Shown one piece after another: positions 1-44,086 of a stretch of DNA of 44,086 bases. The stretch comes from a virus: positions 1 through 44,086 of the IMG/VR virus record IMGVR_UViG_3300027969_003477; one strand, given 5' to 3'. The notes under the pieces were generated by a model. It was not told the origin of the DNA and ran no database searches. It worked only from the letters and a program-made list of their open reading frames with translations. How positions within the stretch are numbered: the first letter of the stretch is position 1; the number at the start of each line of letters is the position of its first letter. The position numbers and the translations under genes were made by a program.

Positions 1-24
1 TTATAACACACACAAGGAGCTAGA

Positions 25-198
25 ATGGCAGGCAAGGCAAAATCGGTTTATTTGACCATAAGCCCAAAAGGCACATTTAAAACTGTGTTTAGTAAAATGT
101 TCTTTGATGCCAAAGGATATAACGAGTATGTTAAGTCAGATGAGTTTAAAGCCAAATGGCCCGCTGATCAGTTTGATATTATAAAAGAAGTCTACTAA
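25..198 (+). CDS. small hypothetical protein, 57 aa
   Basis: A complete short gene begins at ATG 25 behind a good ribosome binding site (AAGGAG at 14-19) and ends in TAA 11 bases before the next gene. The protein (MAGKAKSVYLTISP start) is basic and aromatic, with no cysteine and no membrane segment. I do not recognise a family. Tight spacing to the phosphatase-like gene downstream, which has its own AAAGGAG site, suggests a shared transcript. Whether a promoter lies upstream is unknown because the window starts 24 bases before the ATG. Confidence 0.7.
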   Translation: MAGKAKSVYLTISPKGTFKTVFSKMFFDAKGYNEYVKSDEFKAKWPADQFDIIKEVY

Positions 199-208
199 AG
201 GAGACACC

Positions 209-676
209 ATGCCTTGGATTGAAAATGTAGCGGCAGCAGATATCCCAACAGGATTTCATCACGATGCTGGAGAAAATAGTATGTTGATCAGCATTGTTGA
301 TCCAGCCAGTTGGCGTCCTGAAGCCAAGCATGAATTTAAAGAGCGTCACAACTTTGAATTTTTGGACATTGAAGCCAACGACGAATGTCTAGACGAAGCT
401 ATGCGATGCAGTCAAGAGCAGGCCAACGAACTTGTTCGACTGTTGCAACATGCGTTGGAAAACCGTATGAATGTGGTTGTTCACTGCTATGCTGGTATTT
501 GCAGATCGGGTGCGGTTTGTGAACTAGGAGTCATGATGGGCTTCAAAGACACCGAGCGTTTCCGTGCACCAAACTTGTTGGTTAAGCATCGTATGATGAA
601 GGCACTAGGTTGGACATATGATGAACAGGAAAAGCCCAATATTGACGATTGGAGAACTTTTAGGAATGCTCTATGA
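209..676 (+). CDS. protein tyrosine / dual-specificity phosphatase-like protein
   Basis: The 155-residue protein has the cysteine phosphatase P-loop HC-x5-R-S (H92, C93, R99, S100; HCYAGICRSG). In this superfamily the cysteine attacks the phosphate and the arginine binds it. The size fits a minimal cytoplasmic dual-specificity phosphatase fold; no signal peptide or membrane segment is visible. Start: ATG 209 follows AAAGGAG at 197-203. The stop overlaps the start of the next gene (ATGA at 673-676), so the two are probably translationally coupled. The substrate is unknown: protein, nucleotide or inositol phosphates are all possible for this fold. The family call rests on the P-loop. Confidence 0.8.
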   Translation: MPWIENVAAADIPTGFHHDAGENSMLISIVDPASWRPEAKHEFKERHNFEFLDIEANDECLDEAMRCSQEQANELVRLLQHALENRMNVVVHCYAGICRSGAVCELGVMMGFKDTERFRAPNLLVKHRMMKALGWTYDEQEKPNIDDWRTFRNAL

Positions 677-879
677 GTATTTCAAGAGCAGAACAAAGTG
701 TCATCAAGTACAATCTAGAACAATATCGCCTAGACCAAGCTCGTTTAGATAAACAACGAGAACAAGATTACGCCAAAAAGATTGAAGAACGCAGACTCGA
801 TCAAGTTATTGCAGAGCGAGTATCTCGAAATCTTCGATTGGATTTAGACAAGGGTCGACACATTGATCTAGAGTGCTGA
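673..879 (+). CDS. small charged coiled-coil protein, 68 aa
   Basis: The start overlaps the previous stop by four bases. The product is almost entirely charged and helical (Arg, Glu, Asp, Gln, Lys repeated through residues 5-60), which suggests a single helix or coiled coil. No known domain is recognised. Coupling with the phosphatase-like gene suggests they are made together. Function unknown. Confidence 0.6.
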   Translation: MSISRAEQSVIKYNLEQYRLDQARLDKQREQDYAKKIEERRLDQVIAERVSRNLRLDLDKGRHIDLEC

Positions 880-881
880 GG

Positions 882-910
882 TTGACCTTTTGAGCATTTG
901 ATGTTATAAT
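882..910 (+). promoter_or_regulatory. sigma-70 type promoter
   Basis: TTGACC at 882-887 and TATAAT at 905-910 are separated by exactly 17 bp, close to the bacterial sigma-70 consensus. It lies just after the coiled-coil gene and 25 bp before the metallopeptidase ATG, so it probably drives the metallopeptidase and metallophosphoesterase early in infection. Confidence 0.8.
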
Positions 911-934
911 ATATTAAATGCTTAAAGGAAACTC

Positions 935-1339
935 ATGGAATATCTTGTCGAAGCCCGTAGCGAAAAAACCCGCAAATTTATTGAGTGTCTTATGCCCTCG
1001 ATAATCAAACAACTAGGATTGACACGCAGTCGCAAGGCAGTGGTCATCCGTGTTGCTCGTGGTGAATGTGATGGTATGGGCATGACTGTTCCAGTGGACA
1101 TCCTAGACAGCTATGTGGTTGTAATTAGCCCAATGAAATTAAAAGAGCTTGGTCTAACACTGGCACACGAAATGGTTCATGTAGCACAGATGGCCAAGGG
1201 CAAACTGAAAACTGCAAAAAACGGAAGTGCCGTTTGGTGTGGAAAACAGTACAGCAAACGAACAAAGTATTTGAACATGCCCTGGGAAGTAGACGCATTT
1301 TCAAAACAAGAAATAATTTTTCGAAGAGCAATAGAATAA
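935..1339 (+). CDS. SprT-like zinc metallopeptidase
   Basis: The 134-residue protein carries an HExxH zinc site (H78, E79, H82; AHEMVH) and a later Glu in a WEVDAF segment (E118) that is a candidate third ligand. Such small HExxH proteins are frequent in large phages and resemble SprT/Wss1-like peptidases; the substrate here is unknown. Start ATG 935 follows AAAGGAA. It is the first gene after a sigma-70 type promoter, and the metallophosphoesterase follows 14 bp later. It has no signal peptide, so it should act in the cytoplasm. Only the zinc motif supports the enzymatic call. Confidence 0.7.
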   Translation: MEYLVEARSEKTRKFIECLMPSIIKQLGLTRSRKAVVIRVARGECDGMGMTVPVDILDSYVVVISPMKLKELGLTLAHEMVHVAQMAKGKLKTAKNGSAVWCGKQYSKRTKYLNMPWEVDAFSKQEIIFRRAIE

Positions 1340-1353
1340 GAGAGGAGGACATG

Positions 1354-1959
1354 ATGCCTAGTGTATTTTTAGTATCAGACACGCATTTTGGACATACTGG
1401 TGTCTGCCGCTTTACCCGCAATGACGGTGTGACAAAGTTACGCCCGTGGGACAGTCCAGAAGAAATGGACGAAGCTATGGTCAAGGCGTGGAACGAGCGG
1501 GTAAAACCCACTGACAAAGTCTATCATTTAGGCGATGTTGTTATCAACCGTAGAGCATTGCCTACATTAGCTAGGTTGAACGGCGATAAAGTTTTAATCC
1601 GAGGTAACCACGATATCTTTCCGGACACAGAGTATCGCGAATACTTCCGTGAATTACGAGCGTACCATGTAATGGATGGAATGATTTTAAGTCACATTCC
1701 GTTGCACAGTGACAGCTTGGGTCGTTTCGGTGTTAACATTCATGGTCACACTCATGCCAATCGTGTGCGTAAAGCTCGTGGCGTAGATGCCCGCACAGGA
1801 GAAATCTTGTACAGTGATGAATTTGATGTTCGCTATCATTGCGTTTGCGTGGAACAGACTCCGGACTTTGCACCAATCTTGTTTGAAGATGTTATCAAAC
1901 GCATCGAAGCAGAAGGTGGATCATCTGGATTTAGGAACAGTAACGGTCCTACTATGTAG
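1354..1959 (+). CDS. calcineurin-like metallophosphoesterase
   Basis: All blocks of the metallophosphoesterase superfamily are present in the 201 residues: DTHFGH (D9, H11), GD (D61), GNHD (84-87), an isolated His (SHIP, H114) and GHTH (131-134). These bind two metal ions for phosphoester hydrolysis. I chose ATG 1354, five bases after AGGAGG (1343-1348); ATG 1351 directly before it is also possible. An in-frame extension back to 1234 would overlap the metallopeptidase gene and lacks homology-like features. The ending ATG-TAG-TAA is a tandem stop just before a strong terminator. Single-domain phage phosphoesterases of this size may act on nucleotides or on nucleic acid ends; the substrate is unknown. 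Confidence 0.88.
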   Translation: MPSVFLVSDTHFGHTGVCRFTRNDGVTKLRPWDSPEEMDEAMVKAWNERVKPTDKVYHLGDVVINRRALPTLARLNGDKVLIRGNHDIFPDTEYREYFRELRAYHVMDGMILSHIPLHSDSLGRFGVNIHGHTHANRVRKARGVDARTGEILYSDEFDVRYHCVCVEQTPDFAPILFEDVIKRIEAEGGSSGFRNSNGPTM

Positions 1960-1974
1960 TAATCTACCCAGTTT

Positions 1975-2001
1975 AATAGGCTCTTTGGAGCCTATTTTTT
2001 T
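1975..2001 (+). terminator. intrinsic terminator
   Basis: A perfect 9-bp stem AATAGGCTC / GAGCCTATT with loop TTTG is followed by a T run ending at 2001. It closes the operon ending with the metallophosphoesterase and separates it from the late fibre gene. Confidence 0.92.
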
Positions 2002-2038
2002 GACTAAAATTTCTAACTTTAGGGAAAAGAAACAAAGG

Positions 2039-2046
2039 TATAAATA
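2039..2046 (+). promoter_or_regulatory. T4-type late promoter (TATAAATA)
   Basis: This is an exact match to the T4 late -10 element, which is read by gp55/gp33-modified RNA polymerase. It lies between a terminator and the fibre gene, 33 bp before the ATG. The start site should fall near 2051-2053, ahead of the CAGGAG ribosome binding site at 2068-2073. Confidence 0.9.
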
Positions 2047-2079
2047 TAACATAGGATACGAATATTCCAGGAGTTAAGC

Positions 2080-4326
2080 ATGCCTTTACAGATTAGAAGA
2101 GGACCCACAGCTGATAGGCTGGCCAAGACACCTTTGGCGGGCGAACTCGTTTTTGACACAACCACGGGAAGCGTCTATGTAGGAAATGGTACTACAGCTG
2201 GCGGACTACCTGTAACTAACTTTAGTGTGGGTGACGCTAGAAGTACAACTGCCAAGATGTTCTTGGGAGAAAGTCTAAGTGATAATACCGTTCACTCAGG
2301 GATTACATTTGCTTATGTAGGTAGCAGATTACAGGCAACAGTGGCACCAGATCTATCAAATTATCTCGGCCTAATTGTTGCTGATCAAGGATTCAAAGGA
2401 AACTTGTGGGCAGACGATTCTGGAGTAATAGTTAACTCCGAAACTCATACTGTTTATGGTAATTTTGTACCACAAGGACATATTGTACCCGACACAAATA
2501 TAGCCTACGATCTAGGAACTAGCACACGCAGGTTCAGAGACATTTACCTAAGTGGCTCATCGATCTATTTAGGTGATGCAGTAATTACTTCAATCGGCAC
2601 AGCCGTTGACTTTCCGACTGGATCAACAGTTGGTGGTCGAGCATTGGGTCTCAACGAAGGTGACACTTACAATATTACTATTTCTGGTAATGTAATCGGT
2701 ACTGATAGCACAGTTTTAGTTAACACAACTAACGGTACATTCCGCGGCGACCTAACTGGTAGTGTGTTTGCCGACGACAGCACCATGTTAGTTGACGGCA
2801 GAGACGGAGTTCTACGAGGAACACTAATTGGTAATGCAGACACTGCTACTTCTTCTACATCTGCTTCTGTAGCATCTAATGTTTCATTGGTTGATAGCAG
2901 TAGTTCAATTTCTACACATTATCTAACTTTTAGTTTAGGAACTAGTGGAACTCGAGTTATTAGTGCAGACACTAGTTTAACCTATCAACCTAGTTCAAAT
3001 ACCTTAGCAACAGGTGTGCTAAATTCTACCACAATTAATGCTACATCAGTATCAGCTACTAACATAACCGGAAACATCTTTACTTCTTTGATTGATACTG
3101 CTGACTCAAGTGCAATTACAGTAACTCCTGCAATTGTGTTCAGCAGTGATGTAACTGTTGAAAACGAATTGTTTATCGGTGGCGATGTTTTCCCTGACAC
3201 TAGCGAATCATATAATCTAGGTTCTTATACTAAAAAGTTTAGTAAGTTATACTTGACCGAAGGCGCAAATGCCCTATGGATTGGTAATGCTGCGATCAGC
3301 GGAAGTGGAACAACTGTTAACTTGCCTGCAGGATCTACTGTAGGTGGTAGTGCAATCACAACATCAGCTGGTGCTAATGCTACTACCATTACTGTTAATA
3401 CTACAGGAACAAGCGCAGATCACTTTGTGTCATTCTTTGATGATCAAGCCGGCGATAACTTAATTTATACTGACGACACATTAAAGTACAATCCGGGAAC
3501 AGGATACCTAACAGTTGGTAATGCTACCATTGGTACCGTATACGGAAACCTACAAGGTAATGTAACTGGTAGTTTGTTTGGTAACGCTGACACAGCGACT
3601 ACAGCAACTACAGCAACTACAGCAACTACAGCAACTACAGTAACATTAACAGCTACTAACACAACAGCAGCCACACATTTTGTAACATTTACAGATACAG
3701 CAACAGGCAACGAAAATCTAAGAACCGACACCGACCTTACATATAATCCAAGTACCAATACACTAACGACAAATATTACAGGTAATGTTACAGGGTCAGG
3801 AACTAGCTCGTTTGGATCTATCTCTGTTAGCACGTTAGCTGGGTTACCTGCTACCACTGTTACATCGAACACCCACTCCACTACTAGTTTATTCGGGGTA
3901 ACCCAGGCACACTCTACAGTAGATGCTCGTAACGTTTCATTCTCTCGTGCTAGAGGAACTACCTCCGCACCAACAATAGTGCAAACTGGCGACGATTTGG
4001 CCGACCTTATTTTTGTAGGTTATGGAACAAGTGCTTATGTAACAGGCGCACAGATTACAGCCGTTGTTGAAGATGTCGCACCAACTAATACATCTATGAA
4101 GACAAAACTTGTATTTTCTACAAATACAGGCGCAGGAATAGTAGATCATGTTACTTTAGATAGTGCAGGTTTGTTAACTGTCAACGATTTAAACTTGGCT
4201 GTTGTTGTGCAAACAACTGTTGGAGCTCCTGGTCCAGCAAGTGCATTACCAGTAACACCTACGACATACTTTAAAATTAAAGTCAACGGAGTTGACTATG
4301 TTGTTCCTGCTTACGCAGTATCGTAA
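2080..4326 (+). CDS. tail fibre / receptor-binding structural protein, 748 aa
   Basis: Residues 1-50 (LQIRRGPTADRL.., GELVFDTTTGSVYVGNG) match the N-terminal module seen in Mtd-like and many phage fibre proteins. Two copies of a PDT..(Y)(D/N)LG..T.(R/K)(R/K)F...YL module occur near residues 131-190 and 367-427, a layout common in marine T4-like fibres. Between them are Ser/Thr/Gly/Asn-rich beta repeats and a Thr-Ala run encoded by a 9-bp tandem repeat. The C-terminus (residues 600-748) is less repetitive and may be the head or trimer-closing domain. It has its own late promoter and terminator, so it is a single-gene late unit. Receptor role is inferred from architecture. Confidence 0.85.
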   Translation: MPLQIRRGPTADRLAKTPLAGELVFDTTTGSVYVGNGTTAGGLPVTNFSVGDARSTTAKMFLGESLSDNTVHSGITFAYVGSRLQATVAPDLSNYLGLIVADQGFKGNLWADDSGVIVNSETHTVYGNFVPQGHIVPDTNIAYDLGTSTRRFRDIYLSGSSIYLGDAVITSIGTAVDFPTGSTVGGRALGLNEGDTYNITISGNVIGTDSTVLVNTTNGTFRGDLTGSVFADDSTMLVDGRDGVLRGTLIGNADTATSSTSASVASNVSLVDSSSSISTHYLTFSLGTSGTRVISADTSLTYQPSSNTLATGVLNSTTINATSVSATNITGNIFTSLIDTADSSAITVTPAIVFSSDVTVENELFIGGDVFPDTSESYNLGSYTKKFSKLYLTEGANALWIGNAAISGSGTTVNLPAGSTVGGSAITTSAGANATTITVNTTGTSADHFVSFFDDQAGDNLIYTDDTLKYNPGTGYLTVGNATIGTVYGNLQGNVTGSLFGNADTATTATTATTATTATTVTLTATNTTAATHFVTFTDTATGNENLRTDTDLTYNPSTNTLTTNITGNVTGSGTSSFGSISVSTLAGLPATTVTSNTHSTTSLFGVTQAHSTVDARNVSFSRARGTTSAPTIVQTGDDLADLIFVGYGTSAYVTGAQITAVVEDVAPTNTSMKTKLVFSTNTGAGIVDHVTLDSAGLLTVNDLNLAVVVQTTVGAPGPASALPVTPTTYFKIKVNGVDYVVPAYAVS
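3592..3645 (+). repeat. 9-bp tandem repeat in fibre gene
   Basis: Six units of ACAGCAACT: the first (ACAGCGACT) and last (ACAGTAACA) are diverged and the four middle units are identical. It encodes a Thr-Ala-Thr run in the fibre shaft. Identical units suggest recent slippage and a potential for length variation. Confidence 0.9.
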
Positions 4327-4354
4327 AAATAGGACCGAAAGGTCCTATTTTTTT
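4327..4354 (+). terminator. intrinsic terminator with GAAA loop
   Basis: A 10-bp perfect stem AAATAGGACC / GGTCCTATTT with a GAAA tetraloop runs into T residues. It lies directly after the fibre stop codon and isolates the fibre transcript from the accessory island. Confidence 0.93.
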
Positions 4355-4373
4355 GTCTGTACATTCTTAGAAT

Positions 4374-4381
4374 ATTAAATA
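4374..4381 (+). promoter_or_regulatory. late-promoter-like element (ATTAAATA)
   Basis: The TAAATA core lies only four bases before the ATG at 4386, and a terminator ends at 4354, so the promoter for this gene must be within about 30 bp. A start site about six bases after the element would coincide with the ATG, giving a leaderless mRNA. Confidence 0.55.
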
Positions 4382-4385
4382 GTTC

Positions 4386-4967
4386 ATGAAACAACTATTA
4401 TTCTTACCTATTGACATTAATATAGATTTAAATGAATTTAAAAGAACCCACACAGAAACTAAAATTCCTACATCCCCAATTCAACCATATTGGGACTCTG
4501 TAGCGTTAGATAAACAATCGGTATTACAAAACAGTGTCAAACAAATAATAGACCAACTTCCATTTTCTTCTATTACTCTAGTGATGCACAAGTTTCAAAC
4601 TAGACCGGTAGGAGCCCATTACGATGTCTATCCGAATCATATGAAATTTGCTCCCGGGGAATTAGACAACATAAATGAAAACGAACCCTGCGGATATAGA
4701 TTAGTAATACACGGAAGTCAAAATGTATTGGAAGTATACGACGGTGCCCAATGGCATTGCCCTGTTTTACCATCTATACCGTGTTGTTATCTTATCGATT
4801 CAACTAGGCTAAGACATAAAGTCAAAGACGATCCTGGTAGAGAGTTGCTGTACTTTCGAGGCATTATTGATAGAAAAAAGCATCTAGACCTTATAGATCG
4901 AAGCATGAAAAAATATAGCGATATGGCGCTTTATTACAAACAACTCCACACCGCTTCGATTATCTAG
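4386..4967 (+). CDS. 2-oxoglutarate/Fe(II) oxygenase-like protein A
   Basis: A 193-residue protein with the iron-binding facial triad pattern of the double-stranded beta-helix oxygenases: H-x-D at H78/D80 (AHYDVYP), a distal His (H144, LRHKV) and a following Arg (R152 or R158) that could bind the 2-oxoglutarate carboxylate. It resembles the aspartyl/asparaginyl hydroxylase-like branch common in marine T4-like phages. It probably hydroxylates a small molecule or a peptide side chain. There is no Shine-Dalgarno; a late-type element sits 4 bp before the ATG. It ends in tandem TAG-TAG and overlaps the end of the convergent desaturase gene by 8 bases. It is the first gene of the accessory island. 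Confidence 0.7.
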   Translation: MKQLLFLPIDINIDLNEFKRTHTETKIPTSPIQPYWDSVALDKQSVLQNSVKQIIDQLPFSSITLVMHKFQTRPVGAHYDVYPNHMKFAPGELDNINENEPCGYRLVIHGSQNVLEVYDGAQWHCPVLPSIPCCYLIDSTRLRHKVKDDPGRELLYFRGIIDRKKHLDLIDRSMKKYSDMALYYKQLHTASII

Positions 4968-5793
4968 TAGCGTTCTTTGCGGCCTCAGCGTCTCTATATA
5001 CAGATATAATTGTTCCGGCTGGATCGAATTCCCACCACTTGCCGCTGGCTCCTGTACCAAAATGACTTGCTCCCGGTCTTCCGTGGTGATTGTTATGCCA
5101 GCACTCGCCTAATACCAAGGGAAACAACCAAGGCACATTGTAGCTCTGATCATTAGTTGGAAAGTTTTTGTAACTCCATGTTTTAACATGATTCAAACAG
5201 TTAGTAAGATTGTAGCTCATCAAAGTAATGAAACAAGGCAATATACTGAAATACAAGAATAGGGTAGGACTAATCAACAATAAGGTTATGTTAAATGCTA
5301 ACCAAATCTTAACATAATTCTCGTGAATAAAAACAATCTCTTTATTTCGCATTAGGTCTACAGCATATCTAGGATTTATTTTGCTTCCATCTAATTTAAA
5401 CATCCATAATATAAAACTGTTTAGAGCACCGTGAATGGGACTGTGCGGATCGTCTTCGGAGTCTGGTTTTCTATGATGGTAGCCTCGATGTATGACAGTC
5501 CAGAATATAGGACTTCCTTGGCCGGCCAAGACACCTGCCCATAAGATAAATCTTTCTTTCCAGGGATTTGTTAACACAAAACTCTTGTGGCAAAAATATC
5601 GGTGATATCCAATAGTGATACCCATAATCATAAAAACAAAATACCCAACGGCTGTTAGTAACAGATGACTCCATTGAAAATTTGTAATCATTTCATACAA
5701 TGCATAAGATCCGATTGTTAGAATAGGTATAACTACTCCTAGCAAGATAGGTACTTCTAATAAATTTTTATATATAGGTCTAAACATTTTCAT
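4960..5793 (-). CDS. membrane fatty-acid desaturase A (acyl desaturase family)
   Basis: The 277-residue protein has the three histidine boxes of integral-membrane acyl desaturases: HRYFCH (H64-H69), HRGYHH (H102, H106, H107) and HNNHH near residue 233. They bind the di-iron centre that inserts a double bond into an acyl chain. Hydrophobic segments (about residues 10-60 and 160-200) fit a membrane enzyme. I chose the start at 5793; a longer reading to 5826 would overlap the upstream gene further, and ATG 5787 is also possible. It is the last gene of a five-gene minus-strand run and directly follows GNAT-like protein A. No cytochrome b5 or ferredoxin partner is seen, so electrons would come from the host. 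Confidence 0.88.
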   Translation of the reverse strand: MKMFRPIYKNLLEVPILLGVVIPILTIGSYALYEMITNFQWSHLLLTAVGYFVFMIMGITIGYHRYFCHKSFVLTNPWKERFILWAGVLAGQGSPIFWTVIHRGYHHRKPDSEDDPHSPIHGALNSFILWMFKLDGSKINPRYAVDLMRNKEIVFIHENYVKIWLAFNITLLLISPTLFLYFSILPCFITLMSYNLTNCLNHVKTWSYKNFPTNDQSYNVPWLFPLVLGECWHNNHHGRPGASHFGTGASGKWWEFDPAGTIISVYRDAEAAKNATR

Positions 5794-6397
5794 TTTTTCT
5801 TTTTCCTGTTCTAACAATATAATCAACCTTAAGTGGACGGCGACCCATCATTGCCCAAACCCATTCTTCATCTGGTTTGGTTCCGGCGGGTATTTCCCAA
5901 GTAGTAGTGTATTCGTATCTGTTATTTATTTGCGATATCATACGCTGATAAAACGCATCAAACTTAGACCATCTATCAGGTTCAATCAACGAATGCCAAG
6001 ATGTTAATTCTCTCTCTTCGCACATATCAAACATAAGTTCCCATAGAGGAGCAACATATTTTCTTAATGTATTAACTGTCGGATCAGATTTGAGATAGAC
6101 AATAACCCAATCATTGTCGTAGGGTGCCGGCAAATCACAACGCCATCCAACAATGGACATAAGAAGATCATCTTTGTATATCCCAAAAAGGTAATGATAG
6201 TCATCGTGTGTTAGATAATATCGTTGTATTCCGGCAGACCATATCTTCCAAAACTGTTCTATTTCTAATAATTGATTTTCAGTATCGACAGTCTTGCCTT
6301 TTCTAATATTAGCCCTATCGGCTTGAGCCGAATGACATCTCCAGAATAGGTCTTTTATTTGATCAAAGTCTGAATGATCTAAACGTTTAATTTCCAT
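5780..6397 (-). CDS. GNAT-fold acyltransferase-like protein A, 205 aa
   Basis: I chose the internal start MEIKRLDHSDF at 6397; the open frame to 6445 would overlap the upstream gene more. The layout (N-terminal helix, then YLFGIYKDDLLMSIVG strand pair, then helix and late strands) looks like a GNAT-type N-acyltransferase fold, but I see no textbook acetyl-CoA motif. Its C-terminal pattern (IPAGTKPDEEW, later GRRPL, YIVR) recurs in the protein encoded at 11483-12100, which has exactly the same length, and more weakly in 6379-6915. It overlaps the desaturase gene below it. An N-acyl or N-acetyl transfer role is a hypothesis. Confidence 0.55.
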   Translation of the reverse strand: MEIKRLDHSDFDQIKDLFWRCHSAQADRANIRKGKTVDTENQLLEIEQFWKIWSAGIQRYYLTHDDYHYLFGIYKDDLLMSIVGWRCDLPAPYDNDWVIVYLKSDPTVNTLRKYVAPLWELMFDMCEERELTSWHSLIEPDRWSKFDAFYQRMISQINNRYEYTTTWEIPAGTKPDEEWVWAMMGRRPLKVDYIVRTGKRKNENV

Positions 6398-6915
6398 GAT
6401 AATAAAGTTGCCGGGTTTCCTGTATACAAAATATCTTGGAAGCAATGTTTTGGATTACCGTCACATACCCAAACACGGTCTTCAAACAGGTTAAAGTTGT
6501 TACCACGACTATTTAAGTGTTCTTTAACATTGATTAATGTATTTCTGGAATTGTGTTCTCTAGAAATAAATGCAATATTAAGATCTTTGTGATTATTCAA
6601 CCAAGCAACCTGGGCTTCTATCATCTCTAAAAATATAGGATCTATCTCTTTACTAACATGCTCTTGTCTAGACACTTTCCATGTTCTATTAAGTATCCTA
6701 TATGCGCCGTGCGGCCACCAGGGGCGTCTAAAGATAGTGCTAAACAGATAAGGATTATTGTCCTTATAACCTATGGTAAATACCTCTTGATCAGCATAAC
6801 GAAAATTTTCTAATTTAAAATTAGAAGACAACTTATCACCAGACAACTCTTGTTGTTTACGGTACTGATCAAATACAGAAATTAACTCGTCAGTAGCCGA
6901 GAAAATCCGTATCAT
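6379..6915 (-). CDS. GNAT-like protein B, 178 aa
   Basis: The start at 6915 overlaps the stop of the upstream oxygenase gene by four bases (ATGA). The protein has FTIGYKDNNPYLFST and a C-terminal segment (CFQDILYTGNPATLLSW) that matches the ending of the two other GNAT-like proteins in the island. It therefore looks like a third, more diverged family member. No signal peptide or membrane segment is visible. Coupled translation with its neighbours suggests a shared pathway. Catalysis is unproven. Confidence 0.5.
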   Translation of the reverse strand: MIRIFSATDELISVFDQYRKQQELSGDKLSSNFKLENFRYADQEVFTIGYKDNNPYLFSTIFRRPWWPHGAYRILNRTWKVSRQEHVSKEIDPIFLEMIEAQVAWLNNHKDLNIAFISREHNSRNTLINVKEHLNSRGNNFNLFEDRVWVCDGNPKHCFQDILYTGNPATLLSWKLNV

Positions 6916-7778
6916 GACATTTCTAACAGAGAAATATCCTTAAAAATTTCTCCATCAAGCAGCATCTGAAAAGGATGCTTGCCCCAATAATCATTTTGAA
7001 CCCAGCATCTATTCTCTTCATCATAGTCAAACCAAGGACTATATCCTAAAACAAAATTTGCTCGATCTGAGTTTGATTCGTTGAATAGTACGGGACGATG
7101 AGGAATGTTTGTGTCCCAGCTATATAGATTTCCTACATCTAAATGATATGGCTCACCTCCTTCCATTTGAAACATGTACTCGGGTGCTGTTGTAATGGGA
7201 ATGTTTAATCGTAAATTAACACAGACAATTTCATCCCTATGCCATGTAAGATCCGATGTAAACTTGTTAGGCAGGTGATTTTTCATTACGGCTAGTCTGC
7301 TTCTTGTTAACGATCTAAGAGATTTTTCTTCCAGGAATGTTTTAATATATCCATAGTTATAAAGACTGGTTTTGTCCACAAATCCATAAGTATCGAAATA
7401 ACTATCTTTTAACTTTTCATGATGGTCCATGGATTTGTAAAAAAATTCTGTATTAGTATTCTTAGGAGTCCCTAATGTGCTGCCTTCGGGATCCATTCCG
7501 TCTTGATGATGTTTATTGTAGACAAAACTTAGTCCGCCGTAGATCTTAGACTCTGCAAATTTTGTTTGCCAACCTCGGAATTTGTATTGGTCTAATGCTG
7601 CTAAAGTATCTTTAGCCAATAACTCGTGATTGTAATTTTGTAACTTAAAAATAAACTTTCTATAAGGCATAGAGTCTTTGATCTCTAACCATTTGTCGTA
7701 GGACTTGGTCTTAGTGAATATATAATTTTCGGTAAGAACATTGTCTGGTACTTCATCTCTGTAAATTTTAACAACCAT
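6912..7778 (-). CDS. 2-oxoglutarate/Fe(II) oxygenase-like protein B, 288 aa
   Basis: The iron triad can be read as H180-x-D182 (TWHRDE) with distal H227 (NIPHRP), followed by R228 as a candidate co-substrate ligand. The stretch NLRLNIPI..YMFQMEGG..HLDVGNLYSWDT has the strand pattern of aspartyl/asparaginyl beta-hydroxylase-like enzymes. The first 150 residues are an extra domain that I do not recognise. Start 7778 has a strong AAAGGAG site with 8-base spacing. It precedes two GNAT-like genes and a desaturase on the same strand. Substrate unknown. Confidence 0.72.
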   Translation of the reverse strand: MVVKIYRDEVPDNVLTENYIFTKTKSYDKWLEIKDSMPYRKFIFKLQNYNHELLAKDTLAALDQYKFRGWQTKFAESKIYGGLSFVYNKHHQDGMDPEGSTLGTPKNTNTEFFYKSMDHHEKLKDSYFDTYGFVDKTSLYNYGYIKTFLEEKSLRSLTRSRLAVMKNHLPNKFTSDLTWHRDEIVCVNLRLNIPITTAPEYMFQMEGGEPYHLDVGNLYSWDTNIPHRPVLFNESNSDRANFVLGYSPWFDYDEENRCWVQNDYWGKHPFQMLLDGEIFKDISLLEMS

Positions 7779-7814
7779 TGTCGTACTCCTTTGTTTTGTT
7801 TTTAAATAGTTCTA

Positions 7815-8630
7815 TCAATCTAGGTCTCGACATTCGGCAACTATTTTTTTAAAGATAGGCTGAAATTGTGCCCAACAAGCATAAGGCGATCCCATTATCT
7901 TTGAAGTAAAAGCTAATGCTTCCTTGGTCATTTGTTTAGGTTGTAAACCAATGGCTTTCATGCTGTTAAGTAAGAACTGAGTCTTACAAGCATTCTCCAA
8001 TGATATGAATAACCAAGCAGCTTCTTCTAAGGTTTCCCCTACTGTATAGATTCCATGATTTTGCAATAATATTGCTTTATTACTTCCTAAGGCTGTGGCC
8101 ATTTTAAGACCTTCCTCCCTGGTAACAATAGCACCGTTGAATTGATCATACACCGCTAACTTATCATGGAACAGACAGGTATCTTCAGTCACATAATCAA
8201 TAGGCAAACCAAATGTTGACCACGCTGATCCATAATGACTGTGTACATGTGCAACCGCAACAATCTCAGGCCTTAATTTTCTTATTACTGTAAAGGTTGC
8301 CCAAGCCGGTCTACTAGCCGGATGGGATCCTTCGATGACATCTCCGTTTGAGTTTACCCGAATCAATGACGACACTGTTACCATGGAAAAATCTACGCCC
8401 ATAGGATTAAGCCAATATGTGTCTGTGAACTCGGGATCACGAACTGCAATATAGCCACCGATTCCGTCAGTATATCCATTTTGGGCAAACACTCTACAGG
8501 AGGCCGCTAATACAATTTTAAGATGATTCCTCTCGTCTTCAAGACTTTTAAATGTTGGCATAGAGGGCAGGGCTCCACCTTTTCTAGAGTCTTTGGTAGG
8601 GTCGTAATTTTCTAATGAAGGAAGATTCAT
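7815..8630 (-). CDS. class II aldolase / adducin-domain protein
   Basis: The 271-residue protein shows the class II aldolase head: zinc histidines in AHVHSHYG (H128, H130) and NHG (H192), plus the N-terminal helix AASCRVFAQNGYTDGIGGY typical of the family. Known members cleave or epimerise sugar phosphates (fuculose-, rhamnulose-, ribulose-phosphate); adducin-type relatives lack activity. I chose ATG 8630 because a TATAAATA late promoter lies at 8663-8656 on this strand, which would be inside the gene if the upstream ATG at 8699 were used. It leads the minus-strand run of aldolase, oxygenase, two GNAT-like genes and desaturase. A role in supplying or trimming a sugar or hydroxy-acid unit is inferred. 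Confidence 0.83.
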   Translation of the reverse strand: MNLPSLENYDPTKDSRKGGALPSMPTFKSLEDERNHLKIVLAASCRVFAQNGYTDGIGGYIAVRDPEFTDTYWLNPMGVDFSMVTVSSLIRVNSNGDVIEGSHPASRPAWATFTVIRKLRPEIVAVAHVHSHYGSAWSTFGLPIDYVTEDTCLFHDKLAVYDQFNGAIVTREEGLKMATALGSNKAILLQNHGIYTVGETLEEAAWLFISLENACKTQFLLNSMKAIGLQPKQMTKEALAFTSKIMGSPYACWAQFQPIFKKIVAECRDLD

Positions 8631-8649
8631 TTTGTTAAGTGCAGTATAA

Positions 8650-8657
8650 GGTAAATA
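8650..8657 (+). promoter_or_regulatory. late-promoter-like element (GGTAAATA)
   Basis: The TAAATA core lies 21 bp before ATG 8679, with GGAG at 8665-8668 between them. It overlaps the opposing minus-strand element by two bases, so the two elements sit back to back. Confidence 0.45.
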
Positions 8658-8663
8658 TTTATA
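8656..8663 (-). promoter_or_regulatory. T4-type late promoter (TATAAATA) for the aldolase run
   Basis: An exact TATAAATA on the minus strand, 25 bp upstream of the chosen aldolase start at 8630. It can drive the five-gene minus-strand unit down to 4960. Confidence 0.75.
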
Positions 8664-8678
8664 TGGAGATCTTAAACT

Positions 8679-9248
8679 ATGCCCTATTTGCGAATTCACA
8701 AATCTAAAAAAACTGTAGACAACGAGGCTTATATTTTGGAAGTTTTTTCTGTAGACCCCGATCCAGTAACAAGAGAAACACTTAGTCAGGATGATAGAAC
8801 AGCTAGAATTTTAGACGAAGATTCTCTAGGAGTTAGATATATTAAATCTCATACATTTTCGTATTTGCCAGGCAGCATTGGTGCCTGGCCTTATTCGGAT
8901 TATCCTAGTGCATTAAGTGCTATCTATCAATACGGCATAGAATTATTTTTATTGGCTGATGCTGGCGACGCCTATTTGAGATTCCACAAACTAAATCCAG
9001 ATACTCGTGAAATCAATACCTATATTGTATTCGAAAGCGAACAAGCATGGACTGATAAAGTAGAAGCCAAATACAATATCTTGAGACCTTTTATAGATGA
9101 AATCACTGACTTTACTGAAGAAAGTAAAACATTAACAGATCAAGAATACAACGATTTTGTTAGTGAAATATTCGTTGATGTAAGAAATATGAAAGAAAAC
9201 GGAAACGGACAATGTAGGTTAGATTGGCTCAATCGATACCGCCTATGA
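8679..9248 (+). CDS. hypothetical protein, 189 aa
   Basis: The start has a GGAG site 10 bases upstream. The protein is soluble and acidic, rich in aromatic residues (SHTFSYLPGSIGAWPYSDYPSA), with alternating strand-like segments and a helical C-terminus (EESKTLTDQEYNDFVSEIF). I do not recognise a family. It stands alone on the plus strand between the aldolase and an oxygenase, and its 3' end overlaps the convergent oxygenase gene by 20 bases. Confidence 0.65.
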   Translation: MPYLRIHKSKKTVDNEAYILEVFSVDPDPVTRETLSQDDRTARILDEDSLGVRYIKSHTFSYLPGSIGAWPYSDYPSALSAIYQYGIELFLLADAGDAYLRFHKLNPDTREINTYIVFESEQAWTDKVEAKYNILRPFIDEITDFTEESKTLTDQEYNDFVSEIFVDVRNMKENGNGQCRLDWLNRYRL

Positions 9249-9747
9249 GAGCATATCGAGTAGTATCAGAATAATTGTAAACTTTATGATAGTGGGCCAC
9301 GTTTATTTTATAAACTTGGCCTTTTTCTTTATCTAGTCGCTGAATATTGTTATGTATTTTAAATAAAAAGTCGCTAGGAGAATTTAGGTCACAATGTAAT
9401 CTAGCAACAGGATCAAAATCCAAATGCCAATCTAGGCCAAACTGTGGCTTCATTATGCCAATTCTTAGTTGAGAGGTCTTTATTTCTAAAACATCCTCGA
9501 TTTCTTTAGTCAATTGCTTGTTAAGAAAAACCTGTACATAGTTTTCTTCAATGCTAGTTGGATCTTCGTTGATATCTCTAGGTGCGTTTGCATACCTAGT
9601 TGATAGTGATTCTAATATGTTGTTGTCTGATGTGTCAGCATACTTTACTAATCTATCACAGAAGTCATCAGATAGCTGTCCTATTTGTTCGTACAGAGGA
9701 TTTTTTCTAAGTAATGATAACTGTTTCAGCAATTCTAATTTGTTCAT
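9229..9747 (-). CDS. 2-oxoglutarate/Fe(II) oxygenase-like protein C, 172 aa
   Basis: A compact protein with H108-x-D110 (DWHLDFDP), a distal His (H152 or H154, AHYHKV) and R164 in the last strand (TTRYALIGG). This is the facial-triad layout of aspartyl/asparaginyl hydroxylase-like oxygenases. The N-terminal 90 residues are helical. No Shine-Dalgarno is visible before ATG 9747; a late-type ACTAAATA lies 22 bp upstream. It is the only minus-strand gene between two plus-strand genes, which suggests a separately acquired cassette. Substrate unknown. Confidence 0.68.
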   Translation of the reverse strand: MNKLELLKQLSLLRKNPLYEQIGQLSDDFCDRLVKYADTSDNNILESLSTRYANAPRDINEDPTSIEENYVQVFLNKQLTKEIEDVLEIKTSQLRIGIMKPQFGLDWHLDFDPVARLHCDLNSPSDFLFKIHNNIQRLDKEKGQVYKINVAHYHKVYNYSDTTRYALIGGID

Positions 9748-9755
9748 GGCGGTCG

Positions 9756-9763
9756 CTTAAATA
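9756..9763 (+). promoter_or_regulatory. late-promoter-like element (CTTAAATA)
   Basis: It lies 23 bp before the radical SAM start, in the 39-bp gap between divergent genes. It faces a minus-strand element 6 bp away. Confidence 0.5.
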
Positions 9764-9769
9764 ACAAAC

Positions 9770-9777
9770 TATTTAGT
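9770..9777 (-). promoter_or_regulatory. late-promoter-like element (ACTAAATA), minus strand
   Basis: It reads toward the oxygenase C gene starting at 9747, with a predicted leader of about 15 bases. It pairs with the opposing plus-strand element at 9756-9763. Confidence 0.5.
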
Positions 9778-9786
9778 GACTATATA

Positions 9787-10692
9787 ATGAGTAAAATAAT
9801 TCCAATTTCCAATGTAGAATCGTGGGCGCCAGAGAACAATCCCTTTAAAGTTGTTATAGCTGATATTACTCATAAATGTAATATGGAGTGTAAAAATTGT
9901 TATATTCCAAATAGAGATATAGAAGACATGAATTTAGATCGGTTAGTAGAGTTTGCAAAAAGACTACCAAACAGGGTTGAGTTGAGATTGATAGGTGCTG
10001 AACCTACAATGCGAGATGAACTTCCAGATCTAGTTCATCGGTTAACTTCAGAAACACCGCATAGAATAATTTTGTTGTCTAATGGTTTAAAGTTTGCCGG
10101 CAGGCGGTATACTGAGACTTTGAAACAGGCTGGATTAAAATATCTGTACCTTAGTATGAACGGATTAGACAACGATCACTGGTATGAGCAGATAGATGGA
10201 ATGCCTTGTGCTAAAAATAAACTAATGGCCCTAGACAATGCAGTAGAAGCTGGGTTCAGTTTAGACATTGGATGTATTCTAGTAAAAGGCATCAATGAAT
10301 CAGTAGTTGAAAAAATTGTACCACTGCTTCAGAATGCTGGGATGACTTCCGGTGTTATAAGATTAAAAAATGTAGGACAAGTTGGCCGGTATCAATTAGA
10401 TACTAACGAAAATTTAACCATATCGGAAATCTCAAATCTATGTGCTGGTGCTTGGAATATTGATATAAAAACAATAGAAGACAGCAAGAATATGGGTGTG
10501 GGGGAAGAGTTTGAAACTAGATACTTCTCAACTGATAGTAGCATACATAGGGGATTAGGGCTATGGTGTAAAATTACTGATTGGGAATATATTAGTAATG
10601 GCGGGAAAAGTCATCGTCGAGGCCGTATTACAGAAGATTGGAGAATTGCAGGCTTCAGCGAACATGTAAAGGCCAACGAAGGTCTTTACTAA
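9787..10692 (+). CDS. radical SAM enzyme, 301 aa
   Basis: The CxxxCxxC iron-sulfur motif is present (C31, C35, C38; THKCNMECKNCYIP), followed by strand and helix alternation of the partial TIM barrel and a GxE-like segment (LRLIGAEPTMRDE). The arrangement is MoaA/SPASM-like in its N-terminal half. No clear second cysteine cluster exists, so auxiliary clusters are unlikely. Such enzymes do difficult C-H chemistry on peptides, sugars or cofactors, but no precursor peptide is recognised nearby. It ends four bases into the convergent desaturase B gene. Confidence 0.88.
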   Translation: MSKIIPISNVESWAPENNPFKVVIADITHKCNMECKNCYIPNRDIEDMNLDRLVEFAKRLPNRVELRLIGAEPTMRDELPDLVHRLTSETPHRIILLSNGLKFAGRRYTETLKQAGLKYLYLSMNGLDNDHWYEQIDGMPCAKNKLMALDNAVEAGFSLDIGCILVKGINESVVEKIVPLLQNAGMTSGVIRLKNVGQVGRYQLDTNENLTISEISNLCAGAWNIDIKTIEDSKNMGVGEEFETRYFSTDSSIHRGLGLWCKITDWEYISNGGKSHRRGRITEDWRIAGFSEHVKANEGLY

Positions 10693-11486
10693 CGTCTTAT
10701 AATTAACGGAACAATGTACTTTGCTAAATCAAACTCTCCAGGCTTGATAGCAAAGGTATAATTCCAAGGTTGTAAGTGATGATTGTGATGCAGGCTGTTT
10801 CCTAAACTTAAAAACATCAACAGTTTAGAATTAATATTAACTGAATTATCCCCAGTATCTCCGTTCGTATATCCGTAATTTGTTCCGCTGTGAGCAAATG
10901 TGTTTACCAATCCTTCTAGATGAAAGTGATACACTCCACCACCGATCATAAAGAACACTGACAGATGCCAGTTGATTAGAGTTAATAAAATAAATGTTCC
11001 CCACCATATCTTAAAATAATTCCTGTGCATAAACTTAAGAATTGGGTCTTTTAACAATTTAGGATTTAACTTAGGCCAAACATGTGTCATATTATGCCAT
11101 ATCAACCAGCTCCATAATCGACCCTTGGCAGGAGTGTGTGGGTCAAGTTCTCGATCACTGTGGGCATGATGAAGTCGCATGTGAATTGCTTCAACTGCAA
11201 TAGGAGTTCCGTTCCCACAGAGCAATCCTAAGTATGCTCCTAGGTATGCTATCCACGGATATGTTTCGAAACTTCGGTGACTCCAATACCTATGCATGAA
11301 TATCGTGAAACCTAAATAACCAAATACTAGATATCCTAAAGGTATCAACAATAATGCCCAAGCTGATGTGTAACCTAAGAACACCGAAGCAATTCCTAAC
11401 AGCAAAAATAGATGCTGTGGAATAATTATTTTCCATATATGCGGTTTAAGAGTTGTAACCGATGACTGGTATGCTGTGTTCTTCAT
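10689..11486 (-). CDS. membrane fatty-acid desaturase B
   Basis: The 265-residue protein has HRYWSH (H65-H70), HMRLHH (H102, H106, H107) and HHNHH (around residue 230), the three boxes of acyl desaturases. The second box sits at the same residue numbers as in desaturase A. Hydrophobic segments cover residues 20-65 and 80-100, and two more lie near 160-190. It overlaps the upstream GNAT-like gene by four bases, repeating the gene order of the first desaturase pair. Specificity (chain position, CoA, ACP or lipid substrate) cannot be read from the sequence. Confidence 0.88.
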   Translation of the reverse strand: MKNTAYQSSVTTLKPHIWKIIIPQHLFLLLGIASVFLGYTSAWALLLIPLGYLVFGYLGFTIFMHRYWSHRSFETYPWIAYLGAYLGLLCGNGTPIAVEAIHMRLHHAHSDRELDPHTPAKGRLWSWLIWHNMTHVWPKLNPKLLKDPILKFMHRNYFKIWWGTFILLTLINWHLSVFFMIGGGVYHFHLEGLVNTFAHSGTNYGYTNGDTGDNSVNINSKLLMFLSLGNSLHHNHHLQPWNYTFAIKPGEFDLAKYIVPLIIRR

Positions 11487-12100
11487 AACATTGTCAACCC
11501 TTCTTGCAATGCTGTGTCTACATTGTTTCTAAATTTCTGCTTCAATGTGAACTTAAGAACCATTGTTTCGTGGTCTAAGGGCTTGCCAAAGTATAAAATG
11601 TTATCGAAGAAAGACCATTTTGTGCGCTGGCCAGCAGGAACAACCTCTTCAACTGTTCGTTCGTAATTTAAAAATTTTGGAACATTCTTCATGTAGATGT
11701 TATGATATTTTTTATAAGACAATCTGTTAACATCAGTGGTTCTTAACATATAAAATGTATATCGACTTTGATTTTCTTGTTCTGTTAATAAGTGCATCCA
11801 CAACGAAGACCATCCGTTCTTAACAGGATTGTATATATTATCAGGTTTTAGATTGCGCCAATTGTAGATACCATAAGAAGGCATGACAGATATCGGCGCT
11901 GTTGAGATTGTACTAGTTAATTCTCCATCCCTGTAATAACCGTAAACAGTAGTTGTGTCTCTTTTTAAGATATTATGAGTGTATCTTAAAAATTCTTCTT
12001 CTGACACTGTTTGTCTAGTTTGAGCTATCCTATGATAGGGCAATTTTTTAATGGTATTAGATAACTCTTCCCAGTTGTCCAAAGTTAAGATCTTAATCAT
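11483..12100 (-). CDS. GNAT-fold acyltransferase-like protein C, 205 aa
   Basis: The start is taken at MIKILTLDNW (12100). The longer frame to 12121 would begin upstream of a late-type TAAATA element that sits four bases before this ATG. The protein shares with GNAT-like protein A the same length, a central YGYYRDGEL..S strand pair and a C-terminal pattern (VVPAGQRTKW, ILYFGKPL, MVLK). It is followed by a desaturase in both cases. Motif support for GNAT is weak; relatedness of the two proteins is better supported than their chemistry. Confidence 0.55.
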   Translation of the reverse strand: MIKILTLDNWEELSNTIKKLPYHRIAQTRQTVSEEEFLRYTHNILKRDTTTVYGYYRDGELTSTISTAPISVMPSYGIYNWRNLKPDNIYNPVKNGWSSLWMHLLTEQENQSRYTFYMLRTTDVNRLSYKKYHNIYMKNVPKFLNYERTVEEVVPAGQRTKWSFFDNILYFGKPLDHETMVLKFTLKQKFRNNVDTALQEGLTML

Positions 12101-12104
12101 GAAA

Positions 12105-12112
12105 TATTTAGT
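12105..12112 (-). promoter_or_regulatory. late-promoter-like element (ACTAAATA), minus strand
   Basis: TAAATA is followed by TTTC and then the ATG at 12100. This is the same spacing as at 4386, and there is no Shine-Dalgarno. A leaderless late transcript for the GNAT-desaturase pair is predicted. Confidence 0.55.
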
Positions 12113-12129
12113 GGACAACATGCACCTTC

Positions 12130-12137
12130 TATAAATA
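12130..12137 (+). promoter_or_regulatory. T4-type late promoter (TATAAATA)
   Basis: An exact match 17 bp before the acyl carrier protein ATG, with AAGGGG at 12144-12149 in the leader. It opens the plus-strand run from 12155 and faces the divergent minus-strand element at 12105-12112. Confidence 0.85.
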
Positions 12138-12154
12138 TCCCGTAAGGGGATAAT

Positions 12155-12382
12155 ATGAACTATAAAGATTCTGTGCTACAAGGTATTTCGAAATTGATTA
12201 AAAAACCCATTGAAGAAATTAGGCTAGATTTAGAATTACAAGCTGATCTACAATTAGACAGCCTAGACATTGTTGAACTGTTAATGGAAATTGAAGAAAG
12301 TATGGCTGAAGACTTAGATGCCAATACCTTTGAAAACTGTAAAACTGTAAAAGACTTAATTATTATTTTAGAAGGCATGTAA
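12155..12382 (+). CDS. acyl carrier protein
   Basis: The 75-residue protein is a typical single-domain acyl carrier: a helix-rich fold with the phosphopantetheine site LDSLD (S36) followed by IVELLMEIEE, as in bacterial AcpP. It should be modified by a host phosphopantetheinyl transferase, since none is seen here, and would then carry acyl or aminoacyl groups as thioesters. It is the first gene of a late plus-strand operon with a short unknown gene and a PLP enzyme, and it lies beside the second GNAT-desaturase pair. This placement suggests it presents chains to those enzymes. Confidence 0.9.
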   Translation: MNYKDSVLQGISKLIKKPIEEIRLDLELQADLQLDSLDIVELLMEIEESMAEDLDANTFENCKTVKDLIIILEGM

Positions 12383-12383
12383 C

Positions 12384-12698
12384 ATGAGAATAGATGTTAT
12401 TTTTAAAGACGGACCCTATTGGGATCCAGATAAATCAAATGTTGTATTACATCATATCAATCACGGTGTGTCAGAAGAATTTATGAAAAACTCAGTAAAC
12501 TGGTTATTTGGTTTACCATTGTTAACTGTTGAAACTGAAAAATCAAGCACAGCTAACATAAATTGGACTACAAAAATTTATCTAAACGACAACGCCGAAG
12601 CATCTGTGGTCAACGAAATAAAAGAATATTATGAAAAAAATATTATTCCGGAATTGAGCAAGTTAGGTTATAATATTGAAATTAAAATTGAAAGCTAA
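12384..12698 (+). CDS. hypothetical protein, 104 aa
   Basis: It starts one base after the acyl carrier protein stop and ends one base before the PLP-enzyme start, so it is firmly in the operon. The protein is small and mixed alpha/beta with no cysteine (MRIDVIFKDGPYWDPDKSN start, helical C-terminus). I do not recognise a family. Its position suggests a partner of the carrier protein or of the PLP enzyme. Confidence 0.65.
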   Translation: MRIDVIFKDGPYWDPDKSNVVLHHINHGVSEEFMKNSVNWLFGLPLLTVETEKSSTANINWTTKIYLNDNAEASVVNEIKEYYEKNIIPELSKLGYNIEIKIES

Positions 12699-12699
12699 T

Positions 12700-13557
12700 A
12701 TGGCAGACCAAAATCCATTGTACAATAAATTAACAAAGCCTATTAGAGACTCAAAAATGGATTTGATTCTTAATCAACTTCCTGTTAGCGAGTTATTCCC
12801 TAAGGATTTAGAATTTAATTTTAAAGAGCGGCTAACTGTAAAAAATAAATTGTTAGATAAATTTATTCCATGGGTTCATGATTTCTTTACAGGACTAGAT
12901 GGATTCAAATACAAGTATATTGCCAATGGAAACTCTGATGCTGTTAACATGGTGTTATTGCAACACAATTATGACAAAATCTTTTATCTAGAAAATGAAT
13001 ATAGTTACTATTCTCATATATGTAATAGCTTAAAACTTCGTTCAGAAGTGTTTAACGAAATCAGTATAGATAAAATAACAATAAATGACCTAGTGTTAAT
13101 AAGTTTGCCATCCAGTTACGATGGTGACAGTGAAGGAAAAATTAAGATCATTAACGAATTACAGAAAAGAAATTGTAAAGTATTTGTTGATGTTGCCTAC
13201 TGCGGATTAACTAAGCCATTCAATTTTCATTTCCAATCAACTAAAAATACATATTTTGCCTTTACATTTAGTAAAACTCTTTCACTGGCTTACAATAGAA
13301 TCGCTGTGATATTTTCCGATACAGAAATTCCCGGATTAGCGGTCATGAATAAAATTGGCTACTTAAATTTATCTGGAGCAAATGCTGCATTAACGCTAAT
13401 GAATAATTTTAAACCAGACTATGTGTATGAAACATATAAAGATCAGTACTCAACAATCTGTAGTAGGCTTAACTTAACTGAAACAAAATGTATACTTTTC
13501 GGTCATGACATTGCCGGCGACAAATTTTGTACCAGTCAAGAATACACGCTATTTTGA
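12700..13557 (+). CDS. PLP-dependent aminotransferase-fold protein (short)
   Basis: Fold type I features are clear: an ANGNSDAV turn near residue 77, the PLP-nitrogen aspartate in VFVDVAY (D164), and the Schiff-base lysine in FSKTLSLAYNRIAV (K192, R200). This resembles histidinol-phosphate/aspartate aminotransferases. With 285 residues it is about 70-100 residues shorter than usual, so most of the C-terminal small domain is missing. It could be an aminotransferase or decarboxylase with reduced architecture, or partly degraded. Start 12700 is the first ATG after the preceding stop. It lies in the carrier-protein operon. Confidence 0.8.
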   Translation: MADQNPLYNKLTKPIRDSKMDLILNQLPVSELFPKDLEFNFKERLTVKNKLLDKFIPWVHDFFTGLDGFKYKYIANGNSDAVNMVLLQHNYDKIFYLENEYSYYSHICNSLKLRSEVFNEISIDKITINDLVLISLPSSYDGDSEGKIKIINELQKRNCKVFVDVAYCGLTKPFNFHFQSTKNTYFAFTFSKTLSLAYNRIAVIFSDTEIPGLAVMNKIGYLNLSGANAALTLMNNFKPDYVYETYKDQYSTICSRLNLTETKCILFGHDIAGDKFCTSQEYTLF

Positions 13558-13564
13558 GATACCT

Positions 13565-14098
13565 ATGTTTATATGGCAATATGTTGATTTAGACCCAGAC
13601 GAAGTTGATCGTATACAGAGATCCTTTATAAAAGCCACATTGACTACTATAAATTTTAATTTCTTTCAACCATTAAAGATTGATACCAATGAATTTATGG
13701 GCATGAAGATTAAAAATCCTGTATTGATACAAGCAGCTCCTTTTAAGTCTGGACAGGTTCATATTGATGTTCGACTCGATAGTAATGTTCTAGCCTTACA
13801 AATACCATTAGTGAATTGTGAAAATAGCGTAACTGAATTTTGGGAAGAAAAAATAACAGAAGAAACTCAGCCATGGATCGATGGCCGGGATGGCGGATCT
13901 CCATACAAGCATATCTCTAGAGAATATTGTAAAAAAATAGACGAGTTTGTATTAACAAAACCCATTGTATTTCGAACAGACATACCCCATAGTGTAACGA
14001 ATAAATCCAAAAACTTTAGAAAAGCAATTAGTCTAAGATTTTATGATGATCCGTGGCATTTACTCAATAATGGCAATGATAGAGTTGACACAGTTTAA
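13565..14098 (+). CDS. 2-oxoglutarate/Fe(II) oxygenase-like protein D, 177 aa
   Basis: The facial triad can be read as H66-x-D68 (VHIDVRLDS) and H142 (DIPHSV), with R152/R158 (RKAISLRF) as candidate co-substrate ligands. I chose ATG 13565, just after the PLP-enzyme stop; an ATG at 13505 in the same frame would overlap that gene by 53 bases. The strand pattern LALQIPLVNCENSVTEFW fits the beta-helix core. It is the last gene of the acyl carrier operon before a 90-bp gap with new promoters. Confidence 0.7.
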   Translation: MFIWQYVDLDPDEVDRIQRSFIKATLTTINFNFFQPLKIDTNEFMGMKIKNPVLIQAAPFKSGQVHIDVRLDSNVLALQIPLVNCENSVTEFWEEKITEETQPWIDGRDGGSPYKHISREYCKKIDEFVLTKPIVFRTDIPHSVTNKSKNFRKAISLRFYDDPWHLLNNGNDRVDTV

Positions 14099-14112
14099 AA
14101 ACAATATATAAT
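14085..14112 (+). promoter_or_regulatory. sigma-70 type promoter
   Basis: Perfect TTGACA at 14085-14090 and perfect TATAAT at 14107-14112 with a 16-bp spacer. It overlaps the end of oxygenase D and lies in front of the glycosyltransferase-like gene. Confidence 0.7.
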
Positions 14113-14158
14113 AGTATTGTGGTACATTACACATTATTTTTATGAGAATAGAGTTTGC

Positions 14159-14166
14159 AATAAATA
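14159..14166 (+). promoter_or_regulatory. T4-type late promoter (AATAAATA)
   Basis: A one-mismatch late element 22 bp before ATG 14189. Together with the sigma-70 promoter at 14085-14112 it suggests that this unit can be read both early and late. Confidence 0.65.
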
Positions 14167-14188
14167 TCTTCCTAAACCATGTTGATAA

Positions 14189-15037
14189 ATGACTCTAAAT
14201 ATCGTATGCACTAGTAAACCTGTAGACGGACTATTATATTATAGTTACGAATACTGCTCATACCTAAACTCATTAGGCATTGATACCAGATTGATCATCG
14301 TTTGCCATCGTAGATTTTCAAAAGAAACTTATATCCAAGCAATCACAAACAAATACATTCATTATCAAAATGTAACATTTGATGATTTCACTCCGTTTCC
14401 AAATGATATAACTTTGATTATGGGTAGAAGTATGATGACACTAAGCTGGCAAGATTTTGATCGTTATGCTGCACCACAACAGGCAACACTGCGCCGAGTG
14501 TTTTCGGACCGTGTGGTTGCTGTCTATTCCGAAAATCATCCGGAGGGTTATCCCAAAGCAGTAGAGTTTTACTCTCCGGCAAAGATTGTTGATTTGTGTG
14601 ACACAGAAGTTTATCCAAACGGAGTTGGTGATCATTTTGAAAAAACTATCAATTTTGAAATATACAAACCCCATGTTAATAATATTCAGTTCAAATATCT
14701 TTTCCAAGGAACCAACGACAAGTACTATGCAACAGCTGAAAAATTCATCAATCAATTCCCCGACTACGGAATCTTGACATACCATGAAAAGTATGTTAAT
14801 ATTAAAAATAATAATGTATTTGCACCCATCGAAAACCTACTGGGAATCTTTGACACTTATGTCTATGCCAAGGAAACATTTGACCCGGCCCCTAGAATTG
14901 TGCAAGAATGCAAATTTTTCGGTAAAGGATTAATTTATCTCAGAGATCAATCGATTCGAGATGGCGGTAGTGTATACTGGCAAAGAGACATTAAACCAAT
15001 AGATGTTGAACCAATAATTGAGGCCATAAAAAAATGA
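14189..15037 (+). CDS. glycosyltransferase-like protein, 282 aa
   Basis: The start MTLNIVCTSKPVDGLLYYSYEYCSYLNSLG has the N-terminal strand-loop-helix of a GT-B Rossmann domain, and the C-terminal part (ENLLGIFDTYVY..DPAPRIVQECKFFGKGLIYL) resembles the nucleotide-sugar side of GT-B enzymes (E/PxxR-x3-E pattern). The middle is less typical. No membrane segment is seen. It precedes the nitroreductase fusion and carbamoyltransferase genes, so it may place a sugar that is then decorated. It has its own early-type and late-type promoters. The call is by pattern only. Confidence 0.55.
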   Translation: MTLNIVCTSKPVDGLLYYSYEYCSYLNSLGIDTRLIIVCHRRFSKETYIQAITNKYIHYQNVTFDDFTPFPNDITLIMGRSMMTLSWQDFDRYAAPQQATLRRVFSDRVVAVYSENHPEGYPKAVEFYSPAKIVDLCDTEVYPNGVGDHFEKTINFEIYKPHVNNIQFKYLFQGTNDKYYATAEKFINQFPDYGILTYHEKYVNIKNNNVFAPIENLLGIFDTYVYAKETFDPAPRIVQECKFFGKGLIYLRDQSIRDGGSVYWQRDIKPIDVEPIIEAIKK

Positions 15038-15058
15038 CTTGATCTTGTGCAATACTTG

Positions 15059-15066
15059 ATTAAATA
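15059..15066 (+). promoter_or_regulatory. late-promoter-like element (ATTAAATA)
   Basis: It lies 25 bp before the chosen ATG 15092 of the nitroreductase fusion, ahead of AAGGA at 15080-15084. It starts the nitroreductase-carbamoyltransferase-methyltransferase run. Confidence 0.5.
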
Positions 15067-15091
15067 CATGTATTGTTGCAAGGATAAACAA

Positions 15092-16051
15092 ATGATATTT
15101 GAAACATTTAAGACACGTAGAGCAGTGGTAGAATATAACACCGCATCAAACATATCAGAGGATATGATCAACAATTTGCTCCGGCAGGCATGGGAGGTTA
15201 CTCCATCAAAGAATAATTTTATGCCTTATACTATTCATGTGTTAGGGCCGCAACATCAATATTACAAAAATATAGCATACCGGAACTGCTTGAATAATGA
15301 AGCTAAAACCGACGGAACTGATGTCGTAAAAAAATATGAGCGGCATCTACCATTTTATGCCAATATCCTAAGCTGTTCTTATCTATTAATTTTTACTCAA
15401 AGATTAGAGAACCAACCAAATCGCTATCAAATAGATGCAATGCGAAGAGGCTGTAAGTTTGAATGTACTAAAGAAGAAACTTTAGAATTTGGATATATCG
15501 GGGCTGCTTTGGAAGTAGGTATGTTCTCTGATGTGTTTGGTGGATTGTGCCAAGAAAAGGGTATCGATGTATCATCAATACTGTGTTTTACTAGAAATTT
15601 AGACACTTGGTCCGAGTTACCGTTTGTTACAAGAAAACCTATCTTGCTGATGACCGCAGGCAAAGCCAAAGTTTATAAAGGTACTAATCCTACTAATCTT
15701 AGACCTGACTATAATAGGATTGTAAATTTTGTTGAGTTGAAACCTAATACAAAAACTCCAACCCAAGTAGAATATGCTCCGGCCACAGGACTAATGACAT
15801 TTACAGTGGCTAACCATGGATTGATCACAGGGTCTAATATTTCTATTTCTACAGACTCATTGACATTTACCTGTGCTCTAGACAATCATGCAACTACTCA
15901 TACCTACCCAAGAAAAACTGATAGAGCATGTCATGCTCTATTACCAATAACCAGCACCGGTGCTGATACATTTACAGTTAATGTGGGAATTTCTCCCAAC
16001 ACTTCCGACCATGTATTTGTGTCGGCCCTACCTGATTCAATTTCTCACTGA
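15092..16051 (+). CDS. nitroreductase-family protein fused to a virion-type beta domain
   Basis: Residues 1-213 look like an FMN nitroreductase-family protein: the opening MIFETFKTRRAVVEYN with the RR-V pattern, then ISEDMINNLLRQAWEVTPSKNNFMPYTI (flavin-binding region) and GYIGAALEVGMFSDVF. Residues 224-319 are unlike any nitroreductase. They carry YAPATGLMTFTVANHGLITGS, SLTFTC and TYPR, the signature of beta repeats found in structural proteins of T4-like marine phages. I chose ATG 15092 with AAGGA upstream; in-frame starts at 15047 and 15068 are possible. The carbamoyltransferase gene follows after eight bases. Family members reduce nitro groups or oxidise azoline rings; the substrate here is unknown. 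Confidence 0.75.
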   Translation: MIFETFKTRRAVVEYNTASNISEDMINNLLRQAWEVTPSKNNFMPYTIHVLGPQHQYYKNIAYRNCLNNEAKTDGTDVVKKYERHLPFYANILSCSYLLIFTQRLENQPNRYQIDAMRRGCKFECTKEETLEFGYIGAALEVGMFSDVFGGLCQEKGIDVSSILCFTRNLDTWSELPFVTRKPILLMTAGKAKVYKGTNPTNLRPDYNRIVNFVELKPNTKTPTQVEYAPATGLMTFTVANHGLITGSNISISTDSLTFTCALDNHATTHTYPRKTDRACHALLPITSTGADTFTVNVGISPNTSDHVFVSALPDSISH

Positions 16052-16059
16052 TATCATTT

Positions 16060-17580
16060 ATGAAAAAAATATTCTCTGTGGCCATGAACATGCATGATCA
16101 TAATACCTATGATGGGGTTGTTCATAGACAAGAAGAGCGATATTCTAGAAGAAAGCATAATATTTTATTTGAGGCTCCGCTTAATCCTCGGCCAAGTAGA
16201 GAATTTTTTGTTGAACAATTTCTACCGTTGTACAAGCAATCATTAGATGATGGCGTTTTTTCCTTCACATATTCCAATCTAGGAAAAGACTTTGTTCTAG
16301 ATCTATTGGAAGAAGTATTTCCCGATACAGATTTCTTAAATTTCAAACCAACCAATTTATGGGATCATTGTCACATAAAAAATTTATATTATATAGATCA
16401 TCACCAGAGCCATGCTGCCTATGCGCTACTGAGTTCTAGATTTGGTGAGTCTGATATTCTAGCAATTGACGGGGCAGGGCCGATGTTTAGTTGTATCTTT
16501 ATTGATAAACGCGGTGCCATTACTGATCTATCCTCTCAACTGTCAATTGGTAGTCTATGGAATAGAGCAGCGCAAGAGTTGGGATTCGGTTACCTAGGTG
16601 CAGGCAAGCTGATGGGATTGGCCGGATATGGAAAACTTAACAGTCAGGTCTATGATCTAACTCATCAATATTTAAAAAATCCCACACATCGTTTGACTGA
16701 CGAAGCAAAGAAAATTATAAAGAGTGTTCCTAAACAAGATGCGGCATACACTTTACAATATGTTACAGTAGAAATTATCAAAAATTCAATACTCCCACTT
16801 AAAACTTCCAATAACATCTGTGTCTCTGGGGGTGTTGCCTATAACGGTTACCTAAATGAAGAACTAACCAAACACTATACGCAAGTTCATGTACCACCAG
16901 CAGTGGGTGACGAAGGCCAAGCCATCGGCACCTACATGCACGCCGACTATACTCTAAATAAAAATATACACCTACCGACAGTCTATGCTGGCGTTGAACA
17001 CGATATTGATATTTCTATTTTAGATGGGTTGACCTGGAAACAAAAATCGTTTGATGATATTGCAAAAGAAGTTGCAGGTGCGATTTCAAGAGGAAAAATA
17101 GTAGGGTGGTATCAGGGAAAAAGTGAATCAGGTAACAGAGCATTGGGTAATCGAAGCATCCTTGCGGACCCTAGAAACCCGAATATTAAAAATATCATTA
17201 ACAGCACCATTAAAAAGCGTGAAGACTTCAGACCTTTTGCGCCAAGTGTGCTTGAAGAACACTATCAGGACTACTTTGAGACTAATCAACTGAGTCCCTA
17301 TATGTCTCGAATTGTTTTAGTTAAATCAGATAAAATTCCAGGAGTGACCCATGTTGACAACACCGCAAGAATTCAAACAGTAAATCGAGACTTCAATCAA
17401 AGATTTTATGATGTCATATATGAATTTTATAAAATTACCGGCGTACCTATGTTATTAAACACTAGTTTCAATTGTCAAGAACCCATTGTTGAAACTCCCC
17501 AAGAAGCAGTTAACACATTTTTAAACACTGATCTAGATATATTGGTAATCAACGATTATATTATTAGGAAACAAAAATGA
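16060..17580 (+). CDS. NodU/CmcH-family carbamoyltransferase
   Basis: The 506-residue protein has both halves of the family: an N-terminal Kae1-like domain (HRQEERYSRRKHN near residue 22, metal-binding DHHQSHAA at 113-120, IDGAGP at 136-141) and a C-terminal YrdC-like domain (GWYQGKSESGNRALGNRSIL from about 349, then REDFRPFAPSVLEE). The family makes carbamoyl-adenylate from carbamoyl phosphate and ATP and moves the carbamoyl group to a hydroxyl of a sugar or other small molecule (Nod factors, cephamycin, novobiocin). The length is slightly below the usual 550-600. It is followed by an overlapping methyltransferase (ATGA). The acceptor is unknown; a product of the neighbouring glycosyltransferase is a reasonable guess. 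Confidence 0.92.
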   Translation: MKKIFSVAMNMHDHNTYDGVVHRQEERYSRRKHNILFEAPLNPRPSREFFVEQFLPLYKQSLDDGVFSFTYSNLGKDFVLDLLEEVFPDTDFLNFKPTNLWDHCHIKNLYYIDHHQSHAAYALLSSRFGESDILAIDGAGPMFSCIFIDKRGAITDLSSQLSIGSLWNRAAQELGFGYLGAGKLMGLAGYGKLNSQVYDLTHQYLKNPTHRLTDEAKKIIKSVPKQDAAYTLQYVTVEIIKNSILPLKTSNNICVSGGVAYNGYLNEELTKHYTQVHVPPAVGDEGQAIGTYMHADYTLNKNIHLPTVYAGVEHDIDISILDGLTWKQKSFDDIAKEVAGAISRGKIVGWYQGKSESGNRALGNRSILADPRNPNIKNIINSTIKKREDFRPFAPSVLEEHYQDYFETNQLSPYMSRIVLVKSDKIPGVTHVDNTARIQTVNRDFNQRFYDVIYEFYKITGVPMLLNTSFNCQEPIVETPQEAVNTFLNTDLDILVINDYIIRKQK

Positions 17581-18233
17581 TTGACCTAAAAAATAACACT
17601 GTAGATTTAGATTTTTTCAAGCGGGTACTAAGAGAGATAAAAAATAATCAAGAACGAGCCTTGGACATTATTGACTCTTTTAGTCAAACACAATTTGATT
17701 CAAAAGTTAAATTATTTGAAGTTATAGATGGTTTAAATATTACCTATGAAAATCTCAATGTGGCAATTTTTGGATCTTGGTATGGGAGTATACTGATAGC
17801 AGAACTGGCCAGTAAAGTAAAAACCATAACCGCAATTGATCTTGACGATGATACTGTTAAAATTGCAAAGAATAAATTTTTTCCCTATCATAATAATGTA
17901 GATTTTATCACAAATGATGTGACCACTACCAACCTATCTAGATATCAAAATTGTAATTTATTCATTAACACATCGTGTGAACACATGGTTCCACCGACTA
18001 AGTGGCAGTTTTGGGCAGGGGTTACAGAAGGCAGTTGGTTTGCATTTCAATCAAATAACATGGAAGGTATTGAAGGACACATTAACTGCGTACAGTCACT
18101 AAGCGAATTTAAAAAACAACTGCCGCCTCACTTCAGCGTATTAGATGAAAGAGAAAACGCAGATTCTAGAGGAACTAGATACACAATAGCTGGAACGATT
18201 GGTAAACTTAAAATGAAATCGGACCCACAATGA
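17577..18233 (+). CDS. SAM-dependent methyltransferase-like protein, 218 aa
   Basis: The start overlaps the carbamoyltransferase stop by four bases. A Rossmann SAM-binding site is visible: FGSWYG (65-70) as motif I and AIDLDDD (86-92) as motif II, then DFITNDVT. NTSCEHM in the next strand is typical of one family found in large phages. The substrate is unknown; coupling to the carbamoyltransferase suggests the same target molecule. It is the last gene of the accessory island, 55 bp before the tRNA-like gene. Confidence 0.75.
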   Translation: MIDLKNNTVDLDFFKRVLREIKNNQERALDIIDSFSQTQFDSKVKLFEVIDGLNITYENLNVAIFGSWYGSILIAELASKVKTITAIDLDDDTVKIAKNKFFPYHNNVDFITNDVTTTNLSRYQNCNLFINTSCEHMVPPTKWQFWAGVTEGSWFAFQSNNMEGIEGHINCVQSLSEFKKQLPPHFSVLDERENADSRGTRYTIAGTIGKLKMKSDPQ

Positions 18234-18253
18234 ATAATTTTATTAAAAAATCA

Positions 18254-18282
18254 TTGACAATACACAAATAACAATATACAAT
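18254..18282 (+). promoter_or_regulatory. sigma-70 type promoter for the tRNA-like gene
   Basis: TTGACA at 18254-18259 and TACAAT at 18277-18282 with a 17-bp spacer, ending six bases before the predicted 5' end of the tRNA-like RNA. Confidence 0.75.
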
Positions 18283-18288
18283 ATAACT

Positions 18289-18398
18289 GTGGTCGTGAGT
18301 GGAATTGGCAGACCTGCCGCTTTTTCCTAGGAAGAGCTGGCGCCGGGGCAAAGTCCTAGACAACGCCTTTGTAGGTTCGAAACCTACCGACCACACCA
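18289..18398 (+). tRNA. tRNA-like gene, class II, non-canonical (110 nt)
   Basis: A perfect 7-bp acceptor stem (GTGGTCG / CGACCAC), discriminator A, encoded CCA, and a perfect T arm (GTAGG-TTCGAAA-CCTAC at 18371-18387) are present. The D loop GGAATTGGCAGA resembles tRNA-Leu. At 110 nt it is longer than normal class II tRNAs (85-95). The only 5+7+5 anticodon arm I can build is CTTTT-TCCTAGG-AAGAG (18320-18336). Read strictly this gives anticodon CTA with C instead of U at position 33; shifted by one it gives TAG (Leu) with a weaker stem. The D stem is poor, and the variable region of about 34 nt can form GGCG/CGCC plus GGGC-AAA-GTCC. It may be a divergent Leu tRNA, a suppressor-like tRNA or a decaying gene. 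Confidence 0.65.
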
Positions 18399-18441
18399 GA
18401 TACTATAATAAGTATTAGAACATAACTTTAAGGAAACAATT

Positions 18442-18633
18442 ATGTCAACAACAGTAGAACAACTAAAAGCAGACTTCGAAGCATTCTTGGCCGAAGACGC
18501 AAAATTCACAGCAGGTAATGGTGCAGCAGGTACTCGTGCTCGTAAGGCATTGCAAGAAGTTGCTAAAGGTGTCAAAGCTCGTCGCAACGAAATTACAGAA
18601 GAAAAGAACGCTCGCAAAGAAGCCAAGGCCTAA
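18442..18633 (+). CDS. histone H1-like (Hc1-type) DNA-binding protein, 63 aa
   Basis: A short, basic, helical protein. The segment GNGAAGTRARKALQEVAKGVKARRNEI (residues 23-49) matches the core of bacterial Hc1/H1-like proteins, which bind DNA non-specifically and help compaction. ATG 18442 follows AAGGAAAC. TATAAT at 18404-18409 lies in the leader but has no good -35, so read-through from the tRNA promoter is likely. The TAA is two bases before the next start. A role in packaging or protecting phage DNA is inferred. Confidence 0.72.
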   Translation: MSTTVEQLKADFEAFLAEDAKFTAGNGAAGTRARKALQEVAKGVKARRNEITEEKNARKEAKA

Positions 18634-18635
18634 AG

Positions 18636-19151
18636 ATGAGCAAGCAAGATCTTGACGATCCCGGTGTAGGCATTATTGCACAGGATATCTGTACATTAGA
18701 TCTAGGTTACGGCGCTGTCCCTCCCGACTATGGTAACATCAGTTATAGTGGCGGCGTCGATACTATCACCATAGATACCAGTACTATGAATAGTATGTAT
18801 AGTTCAGGAACTATTACTCTACCAAGTACCACTATTAGTAATGGTGGATATACTATTGGTAGTGCAGGCAGTACCCTTTATACCACGGGTACAGGTAGTT
18901 ACAACTGGACTAATACAACTACAACACCAAGTGTTAACATTACTAGTAACGGTATTGATATGGCTTCTGGCACTGATATCACCGTAGATGGAAAAAGTCT
19001 AAAAACTTTTATGACTAAGATGGAAGAACGCTTGGCCATACTTATACCCGATCCTAGTAAACTAGAAAAGTTTGAAGCACTTAAAAAGGCCTACGAACAT
19101 TACAAGCTGATGGAAAAACTCTGTCAGGAACAACCAAAAGAAGAAGAGTAA
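18636..19151 (+). CDS. probable virion-associated protein with Gly/Thr/Ser-rich centre, 171 aa
   Basis: The N-terminus (DDPGVGIIAQDICTLDLGYG) is followed by a low-complexity Ser/Thr/Gly/Tyr beta region (residues 30-105) and a helical C-terminus (TVDGKSLKTFMTKMEERLAILIPDP, then KLEKFEALKKAYEHYKLMEKL). The helical tail also shows weak likeness to the C-terminus of the protein at 19820-20200 (AYEQYSLM). The pattern fits a small structural or fibre-accessory protein. It lies between the H1-like gene and thyX with spacings under 5 bases. Confidence 0.55.
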   Translation: MSKQDLDDPGVGIIAQDICTLDLGYGAVPPDYGNISYSGGVDTITIDTSTMNSMYSSGTITLPSTTISNGGYTIGSAGSTLYTTGTGSYNWTNTTTTPSVNITSNGIDMASGTDITVDGKSLKTFMTKMEERLAILIPDPSKLEKFEALKKAYEHYKLMEKLCQEQPKEEE

Positions 19152-19155
19152 ATAT

Positions 19156-19827
19156 ATGGATGTTAAGCTGGTATCCTATTCACAACCAACAGAAGAATTT
19201 AGAGATCTGGGCATCGATGATGCACAGGAACTCATTGCGTATTGTGCCCGTGTGTCCAATCCAAGCAATCAATTTAACTCCGAGACATCAGAGAAGCTTA
19301 TACGATACTTGGTCAAACACGCACATTGGAGCCCACTTGAAATGGTCTCCGCCTGCGTTGAAATCACTACCACCCGTGACATTGCCCGACAGATTCTTAG
19401 ACACAGAAGTTTCAGTTTCCAAGAGTTCTCTCAACGCTATGCTGACCCAACTAAAGATCTTAAATTCGTTACAAGAGAAGCTAGACTCCAAGACCCCAAA
19501 AACAGACAGAACAGTGTCGAAGTGGAAGATCAACTGCTACAAAATGAATGGTTTAGAGCTCAACAACGAGTCATCTATGCCGCACAACGAGAATACGAGT
19601 GGGCTATCAAGAATGGCATAGCCAAGGAACAGGCTCGTGCTGTGTTGCCTGAGGGCTTAATTGAAAGCAGATTGTACATGAACGGCACTCTGCGTAGCTG
19701 GATTCATTTCATTGAACTGCGCAGTGGCAATGGCACACAAAAAGAACATCAGTTAATTGCATTGGCCTGTGCTAAAGCCATTGCTGCCATATTCCCGATG
19801 AGTGAAAGTCTAGTTCAAAATGGATAA
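19156..19827 (+). CDS. thyX: flavin-dependent thymidylate synthase ThyX
   Basis: The ThyX signature RHRxxSxxExSxRY is complete at residues 82-95 (RHRSFSFQEFSQRY), and the length of 223 fits. The C-terminal part (LPEGLIESRLYMNGTLRSWIHFIELR) is also characteristic. It makes dTMP from dUMP with methylene-tetrahydrofolate and FAD/NADPH, supplying thymidine for phage DNA. ThyX genes are common in T4-like cyanophages. The end overlaps the next gene by 8 bases. Confidence 0.96.
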   Translation: MDVKLVSYSQPTEEFRDLGIDDAQELIAYCARVSNPSNQFNSETSEKLIRYLVKHAHWSPLEMVSACVEITTTRDIARQILRHRSFSFQEFSQRYADPTKDLKFVTREARLQDPKNRQNSVEVEDQLLQNEWFRAQQRVIYAAQREYEWAIKNGIAKEQARAVLPEGLIESRLYMNGTLRSWIHFIELRSGNGTQKEHQLIALACAKAIAAIFPMSESLVQNG

Positions 19828-20200
19828 GCTGCCCGAGTTCTGCGAGAACTACGAAGTACGAGTTCTCAATGATCAAAAAAAGAGGGCGAGGTATCATCCT
19901 CCCCGCTTTTTCACAGATCCAGAGAATGCCTCTATTATTAGAGATGATCTTGTTTCCTTTGAAACTGAGCGTGTGTTCACTGTTGAAATTCCCGAAAGCA
20001 AATTGCGAGCATTAGTTGAACTCGAACAGCGTTTCTTCAAATGGCAAAAGCACACCAAAGGTGAAGTGGACTTGTTTGATATGTTGATGAGCAAAGAGCG
20101 TGAAGAAGCTGCCTTTAGATTTTCAAACGAAGCAGTACAAAAAGCCTACGAACAGTACAGCCTAATGCTTAACCTAGCAGGCTATCAAAGAAAGTTTTAA
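19820..20200 (+). CDS. hypothetical protein, 126 aa
   Basis: It overlaps the thyX stop and ends directly against kdsB, so the three genes are co-transcribed. The protein is soluble and charged with a long helical C-terminal half (residues 60-126). No family is recognised. A long hairpin with A and T flanks (19877-19911) lies inside its 5' part. Confidence 0.7.
   Translation: MDKLPEFCENYEVRVLNDQKKRARYHPPRFFTDPENASIIRDDLVSFETERVFTVEIPESKLRALVELEQRFFKWQKHTKGEVDLFDMLMSKEREEAAFRFSNEAVQKAYEQYSLMLNLAGYQRKF
19877..19911 (+). terminator. possible bidirectional terminator-like hairpin inside a gene
   Basis: AAAAAG pairs with CTTTTT, GGG with CCC and GAGG with CCTC around a TATCAT loop, with one mismatch and one bulged C. 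It has the look of an intrinsic terminator in both directions, but the coding frame (KKRARYHPPRFF) also explains the bases. Confidence 0.35.
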
Positions 20201-20860
20201 ATGAAAACCGCAATTGTAATTCCAGCGAGACTTGCAAGCACTCGCTTTCCAAATAAAATGTTGTGCGATGTTGGTGGACAAACTCTTATTCGCAGAGTCT
20301 ACGAGCAATGTTTAAAAACAGGCCTCGATGTATATGTTGCAACAGACAGCAAAGACATTGCCGCTGAAGTATCAAATGCCATTATGGTCTATGACTCCGA
20401 AAACGGTACTGCTCGTATTGCAGGTGCAGTTGACAAGATGCCCTATTACGATGCTGTTATCAATGTGCAAGGAGACATGGTAACTGTACCAGTAGACGAT
20501 GTTGTCAAGTTGCCCAAACTGCTAGACATCTACGATGTTGCTACACTAAAGCATCCTATGGCAGACAGTCAACGACACGATCCTAATACAGTTAAAGTGA
20601 TTTCATCGGGAGATGAAGCACATTGGTTCTGTCGTGCTCCGTTGAAGTACGGAGATTGGCATTACGGTATCTATGCCTACAGAATGGGCGCACTTAAAAA
20701 GTATCTGGCATTGACTGTTTACCCAGAAGAGAACATTGAAAGCCTAGAGCAGTTACGCTGGATTCAAAATGGTTACACCATTGGCATCATTGATGCAGGA
20801 GTTGCTGCCGAAATCAACACTCCTGAAGATTTGGAATTGTTCAAAAAAGATTTGTATTGA
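20201..20860 (+). CDS. kdsB: CMP-Kdo synthetase-like (3-deoxy-manno-octulosonate cytidylyltransferase)
   Basis: The nucleotide-binding loop IPARLASTRFPNK (residues 7-19), the VATD segment near 46, VINVQGD (residues 87-93) and HYGIYAYR near residue 151 match KdsB. The enzyme joins CTP and Kdo to give CMP-Kdo. The length of 219 is about 25 below typical bacterial KdsB. The usual QGDEP motif reads QGDMV here, so specificity for a related keto-sugar cannot be excluded. It starts one base after the preceding stop. A KdsA gene lies at 28407-29249, making a two-step Kdo route plausible. Confidence 0.85.
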   Translation: MKTAIVIPARLASTRFPNKMLCDVGGQTLIRRVYEQCLKTGLDVYVATDSKDIAAEVSNAIMVYDSENGTARIAGAVDKMPYYDAVINVQGDMVTVPVDDVVKLPKLLDIYDVATLKHPMADSQRHDPNTVKVISSGDEAHWFCRAPLKYGDWHYGIYAYRMGALKKYLALTVYPEENIESLEQLRWIQNGYTIGIIDAGVAAEINTPEDLELFKKDLY

Positions 20861-20885
20861 CAGGTTTGTAGAAAGATAGTATAAT
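20857..20885 (+). promoter_or_regulatory. consensus sigma-70 promoter
   Basis: Perfect TTGACA (20857-20862) and perfect TATAAT (20880-20885) with a 17-bp spacer, 29 bp before ATG 20915. It overlaps the kdsB stop codon. It drives the small-gene run that follows. Confidence 0.9.
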
Positions 20886-20914
20886 TACTGTATCAACAGA
20901 GAACACATACTATT

Positions 20915-21760
20915 ATGGCACAACATTCAAACTATTGGTCATGCACTCCCTTTGCAGATTGGCTTCGCGGCACTAAGAAACTCAGTGCGGGTACCGCAGA
21001 AGAATGGGACGACTGGACCACTGCGGCACAGATGAAACACAACTTCCGCTATTGGCTGGCAGAAGAAGCATTGGGTCACATACAAGATTTTGTCACTTGG
21101 CCTGTAAGGAGTTTACATAGTGTTAAGTACTATATTAATAACCGTTGGGTTACTCGCACTCACAGTCTTACTGCTCACGCCCGAGATATCAAACCAGGCG
21201 ACTGGTGTGATGTTGGCAACCGTTTCCTTCCTTGCCTTTTCAACGAGTTGGTGGACTTTATTGAGATAGAATCAGCCTGGAGTCACATTGCCTGGGGCAG
21301 TAAAGAAGACCGTGCCAAATACGATCCTCCGTTCTGGGCCAGCGGATGGTGGCGTTGGAGAACCTGGCGTTGCCCACAAGCAGGTATCGATCATCTTGAC
21401 TGGGCAATGACACTTAAATTTGGCAACGATATGGGCGTGGAAGAAGGCGATGAACATTACGGTAAACCAACTGGTCAAGCCATCCGTGCTAAAGAACTCA
21501 AAGAGCTGTATACCTGGTGGACTGTTACCTATCGAAATCGTCCAGATCCCTACGATGCAAGTGGGTGGACCGCGGCCTGTGAAGCAAGCCGTGCGGCCAA
21601 TGGCGGCAAGCTAAGTTTCAGTACTCCCAAGGATCCTGTTCTTAAGAAGGCACAAGACAAGGCTCACAAGCTGTTACAAAAGATTGAAGCAGCCTACGAA
21701 AAAGAAGATGAAGCTATGATGATTCGTTTGATCAAGGCTCGTGACAGTCTATGGACTTAA
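20915..21760 (+). CDS. Trp-rich hypothetical phage protein, 281 aa
   Basis: First gene behind a consensus promoter. The protein is unusually rich in Trp (for example WASGWWRWRTWRC) and is soluble, with a helical charged C-terminus. No known domain is recognised. Its stop overlaps the start of the cysteine-rich gene by ten bases. An early infection role is inferred from the promoter. Confidence 0.8.
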   Translation: MAQHSNYWSCTPFADWLRGTKKLSAGTAEEWDDWTTAAQMKHNFRYWLAEEALGHIQDFVTWPVRSLHSVKYYINNRWVTRTHSLTAHARDIKPGDWCDVGNRFLPCLFNELVDFIEIESAWSHIAWGSKEDRAKYDPPFWASGWWRWRTWRCPQAGIDHLDWAMTLKFGNDMGVEEGDEHYGKPTGQAIRAKELKELYTWWTVTYRNRPDPYDASGWTAACEASRAANGGKLSFSTPKDPVLKKAQDKAHKLLQKIEAAYEKEDEAMMIRLIKARDSLWT

Positions 21761-21954
21761 TCTGTTCAAAGTGTCAAGGTGCTTGTAAATACAACGAGCA
21801 CTATGATGCACACTATTGTGAAAGTTGTAACCTATGGCTAGAGGAGAAATGTGGTGATGAAGAATGTGAATACTGCTGGAACCGACCTCCAAAACCCTCA
21901 GACTGCGAGTCCATTCAGGATGTGGGTACAGAATCTTTGGATAGAAAACTGTGA
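21751..21954 (+). CDS. small cysteine-rich zinc-ribbon-like protein, 67 aa
   Basis: Cysteine pairs CSKC (5-8), then C12, CESC (23-26) and CGDEECEYC (34-42) suggest one or two zinc sites. It begins inside the end of the previous gene. The last 98 bases overlap a second reading frame that also looks coding (21857-22066). Regulatory or nucleic-acid binding is possible. Confidence 0.6.
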   Translation: MDLICSKCQGACKYNEHYDAHYCESCNLWLEEKCGDEECEYCWNRPPKPSDCESIQDVGTESLDRKL

Positions 21955-22066
21955 AGAAAGACTTGTTTATAAGCAAGATCCTGTTACAATACAACAATAC
22001 TGGAAAACATACAAATGGTGGATAAAGAGAGAATACAGGCACAAGCACCTGCAGAAGGCATCCTAA
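21857..22066 (+). CDS. small hypothetical protein in overlapping frame, 69 aa
   Basis: ATG 21857 lies 10 bases after GAGGAG (21841-21846). The C-terminal two-thirds (FRMWVQNLWIENCEERLVY, later QYWKTYKWWIKREY) looks like a real small phage protein, basic and aromatic. It overlaps the cysteine-rich gene in front and the next gene behind (22015). An internal ATG at 21918 is another possible start. Confidence 0.45.
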   Translation: MKNVNTAGTDLQNPQTASPFRMWVQNLWIENCEERLVYKQDPVTIQQYWKTYKWWIKREYRHKHLQKAS

Positions 22067-22362
22067 AACGCAGCGACTGGGGTGATGCTATCACCTATCA
22101 GGTGGTGTGCGAATGCCAAGATGCTAATCACGATCACAATGTTTGGGTTGAAGCAGACGATCATCGTGTGACTGTTACCACATATACCACACAAAAATCT
22201 AAATGGTGGAGTCAGAATCGTTGGCAGACCATTTGGACTTTGTTGACCAAGGGCTATGTAGAACACGAAGCCAATATCATCATGACTGAACAACAGGCAG
22301 TCAACTATGCCGAAACTCTAAAGAAAGCTGTGGAAGATGTCAAAAATTTCAAAAAGCCCTAA
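22015..22362 (+). CDS. hypothetical phage protein, 115 aa
   Basis: A mixed alpha/beta protein with ITYQVVCECQDANHDHNVWVEAD followed by a helical tail. It overlaps its neighbours on both sides. No family is named with confidence. The Trp/Tyr-rich middle (KWWSQNRWQTIWTLL) resembles small early phage proteins. Confidence 0.75.
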   Translation: MVDKERIQAQAPAEGILKRSDWGDAITYQVVCECQDANHDHNVWVEADDHRVTVTTYTTQKSKWWSQNRWQTIWTLLTKGYVEHEANIIMTEQQAVNYAETLKKAVEDVKNFKKP

Positions 22363-22903
22363 TCGGCATACCTTTCAAAAAGAAAAATACATAGAACGAA
22401 TGAAAGAAAAAGGCGAAGCTGTGAACGAAGACTATCTGGCCATGTATGAATCCTATGCAGAACAACACAAGGCCAAGTTTGAAGATCCCTCTGACCGTAT
22501 AGAAAATATGGAATATGATCTTTTGACCACTGATTGGATTCTGGAAAAGGTTCGTGAAAGCGACATCTATGCTCAACATCTCTATGCAGCCATGTGCAAT
22601 AGAGATTTTATCAAGCACGATGTCATGCCAATTCTTAAGAATCAACGCTGGCATTGCAGTTGGAGATACGCCGGAGGTATCATTGCTGACATGCAACAAC
22701 AAGGCGACTATATCGATTGGTATTGCAGTGGTATCAAACAACTTCCACCAACTGAAGAAGAATTTCAAAAGCTGTCACTAGAAGAACAAGCTCGTGCAAA
22801 AGAACTTGATGCTCGAGTTCCGGAAAGTGTAGTCACTGATGAGATCCGCATGGATCTGTTTCGTCTGGGCTGGGTGGTCCAAGACGATGAACTGGACGAA
22901 TAA
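22337..22903 (+). CDS. hypothetical phage protein, 188 aa
   Basis: It starts 26 bases before the previous stop. The protein is helical and acidic; residues 60-135 (WILEKVRESDIYAQHLYAAMCN, later WHCSWRYAGGIIADM) look like a folded core and the C-terminus is very acidic. No domain is recognised. It is in the same early-type operon. Confidence 0.78.
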   Translation: MSKISKSPNRHTFQKEKYIERMKEKGEAVNEDYLAMYESYAEQHKAKFEDPSDRIENMEYDLLTTDWILEKVRESDIYAQHLYAAMCNRDFIKHDVMPILKNQRWHCSWRYAGGIIADMQQQGDYIDWYCSGIKQLPPTEEEFQKLSLEEQARAKELDARVPESVVTDEIRMDLFRLGWVVQDDELDE

Positions 22904-22926
22904 CCAAAAGGAGAAAGTTGTCCAAA

Positions 22927-23121
22927 ATGAACTGGGAACTCTATGAAGTCTGGGCCGAGGATGAAGACGGCCATGAGGAGTTGATTGAAACAACTAACAG
23001 CCGCAGCCAGGCTTTCAAATTGGCACAAGATACTCTTGCCGAAGGGTATATTGCTAGCATCGTCTACCTGGAAAATGAGGAAGGCGATTTGGAAAAGGTA
23101 AAACGATTTGAAAACAGTTGA
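22927..23121 (+). CDS. small acidic hypothetical protein, 64 aa
   Basis: AAGGAG (22908-22913) lies 13 bases before ATG 22927 and 4 bases before an in-frame TTG at 22918, so the start is uncertain (64 or 67 residues). The fold looks like beta-beta-alpha-beta (WELYEVWAEDEDGHEEL, then SRSQAFKLAQDTLAEGY). Function unknown. Confidence 0.68.
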   Translation: MNWELYEVWAEDEDGHEELIETTNSRSQAFKLAQDTLAEGYIASIVYLENEEGDLEKVKRFENS

Positions 23122-23146
23122 CAAACCCGGTAAATGGTGTTATACT
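23118..23146 (+). promoter_or_regulatory. sigma-70 type promoter with adjacent inverted repeat
   Basis: TTGACA (23118-23123) and TATACT (23141-23146), spacer 17 bp. ACTATA-AG-TATAGT (23144-23157) overlaps the -10 end and the likely start site, and could serve as an operator. Confidence 0.8.
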
Positions 23147-23176
23147 ATAAGTATAGTTTAACACACAGGAGTGACA

Positions 23177-24349
23177 ATGGCTACTAAAGCAACACATTTG
23201 GCAACTGCAAGAGCCTCTAAGGGTCGAGATTTTAGTCCGAAATGGGATGGTCACGAAGCTTGGGATTCTAATCAATTCCTACGACACTTTCATGGTGCTA
23301 TGGCTTGGTATCGTTTGGAAAGTTCTAATAAAGAACTCAAGCCTAAAGTTATCAATTGGATGAGTGCTAATGGTTACACTAAAGATCAAATTTCTGCTTT
23401 TAAGAAAACCAAAGATAATCGTTGTGGAATGACTGTAGGCGCCATTGCTGCCTGCTTGTTAAAAGGTATGCCTCCAGTTCGTGCAGACTTTAACGATGGC
23501 CGGAGTACAGCAGTTTGGTTGGCTAATGAAGTTTCTAAGATTGTTGCCGAAGGCAAAGACGATATCGACGAAAGTGAAGAAGCCAAAGTCGAAGTTAAAA
23601 AGGATGTTTATACACCTAGCATTCAAGAACGAGTTCGAGATGCCAGTATGTTGATGACTGAAGAAATTGAAACAGCCATTGAAAATTTCCAAACTGATCC
23701 CGAAGCGTTTGATCCAAAAGCATTTAAGATCCTAAATGTGTTGAAAGCTAGACAGGCCAAGGCAGCACATGCTCGTATTATTCGCGAGTTTTACACTCGT
23801 GATCTTGAAGAACTGCAAGAGGCAGCGACTACTAAAGATGAACAACTTAAAGAAGCCTACAGTCATTTAAGCAAGGTACAACTGCGAAAAATCACAGCCT
23901 TCTATCAAGAAATTGTCAGTGCCTGTGAGATGTTGGCACAAGAAGCCAAGGTCAATCGTAAGCCCAAAGCTAAAAAGGCTGTGCCTGCTGAGAAGATTGT
24001 GGCCAAACTCAAGTACAAGAAAGCAGACGAGCCACTTAAATTAGTGTCCATTAATCCTGCAGATATCCTGGGTGCCAAAGAATTGTGGACTTATAACACA
24101 AAGAGCCGTAAATTAGGCAAGTATATTGCTAGTGAATTTGCAGATCTCGGAGTTAAAGGTACCAGCATCATTAACTTCGACGAGCACAAAAGCATACAAA
24201 AGACTCTGCGTAAGCCAATTGATCAACTCAAGGAGTTCAAGTCTGCAGGTAAAGTAGCTCTGCGTAAGTTCTTGGATGATATCAATGCTGTTGATACTAA
24301 AATGAACGGTCGCATTAACGAAGAAATTATGTTGCTCAAAGTGCAGTAA
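23177..24349 (+). CDS. hypothetical phage protein with helical Lys/Glu-rich middle, 390 aa
   Basis: ATG 23177 is five bases after AGGAG. Residues 10-110 form a folded region (GHEAWDSNQFLRHFHGAMAWYRLE, later NRCGMTVGAIAACLLKGMPPVR). Residues 125-260 are long charged helices. Residues 290-390 (PADILGAKELWTYNTKSRKLGKYIA) form a C-terminal domain seen in other marine T4-like phage proteins of unknown role. It could bind DNA or be an internal protein. It stands alone behind its promoter. Confidence 0.8.
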   Translation: MATKATHLATARASKGRDFSPKWDGHEAWDSNQFLRHFHGAMAWYRLESSNKELKPKVINWMSANGYTKDQISAFKKTKDNRCGMTVGAIAACLLKGMPPVRADFNDGRSTAVWLANEVSKIVAEGKDDIDESEEAKVEVKKDVYTPSIQERVRDASMLMTEEIETAIENFQTDPEAFDPKAFKILNVLKARQAKAAHARIIREFYTRDLEELQEAATTKDEQLKEAYSHLSKVQLRKITAFYQEIVSACEMLAQEAKVNRKPKAKKAVPAEKIVAKLKYKKADEPLKLVSINPADILGAKELWTYNTKSRKLGKYIASEFADLGVKGTSIINFDEHKSIQKTLRKPIDQLKEFKSAGKVALRKFLDDINAVDTKMNGRINEEIMLLKVQ

Positions 24350-24357
24350 AACAGCCT

Positions 24358-24392
24358 CTGCCATAGTCATGATAAATACACGACTATGGCAG
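24358..24392 (+). repeat. 11-bp perfect inverted repeat around late promoter and start codon
   Basis: CTGCCATAGTC (24358-24368) and GACTATGGCAG (24382-24392) are perfect inverted copies separated by 13 bases that contain GATAAATA. The right arm includes the ATG at 24386. A read-through RNA would fold the start codon into an 11-bp stem; a late RNA starting near 24384-24386 would lack the left arm. Confidence 0.9.
24371..24378 (+). promoter_or_regulatory. T4-type late promoter (GATAAATA)
   Basis: A one-mismatch late element in the loop of the inverted repeat, 7 bp before ATG 24386. No Shine-Dalgarno lies between, so a leaderless late message is predicted. Confidence 0.7.
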
Positions 24393-25522
24393 AAAACAAC
24401 CTCGACAAAGCTCTCGCATATTTAGGCTCCAGCCTAAATACCCTTGTAACACAGGCTAACGGACCTGTAGATCTAGACAATCTACACACAAGGATACTCA
24501 AACGCAGTCTAACTGGTGACCACTTGATGGGCGGCACCATTGTTAATTTTGCCAGCACGGGTATCAAAGACCAAGCAACTTCACAACAACTAACAATAAA
24601 AGATTCTGGTATAGAGATCAACAATCTTACAGTTGGCGCAATCAAAGGCAATCTATCTGTAGAGAATACGCTCACTGTTAATACCATCAAAGTAGATGTT
24701 CTCGAAGTAAGAGAACTAAAAACTGATTTAAAATTAGGGCAAAGTGCCCCATTAGAAATAACCGTTACTGGCGGAGACACCTTGGTCGGTAAAGGCATGC
24801 TGTTGAAAGGGCAAGGTTCAACTAAACAACTGATATTCAGCATCAATCCAGACAAGTTTGTTAGCACAGAACATTTTGAATTAATCAAAGATCGTGAATA
24901 TCGCATAGACGGCAATCAGGTTTTGTCGGCAACTGCTCTAGGGGGCAGTGTTGTCAAAAGCAATCTTAGAGAAGTTGGCAGATTGCGTGGATTAATAGTC
25001 GATGGCAACGTTAGTCTAGGCCAGTATGTATTTTATAACAACACCACTAACCGATTTGGTATTGGTGTTGAGAATCCTAATGCTGGTTTATCAGTATGTG
25101 AAGACGGTGTTGAAGTTATTATTGGCACTAAAGATCAAACCAGAGGTGTGGTAGGAACTTTTGCGGCTGCTGGATTAGACCTAGTCACTGACAATACCTC
25201 AAGAATAAACATTGGGGCTAGTGGAAATATTCTCCTAGGAAACATCAGCGAAGGTCCAGTTCAAGTATCCGTACATGGAAAACTATCCGTTAGAGTCAAT
25301 GTTCCAGATCCCGATGTTGACCTTCATGTTAACGGTCCTATTCGATTCCATGGACATCTTCATGTTTATGCGGACTCTGCTCCAGACTCAGGAACTTATA
25401 AAACTGGAGACATTGTATGGAACACTGCTCCTAGAACAGGCGGCCATGTAGGTTGGGTCTGTACTCGTGCTGGGAGTCCGGGCGATTGGAATCCGTTTGG
25501 TCCAATAACACAGGCAGGATAA
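24386..25522 (+). CDS. phage structural protein (fibre-like), 378 aa
   Basis: The C-terminal 210 residues closely parallel the next gene product: KGQGSTKQ, then SNLREVGRLRGLIVDG, GQYVFYNN, ENPNAGLS, HGKLSV and VGWVCTRAGSPGDWNPFG. The final segment (GDIVWNTAP, GWVC.RAGSPG) is common at the C-terminus of phage fibre and tail tip proteins. The N-terminal 130 residues are an extra domain absent from the paralog. Late promoter and leaderless start as described. A tail or baseplate location is inferred. Confidence 0.78.
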   Translation: MAENNLDKALAYLGSSLNTLVTQANGPVDLDNLHTRILKRSLTGDHLMGGTIVNFASTGIKDQATSQQLTIKDSGIEINNLTVGAIKGNLSVENTLTVNTIKVDVLEVRELKTDLKLGQSAPLEITVTGGDTLVGKGMLLKGQGSTKQLIFSINPDKFVSTEHFELIKDREYRIDGNQVLSATALGGSVVKSNLREVGRLRGLIVDGNVSLGQYVFYNNTTNRFGIGVENPNAGLSVCEDGVEVIIGTKDQTRGVVGTFAAAGLDLVTDNTSRINIGASGNILLGNISEGPVQVSVHGKLSVRVNVPDPDVDLHVNGPIRFHGHLHVYADSAPDSGTYKTGDIVWNTAPRTGGHVGWVCTRAGSPGDWNPFGPITQAG

Positions 25523-25523
25523 C

Positions 25524-26384
25524 ATGTCAGATAAACTAACACAAGCAGCAGAATTATTATCACAAGCTCTGCGAGAAATCACACAAGAAAACACCACCAG
25601 TCAAAGTGATCGTGTTGTGGTATTCAGTGCAGACAAAGACGGCAACAATTACGGCAAAGGACTGATGTGGCAAGGTCAAGGCTCAACTAAGCAGTTTATC
25701 TTTGCTAAAGGTGACAAATTTGTCAGTACAGAATCCATTGAATTATTAAAAGATCAAACATTCAATATCAATAACACTCCGGTACTCAGTGAAACTCAAT
25801 TAGGTCTTAGCGTTGTAAAAAGTAATCTGCGTGAAGTTGGTAGATTGCGAGGATTGATTGTTGATGGCAGTGTTAATATTGGTCAATACATTGTTTATAA
25901 TAATAACAATAATAGATTAGGTCTAGGAACAGAGAATCCTAATGCCGCATTGAGCATTGCCGAGGACGGTATGGAACTCATGCTAGGAAGTAGTACAGGC
26001 GGCCGAGCAATAATTGGAACCTTTGGCAGTAACGATCTAGACATTGTAACCGACAGTACACCTAGAATTACTCTAGAAGGTGGCGGCAATATCAAATTAG
26101 GCAACAAGGCATTTGGTCCAATACAGGTTCATGTGCATGGCAAACTGGCCGTAGGAGTTAAGACCATAGACAGTCGAGCCGACGTGCATGTTGCTGGCGC
26201 TATAAAATTCAACGAAAGACTACATCAATATCTAAATGCTGCTCCGGACAACGGAACCTATGAGCGTGGATCAGTAGTTTGGAATACAGAACCCGATGTC
26301 GGAAGGTGCGTGGGTTGGGTCTGTGTCCGTGCTGGTAGTCCCGGAACATGGATGCCCTTTGGTGAGATTAAACAAAGCGGTTAA
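25524..26384 (+). CDS. phage structural protein (fibre-like), paralog, 286 aa
   Basis: It begins one base after the previous stop and repeats its domain order from QGQGSTKQFIF through SNLREVGRLRGLIVDG to VGWVCVRAGSPGTWMPFG. This indicates a tandem duplication with loss or gain of the N-terminal domain. The proteins may form a hetero-oligomer or be alternative fibres. Confidence 0.78.
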   Translation: MSDKLTQAAELLSQALREITQENTTSQSDRVVVFSADKDGNNYGKGLMWQGQGSTKQFIFAKGDKFVSTESIELLKDQTFNINNTPVLSETQLGLSVVKSNLREVGRLRGLIVDGSVNIGQYIVYNNNNNRLGLGTENPNAALSIAEDGMELMLGSSTGGRAIIGTFGSNDLDIVTDSTPRITLEGGGNIKLGNKAFGPIQVHVHGKLAVGVKTIDSRADVHVAGAIKFNERLHQYLNAAPDNGTYERGSVVWNTEPDVGRCVGWVCVRAGSPGTWMPFGEIKQSG

Positions 26385-26385
26385 T

Positions 26386-27033
26386 ATGTATTACTCAGAG
26401 GCCGTTGTGGTCATAGGCAACGGAGAAAGTCGCAGTTCTTTAGACCTTGCTAACTTAAAAAACACAGTAACACTTATAGGCTGCAATGCTATACACAGAG
26501 ATCTTGCGGTTGATCACCTTGTCTGCTGCGACCAACGCATGGTTAAAGAATCTGTGGCCAACAAAAACATAAGTCATATCTATACAAGACCTAGATACTT
26601 TAGAGACTTTCATAAAATTCTGCAAAAAAACACAGTAAATAATTTACCTAATTTGCCCTACAAAGGAACACTAAAAGCCGATCAACCGGAACATTGGGGT
26701 AGTGGTCCATATGCTACACTGCTGGCAGCACATTTAAAATTTAAGTCAGTGTACATGGTAGGGTTCGACTTACACGGAAAGAATCAATTGGTTAACAATG
26801 TTTATAAGAATACCAATAATTATCTTCCAGCCAACAAACCAGCAGTTGATCCAGCCTATTGGATCTATCAAGGAAGAAAAGTTTTTCAATGCTACGAATC
26901 TGTAAAATTTAAAATATTCAATTTACCAGAATGGTCTCTACCAACCGAATGGCAGTTGCCCAATGTAGAGGTATTTGATTTAAATAAATTTACATTAGAG
27001 CTTGCAAACGAAGTAAATACCCTGTATACTTAA
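26386..27033 (+). CDS. glycosyltransferase-like protein (DUF115/GT42-like), 215 aa
   Basis: ATG 26386 is two bases after the preceding stop. The N-terminal EAVVVIGNGESRSSLDLANL (GNGxS loop, 11-15), then TLIGCNAIHRD, and SGPYATLLAAHLKFKSVYMVGFDL follow the pattern of sialyltransferase GT42 and DUF115/MptE-like Rossmann proteins that bind CMP-sugars. Together with KdsA and KdsB this suggests use of a CMP-keto-sugar donor, but the acceptor is unknown and the call is by motif only. Confidence 0.6.
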   Translation: MYYSEAVVVIGNGESRSSLDLANLKNTVTLIGCNAIHRDLAVDHLVCCDQRMVKESVANKNISHIYTRPRYFRDFHKILQKNTVNNLPNLPYKGTLKADQPEHWGSGPYATLLAAHLKFKSVYMVGFDLHGKNQLVNNVYKNTNNYLPANKPAVDPAYWIYQGRKVFQCYESVKFKIFNLPEWSLPTEWQLPNVEVFDLNKFTLELANEVNTLYT

Positions 27034-27117
27034 CAGAAGCGGACTTTTAACGCCATTCATCCCGCTATATAAACTCTGCATGTCGTCAAACTTGCTACCT
27101 TATAAAGGAGACTAGAG

Positions 27118-27624
27118 ATGGCAAATCTACAAACAGTACAATACAAGTACACAAGCACTAAAGAATATCACGATGCTTTTCCCTGCGCCTATCGGCAATG
27201 GCGAGCTGATAGTCACTGTAATCTAAATCACGGCTATTCATTTAGCATGAAATTTTACTTTGGCACCAACGACCTAGATGTCCGCAATTGGGCAGCTGAC
27301 TATGGTGGTTTAAAAGAACTAAAGAAAATCCTAGAAGATCAATTTGATCACACCACACTGGTCAGTGCTGACGATCCAGAACTTGAATTTTACAAAGAAA
27401 TGGAACGCCGTAAGTTGGCTAAACTAACTATCCTTCCAGCATTAGGCTGTGAAGCACTAAGCGACATGCTGTACAAGTATGTCAATGGTGTTTACATTCC
27501 AGACATGTGGGGTGATGGTGAAAGCAAACGCTTATGGTGCTATCGTGTAGAAGTTCGCGAGACGCAGAGCAATATGGCTTTCCGTGAAGGTCATCGTGAA
27601 TGGAATGAGGATCTATTTGCGTGA
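27118..27624 (+). CDS. QueD/6-pyruvoyl-tetrahydropterin synthase-like protein, 168 aa
   Basis: The family pattern is clear: DSHCNLNHGYSFSMKFYF with the catalytic-type Cys (C34), a WAADYGGLKELKKIL segment and FDHTTL with H78. By eye two usual zinc histidines are changed: the FxAAH box reads FPCAY (Y25) and the HGH box reads HGY (Y40). AAAGGAG precedes the ATG. QueD makes carboxy-tetrahydropterin for 7-deazaguanine, which some phages place in DNA, but no QueC, QueE or transglycosylase is in the window. A different pterin reaction or a non-zinc variant is possible. Confidence 0.75.
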   Translation: MANLQTVQYKYTSTKEYHDAFPCAYRQWRADSHCNLNHGYSFSMKFYFGTNDLDVRNWAADYGGLKELKKILEDQFDHTTLVSADDPELEFYKEMERRKLAKLTILPALGCEALSDMLYKYVNGVYIPDMWGDGESKRLWCYRVEVRETQSNMAFREGHREWNEDLFA

Positions 27625-27650
27625 TTAATTCCAAATAAGGAAAAATCATA

Positions 27651-28220
27651 ATGTCCTACAATTTAGAAGTTGACGGCTGGATGAACGAGGAAGAATTGCA
27701 GATCATCCAACGAATGGCAGGTTATGTATCTGCCGATGGAGTTATTGTAGAAGTTGGATCATGGCTTGGAAGAAGCGCCGTAGCTTGGGCAGCTTCGGCA
27801 GATCCATCGGTTACCGTATATTGTTTTGATCCGTTTCGTAGATGGGATGAGTTTGTAAAAAATACAGAACAATTCTCCAATATTATACCCGTTAAAGGGT
27901 TAGTGCCTAGTGAATCCGTCTACGAGGATCCTAGGAAAATAGATATGTTCTTTATTGATGCTAGTCACAGTAATCCTAACGATTGGGATATAATATTACA
28001 TTTCTTGCCTTTTATTAAGCCCGGTGGATATATTATGGGACACGACTATACTCCTTATTATAGAACTAATGGTCCAGATTATCCTGATGTAAATTTAAAT
28101 GTACATAGATTGGAAGAAATATTTGATCTAAAAGTCAAAGTTAACAACAGGCTATGGTGGTTTAAAAAACCTCTAAATTGTACATATGATCCCGATAGAT
28201 ACATATATGAACAGTCTTGA
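27651..28220 (+). CDS. class I SAM-dependent methyltransferase (TylF/Methyltransf_24-like)
   Basis: VEVGSWLGRSAVAWA (about residues 36-50) is motif I; VYCFDPF is motif II; MFFIDASHSNPNDWDIILHF and KPGGYIMGHDY are the later motifs typical of TylF/cephalosporin-hydroxylase-like methyltransferases. The length is 189. ATG follows AAGGAAAA. It lies between the QueD-like gene and kdsA in a run with sugar-related genes, so a sugar or small-molecule O-methyl transfer is possible. Confidence 0.82.
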   Translation: MSYNLEVDGWMNEEELQIIQRMAGYVSADGVIVEVGSWLGRSAVAWAASADPSVTVYCFDPFRRWDEFVKNTEQFSNIIPVKGLVPSESVYEDPRKIDMFFIDASHSNPNDWDIILHFLPFIKPGGYIMGHDYTPYYRTNGPDYPDVNLNVHRLEEIFDLKVKVNNRLWWFKKPLNCTYDPDRYIYEQS

Positions 28221-28398
28221 ACGAGTATGGGCCCGGGCAACCGGGCACCTTATGGGGAACACTGACAACGACCGTCCAGATGTTCCTATTCTAACACTAA
28301 AAGAAGCCCGTTGGGCTTTGTTCTTTAAAACATTCTGGGTTATAATACATGTGATAACCTGCTTTTTTATTATTGCCAACACCATTAGGCATTGGTAA
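28207..28398 (+). CDS. small single-pass membrane protein, 63 aa
   Basis: The start [18 protein letters not shown] overlaps the methyltransferase stop by 14 bases. A hydrophobic segment ([20 protein letters not shown], about residues 37-56) near the C-terminus predicts one membrane helix. No Shine-Dalgarno is clear. A GC-rich hairpin with a GCAA loop lies in its 5' part. Function unknown. Confidence 0.55.
28231..28246 (+). other. GC hairpin with GNRA tetraloop
   Basis: GCCCGG-GCAA-CCGGGC is a perfect 6-bp G/C stem with a GNRA loop inside the small membrane-protein gene. There is no T run behind it, so it is not a normal terminator. RNA processing or translational control is possible. Confidence 0.4.
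28318..28346 (+). promoter_or_regulatory. possible sigma-70 promoter
   Basis: TTGTTC (28318-28323) and perfect TATAAT (28341-28346), spacer 17 bp. It lies inside the membrane-protein gene, 60 bp before kdsA. Confidence 0.5.
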
Positions 28399-28401
28399 AT
28401 A
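28394..28401 (+). promoter_or_regulatory. late-promoter-like element (GGTAAATA)
   Basis: The TAAATA core ends five bases before ATG 28407 of kdsA, with no Shine-Dalgarno between. The TAA is also the stop of the previous gene, which may explain part of the match. Confidence 0.35.
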
Positions 28402-28406
28402 ATTAT

Positions 28407-29249
28407 ATGCATACATTTAACATTCACAATATCACTGTGGGAAACAATCATCCGTTTGTGCTGATTGCTGGCCCATGTCAAATTGAAAGTCAAAGCCACG
28501 CCCTTGAGACTGCCGAACAAATTAAACAGATTACCAATGAACTGGGAATCAAATTCGTTTACAAAAGCAGCTTTGATAAAGCCAATCGTTCTAGTGTTAG
28601 TACTAAACGAGGCCTAGGCATCAAAGAAGGATTAGAAATACTCAATACAGTCAAGCACAAACTTGGAGTGCCTATTCTTACCGATATTCATGAGACCTGG
28701 CAAGCGCAAGAAGTCAGTGATGCAGGTGTAGATATTTTACAAATTCCTGCATTTTTGTGTCGTCAAACTGATCTTCTGCTGGCCGCCGGTGTTACAGGAA
28801 AGGCAATCAATGTGAAGAAAGGACAATTTCTTGCTCCTCACGACATGAAGAATGTCGCAGAAAAGATTGCTAGTACAGGCAACGAACATATCATGTTATG
28901 TGAAAGGGGATACACTCATGGATATAACAATTTGGTTGTGGATATGCGTAGTCTACCTATTATGGCAAGCACCGGGTATCCAGTGGTCTTTGATGCCACA
29001 CATTCTGTTCAGCAACCAGGAGGGTTGGGATCAGTCTCCGGAGGCGATCGCACTATGGTCCCGTATCTCGCGAGGGCAGCAGTGGCCACCGGATGCGTGA
29101 GTGCTGTGTTTATGGAATGTCATGAAGATCCAGATCGTGCACCTAGTGATGGTCCGAACATGATTCCATTAACAGGTCTTAAACATATTTTAGAGGAACT
29201 GGTGGCTATTGATGAAATTGTCAAAAGAAGTCAAAGCAACTCTAACTAA
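28407..29249 (+). CDS. kdsA: 3-deoxy-8-phosphooctulonate (Kdo-8-P) synthase
   Basis: The protein is full length (280 residues; about 284 in E. coli). It has [10 protein letters not shown] (residues 19-28), the [11 protein letters not shown] block, [29 protein letters not shown] and [12 protein letters not shown], all hallmarks of KdsA. It condenses phosphoenolpyruvate with arabinose-5-phosphate. I chose ATG 28407; an in-frame TTG at 28392 is less likely. The Kdo-8-P phosphatase (KdsC) is not in the window, so the host enzyme would be needed before KdsB. The end overlaps the next gene. Confidence 0.96.
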
Positions 29250-30030
29250 AGAACAATTTCGTTTCTATAAACAAAACGGTTATCTTCCTCCGGCAGATAT
29301 CAAATCGATCGAACCGATCAATTATGATTCGGAAAAAATAACAGTACTCTGTGTAAAGTTTGGTACGAAATACGGACCAAACTATGTAGAACGATTGCGT
29401 AATATGGTCGCTCGTCATATGACTGTTCCCTATGAGTTCGCCTGCCTAACTGATGATCCTAACCCGATTACCGGAGTTCGAACTATCCTTCAACGAAGCG
29501 CAGGATATCTTAAACCATGGTGGCATAAGGTTCATATGTTTGATCCTTCTTTAGATATACAGGGCAGGATACTTTATCTAGACCTAGATGTTGTTATTTG
29601 CAACAACATCGACAAGTTGGTTGAAAATCTAAAATACGAGTTCATGGGGATCCAAGACTTCAATAGAAAATTTCATCCTAATTGGAGAATGCTAAACAGC
29701 AGTGTGATGAGTTGGCGCCATGGAACACAGAATGAAATTTGGAATAAATTTGTTACCAACCCAGCAAATGCCCAACGAATGCACGGAGATCAAGATTGGA
29801 CATGGCATGTGGCTAAAGATCGAATTAAATTTTGGCCTGTAGAATGGATACAGAGTTACAAGTGGGAGATTCGTAACCGAGAAGAGTTAGTGATTAGGAC
29901 AGGAAAAAGTGGATTTAAATTTATAGCTCATGACCTAATAGTAAACTCGCAATGTTCTATCGCAGTGTTTCACGGAGATCCCAATCCCGATGTTGTGTTT
30001 GATCCGTTCGTAGTTGACAACTGGCGATAA
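29212..30030 (+). CDS. glycosyltransferase-like protein (GT8/GT-A type), 272 aa
   Basis: [24 protein letters not shown] opens a GT-A fold and [11 protein letters not shown] has the DxD-type metal site (DLD, 124-126) seen in glycogenin/GT8-like enzymes. Conserved-looking [10 protein letters not shown] and HGDQDW segments follow, where HGDQ could bind the second sugar or metal. It overlaps kdsA by 38 bases and so is likely co-expressed with it. The acceptor is unknown. Confidence 0.7.
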
Positions 30031-30042
30031 CTCTGTTATAAT
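30014..30042 (+). promoter_or_regulatory. consensus sigma-70 promoter
   Basis: TTGACA (30014-30019) and TATAAT (30037-30042), both perfect, spacer 17 bp. It overlaps the end of the glycosyltransferase-like gene and serves the run from 30049; the start site would be at or just past ATG 30049, so the first gene may be leaderless or read from an upstream promoter. Confidence 0.85.
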
Positions 30043-30048
30043 AGTAGC

Positions 30049-30354
30049 ATGACTACTATTACTCGTGACCAATTATCCGCCCTACTACACACAGGAGAGT
30101 GTGTAATAGAATTTACCAAAGTGGATGGCACTATTCGTGCTATGCCATGCACACTCAATGAAGCACTGCTTCCACCACCCCCCGTACACGAAACCAATAC
30201 AGACAATCCCATTGACTTTCCTGTTCCTAAAAAAGAAAAGAAACAAAATCCAGATATCATGAGCGTTTGGTGTTTGGATAAAAAGGAATGGCGTTCCTTT
30301 CGTATTGCCAATGTAATTTCTGCGAAAGCTAAAGATGACCACACATCAGTATAA
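30049..30354 (+). CDS. DUF2693-like small phage protein, 101 aa
   Basis: The pattern VIEFTKVDGTIRAMPCTLNEALLP (residues 19-42), a proline-rich linker, and SVWCLDKKEWRSFRIANVIS (residues 72-91) match the small SH3-like DUF2693 proteins common in T4-like phages. Function unknown. A sigma-70 promoter ends seven bases before the ATG. The end overlaps the next gene by 20 bases. Confidence 0.8.
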   Translation: MTTITRDQLSALLHTGECVIEFTKVDGTIRAMPCTLNEALLPPPPVHETNTDNPIDFPVPKKEKKQNPDIMSVWCLDKKEWRSFRIANVISAKAKDDHTSV

Positions 30355-30529
30355 TCAACTTGAAGAAGGTCCAATGGACGAGATCGATGCCGCAGTATGG
30401 GGCGGCGACCTGTTTCATAATAGAGCCAACATTGCTGCCTTTCGCGGCATGATGGCTCGTTGGGAAAATGGTTTGAAAATGTGCGAAGATATCCTCAGTG
30501 AGATTCCAGAAAATGAAAATTCAATTTAA
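30335..30529 (+). CDS. small acidic hypothetical protein, 64 aa
   Basis: It overlaps both neighbours. MDEIDAAVWGGDLFHNRANIAAFRGMMARWENGLKM looks like a compact helical protein. An internal ATG at 30374 is possible. No known family. Confidence 0.58.
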   Translation: MTTHQYNQLEEGPMDEIDAAVWGGDLFHNRANIAAFRGMMARWENGLKMCEDILSEIPENENSI

Positions 30530-30680
30530 TAAAGACACCATGCCCGACGAACTCTACAATACGCTGTTAAAGCACTTTGTAAACGAAGCTGTTGGACTAG
30601 GTGTAGAAGTAAACAAGTTTACCGAATTTAATAATTGGGTAATTGAATGTACAGTAAATGAGAAAGCAGCGGTACACTAA
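30513..30680 (+). CDS. small hypothetical protein, 55 aa
   Basis: ATG 30513 lies in the end of the previous gene and the stop overlaps the UvsE start by one base. The protein has helix-strand patterns (MPDELYNTLLKHFVNEAVGLG, then FNNWVIECTVNE). Function unknown. Confidence 0.58.
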   Translation: MKIQFNKDTMPDELYNTLLKHFVNEAVGLGVEVNKFTEFNNWVIECTVNEKAAVH

Positions 30681-31705
30681 TGATTAAACGAATCGGCTTT
30701 GCCTGCAAGTGGATTGACGGTCCTAGTCAGATTGATGGTATTAAACAGACTGACAATTGCAAACAGTATAATACTGGCAGCACCACTGTAGCCTGGTTAA
30801 ATAGACAGACTAAGGAAGTGGCAGAACAAAAACTATGGGACCTAATGGTAGGTAACATAGAATCTACTCGCAAGTTAGTAGAGCTAGTTGGAGAACAACA
30901 TGAAGATCTTAGAATGGTACGACTGTCAAGCGATATACTTCCTGTATATACTCAGCAGGATTGGTGCGGGTTTTGGCGGCGTAGCGATGTCCGAGCCTAT
31001 TGCGAAAGAGCATTTGGAGTCGTGGGAGATTTGGCTCGCAAGAATAGTGTTAGGGTCAGTATGCACCCTGGTCAGTTTACTGTGCTTGCCTCTAGTAATC
31101 CAGGCATTGTAGAACGATCGATCGAAGAATTTGAATATCATACCGACATGGCTCGCTGGATGGGCTTTGGTAAGACATTCCAAGACTTTAAGATTAATGT
31201 ACATATCAGCGGCCGTGAAGGCCCTGAAGGTATCCGCAGAGCACTTGGTCGTCTTAGCCCTGAAGCCCGTAATTGTATTACAATCGAAAACGATGAAATG
31301 ACTTGGGGTATTGATTCTAGTATCGAACTAGCCAAAGACTGTGCCTTAGTGCTAGATATTCATCACCATTGGATTAACTCAGGAGAATATATTGAAGCAT
31401 CTGACGACCGTGTTAAGCGGATTATTGATAGTTGGCGTGGTGTGCGCCCTGTTATACATTATAGTCTTTCACGGGAAGATGTTGTTATTGGCCATGCCAC
31501 CGACACCTTTCCCGCCCTTGATGCGCTGATTGCGCAAGGCTACAAAAAACAAAAGCTCAGGGCTCACTCAAACTTCTACTGGAATACAGCAGTGAATGAA
31601 TGGGCTCTGAGCTTCCGTGACAACTTTGACATCATGTGCGAAAGCAAGGCCAAGAATCTAGCCAGCTTTGCACTCTACGAACAAAGTCTTAAGCAGCTGG
31701 CTTAG
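30680..31705 (+). CDS. uvsE: UV DNA damage endonuclease UvsE (UVDE family)
   Basis: The 341-residue protein has the UVDE TIM-barrel blocks: RIGFACKWI near the start, RLSSDILPV, MHPGQFTVL, NVHISGREG, IENDEMTWG and LDIHHHWIN, which supply the metal ligands. The enzyme nicks DNA 5' to pyrimidine dimers and other lesions. In a surface-water virus this would help repair sunlight damage. The stop is TAG and the last 17 bases overlap the convergent basic-protein gene. Confidence 0.95.
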   Translation: MIKRIGFACKWIDGPSQIDGIKQTDNCKQYNTGSTTVAWLNRQTKEVAEQKLWDLMVGNIESTRKLVELVGEQHEDLRMVRLSSDILPVYTQQDWCGFWRRSDVRAYCERAFGVVGDLARKNSVRVSMHPGQFTVLASSNPGIVERSIEEFEYHTDMARWMGFGKTFQDFKINVHISGREGPEGIRRALGRLSPEARNCITIENDEMTWGIDSSIELAKDCALVLDIHHHWINSGEYIEASDDRVKRIIDSWRGVRPVIHYSLSREDVVIGHATDTFPALDALIAQGYKKQKLRAHSNFYWNTAVNEWALSFRDNFDIMCESKAKNLASFALYEQSLKQLA

Positions 31706-31970
31706 CTTTTGGCTTGCGGGTACCCGTAGATTTAGCAGGGGCTGCTTTAGGGGCAGGCGCCTTCTTAGGAGCAGCAGGCTTTTTTGCCGCAGGCTTCTTA
31801 ACTGGCGTTGCAGCCGGTGCTGGTTCTACAGGAGCAGGCTGTGCCTCTACTACAGGAGCAGGGGCAGCTTCAACAGCAGGTGTTTCAACTTTATATGGAA
31901 CTGGTGCAATTTCTGCTGGTGCAGGTGCTGCCTCTTTGGCTCCAAATAGTTTCTTGATTAATCCTAGCAT
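31689..31970 (-). CDS. Ala/Pro/Lys-rich basic protein (histone H1-like tail), 93 aa
   Basis: After MLGLIKKLFGAKE the sequence is almost only Ala, Pro, Lys, Val and Glu, with PAAKKPAA and PKKAPAPK repeats resembling H1 C-terminal tails. AAGGAG lies 9 bases upstream of the ATG at 31970 and a late-type ACTAAATA lies 23 bases upstream. It may bind DNA or capsid late in infection. The plus strand over the same bases is also open, but the Shine-Dalgarno and the repeat composition favour this strand. Confidence 0.78.
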   Translation of the reverse strand: MLGLIKKLFGAKEAAPAPAEIAPVPYKVETPAVEAAPAPVVEAQPAPVEPAPAATPVKKPAAKKPAAPKKAPAPKAAPAKSTGTRKPKAKPAA

Positions 31971-31992
31971 ATTAAAAGTCTCCTTAGATTTT

Positions 31993-32000
31993 TATTTAGT
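31993..32000 (-). promoter_or_regulatory. late-promoter-like element (ACTAAATA), minus strand
   Basis: It precedes the Ala/Pro/Lys-rich gene and its AAGGAG site. The TAA inside the element is also the stop of the zinc-ribbon gene. Confidence 0.5.
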
Positions 32001-32283
32001 ATCTGCCTATAGGTAGTGTACTACTAGCTGGCATATCCCATATCTTTTTACGCTCTACACCCTTGCGTTGGGCAAACCTTTTGTGATCGCAGATTGAGCA
32101 ACAGTGAAAATAATTGTTGCTCAATCTCTTACGATCGATGTGTTTTAGGTCTCTACGAAATACTTCGTCGCAATTGTCACAGCGAAACACCGCCAGGGTC
32201 TTGTTGCGAATATAAGCGTGTTCTTCCCCCAGCTTACTGTGTCTAACATATTGGGTTTCTTGTATTTCTGTTGTTAGGAACAT
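31996..32283 (-). CDS. zinc-ribbon protein, 95 aa
   Basis: Two CxxC pairs (CDNC near residue 35, CSIC near residue 62) and basic stretches (RRDLKHIDRKR) suggest a zinc ribbon that binds nucleic acid, similar to HNH-associated or regulatory ribbons in phages, but no HNH core follows. The start at 32283 lies five bases from TAAATA with no Shine-Dalgarno. Confidence 0.72.
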   Translation of the reverse strand: MFLTTEIQETQYVRHSKLGEEHAYIRNKTLAVFRCDNCDEVFRRDLKHIDRKRLSNNYFHCCSICDHKRFAQRKGVERKKIWDMPASSTLPIGRY

Positions 32284-32287
32284 GCTT

Positions 32288-32295
32288 TATTTACA
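32288..32295 (-). promoter_or_regulatory. late-promoter-like element (TGTAAATA), minus strand
   Basis: TAAATA-AAGC-ATG: the same 4-base gap to the start codon as at 4386 and 12100. It is divergent to the element at 32317-32324. Confidence 0.5.
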
Positions 32296-32316
32296 TCCGG
32301 CTTATAAAATTTTCAA

Positions 32317-32324
32317 ACTAAATA
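32317..32324 (+). promoter_or_regulatory. late-promoter-like element (ACTAAATA)
   Basis: It lies 32 bp before the giant fibre ATG at 32357 and is the only promoter-like element I see in the 73-bp gap on this strand. Confidence 0.6.
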
Positions 32325-32356
32325 GTAGAGTAAGCATTAAATCTTAGGATTCTACT

Positions 32357-35300
32357 ATGTCAAGAAAAGTAATTGATACAGGTATTGTGGGCAATGACGG
32401 TACCGGTGATAGCATACGCGACTCGTTTCGCAAGGTAAATGAAAATTTCAGAGAACTCTACGGTGCGTTAGGTCTTGGTAGCAGATTAAAATTCTCTACT
32501 TTAGAAGATGCGCCTGTGGGCGGCACAGGCGATGACTATTATCGCGGATACGAAAATGCAGTAGTTGCAGTTAACCCTAACGAATCTGGATTGATTTTCA
32601 AGCAACTTACCGCAGGTACTGGTATCAGTTTGAATTTTACTGACGAAAATGCTATTCAAATTACCAACACTAGATCTAGTATTTCTAACGATCCTGCTCC
32701 TAGTCTAGGTGGGAATCTACAGGCACAGTCGGGTAGCACACAATGGCGTATACAATCACTAGCAACACCCGTTACCTCAGACGAAGCAGCCAATAAAGGC
32801 TATGCAGATACCAAAATTGCGCTAGGTGGAGTATTTGCTCCGGATCCGGCCGCGGGCAATGTTGCTAACTCAGCGTTTGGAACCATGACAGGACCGTTGA
32901 TTTTGTCTAGAAATCCTAGACCAGAAGATGATGTTACCTACAGCGGCCTAATTGCCGCAACTAAAAACTATGTCGACAATGCAGGTTTTGCATCAGTAGC
33001 CAACTTGTATGTTGCTACTTCTGGTTCAGACGAGCGAGTAGGAGTTGGTTCTAGTACACAAGGCCGTGCTCTACCTTTTGCCTATAGAACACTAGAGGCC
33101 GCACTAAAGAAAGCCGAAGAAATTATTAAATCAGCACCTCCTGAAATTGGACCATACCGTAAGGTATTAACCTGGACTAATCCGGATACTGGTGTTATCA
33201 ACAACTGTTCACTGACCGACATTGCAATATCTCCGGACAATGGCACAGGATTTGCGGGCCGCGTTACCCTAACCGTAGACTCTATTAGATTAGTCGCTGG
33301 CGGTTACAACTTCAAAGTAAATGAAATTTTAAGAATTAACAAGGTGGGAGGATTAGCCATTAATGCTGCAACTGTTAGAATTCTCACAGTAAACAGTGAA
33401 CCTGGTACCCCCAACGGACCTATTCTTACATTCCAACTATTAACTGGCGGCAAATTTGATCTAGATCTTCCTGTAACTAATGCAGGAGGCAATATTGCTG
33501 TTGGCATTGCCAACGGAAGTCAATTTGGAACCAGTGCTGAATTCGCTGTTACCTATAAAGTTAGCACTGCTATTATCGAGTCTGCGGGTACCGGGTATAG
33601 TCTAGTATCTGTTCGTGTAACTCCTACAGTAACAGATACCGATGCTGTTGCAGGTTTTGGTTTTGCTGACATTGTTGGTGGAGCCATCGCTGGTATTACT
33701 ATTACTGATCAAGGCTCCGACTTTACAGAATTTCCAGAACTAGTTGTAACACTACCAAGATTTGAAATTTATACTGGTGGCCAGCGTACTGACTTCACTG
33801 GTGATGTAACTACTGACAGTGCCGTAGCTCGTCGGGGTCGTGATATCCGAGAAGGACTGTATCTATTAGGCGAGACCTCGGGAGCATTGGCCCAAATATT
33901 ATCACACCAAGGCGAGTTGGATACCAACGGTAATGAATTATTTGATATTGACATCAAGTATGGTACATTTGTTCTCGGTGAATCAATTTCATACGGTGAT
34001 GTAGCCAATACACGACAGGTAGCTGTTTTTGTTGAAACTGGTATCTATTATGAAAACTTACCATTAAAAGTATCACAAAACGTAGCCATTATTGGCGATG
34101 AGTTCCGTAGAACAATTATCCGTCCCAAGAAAGGCATGAGCTCAAGTCCTTGGGCATTTCAATACTTCAAGCGTGACAAAGTTATTGATGGGTTGAATAC
34201 TTCAAGAAATACACTCAATGCTGCTAGAGAAGACACATTTGGTTATCACTATCTAGGTAATGCTGGAGAACCAGTTTACCCGGAAGCAAATATCGATAAC
34301 AAAGGGTTCTATAGGTCAGCAGCTGACTTGCTATCGTTGAATAAACAATTTATACAAGAAGAAGTTATTGCCTGGATCAATAAACAGATAGTTGAAGAAG
34401 TTGCTCCATTTGTTGATTTTGAGTATAACAGCGATATTTGCAAACGAGATGTAGGATTACTGATCGATGCTATGGTGTTTGACCTTAGATACGGTAGTGC
34501 TCCAAGAACAATTTCGGCAGCATTGAAATATAAAGATGCTAATAATGCAAGTGCAACACTGGCAATTACCACTCAATTAACGCAGACTATTGCAGCCATT
34601 CGCAGATTAGAAACGGTAGCACAGGCTGTTATCCGAAATATTGAAATTGTAAACTCAGAATATAATGCTCCAATTACAGGAACCCTGATTACCTATGTCG
34701 AACCACAGGTTATTGACACTGCTTATACAGCAGAAACTGGGGCTGGCGGCACAGCCGTTACTGTATCCGCAGTAACTAGAGGAAATCAAACTACAATTAC
34801 AACTTCAATTAATCACGAGTTGGCCAGTGGTGAAATTGTAACATTCCGTAACATGACCGGTCTTACACAATTAAACGGAAACAGTTATTGGATTACTGTA
34901 GCAAATAGTACACAATTTAATATCTATACCAACTCTGCAAGAACAGAAAATGTTGTCAGCACATTGTTTGGTGCATACACTGCTAACTCAGGAGACTGTG
35001 TACCGAACGGTGGAGTTATTGGTAGACTAACTGATGTCATTGTTGACATCATCGATACTTCTAGTGAATCATATAATACCCCATTAGACAACGATCAAAT
35101 GGATGTGTTCTTGATGAATGACGCTACTATACTTCGAGCTGCAACTATTCAAGGCGGAGGAGGATTTGCTTTAGTACTTGATCCTGAAGGACAAATTCTT
35201 GCTAAATCTCCGTATGCTCAAGAAGGGGCTGTATTTTCAAAGAGCACAGGACGCCATACATTTAGTGGTGGTATGTTTGTTGACGGATTTGCTGGTAACA

Positions 35301-38300
35301 TTAAATTTAGAATTACCAACAAGATTAGTACTACACGATTAGAAGTTGATCAATTAAAAAGATTCCCACAACTTCCTGCTTCGTTTATTGTTCAAGACAC
35401 TGTTTATCGAATTAACTATGTTAGAGATTTTGAATATGGAACCAATGGTAGTACTGCAACATTTGTTCTAGACGAAGTTACCCCGTGGCCCTTTGATGTG
35501 TTTAACTACAATCAAACTATTTGTAATAGAGACGTTGGTTTAATTATTGACGGAGTAGGATACGATATCGTTCTTGGAACTAACTATCACAGCAGAAGAG
35601 CAGGACAAAGTTATAGAGAAGCGAATGCTGAAATAGTTATTGAGGATCAACTAGATTTAACTATTCGAGCTATTGATCGAGCGCATGATCGTGCAACCGC
35701 AACATTACAAGCAATTGCAGTGTCATCTGAATTTAACCCTAGTCTTGCTGTAATTGATCAAAGCAAACAGAATCTAAGAAACATTATTAGACGAGGTGCT
35801 ACAGCAGCGCCAACATTGAGCATTACCAATCCAACGGGATTAACTTCAAACAGAGCCAATGCCAAAATACTGTTAGCTGCCAATACAGAATTTTTAAAAC
35901 AGGTAGGAACTGGTTACCTTACCATTACCTATCCATCTTTGACATTCTCTGCTCCAGACAGTCAAAAGGACATCGAGCGTATATTAGATAGTTTGATCTA
36001 TGACTTAGTCTACGGCGGTAACAGTGAGACTCGTAAAGCTGCCTATGCTTATTTCAACGGAGTAGGCGATGCATTGGTCATTCAACTGTTGTCAACACAA
36101 CCACAGGCCTGTGAGAATGCTCTAACCACAGTTAAGAATGCAGCCAAGCAGGTCATTGTGAATACCACAGTATCACCTACCTACGGTGCAACTGCAACTC
36201 AGGTAACAGCTTCTGCAAGTGACGGTACGGTAGTTGGTGAGATTGAAACCCTAATGTCTATCATTACTACCGCATTGAGCACCTATCGAGTTACGGCGGG
36301 ATCAGAAGCGGTAAAACTTGCAGCCGCAGTGGCATCATTGCCTGCTGAAGTGTTACCAAAATTATCTGTAGCGGCAGGTGGTTACGACTATGATGCTACT
36401 AAAATCAGTGCTCGAGTCGCTCTAGAAGCTGCAAAGACAACCATTCAGACCAATGTAATTACATTTGTTAATGACAATGCCAATGTCTACGAAGTATTGA
36501 TGCCTGGTAATCGAAGTATGTTGTCAAATGACTTCACACAGATCAACGACATGGGCTACGGACTAATTGCAGCCAACGGTGGATTGACAGAGTGCGTGAG
36601 TATGTTTACATACTATTGCTATACTTCTTACTACTCAGTAACAGGCGGACAGATTCGAGGCGTAGGCGGATCTTCAGCTCATGGTGTATATGCCTTGGCT
36701 GCTGAAGGATCAGATCCGTTAGAAGTTCCAACTCCAGTTGATCTGTATTATGAACTAGCACAAGGTGCTGTTGTATACAATGACCTAGGTGCCTATGACA
36801 ACGATGTCAAAGGTTTTATTATCTATGTTGCTGACTGTGCATATCCTCCAAGAGATCAAAGTGAAATTGAAATTGATCACGGGGGAATTACTGGGATAGT
36901 GAGATATCCGGTTGTCAGCGCAGTAAGTGAGACTGATTTTCCTGTGGACTCAACTGGTCAACGAATATATCGTCTAAACTTAAACAGCGATACAGACGGT
37001 CTAGTAGTAGCAGTACCGAATGGTACTAGAGTTACTATAAGAATCAACAACGAAATTGTTCTTACAGGTGGAGTCGTTGGTGTTGCTGTTCGACCATCAA
37101 CTGCCTTGAAAATCAATGAATTGTTTGATAGTCAACTGTATCGTGTTTTAGAATTTGCAGATTACGAGCCTCCCCTATTAGAAGCAGTGGTTATTGAGTT
37201 TATCACTGGGGTGGCCACATTGGTTAGAACTGTTGCAACTCCTGCATCGGTTGCTGCTGGGCTTTTTGTTGTTGGTAGAGAATACACCATCACTGTTGTG
37301 GGAACTACAAATTGGTCAGCAATCGGCGCATCATCGGGAACCATTGGGCGTGTATTCGTTGCTACAGGCGTAGGATCTGGATCCGGTACAGCTCGACCCA
37401 CAGCTAAACCGGCTCACGGTCAGAGACCAGGATATGCTATTAAATTTGCAACCAGCGGAACTCTACCAGACGGTATTTTTGCGGGCGACACTTATTATAT
37501 TCTTGACGACGGCTTTACCGATTCAACTTTTAGGATTTCCTCAACCAAGACGGGGCAACCATTAGAAACTACCAGTGCCGGTTCAGGTAGCCATTATTTC
37601 GAAGCAACTAAACTTGCGGCCACTGCACTGAAAGACGGCTACAACTATGCTGAAATTACCTTATGGCCAAGGCAAGAGTTTGTTCCTGTAGCTGCTCCTG
37701 CTAACCCCGGTGGCCCAAGATTAGTCGTAGGGCCAACTGAAGTAGTCATTGGTTATGAATATTATATTCTATCGTTAGGATCCACAGCGTGGACTGGCAT
37801 GGGAGCCGGTGGAAGCCCTGCTGTTGGAACTGTGTTTATTGCAAGTAATTCTGGTTCAGGAACAGGTACTGCTGTGGTCAACCGTGCTCGTTGTACCTTT
37901 AACTATACCACTGACAAGGTCAACAAAACAGGTCATGGATTTATTGACGGCGATGTTATTAGATTTGAAACCAGTGGAATAATGCCATCGGGCGTATTTA
38001 CTACTAGACAATACATTGTTGACAATGCAGGAGCCAACGACTTTGAATTGATTAGTTACATTGGTGGTCCAGCAATTGAATTTACTGACAACGGTACCGG
38101 AATTTTTGCTGTAGGTAAGGTACTGGGTAGAGTTGGTGATTCTGTTTTATCTATTGTAGAACTAGGACCAATTGACGCTGATCGTATTGTTGGCACTAAG
38201 ATATCATTTAAAGGCCGAGAGTACAGCATCACACAATATAACGATGCTGATATAACCGGGGAGACTTATGGAGAAATTTATCTTAACACTCCGTTAGAAG

Positions 38301-41300
38301 ACAGTGTAATTGCCTACGACAGTCCAATTACCCTATTTGCGGGCGTGGCTGCTAGAACTGAAGACAGTCAAGGTACACTAACAATTCGTATTTCATTGAC
38401 TCGTGTTACAGGCCATGATCTATTAGAAATTGGTACTGGTAGCTATGCTGACACAAACTATCCAAACGAAATATACGGACCACCTGTACGTATTGCTACA
38501 GAAACATTGCTAGATACTACAGGTGAAGTTGAGTATAGTCAGGTTGTTGAAAGGGGTGAAGGTCGTTGCTTCTTTGTGACCACTGACCAATTTGGTAACT
38601 TCTCCGTTGGTCCATTCTTTAGAGTTGACCAAGGTACTGGTACTGTTACATTTAGTGCGTCACTTGCTCTAAGTAACTTGAGTGGTCTGGGATTCAAGCG
38701 TGGTGTTCCTATTAGTGAATTCTCAACAGATACATCATTCAGTGATAATGCTACAGATACTGTACCAACTGAAAACGCAACTCGTGGTTACATAGACCGT
38801 AGATTGGGCGTAAGTCACAGTGGAGATAGTATTGATGTTGGAAGAATATTTCCGCCAACTACTGGTGGATTTATGGCCTTAACTGGTCAGCTACCAATGA
38901 AAGGTACTCTAAACATGGACGGTTATAGGATTAGAAATGTGGCCGATCCTATTAATCCTCAAGACGGAGTCAACCTAAGAAGTGTTAGCTTTGATGCTAT
39001 TATTGCCAACAGCTTCCCGGGACAGGCTGTAGATGCCGGAATGACCATTGCGTTTACTGGAACAGGCAACGAAGGTCGTGCTGTAAAAATTGCAGGTGAC
39101 CTAACTGTACCAGGTGACAACGCTATTACCACAGGTGTTGATTCTACGCTAAACGAGTATAACATCTATATCAAACCCGATATTATTGACAACGCTAATA
39201 TTAATAGTGCAGCGGCCATTGCCCAGAGCAAGTTAGCAATGGTAACTGCTTCAACTAGAGCCAATGCCACAAGTATTACACAGGCCGATCGAGGGCTTGC
39301 AAGTTTTAACTCGGCAGAATTTACACTGACCAATGGATGGACTGAATTAAAAATTAACGGTATTGCATTTGGCAAATTTGCACAGGTTGCCACTGACACG
39401 GTTCTAGGCAGAAGCGATGCAGGCACAGGTGATGTCAGCGCCATAGCATTCAGTACTGTGGTTGATGAAGGCGGTGCAATTAAGAAGAGTCAATACAGTA
39501 GTCAAGGTTTCTTGCGCAGAACCAATGCTACAACTTCTAGTCAAGATACTGACTATGGTGTTGTTGAAGCTGTTAGTGCTTATGCCGGATTTACTGATGT
39601 AACATCCAATAACAAATTGGTTATTAGAGATGCCAGTGGTGACATCGGTGTTAGAGATTCATATGCGTCAAGAGCATTCTATGTAGGAACCAGTGCCAGC
39701 GTTAACAAAAAACTTGCTGACACTGCGGTAACTGCCACAGGCGGAAGTATTAACTTGTACGGCTTTAGTGGAGTACTAGGTGTTAGTATTGGAGACGGAA
39801 GTGTAGGCAGTGACAAGGTTTCTAGTTATAGAAACAACAGTCACCGATTCCGTTTAAATGACGACAGTGCCTTTGCACCAATACAGGTCAGTTCAATTAT
39901 CACTCCTGATGTAACCACAGGTGGTGCAAGCACCGCAGGTACATTGACTGGTAACTGGTCAATGGCAACCACTAGTAACCTAACACTGGGCACAGGTACT
40001 ATCAACGCCAGTACAGGAACTTTGCAGTCTATAACACTGACCACAGGTGCAGTAGGCACAGCTGGTACAATAACCGGTGCATGGAGTTTAAACACTACAA
40101 GCAAGATCGTAGGACAGACTGGTAGTGAAATTGATTTCTCTACTGGTACTATCAAATCAAGAACACTTACCACGGGTGCAAGTATCACTACAGGTACATT
40201 GACTGGTAACTGGAGTTTGGGTTCTGGAAGTAAAATTGATTTTACCAACGGAACCTTACAGTCAACCACATTGACTACAGGTGCTACAGCCACAGCTGGT
40301 GTGATTACAGGACAGTGGAGTGTTGCTGTTGGATCAAGTATTAATACCGGCGGAACTACTCTTACAACCAGAGCAATCACCACAGGTGCCGCAGCAACCA
40401 CAGGTACCATAGAAGGTGACTGGTCAATGTTGACCACAAGTAATATTACTTGGGGTACCGGCTACCTAGACATGCGTCCAGGAACATTCTATACAGATAC
40501 ACTGACAACAGGTGCTGCAGGAACAGCCGGAGTTATCACTGGTAATTGGAGTATGGCCACTACCAGTAACCTAACATTGGGCACTGGTAGTATTGATGCT
40601 AGAACTGGTACATTGTATACCGATACATTAAATACCGGGGCTAGCGGTACTGCTGGCCTAGTAACAGGTGCATGGACTGTTGACACTGGCAGCACATTTG
40701 TTGCTACTACAATTCAGAGCCAAGCAAACTCTGCAACAACTACTGCAACTAATGCTAATACTGGCAGCACTATTGTATTAAGAGATGCTAGCGGCAACTT
40801 TGGAGCAGGCACGATCACTGCCGCACTAGCTGGCAACGCAGATACAGCCAGTGCTTGGGCTACTGGTAGAACAATTACCCTAACTGGCGATGTAACAGGT
40901 GTATCAGCAGCATGGACTGGTAGCGGTAATATCAGTATTGCAACTACTATATCAGGAGATGCTACACAACTTGGTGTCGACACAACAGGTCAATATGCCA
41001 GCACAGTGGCTGTCTCAGGTACAGGTTTAAGTGCCACCGCTGCCAATGCTGCTGACGGAACAGCCTACACTATTACCAGCAATGCTACTAGTGCAAATAC
41101 CATTAACGCAATTGTTTCTCGAGATGGAAGTGGTAACTTTACTGCAAACAGTATTACTGCGGCATTAAATGGTAATGCAAGTACAGCCAGTGCATGGGCA
41201 ACTGGCAGAACAATTACCTTAACTGGCGATGTAACTGGAGTATCGGGTGCGTGGACTGGCAGTGGTGATATTAGTTTTGCCACAACTATTGCTGCTAATT

Positions 41301-41899
41301 CAGTAGCATTAGGCACAGATACCACAGGCGATTATGTTGCTACAGCCGGCGTTAGTGGTAACGGTCTAAGTGGAAGTGCTAGTGGAGAAAATTCCACATT
41401 CACTGTTACATCAAATGCTACCAGTGCTAATACAGGTAACACAATTGTATTCCGTGATGCTAGTGGTAACTTTAGTGCAGGAGTAATGACTGGTACTGCT
41501 ACGGCGGCACGCTATGCTGACTTAGCAGAACGCTATGCCGCAGATCAAGAATATCCCGTTGGTACTGTAGTAGTGTTTGGTGGGGACAAAGAAATCACAA
41601 CAACTAACACAAAAATGGACACTGCGGTAGCAGGTGTTATATCTGCTAACCCTGCATTTAGAATGAACTGCGAGGCAGGAGAAGATAGTACACATCCATA
41701 TGTTGCACTAGCAGGTCGTGTTCCTTGCAGAGTTGCTGGCAAGATCAAGAAAGGTAACATTATGGTTACCAGCGGAATTCCAGGAGTAGCGGTTGCTGCT
41801 GTTGGCGACATTAAGGTAGGATCTATGATAGGAAAAGCACTCGAGAACTATGACTCGGATCACATAGGCACAATTGAAGTAGCGGTAGGGAGAGCATAA
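32357..41899 (+). CDS. giant modular fibre / structural protein, 3180 aa
   Basis: Residues 1-37 (VIDTGIVGNDGTGDSIRDSFRKVNENFRELY with flanks) are the N-terminal module shared with the next two genes. A pectin-lyase-like segment (VETGIYYENLPL, NVAIIGDEFRRTIIRP) lies near 555-600. Three related C-x-RDVGL..D or ILDSLIYDL modules lie near 690, 1050 and 1205. Thr/Gly-rich repeats fill about 2510-2780, and two copies of TGRTITLTGDVTGVS.AWTGSG lie near 2836 and 2949. A C-terminal domain (ADLAERYAADQEYPVGTVVVFGG to IEVAVGRA, about 3051-3180) is common in marine T4-like fibres. No frameshift is visible. It probably forms a long virion fibre; the middle may bind or cut host glycans. Confidence 0.88.
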   Translation: MSRKVIDTGIVGNDGTGDSIRDSFRKVNENFRELYGALGLGSRLKFSTLEDAPVGGTGDDYYRGYENAVVAVNPNESGLIFKQLTAGTGISLNFTDENAIQITNTRSSISNDPAPSLGGNLQAQSGSTQWRIQSLATPVTSDEAANKGYADTKIALGGVFAPDPAAGNVANSAFGTMTGPLILSRNPRPEDDVTYSGLIAATKNYVDNAGFASVANLYVATSGSDERVGVGSSTQGRALPFAYRTLEAALKKAEEIIKSAPPEIGPYRKVLTWTNPDTGVINNCSLTDIAISPDNGTGFAGRVTLTVDSIRLVAGGYNFKVNEILRINKVGGLAINAATVRILTVNSEPGTPNGPILTFQLLTGGKFDLDLPVTNAGGNIAVGIANGSQFGTSAEFAVTYKVSTAIIESAGTGYSLVSVRVTPTVTDTDAVAGFGFADIVGGAIAGITITDQGSDFTEFPELVVTLPRFEIYTGGQRTDFTGDVTTDSAVARRGRDIREGLYLLGETSGALAQILSHQGELDTNGNELFDIDIKYGTFVLGESISYGDVANTRQVAVFVETGIYYENLPLKVSQNVAIIGDEFRRTIIRPKKGMSSSPWAFQYFKRDKVIDGLNTSRNTLNAAREDTFGYHYLGNAGEPVYPEANIDNKGFYRSAADLLSLNKQFIQEEVIAWINKQIVEEVAPFVDFEYNSDICKRDVGLLIDAMVFDLRYGSAPRTISAALKYKDANNASATLAITTQLTQTIAAIRRLETVAQAVIRNIEIVNSEYNAPITGTLITYVEPQVIDTAYTAETGAGGTAVTVSAVTRGNQTTITTSINHELASGEIVTFRNMTGLTQLNGNSYWITVANSTQFNIYTNSARTENVVSTLFGAYTANSGDCVPNGGVIGRLTDVIVDIIDTSSESYNTPLDNDQMDVFLMNDATILRAATIQGGGGFALVLDPEGQILAKSPYAQEGAVFSKSTGRHTFSGGMFVDGFAGNIKFRITNKISTTRLEVDQLKRFPQLPASFIVQDTVYRINYVRDFEYGTNGSTATFVLDEVTPWPFDVFNYNQTICNRDVGLIIDGVGYDIVLGTNYHSRRAGQSYREANAEIVIEDQLDLTIRAIDRAHDRATATLQAIAVSSEFNPSLAVIDQSKQNLRNIIRRGATAAPTLSITNPTGLTSNRANAKILLAANTEFLKQVGTGYLTITYPSLTFSAPDSQKDIERILDSLIYDLVYGGNSETRKAAYAYFNGVGDALVIQLLSTQPQACENALTTVKNAAKQVIVNTTVSPTYGATATQVTASASDGTVVGEIETLMSIITTALSTYRVTAGSEAVKLAAAVASLPAEVLPKLSVAAGGYDYDATKISARVALEAAKTTIQTNVITFVNDNANVYEVLMPGNRSMLSNDFTQINDMGYGLIAANGGLTECVSMFTYYCYTSYYSVTGGQIRGVGGSSAHGVYALAAEGSDPLEVPTPVDLYYELAQGAVVYNDLGAYDNDVKGFIIYVADCAYPPRDQSEIEIDHGGITGIVRYPVVSAVSETDFPVDSTGQRIYRLNLNSDTDGLVVAVPNGTRVTIRINNEIVLTGGVVGVAVRPSTALKINELFDSQLYRVLEFADYEPPLLEAVVIEFITGVATLVRTVATPASVAAGLFVVGREYTITVVGTTNWSAIGASSGTIGRVFVATGVGSGSGTARPTAKPAHGQRPGYAIKFATSGTLPDGIFAGDTYYILDDGFTDSTFRISSTKTGQPLETTSAGSGSHYFEATKLAATALKDGYNYAEITLWPRQEFVPVAAPANPGGPRLVVGPTEVVIGYEYYILSLGSTAWTGMGAGGSPAVGTVFIASNSGSGTGTAVVNRARCTFNYTTDKVNKTGHGFIDGDVIRFETSGIMPSGVFTTRQYIVDNAGANDFELISYIGGPAIEFTDNGTGIFAVGKVLGRVGDSVLSIVELGPIDADRIVGTKISFKGREYSITQYNDADITGETYGEIYLNTPLEDSVIAYDSPITLFAGVAARTEDSQGTLTIRISLTRVTGHDLLEIGTGSYADTNYPNEIYGPPVRIATETLLDTTGEVEYSQVVERGEGRCFFVTTDQFGNFSVGPFFRVDQGTGTVTFSASLALSNLSGLGFKRGVPISEFSTDTSFSDNATDTVPTENATRGYIDRRLGVSHSGDSIDVGRIFPPTTGGFMALTGQLPMKGTLNMDGYRIRNVADPINPQDGVNLRSVSFDAIIANSFPGQAVDAGMTIAFTGTGNEGRAVKIAGDLTVPGDNAITTGVDSTLNEYNIYIKPDIIDNANINSAAAIAQSKLAMVTASTRANATSITQADRGLASFNSAEFTLTNGWTELKINGIAFGKFAQVATDTVLGRSDAGTGDVSAIAFSTVVDEGGAIKKSQYSSQGFLRRTNATTSSQDTDYGVVEAVSAYAGFTDVTSNNKLVIRDASGDIGVRDSYASRAFYVGTSASVNKKLADTAVTATGGSINLYGFSGVLGVSIGDGSVGSDKVSSYRNNSHRFRLNDDSAFAPIQVSSIITPDVTTGGASTAGTLTGNWSMATTSNLTLGTGTINASTGTLQSITLTTGAVGTAGTITGAWSLNTTSKIVGQTGSEIDFSTGTIKSRTLTTGASITTGTLTGNWSLGSGSKIDFTNGTLQSTTLTTGATATAGVITGQWSVAVGSSINTGGTTLTTRAITTGAAATTGTIEGDWSMLTTSNITWGTGYLDMRPGTFYTDTLTTGAAGTAGVITGNWSMATTSNLTLGTGSIDARTGTLYTDTLNTGASGTAGLVTGAWTVDTGSTFVATTIQSQANSATTTATNANTGSTIVLRDASGNFGAGTITAALAGNADTASAWATGRTITLTGDVTGVSAAWTGSGNISIATTISGDATQLGVDTTGQYASTVAVSGTGLSATAANAADGTAYTITSNATSANTINAIVSRDGSGNFTANSITAALNGNASTASAWATGRTITLTGDVTGVSGAWTGSGDISFATTIAANSVALGTDTTGDYVATAGVSGNGLSGSASGENSTFTVTSNATSANTGNTIVFRDASGNFSAGVMTGTATAARYADLAERYAADQEYPVGTVVVFGGDKEITTTNTKMDTAVAGVISANPAFRMNCEAGEDSTHPYVALAGRVPCRVAGKIKKGNIMVTSGIPGVAVAAVGDIKVGSMIGKALENYDSDHIGTIEVAVGRA
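39889..40700 (+). repeat. degenerate tandem repeats in giant fibre gene
   Basis: Units of about 110-120 bp encode variations of TLTTGA..TAGTITG.WS......SGTL. Seven or more units can be followed by eye from ATTGACTGGTAACTGG-type blocks. They form a beta-rich shaft and may allow length change by recombination. Confidence 0.75.
40860..41290 (+). repeat. two-copy duplication in giant fibre gene
   Basis: The blocks at about 40849-40950 and 41189-41290 both encode SAWATGRTITLTGDVTGVS followed by AWTGSG, with flanking segments also alike (TSANTxNxIVxRDxSGNF). A duplication of about 340 bp is indicated. Confidence 0.75.
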
Positions 41900-43308
41900 T
41901 GGCAAAACAAACTATAACACCGGGATCTGCTCCTATTGTATGGAGTACTGTGGATGACGCATTTACTAAAATCAATGCTAATTTTACAGAACTCTATGCA
42001 AGTGTAGGCGGTGCTGGTATTGAATTTGATGCGTTAGAGACTGATCTAATACCAAATCAAAACGACACTTATGATCTTGGAGCTCCATTGAAGCGTTGGG
42101 CTAGCCTGTATCTCAGCGATACCTTGATGATTGGCGGCGCTGCCATTGTCAACGAAGGATTAACCATTAATTTACCTAGTGGTACTAGAGTTGGCGGGGA
42201 TTTAATTATTGATCCTGATAAAAGTTTTTTTAAAGAAGTCACAGTAAACAGTGAAACTTCTATTGTTGCCAACGACTTCAACGACAGTATAAATTTTGAA
42301 AGCGGCACCGGAATTAGGCTCACAACCAATTCAAGTGCAGACACTGTTATTTTTGACAATATTGGTGTTACCAGTCTTGTTGCAGGAACTGCAATAAGTA
42401 TTAGTGGTGCTACAGGAGCGGTCACTGTTAACAACACAGGTGTTACCTCAATCACTGCTGGATTAGGTATGAGTCGAAATACTGCCACAGGTGCGGTAAC
42501 TATTGTTAATACTGGTATTATTGATGTTGATGCAGGCGTTGGCATTAGCGTTGGTGCTAGGGATCCGGTTACTGGAAAAGTGATTGTTACAAATACTGCA
42601 CCAGTAGGTAATGCCTATCGTATTTTTGCCACATCAGGCGAACCTAGTTTAACTGCTCGAAGCTCAGGAGACACATTAACATTTATCGAAGGTGCGGGCA
42701 TAAACATTACTAACACCGCAGCATCCGGATCATTTACAAATAGAATAACATTAGACAATACCGGAGTATTGAGCTTAACAGCAGGTGCGGGTATTAATGT
42801 GTCAGCGACTACAGGAGCAGTCACTGTTAGTTTTAATAACAGAACAGACATAATTGGTAGCGTGTTTGCTGACGATTCAACTATGTTAGTTGACGGCACT
42901 AACGGAGTTTTGCGAGGACAACTTATTGGCAGTTTAACTGGTAATGTAACTGGTAATACTGCTGGAGTCCACACAGGAACTGTGTCCGGTAATGTTACAG
43001 GAAATGTCTTAGGCAATGTTACAGGCAATGTTACAGGCAATCTAACTGGTTATCAAACTGGAGACATGACTGGCAGCGTGTTTGGTCAAGACAGTACAAA
43101 ATTAATAGACGGTGTAGAAAGCAAACTAGTAGGTCCAGTGGATACTAATACTGTTACAGCCAGCAGTTATATTCAAACTGCTGTATATGTAGACCTTACG
43201 GCCATTGCCGCAGCATTACCAATACCTAACAAAGGCATGATAGTATTTGACGACGGCACAAACCAGTTTAGAGGCTTTGATGGCTCTACTTGGGTAGCAT
43301 TAAATTAA
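41899..43308 (+). CDS. fibre-like structural protein, 469 aa
   Basis: It starts on the last base of the giant fibre stop. The N-terminus (TVDDAFTKINANFTELYASVGG) is the shared module. Then come a DLGAPLKRWASLYL module as in the first fibre, repeated GVTSxxAGxGxxxS units, an FADDSTMLVDG block that recurs in the 2080-4326 protein, GNVTGN repeats, and a C-terminal FDDGTNQFRGFDGSTWVALN, a short motif often found at the end of phage fibres. Late expression is inferred from the shared transcript with the giant fibre. Confidence 0.82.
   Translation: MAKQTITPGSAPIVWSTVDDAFTKINANFTELYASVGGAGIEFDALETDLIPNQNDTYDLGAPLKRWASLYLSDTLMIGGAAIVNEGLTINLPSGTRVGGDLIIDPDKSFFKEVTVNSETSIVANDFNDSINFESGTGIRLTTNSSADTVIFDNIGVTSLVAGTAISISGATGAVTVNNTGVTSITAGLGMSRNTATGAVTIVNTGIIDVDAGVGISVGARDPVTGKVIVTNTAPVGNAYRIFATSGEPSLTARSSGDTLTFIEGAGINITNTAASGSFTNRITLDNTGVLSLTAGAGINVSATTGAVTVSFNNRTDIIGSVFADDSTMLVDGTNGVLRGQLIGSLTGNVTGNTAGVHTGTVSGNVTGNVLGNVTGNVTGNLTGYQTGDMTGSVFGQDSTKLIDGVESKLVGPVDTNTVTASSYIQTAVYVDLTAIAAALPIPNKGMIVFDDGTNQFRGFDGSTWVALN
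43012..43041 (+). repeat. 12-bp tandem repeat (GGCAATGTTACA) in fibre gene
   Basis: Two perfect units and a half unit, within a longer run of diverged GNVTGN-coding units (42937-43070). Confidence 0.8.
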
Positions 43309-43320
43309 TCGGAGCGATAA

Positions 43321-44086
43321 ATGGCTAAGAAAATAATTAGAACTGGCACAACTGCTGACCCAACCGGTGACAGCCTTAAGAATGCCTTTGTAAAAGTAAA
43401 TGACAATTTTACTGAACTGTATAACGCATTGGGTCTAGATGCTGATACACTAAACATTGGGGCGTTTGAATTTGTGGGCAGTACAATGACTACCACCGAC
43501 AGTTCAGCTATTGTGATTGATCAAGCTGCTACCATAACCAGCAACCTGTCTGTGGGTGGAGACATTGTGCCACAGACTGCCAATGGCGGCGATCTAGGTT
43601 CAAGTACACTGCCTTGGCGTAGCCTGTATGTCAGCAACAACACAATTTATATTGGTGGTGTAGCCATAGGATTAAATGCCAATAATAATCTAACAGTCAA
43701 CGGCAGTCAAGTTGGTGGCGGTGCCACAAGTTATGCTGACTTGTCAGGTAAACCCACATTGACCACTGTGGCCACTACAGGTGCTTACGCTGATCTAACT
43801 GGCAAGCCAACTATACCAACACTTGTGAGTCAACTGGCTAACGACAGTGGTTTTTTAACTTCAGTCGGTAACATCAGTAATATACAAAGTGAAGGCGACA
43901 TCAACATTGACATCAACCTTGCAGATTCAACTCTGCGTAGATGGCGTTTTGGTGAGGACGGCGATCTAACACTACCCAGTACTAGTGGGTTTATTGATAG
44001 ATTATATACAGATAACAGTGGCAGTAGGACCAAGTTAGAAAAGAAAATAGAATCATCTCCTACTACAGGCACGATTGCTAAACTTG
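43321..44086 (+). CDS. fibre-like structural protein, 3' end beyond window
   Basis: GGAG (43311-43314) precedes ATG 43321. The frame is open to the window edge (255 codons). The N-terminus (IIRTGTTADPTGDSLKNAFVKVNDNFTELYNALG) is the clearest copy of the shared attachment module, followed by a DLGSSTLPWRSLYV module and YADLSGKPT / YADLTGKPT repeats typical of fibre shafts. The C-terminus is not visible. Confidence 0.82.
   Translation, partial: MAKKIIRTGTTADPTGDSLKNAFVKVNDNFTELYNALGLDADTLNIGAFEFVGSTMTTTDSSAIVIDQAATITSNLSVGGDIVPQTANGGDLGSSTLPWRSLYVSNNTIYIGGVAIGLNANNNLTVNGSQVGGGATSYADLSGKPTLTTVATTGAYADLTGKPTIPTLVSQLANDSGFLTSVGNISNIQSEGDINIDINLADSTLRRWRFGEDGDLTLPSTSGFIDRLYTDNSGSRTKLEKKIESSPTTGTIAKL

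Follow-up and report, generated by a model that had tools for sequence, protein, structure and literature searches.

Gene content of the island

The window, by which we mean the whole 44,086-nt stretch of DNA analysed from a putatively T4-like virus, holds an island of 19 open reading frames at positions 4386–18233, all of them uninterrupted, which we divide into module A (g01–g15) and module B (g16–g19) (Table 1). The island has a lower GC content (approximately 0.32–0.38) than its flanks (mostly 0.41–0.45), and megablast of 18.6–43 kb returned no near-identical GenBank phage. In comparisons with relatives, which covered every gene compared with g17 left out, the ratio of changes at codon position 2 to those at position 3 was 0.19–0.67. 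This points to selection on each compared gene and makes these genes unlike pseudogenes; the 19 island genes appear to be under purifying selection, and the prospect that most were pseudogenes, which the first-pass annotation had named as making a joint pathway unlikely, did not materialize.

Table 1. Island genes, adjoining fibre gene and late-promoter-like sites (window coordinates; L003, L004 and L222 are related loci)
Feature	Position	Strand	Assignment and support
TATAAATA site	2039..2046	+	Late-promoter-like; 34 nt ahead of fibre gene
Fibre gene	2080..4326	+	Tail fibre, Mtd_N N-terminus; borders island; PF18454 38.6 bits, above cut-off
g01	4386..4967	+	2OG-Fe(II) oxygenase-like; HxD and H invariant in 7 homologues; 57% to L003
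g02	4960..5790	-	Membrane fatty acid desaturase A; PF00487 58.5 bits; His boxes; TM-like segments
g03	5780..6400	-	GNAT-like transferase 1; alignment and profile link to g11
g04	6379..6915	-	Putative GNAT-like protein 2; 60% to L003, 54% to L004
g05	6912..7778	-	2OG-Fe(II) oxygenase-like; invariant WHxDE; 76% to L003
g06	7815..8630	-	Class II aldolase; PF00596 135 bits; NCBIfam PRK06208 295 bits, above cut-off
TATAAATA site	8656..8663	-	Late-promoter-like; head of g06–g02 operon; 26 nt 5' of 8630
g07	8679..9248	+	No family; conserved in L003 (38%)
g08	9229..9747	-	Asp/Asn beta-hydroxylase-type 2OG oxygenase; PF05118 26.8 bits, above cut-off
g09	9787..10692	+	MoaA-like radical SAM enzyme; PF04055 60.3 bits; 74% to L003
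g10	10689..11486	-	Membrane fatty acid desaturase B; PF00487 46.2 bits; His boxes
g11	11483..12100	-	GNAT-fold transferase; predicted model pLDDT 87, Z 12.6 to GNATs
TATAAATA site	12130..12137	+	Late-promoter-like; head of g12–g19 operon
g12	12155..12382	+	Acyl carrier protein (ACP); PF00550 35.4 bits; DSL serine is residue 36
g13	12384..12698	+	Small protein, no family; kept beside ACP in L003
g14	12700..13557	+	Short HisC-like PLP-dependent enzyme; PDB HisC E 5e-6
g15	13505..14098	+	2OG-Fe(II) oxygenase-like; H and R columns conserved, HxD in window sequence
g16	14189..15037	+	Putative glycosyltransferase-like; 82% to L222; relatives in 179 viral stretches
g17	15047..16051	+	Nitroreductase-family domain fused to virion structural repeat domain
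g18	16060..17580	+	NodU/TobZ-family O-carbamoyltransferase; PF16861 222 bits; phrog_1601 371 bits; GdmN/TobZ match
g19	17577..18233	+	SAM methyltransferase-like; weak Methyltransf_25, below Pfam cut-offs

Curated models recover the two desaturases, the ACP, the radical SAM enzyme, the class II aldolase and the carbamoyltransferase that the first-pass annotation had listed. Its four 2-oxoglutarate (2OG) oxygenase-like proteins also hold up, by an HxD...H motif in g01, g05 and g15 and a curated model for g08, as does its PLP enzyme g14, in which the SK lysine is invariant in 12 homologues, along with a D and an R. Both desaturases, g02 and g10, carry three His boxes and look like integral-membrane proteins, which implies lipid-like substrates. 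For g09 there are bacterial relatives (40–46% identity) in Alphaproteobacteria MAGs, where no desaturase or ACP lies near the radical SAM genes of this type. Three related GNATs had been proposed: g03 and g11 are indeed related (profile E 2.5e-9), and g11 has the GNAT fold, but profile comparison does not link g04 to either. The P-loop motif for CoA is absent at its expected place in the GNATs examined, g11 included, and FeeM, the type member of N-acyl amino acid synthases that use acyl-ACP on a GNAT fold, is not among the fold matches listed for g11.

In module B, the glycosyltransferase assignment of g16 finds no support, with no Pfam, NCBIfam or PDB match and a poor structural model (pLDDT 56). 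The nitroreductase fusion is borne out: the first ~230 aa of g17 belong to the nitroreductase family (PDB nitroreductases, E 3.7e-6), and the last ~100 (aa 234–333) match virion structural/tail-fibre families (phrog_701, 1.9e-18). This C-terminal domain is missing from the five homologues compared, and the related loci searched held no relative of it. The carbamoyltransferase g18 reaches 127 bits against the NCBIfam NodU equivalog, far below the cut-off of 1000, and falls in the wider carbamoyltransferase family. The proposed methyltransferase g19 is matched only below the Pfam cut-offs; its homologues (43–50%) adjoin g18 homologues in relatives.

Late-promoter-like sites and flanking genes

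The motif TATAAATA occurs three times in the window, which is not above chance; only its placement is informative. All three sites sit 18–34 nt 5' of gene starts, namely those of the fibre gene at 2080, of g06 if it begins at 8630, and of g12; the start of g06 is probably 8630 rather than 8699, given the distance of the promoter-like site. Related phages show an excess of the motif at gene starts (4.8% versus 0.9%), and its position at the head of each island operon and of the fibre gene fits the late expression that had been suggested.

The earlier delimitation of the island stands on the side of the fibre gene, whose Mtd_N-type N-terminus is shared by the fibre genes next to relatives' islands, but not on the other, since neither ARAGORN nor Rfam finds a tRNA (0 each). 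Other tail-fibre-type proteins are encoded at 24386–26384 and 32357–41899, and a ThyX gene lies downstream, beyond the island. The window also encodes KdsA (equivalog, 421 bits against a cut-off of 242) and KdsB (164 bits, below its cut-off), which together indicate envelope sugar chemistry. However, KdsA appears in 0 of 15 related records, some of them fragmentary, and the KDO link may for that reason be coincidental.

Recurrence of the two modules

One other phage lineage has module A gene for gene at the corresponding place in its genome, and it is the only independent relative seen with the complete set. The site is syntenic and hypervariable: loci L003 and L004 share a phosphoesterase flank (87%) and carry different gene sets. 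The module B operon, comprising glycosyltransferase-like, radical SAM, sugar aminotransferase, nitroreductase, carbamoyltransferase and methyltransferase genes, recurs in dozens of contigs and in Mosig, a cultured phage of Pelagibacter. Often it lies opposite a block of desaturase, GNAT and 2OG genes that adjoins a similar fibre gene, which is the layout of the window. Among 60 distinct g16-type loci, a radical SAM gene is present at 57, a DegT-type aminotransferase at 51 (its PseC/LegC/ArnB-like class judged from one representative), a carbamoyltransferase and a nitroreductase at 41 each, a methyltransferase at 30 and a related fibre gene at 12; the divergent 2OG/desaturase/GNAT block accompanies 18 of the 44 testable loci. 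The major capsid protein gp23 was found in 9/12 and 3/13 related records, while among the genes noted in the 44-kb window there was none for a capsid protein.

A related operon with the order GNAT-ACP-PP-loop ATPase-GNAT-desaturase recurs in 60-odd contigs. For 68 distinct PP-loop proteins, the next gene encodes a GNAT in 61 of the 63 cases that allow the test, and 60 have a desaturase no more than 2.6 kb away; of 80 control loci, only 2 hold such a GNAT and 6 a desaturase. The recurrent order and a natural fusion, in which one GNAT is joined to an ACP, link the ACP to the GNATs. A search of 84,980 genomes gave no bacterial relative of the PP-loop enzyme, a weak negative as it used two short peptide patterns only. 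Both this enzyme and the DegT aminotransferase of relatives are absent from the window.

Single, scattered genes in related phages would have spoken against the joint function originally proposed; neighbourhood comparison instead finds them together in the same divergent layout, with module A conserved in another lineage and module B in Mosig as well as dozens of contigs. Metabolic genes of phages are usually read one at a time, as boosters of host metabolism. Two multi-enzyme sets that keep their order and layout in many aquatic phage contigs, partly beside fibre genes, suggest that viruses bring entire pathways for making molecules of their own.

A cultured counterpart is found in Pelagibacter phage Mosig EXVC030M (MT647606), where a similar divergent island lies between tail genes at 54.7–73.4 kb, with desaturase, PLP, 2OG and GNAT genes on one strand and nitroreductase, g16-homologue, radical SAM, carbamoyltransferase (56%) and methyltransferase genes on the other. 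It differs in having a gene for a sugar aminotransferase and a larger number of radical SAM genes, and we detected in it no ACP, aldolase or second desaturase. The island receives no discussion in the genome announcement (PMC7892664). More broadly, large variable islands with metabolic genes beside tail-fibre genes are known from pelagimyophages, as the host recognition cluster (HRC), and from cyanomyophages, as hyperplastic regions; a position between VrlC and gp14 is one of the features of this kind of island. Their noted content includes cassettes of radical SAM genes, and freshwater genomes add fabF, a stearoyl-CoA desaturase and a 2OG oxygenase (PMC7029224, PMC3037559). Our island resembles them in adjoining fibre genes and in its variable content at a syntenic site, but the available parts of those descriptions contain no ACP-GNAT-desaturase unit or module-B-type operon, and PMC7029224 uses neither of the terms 'carbamoyl' and 'nitroreductase'. 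The statement that no such phage system had been described must accordingly be narrowed: fibre-linked cargo of this kind is established and the Mosig island is in GenBank, while the set as a pathway has, as far as we could find, apparently not been described.

A possible acyl-glycan pathway and its alternatives

We tentatively read the island as a late biosynthetic locus for an acylated, carbamoylated and methylated molecule of amino-sugar type, most likely placed on the envelope of the infected cell, and favour this reading while placing it somewhat short of an even chance. From the enzyme families we infer that the ACP would carry an acyl chain, to be desaturated or hydroxylated by the membrane desaturases and 2OG oxygenases, and that the GNAT-type transferases, which lack the CoA-binding loop, would move the acyl group from the ACP to an amine made or modified by the PLP, aldolase and radical SAM enzymes. 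Module B would finish the molecule with its glycosyltransferase-like protein, flavin oxidoreductase, carbamoyltransferase and methyltransferase, and the product, a lipoglycan or acyl-glycan exposed late in infection, could alter receptors against superinfection or virion loss.

This logic is that of the rhizobial Nod factors, in which an ACP-borne unsaturated acyl chain is used and an amino-sugar is N-acylated, methylated and carbamoylated. The island shares a NodU-family carbamoyltransferase (g18) with that pathway, but Pfam matches none of its 19 products to NodA, NodB or NodC. Several observations count against an envelope acyl-glycan: we identified no lipid-A or LPS ligase in the island, the DegT and PP-loop genes are absent, the full module A has a single relative, g16 lacks fold support, the related records have no KdsA, and 2OG oxygenases and radical SAM enzymes are widespread in such phages in any case.

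The same chemistry might instead decorate the virion, most likely the adjoining tail fibre, changing receptor binding or stability. We consider this unlikely, though it draws on the direct adjacency of the island and several relatives to an Mtd_N-type fibre gene, on the late promoters common to that gene and the island operons, and on the virion-structural domain of g17. That fusion is absent in the five homologues, however, and a soluble fibre fits poorly as the substrate of a set that includes integral-membrane desaturases and an ACP.

It seems improbable to us that the island makes a natural product which is released at lysis and diffuses away, such as an antibacterial, a signal or a siderophore-like compound. 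The enzyme families are typical of natural-product clusters, and an ACP with several membrane desaturases resembles JamABC and other alkyne/polyyne cassettes (PMC8406139), although the island has no matched fatty acyl-AMP ligase, thioesterase or rubredoxin and its relatives carry a PP-loop ATPase instead. A further parallel is the tyz acyl-oxazolone cluster of Mycobacterium, where the product of an N-acyltransferase is acted on by an oxidase of the nitroreductase superfamily, but the phage set is far larger, has glycan-type enzymes and lacks a ThiF-like cyclase (PMC10404671). In Pfam-type searches none of the 19 products matched a transporter, resistance gene, acyl-AMP ligase or NRPS/PKS, and a diffusible product leaves the fibre adjacency unexplained.

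We give little credence to the idea that there is no single pathway and that independent auxiliary metabolic genes have gathered at a hypervariable site. The different sets of L003 and L004 by shared flanks would fit it, and single phage desaturases have been described as membrane-fluidity genes in Arctic brine viruses (PMC7300359), but module A is conserved gene for gene, and the GNAT-desaturase and g16–g19 sets co-occur strongly and in order, which argues otherwise. Nucleic-acid hypermodification, in which the carbamoyltransferase would act on hydroxymethylated bases, is very improbable: a phage carbamoyltransferase does act on 5-hydroxymethylcytosine (PMC8670742) and ThyX lies downstream, but membrane desaturases and an ACP have no evident role in modifying bases. 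In the modified contigs of that study the carbamoyltransferase goes together with thymidylate synthase domains, where here there is just ThyX beyond the island, and in the unmodified contigs it stands next to glycosyltransferases (PMC8670742).

Returning to the acyl-glycan reading, its wider form, in which T4-like aquatic phages own a dedicated, conserved, phage-specific pathway for a new viral class of acyl-glycans (lipoglycans), borne on infected cells or virions and related to the GNAT-ACP-PP-loop ATPase-GNAT-desaturase operon, is one that we advance with more hesitation. Part of such a pathway could be tested directly with phage Mosig on Pelagibacter HTCC1062. If real, it would help to account for the large number of 2OG oxygenase, radical SAM and carbamoyltransferase annotations in T4-like phages from the sea.

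The island and its closest relatives

The virus record of 44,086 bases is a linear fragment in which all 19 island ORFs are open between a tail-fibre gene (Mtd_N) and orf18636, and the AT content of the island exceeds that of its flanks. The two FA_desaturases (g02, g10), the class II aldolase (g06, PRK06208 subfamily), a radical SAM enzyme, an Asp/Asn hydroxylase, the acyl carrier protein (ACP, g12) and the carbamoyltransferase (g18) all score over curated cut-offs. Scores under cut-off were obtained for three further 2-oxoglutarate (2OG)-type oxygenases with a conserved HxD...H motif, for the HisC-like PLP enzyme g14, which has the invariant SK lysine, and for the nitroreductase-family domain of g17, which is backed by a profile match. 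Also under cut-off, g11 has a GNAT fold in its predicted structure (pLDDT 87), which matches GNATs with Z 12.6 across 142 residues at an rmsd of 2.9. Of the first-pass annotation, the glycosyltransferase identity of g16 stays putative, and no tRNA was found for the tRNA-like gene said to border the island.

Coordinates of features in the window and in related loci (L numbers)
Feature	Locus	Position	Remark
Mtd_N tail-fibre gene	window	2080-4326	island border
ThyX	window	19156-19827	thymidylate synthase
KdsB-like gene	window	20201-20857
QueD/6-PTPS-like gene	window	27118-27624
KdsA	window	28401-29246	421 bits; equivalog cut-off 242
PHROG glycosyltransferase	window	29209-30027
Tail-fibre-type protein	window	32357-41899	3180 aa
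GN0-ACP fusion	L020	7644-8408	viral contig
Mosig_00083, g16 homologue	L035	16563-17429	GenBank name 'molybdenum cofactor biosynthesis enzyme'; no supporting Pfam family
Asp/Asn-hydroxylase-type genes	L127	4147-11439	viral contig; 6 in ~8 kb
GNAT, Asp/Asn hydroxylase, radical SAM triad	L140	4877-6907	Alphaproteobacteria MAG
Same triad	L142	6129-8202	Alphaproteobacteria MAG

All 15 genes of module A (g01-g15) are kept, at 38-76% identity and at the same genomic site, in two near-identical contigs (L002 and L003) counted as one lineage. Their left flank shares with the window phosphoesterase and phosphatase-like genes that are 82-87% identical, and their right flank holds a homologue of window 22337; they differ in that g15 is relocated to the opposite end and one 2OG gene is added. 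In a third phage, L004, this left flank adjoins a different filling: g02-g05 homologues, two more desaturases, several additional 2OG proteins and, judged by sequence, an apparent B12-type radical SAM gene. Codon-position differences indicate selection on every gene compared, and since the PLP enzyme is short across its whole family, it is not a truncated relic.

The window holds three copies of the motif TATAAATA, about as many as chance would give, with all three sites just upstream of starts: those of the fibre gene, of g06, which heads the minus operon g06-g02, and of g12, which heads the plus operon g12-g19. The g06 start implied by its site, 8630, lies within the longest ORF and was picked partly on account of that site; it agrees with a 272-aa L003 orthologue and with a profile match from residue 35. 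Across related loci 4.8% of genes have the motif near their start, where motif density would predict 0.9%. This placement fits T4-type late expression, and is no proof of it.

Module B and its relatives

The strongly conserved g16 has relatives encoded in 179 viral stretches. Among 60 distinct g16-type loci, all compared loci being metagenomic and 'distinct' meaning a differing protein sequence and not a separate origin, we found radical SAM (57/60; like the 2OG counts, at superfamily level from broad profiles), a DegT-type aminotransferase (51/60), carbamoyltransferase and nitroreductase (41/60 each) and methyltransferase (30/60). The aminotransferase representative is closest to the nucleotide-sugar enzymes PseC/LegC/ArnB/WecE, under their cut-offs. 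Upstream on the opposite strand, 18 of 44 testable loci carry at least two kinds among desaturase, g04-type GNAT, 2OG and PLP genes; in 12 g16-type loci there is also a fibre gene whose N-terminus is that of the window's fibre gene, and four (L250, L251, L254, L294) repeat the window's order of fibre, minus block and plus block. Both arms are present in the cultured Pelagibacter phage Mosig (L035). The window's module B (g16-g19) is reduced, having neither the DegT gene nor a radical SAM gene between g16 and g18, and its nitroreductase g17 is the only one among the homologues compared with a virion-protein-type C-terminal domain.

A wider viral operon

Contigs from the desaturase g02 search show a recurring order: a GNAT (GN0), ACP, a PP-loop ATPase similar to asparagine synthetase/QueC, a g11-type GNAT, a desaturase and 2OG genes. 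A scan seeded on the PP-loop protein only gave 68 distinct proteins; the next gene was a g11-type GNAT in 61 of 63 testable cases, a desaturase was no further than 2.6 kb away in 60 and a 2OG gene no further than 4.5 kb away in 51, and GN0 was present in 43 and ACP in 25. Comparison loci anchored on the neighbouring phosphoesterase (n = 80) held a desaturase in 6, a g11-type GNAT in 2 and ACP in none. In L020 the GN0 GNAT and ACP are naturally a single polypeptide. Relatives of the PP-loop protein were found neither in 50,697 phage records nor in bacterial genomes searched with limited patterns; most large records examined contain a T4-type gp23. The window is without the PP-loop enzyme, and has ACP, the GNAT-desaturase neighbours g11-g10 and g03-g02, and 2OG genes.

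PMC7029224 and PMC3037559 describe this island type as a host recognition cluster or hyperplastic region. PMC3037559 also reports that two co-isolated MED4-infecting cyanophages carry genes for ACP, ACP synthase, two asparaginyl hydroxylases and a taurine dioxygenase. Viral desaturases were previously reported singly, as membrane-fluidity genes (PMC7300359). A phage carbamoyltransferase is known to use 5hmC as substrate (PMC8670742). In literature searches that covered open-access papers, we found neither operon described as a pathway.

The L140 and L142 triads are soon followed downstream by very large proteins, of 2065-2396 aa or more, and may form a system that modifies proteins or peptides. 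The contig L141 (NHBR02000105.1, labelled Muricauda sp. TMED12) has fibre-type genes next to genes for radical SAM, 2OG and PP-loop proteins, and appears to be phage sequence that was binned in a bacterial MAG.

The proposed product and its possible location

The island desaturases appear integral-membrane and would therefore need lipid-like acyl chains. ACP together with GNATs suggests transfer of an acyl group to an amine; the motif [QR]xxGx[GA] gave two matches among 24 plus 20 GNAT sequences, one of them off the CoA-binding turn, and this near-absence is compatible with an ACP-bound donor. The sugar aminotransferases of relatives, with the carbamoyl and methyl transferases, suggest an amino-sugar core. 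Lipid-like chains, acyl transfer and such a core thus lead to the reading of a tailored acyl-glycan.

Placement of this putative acyl-glycan on the envelope is favoured by the membrane enzymes and by the window's KdsA (KDO-8-phosphate synthase) and KdsB, which give this one phage two enzymes dedicated to KDO; the KdsA/KdsB support is weak, because KdsA is absent from 15 related records. Placement on the virion is favoured by the adjacency to the fibre gene and by the g17 fusion.
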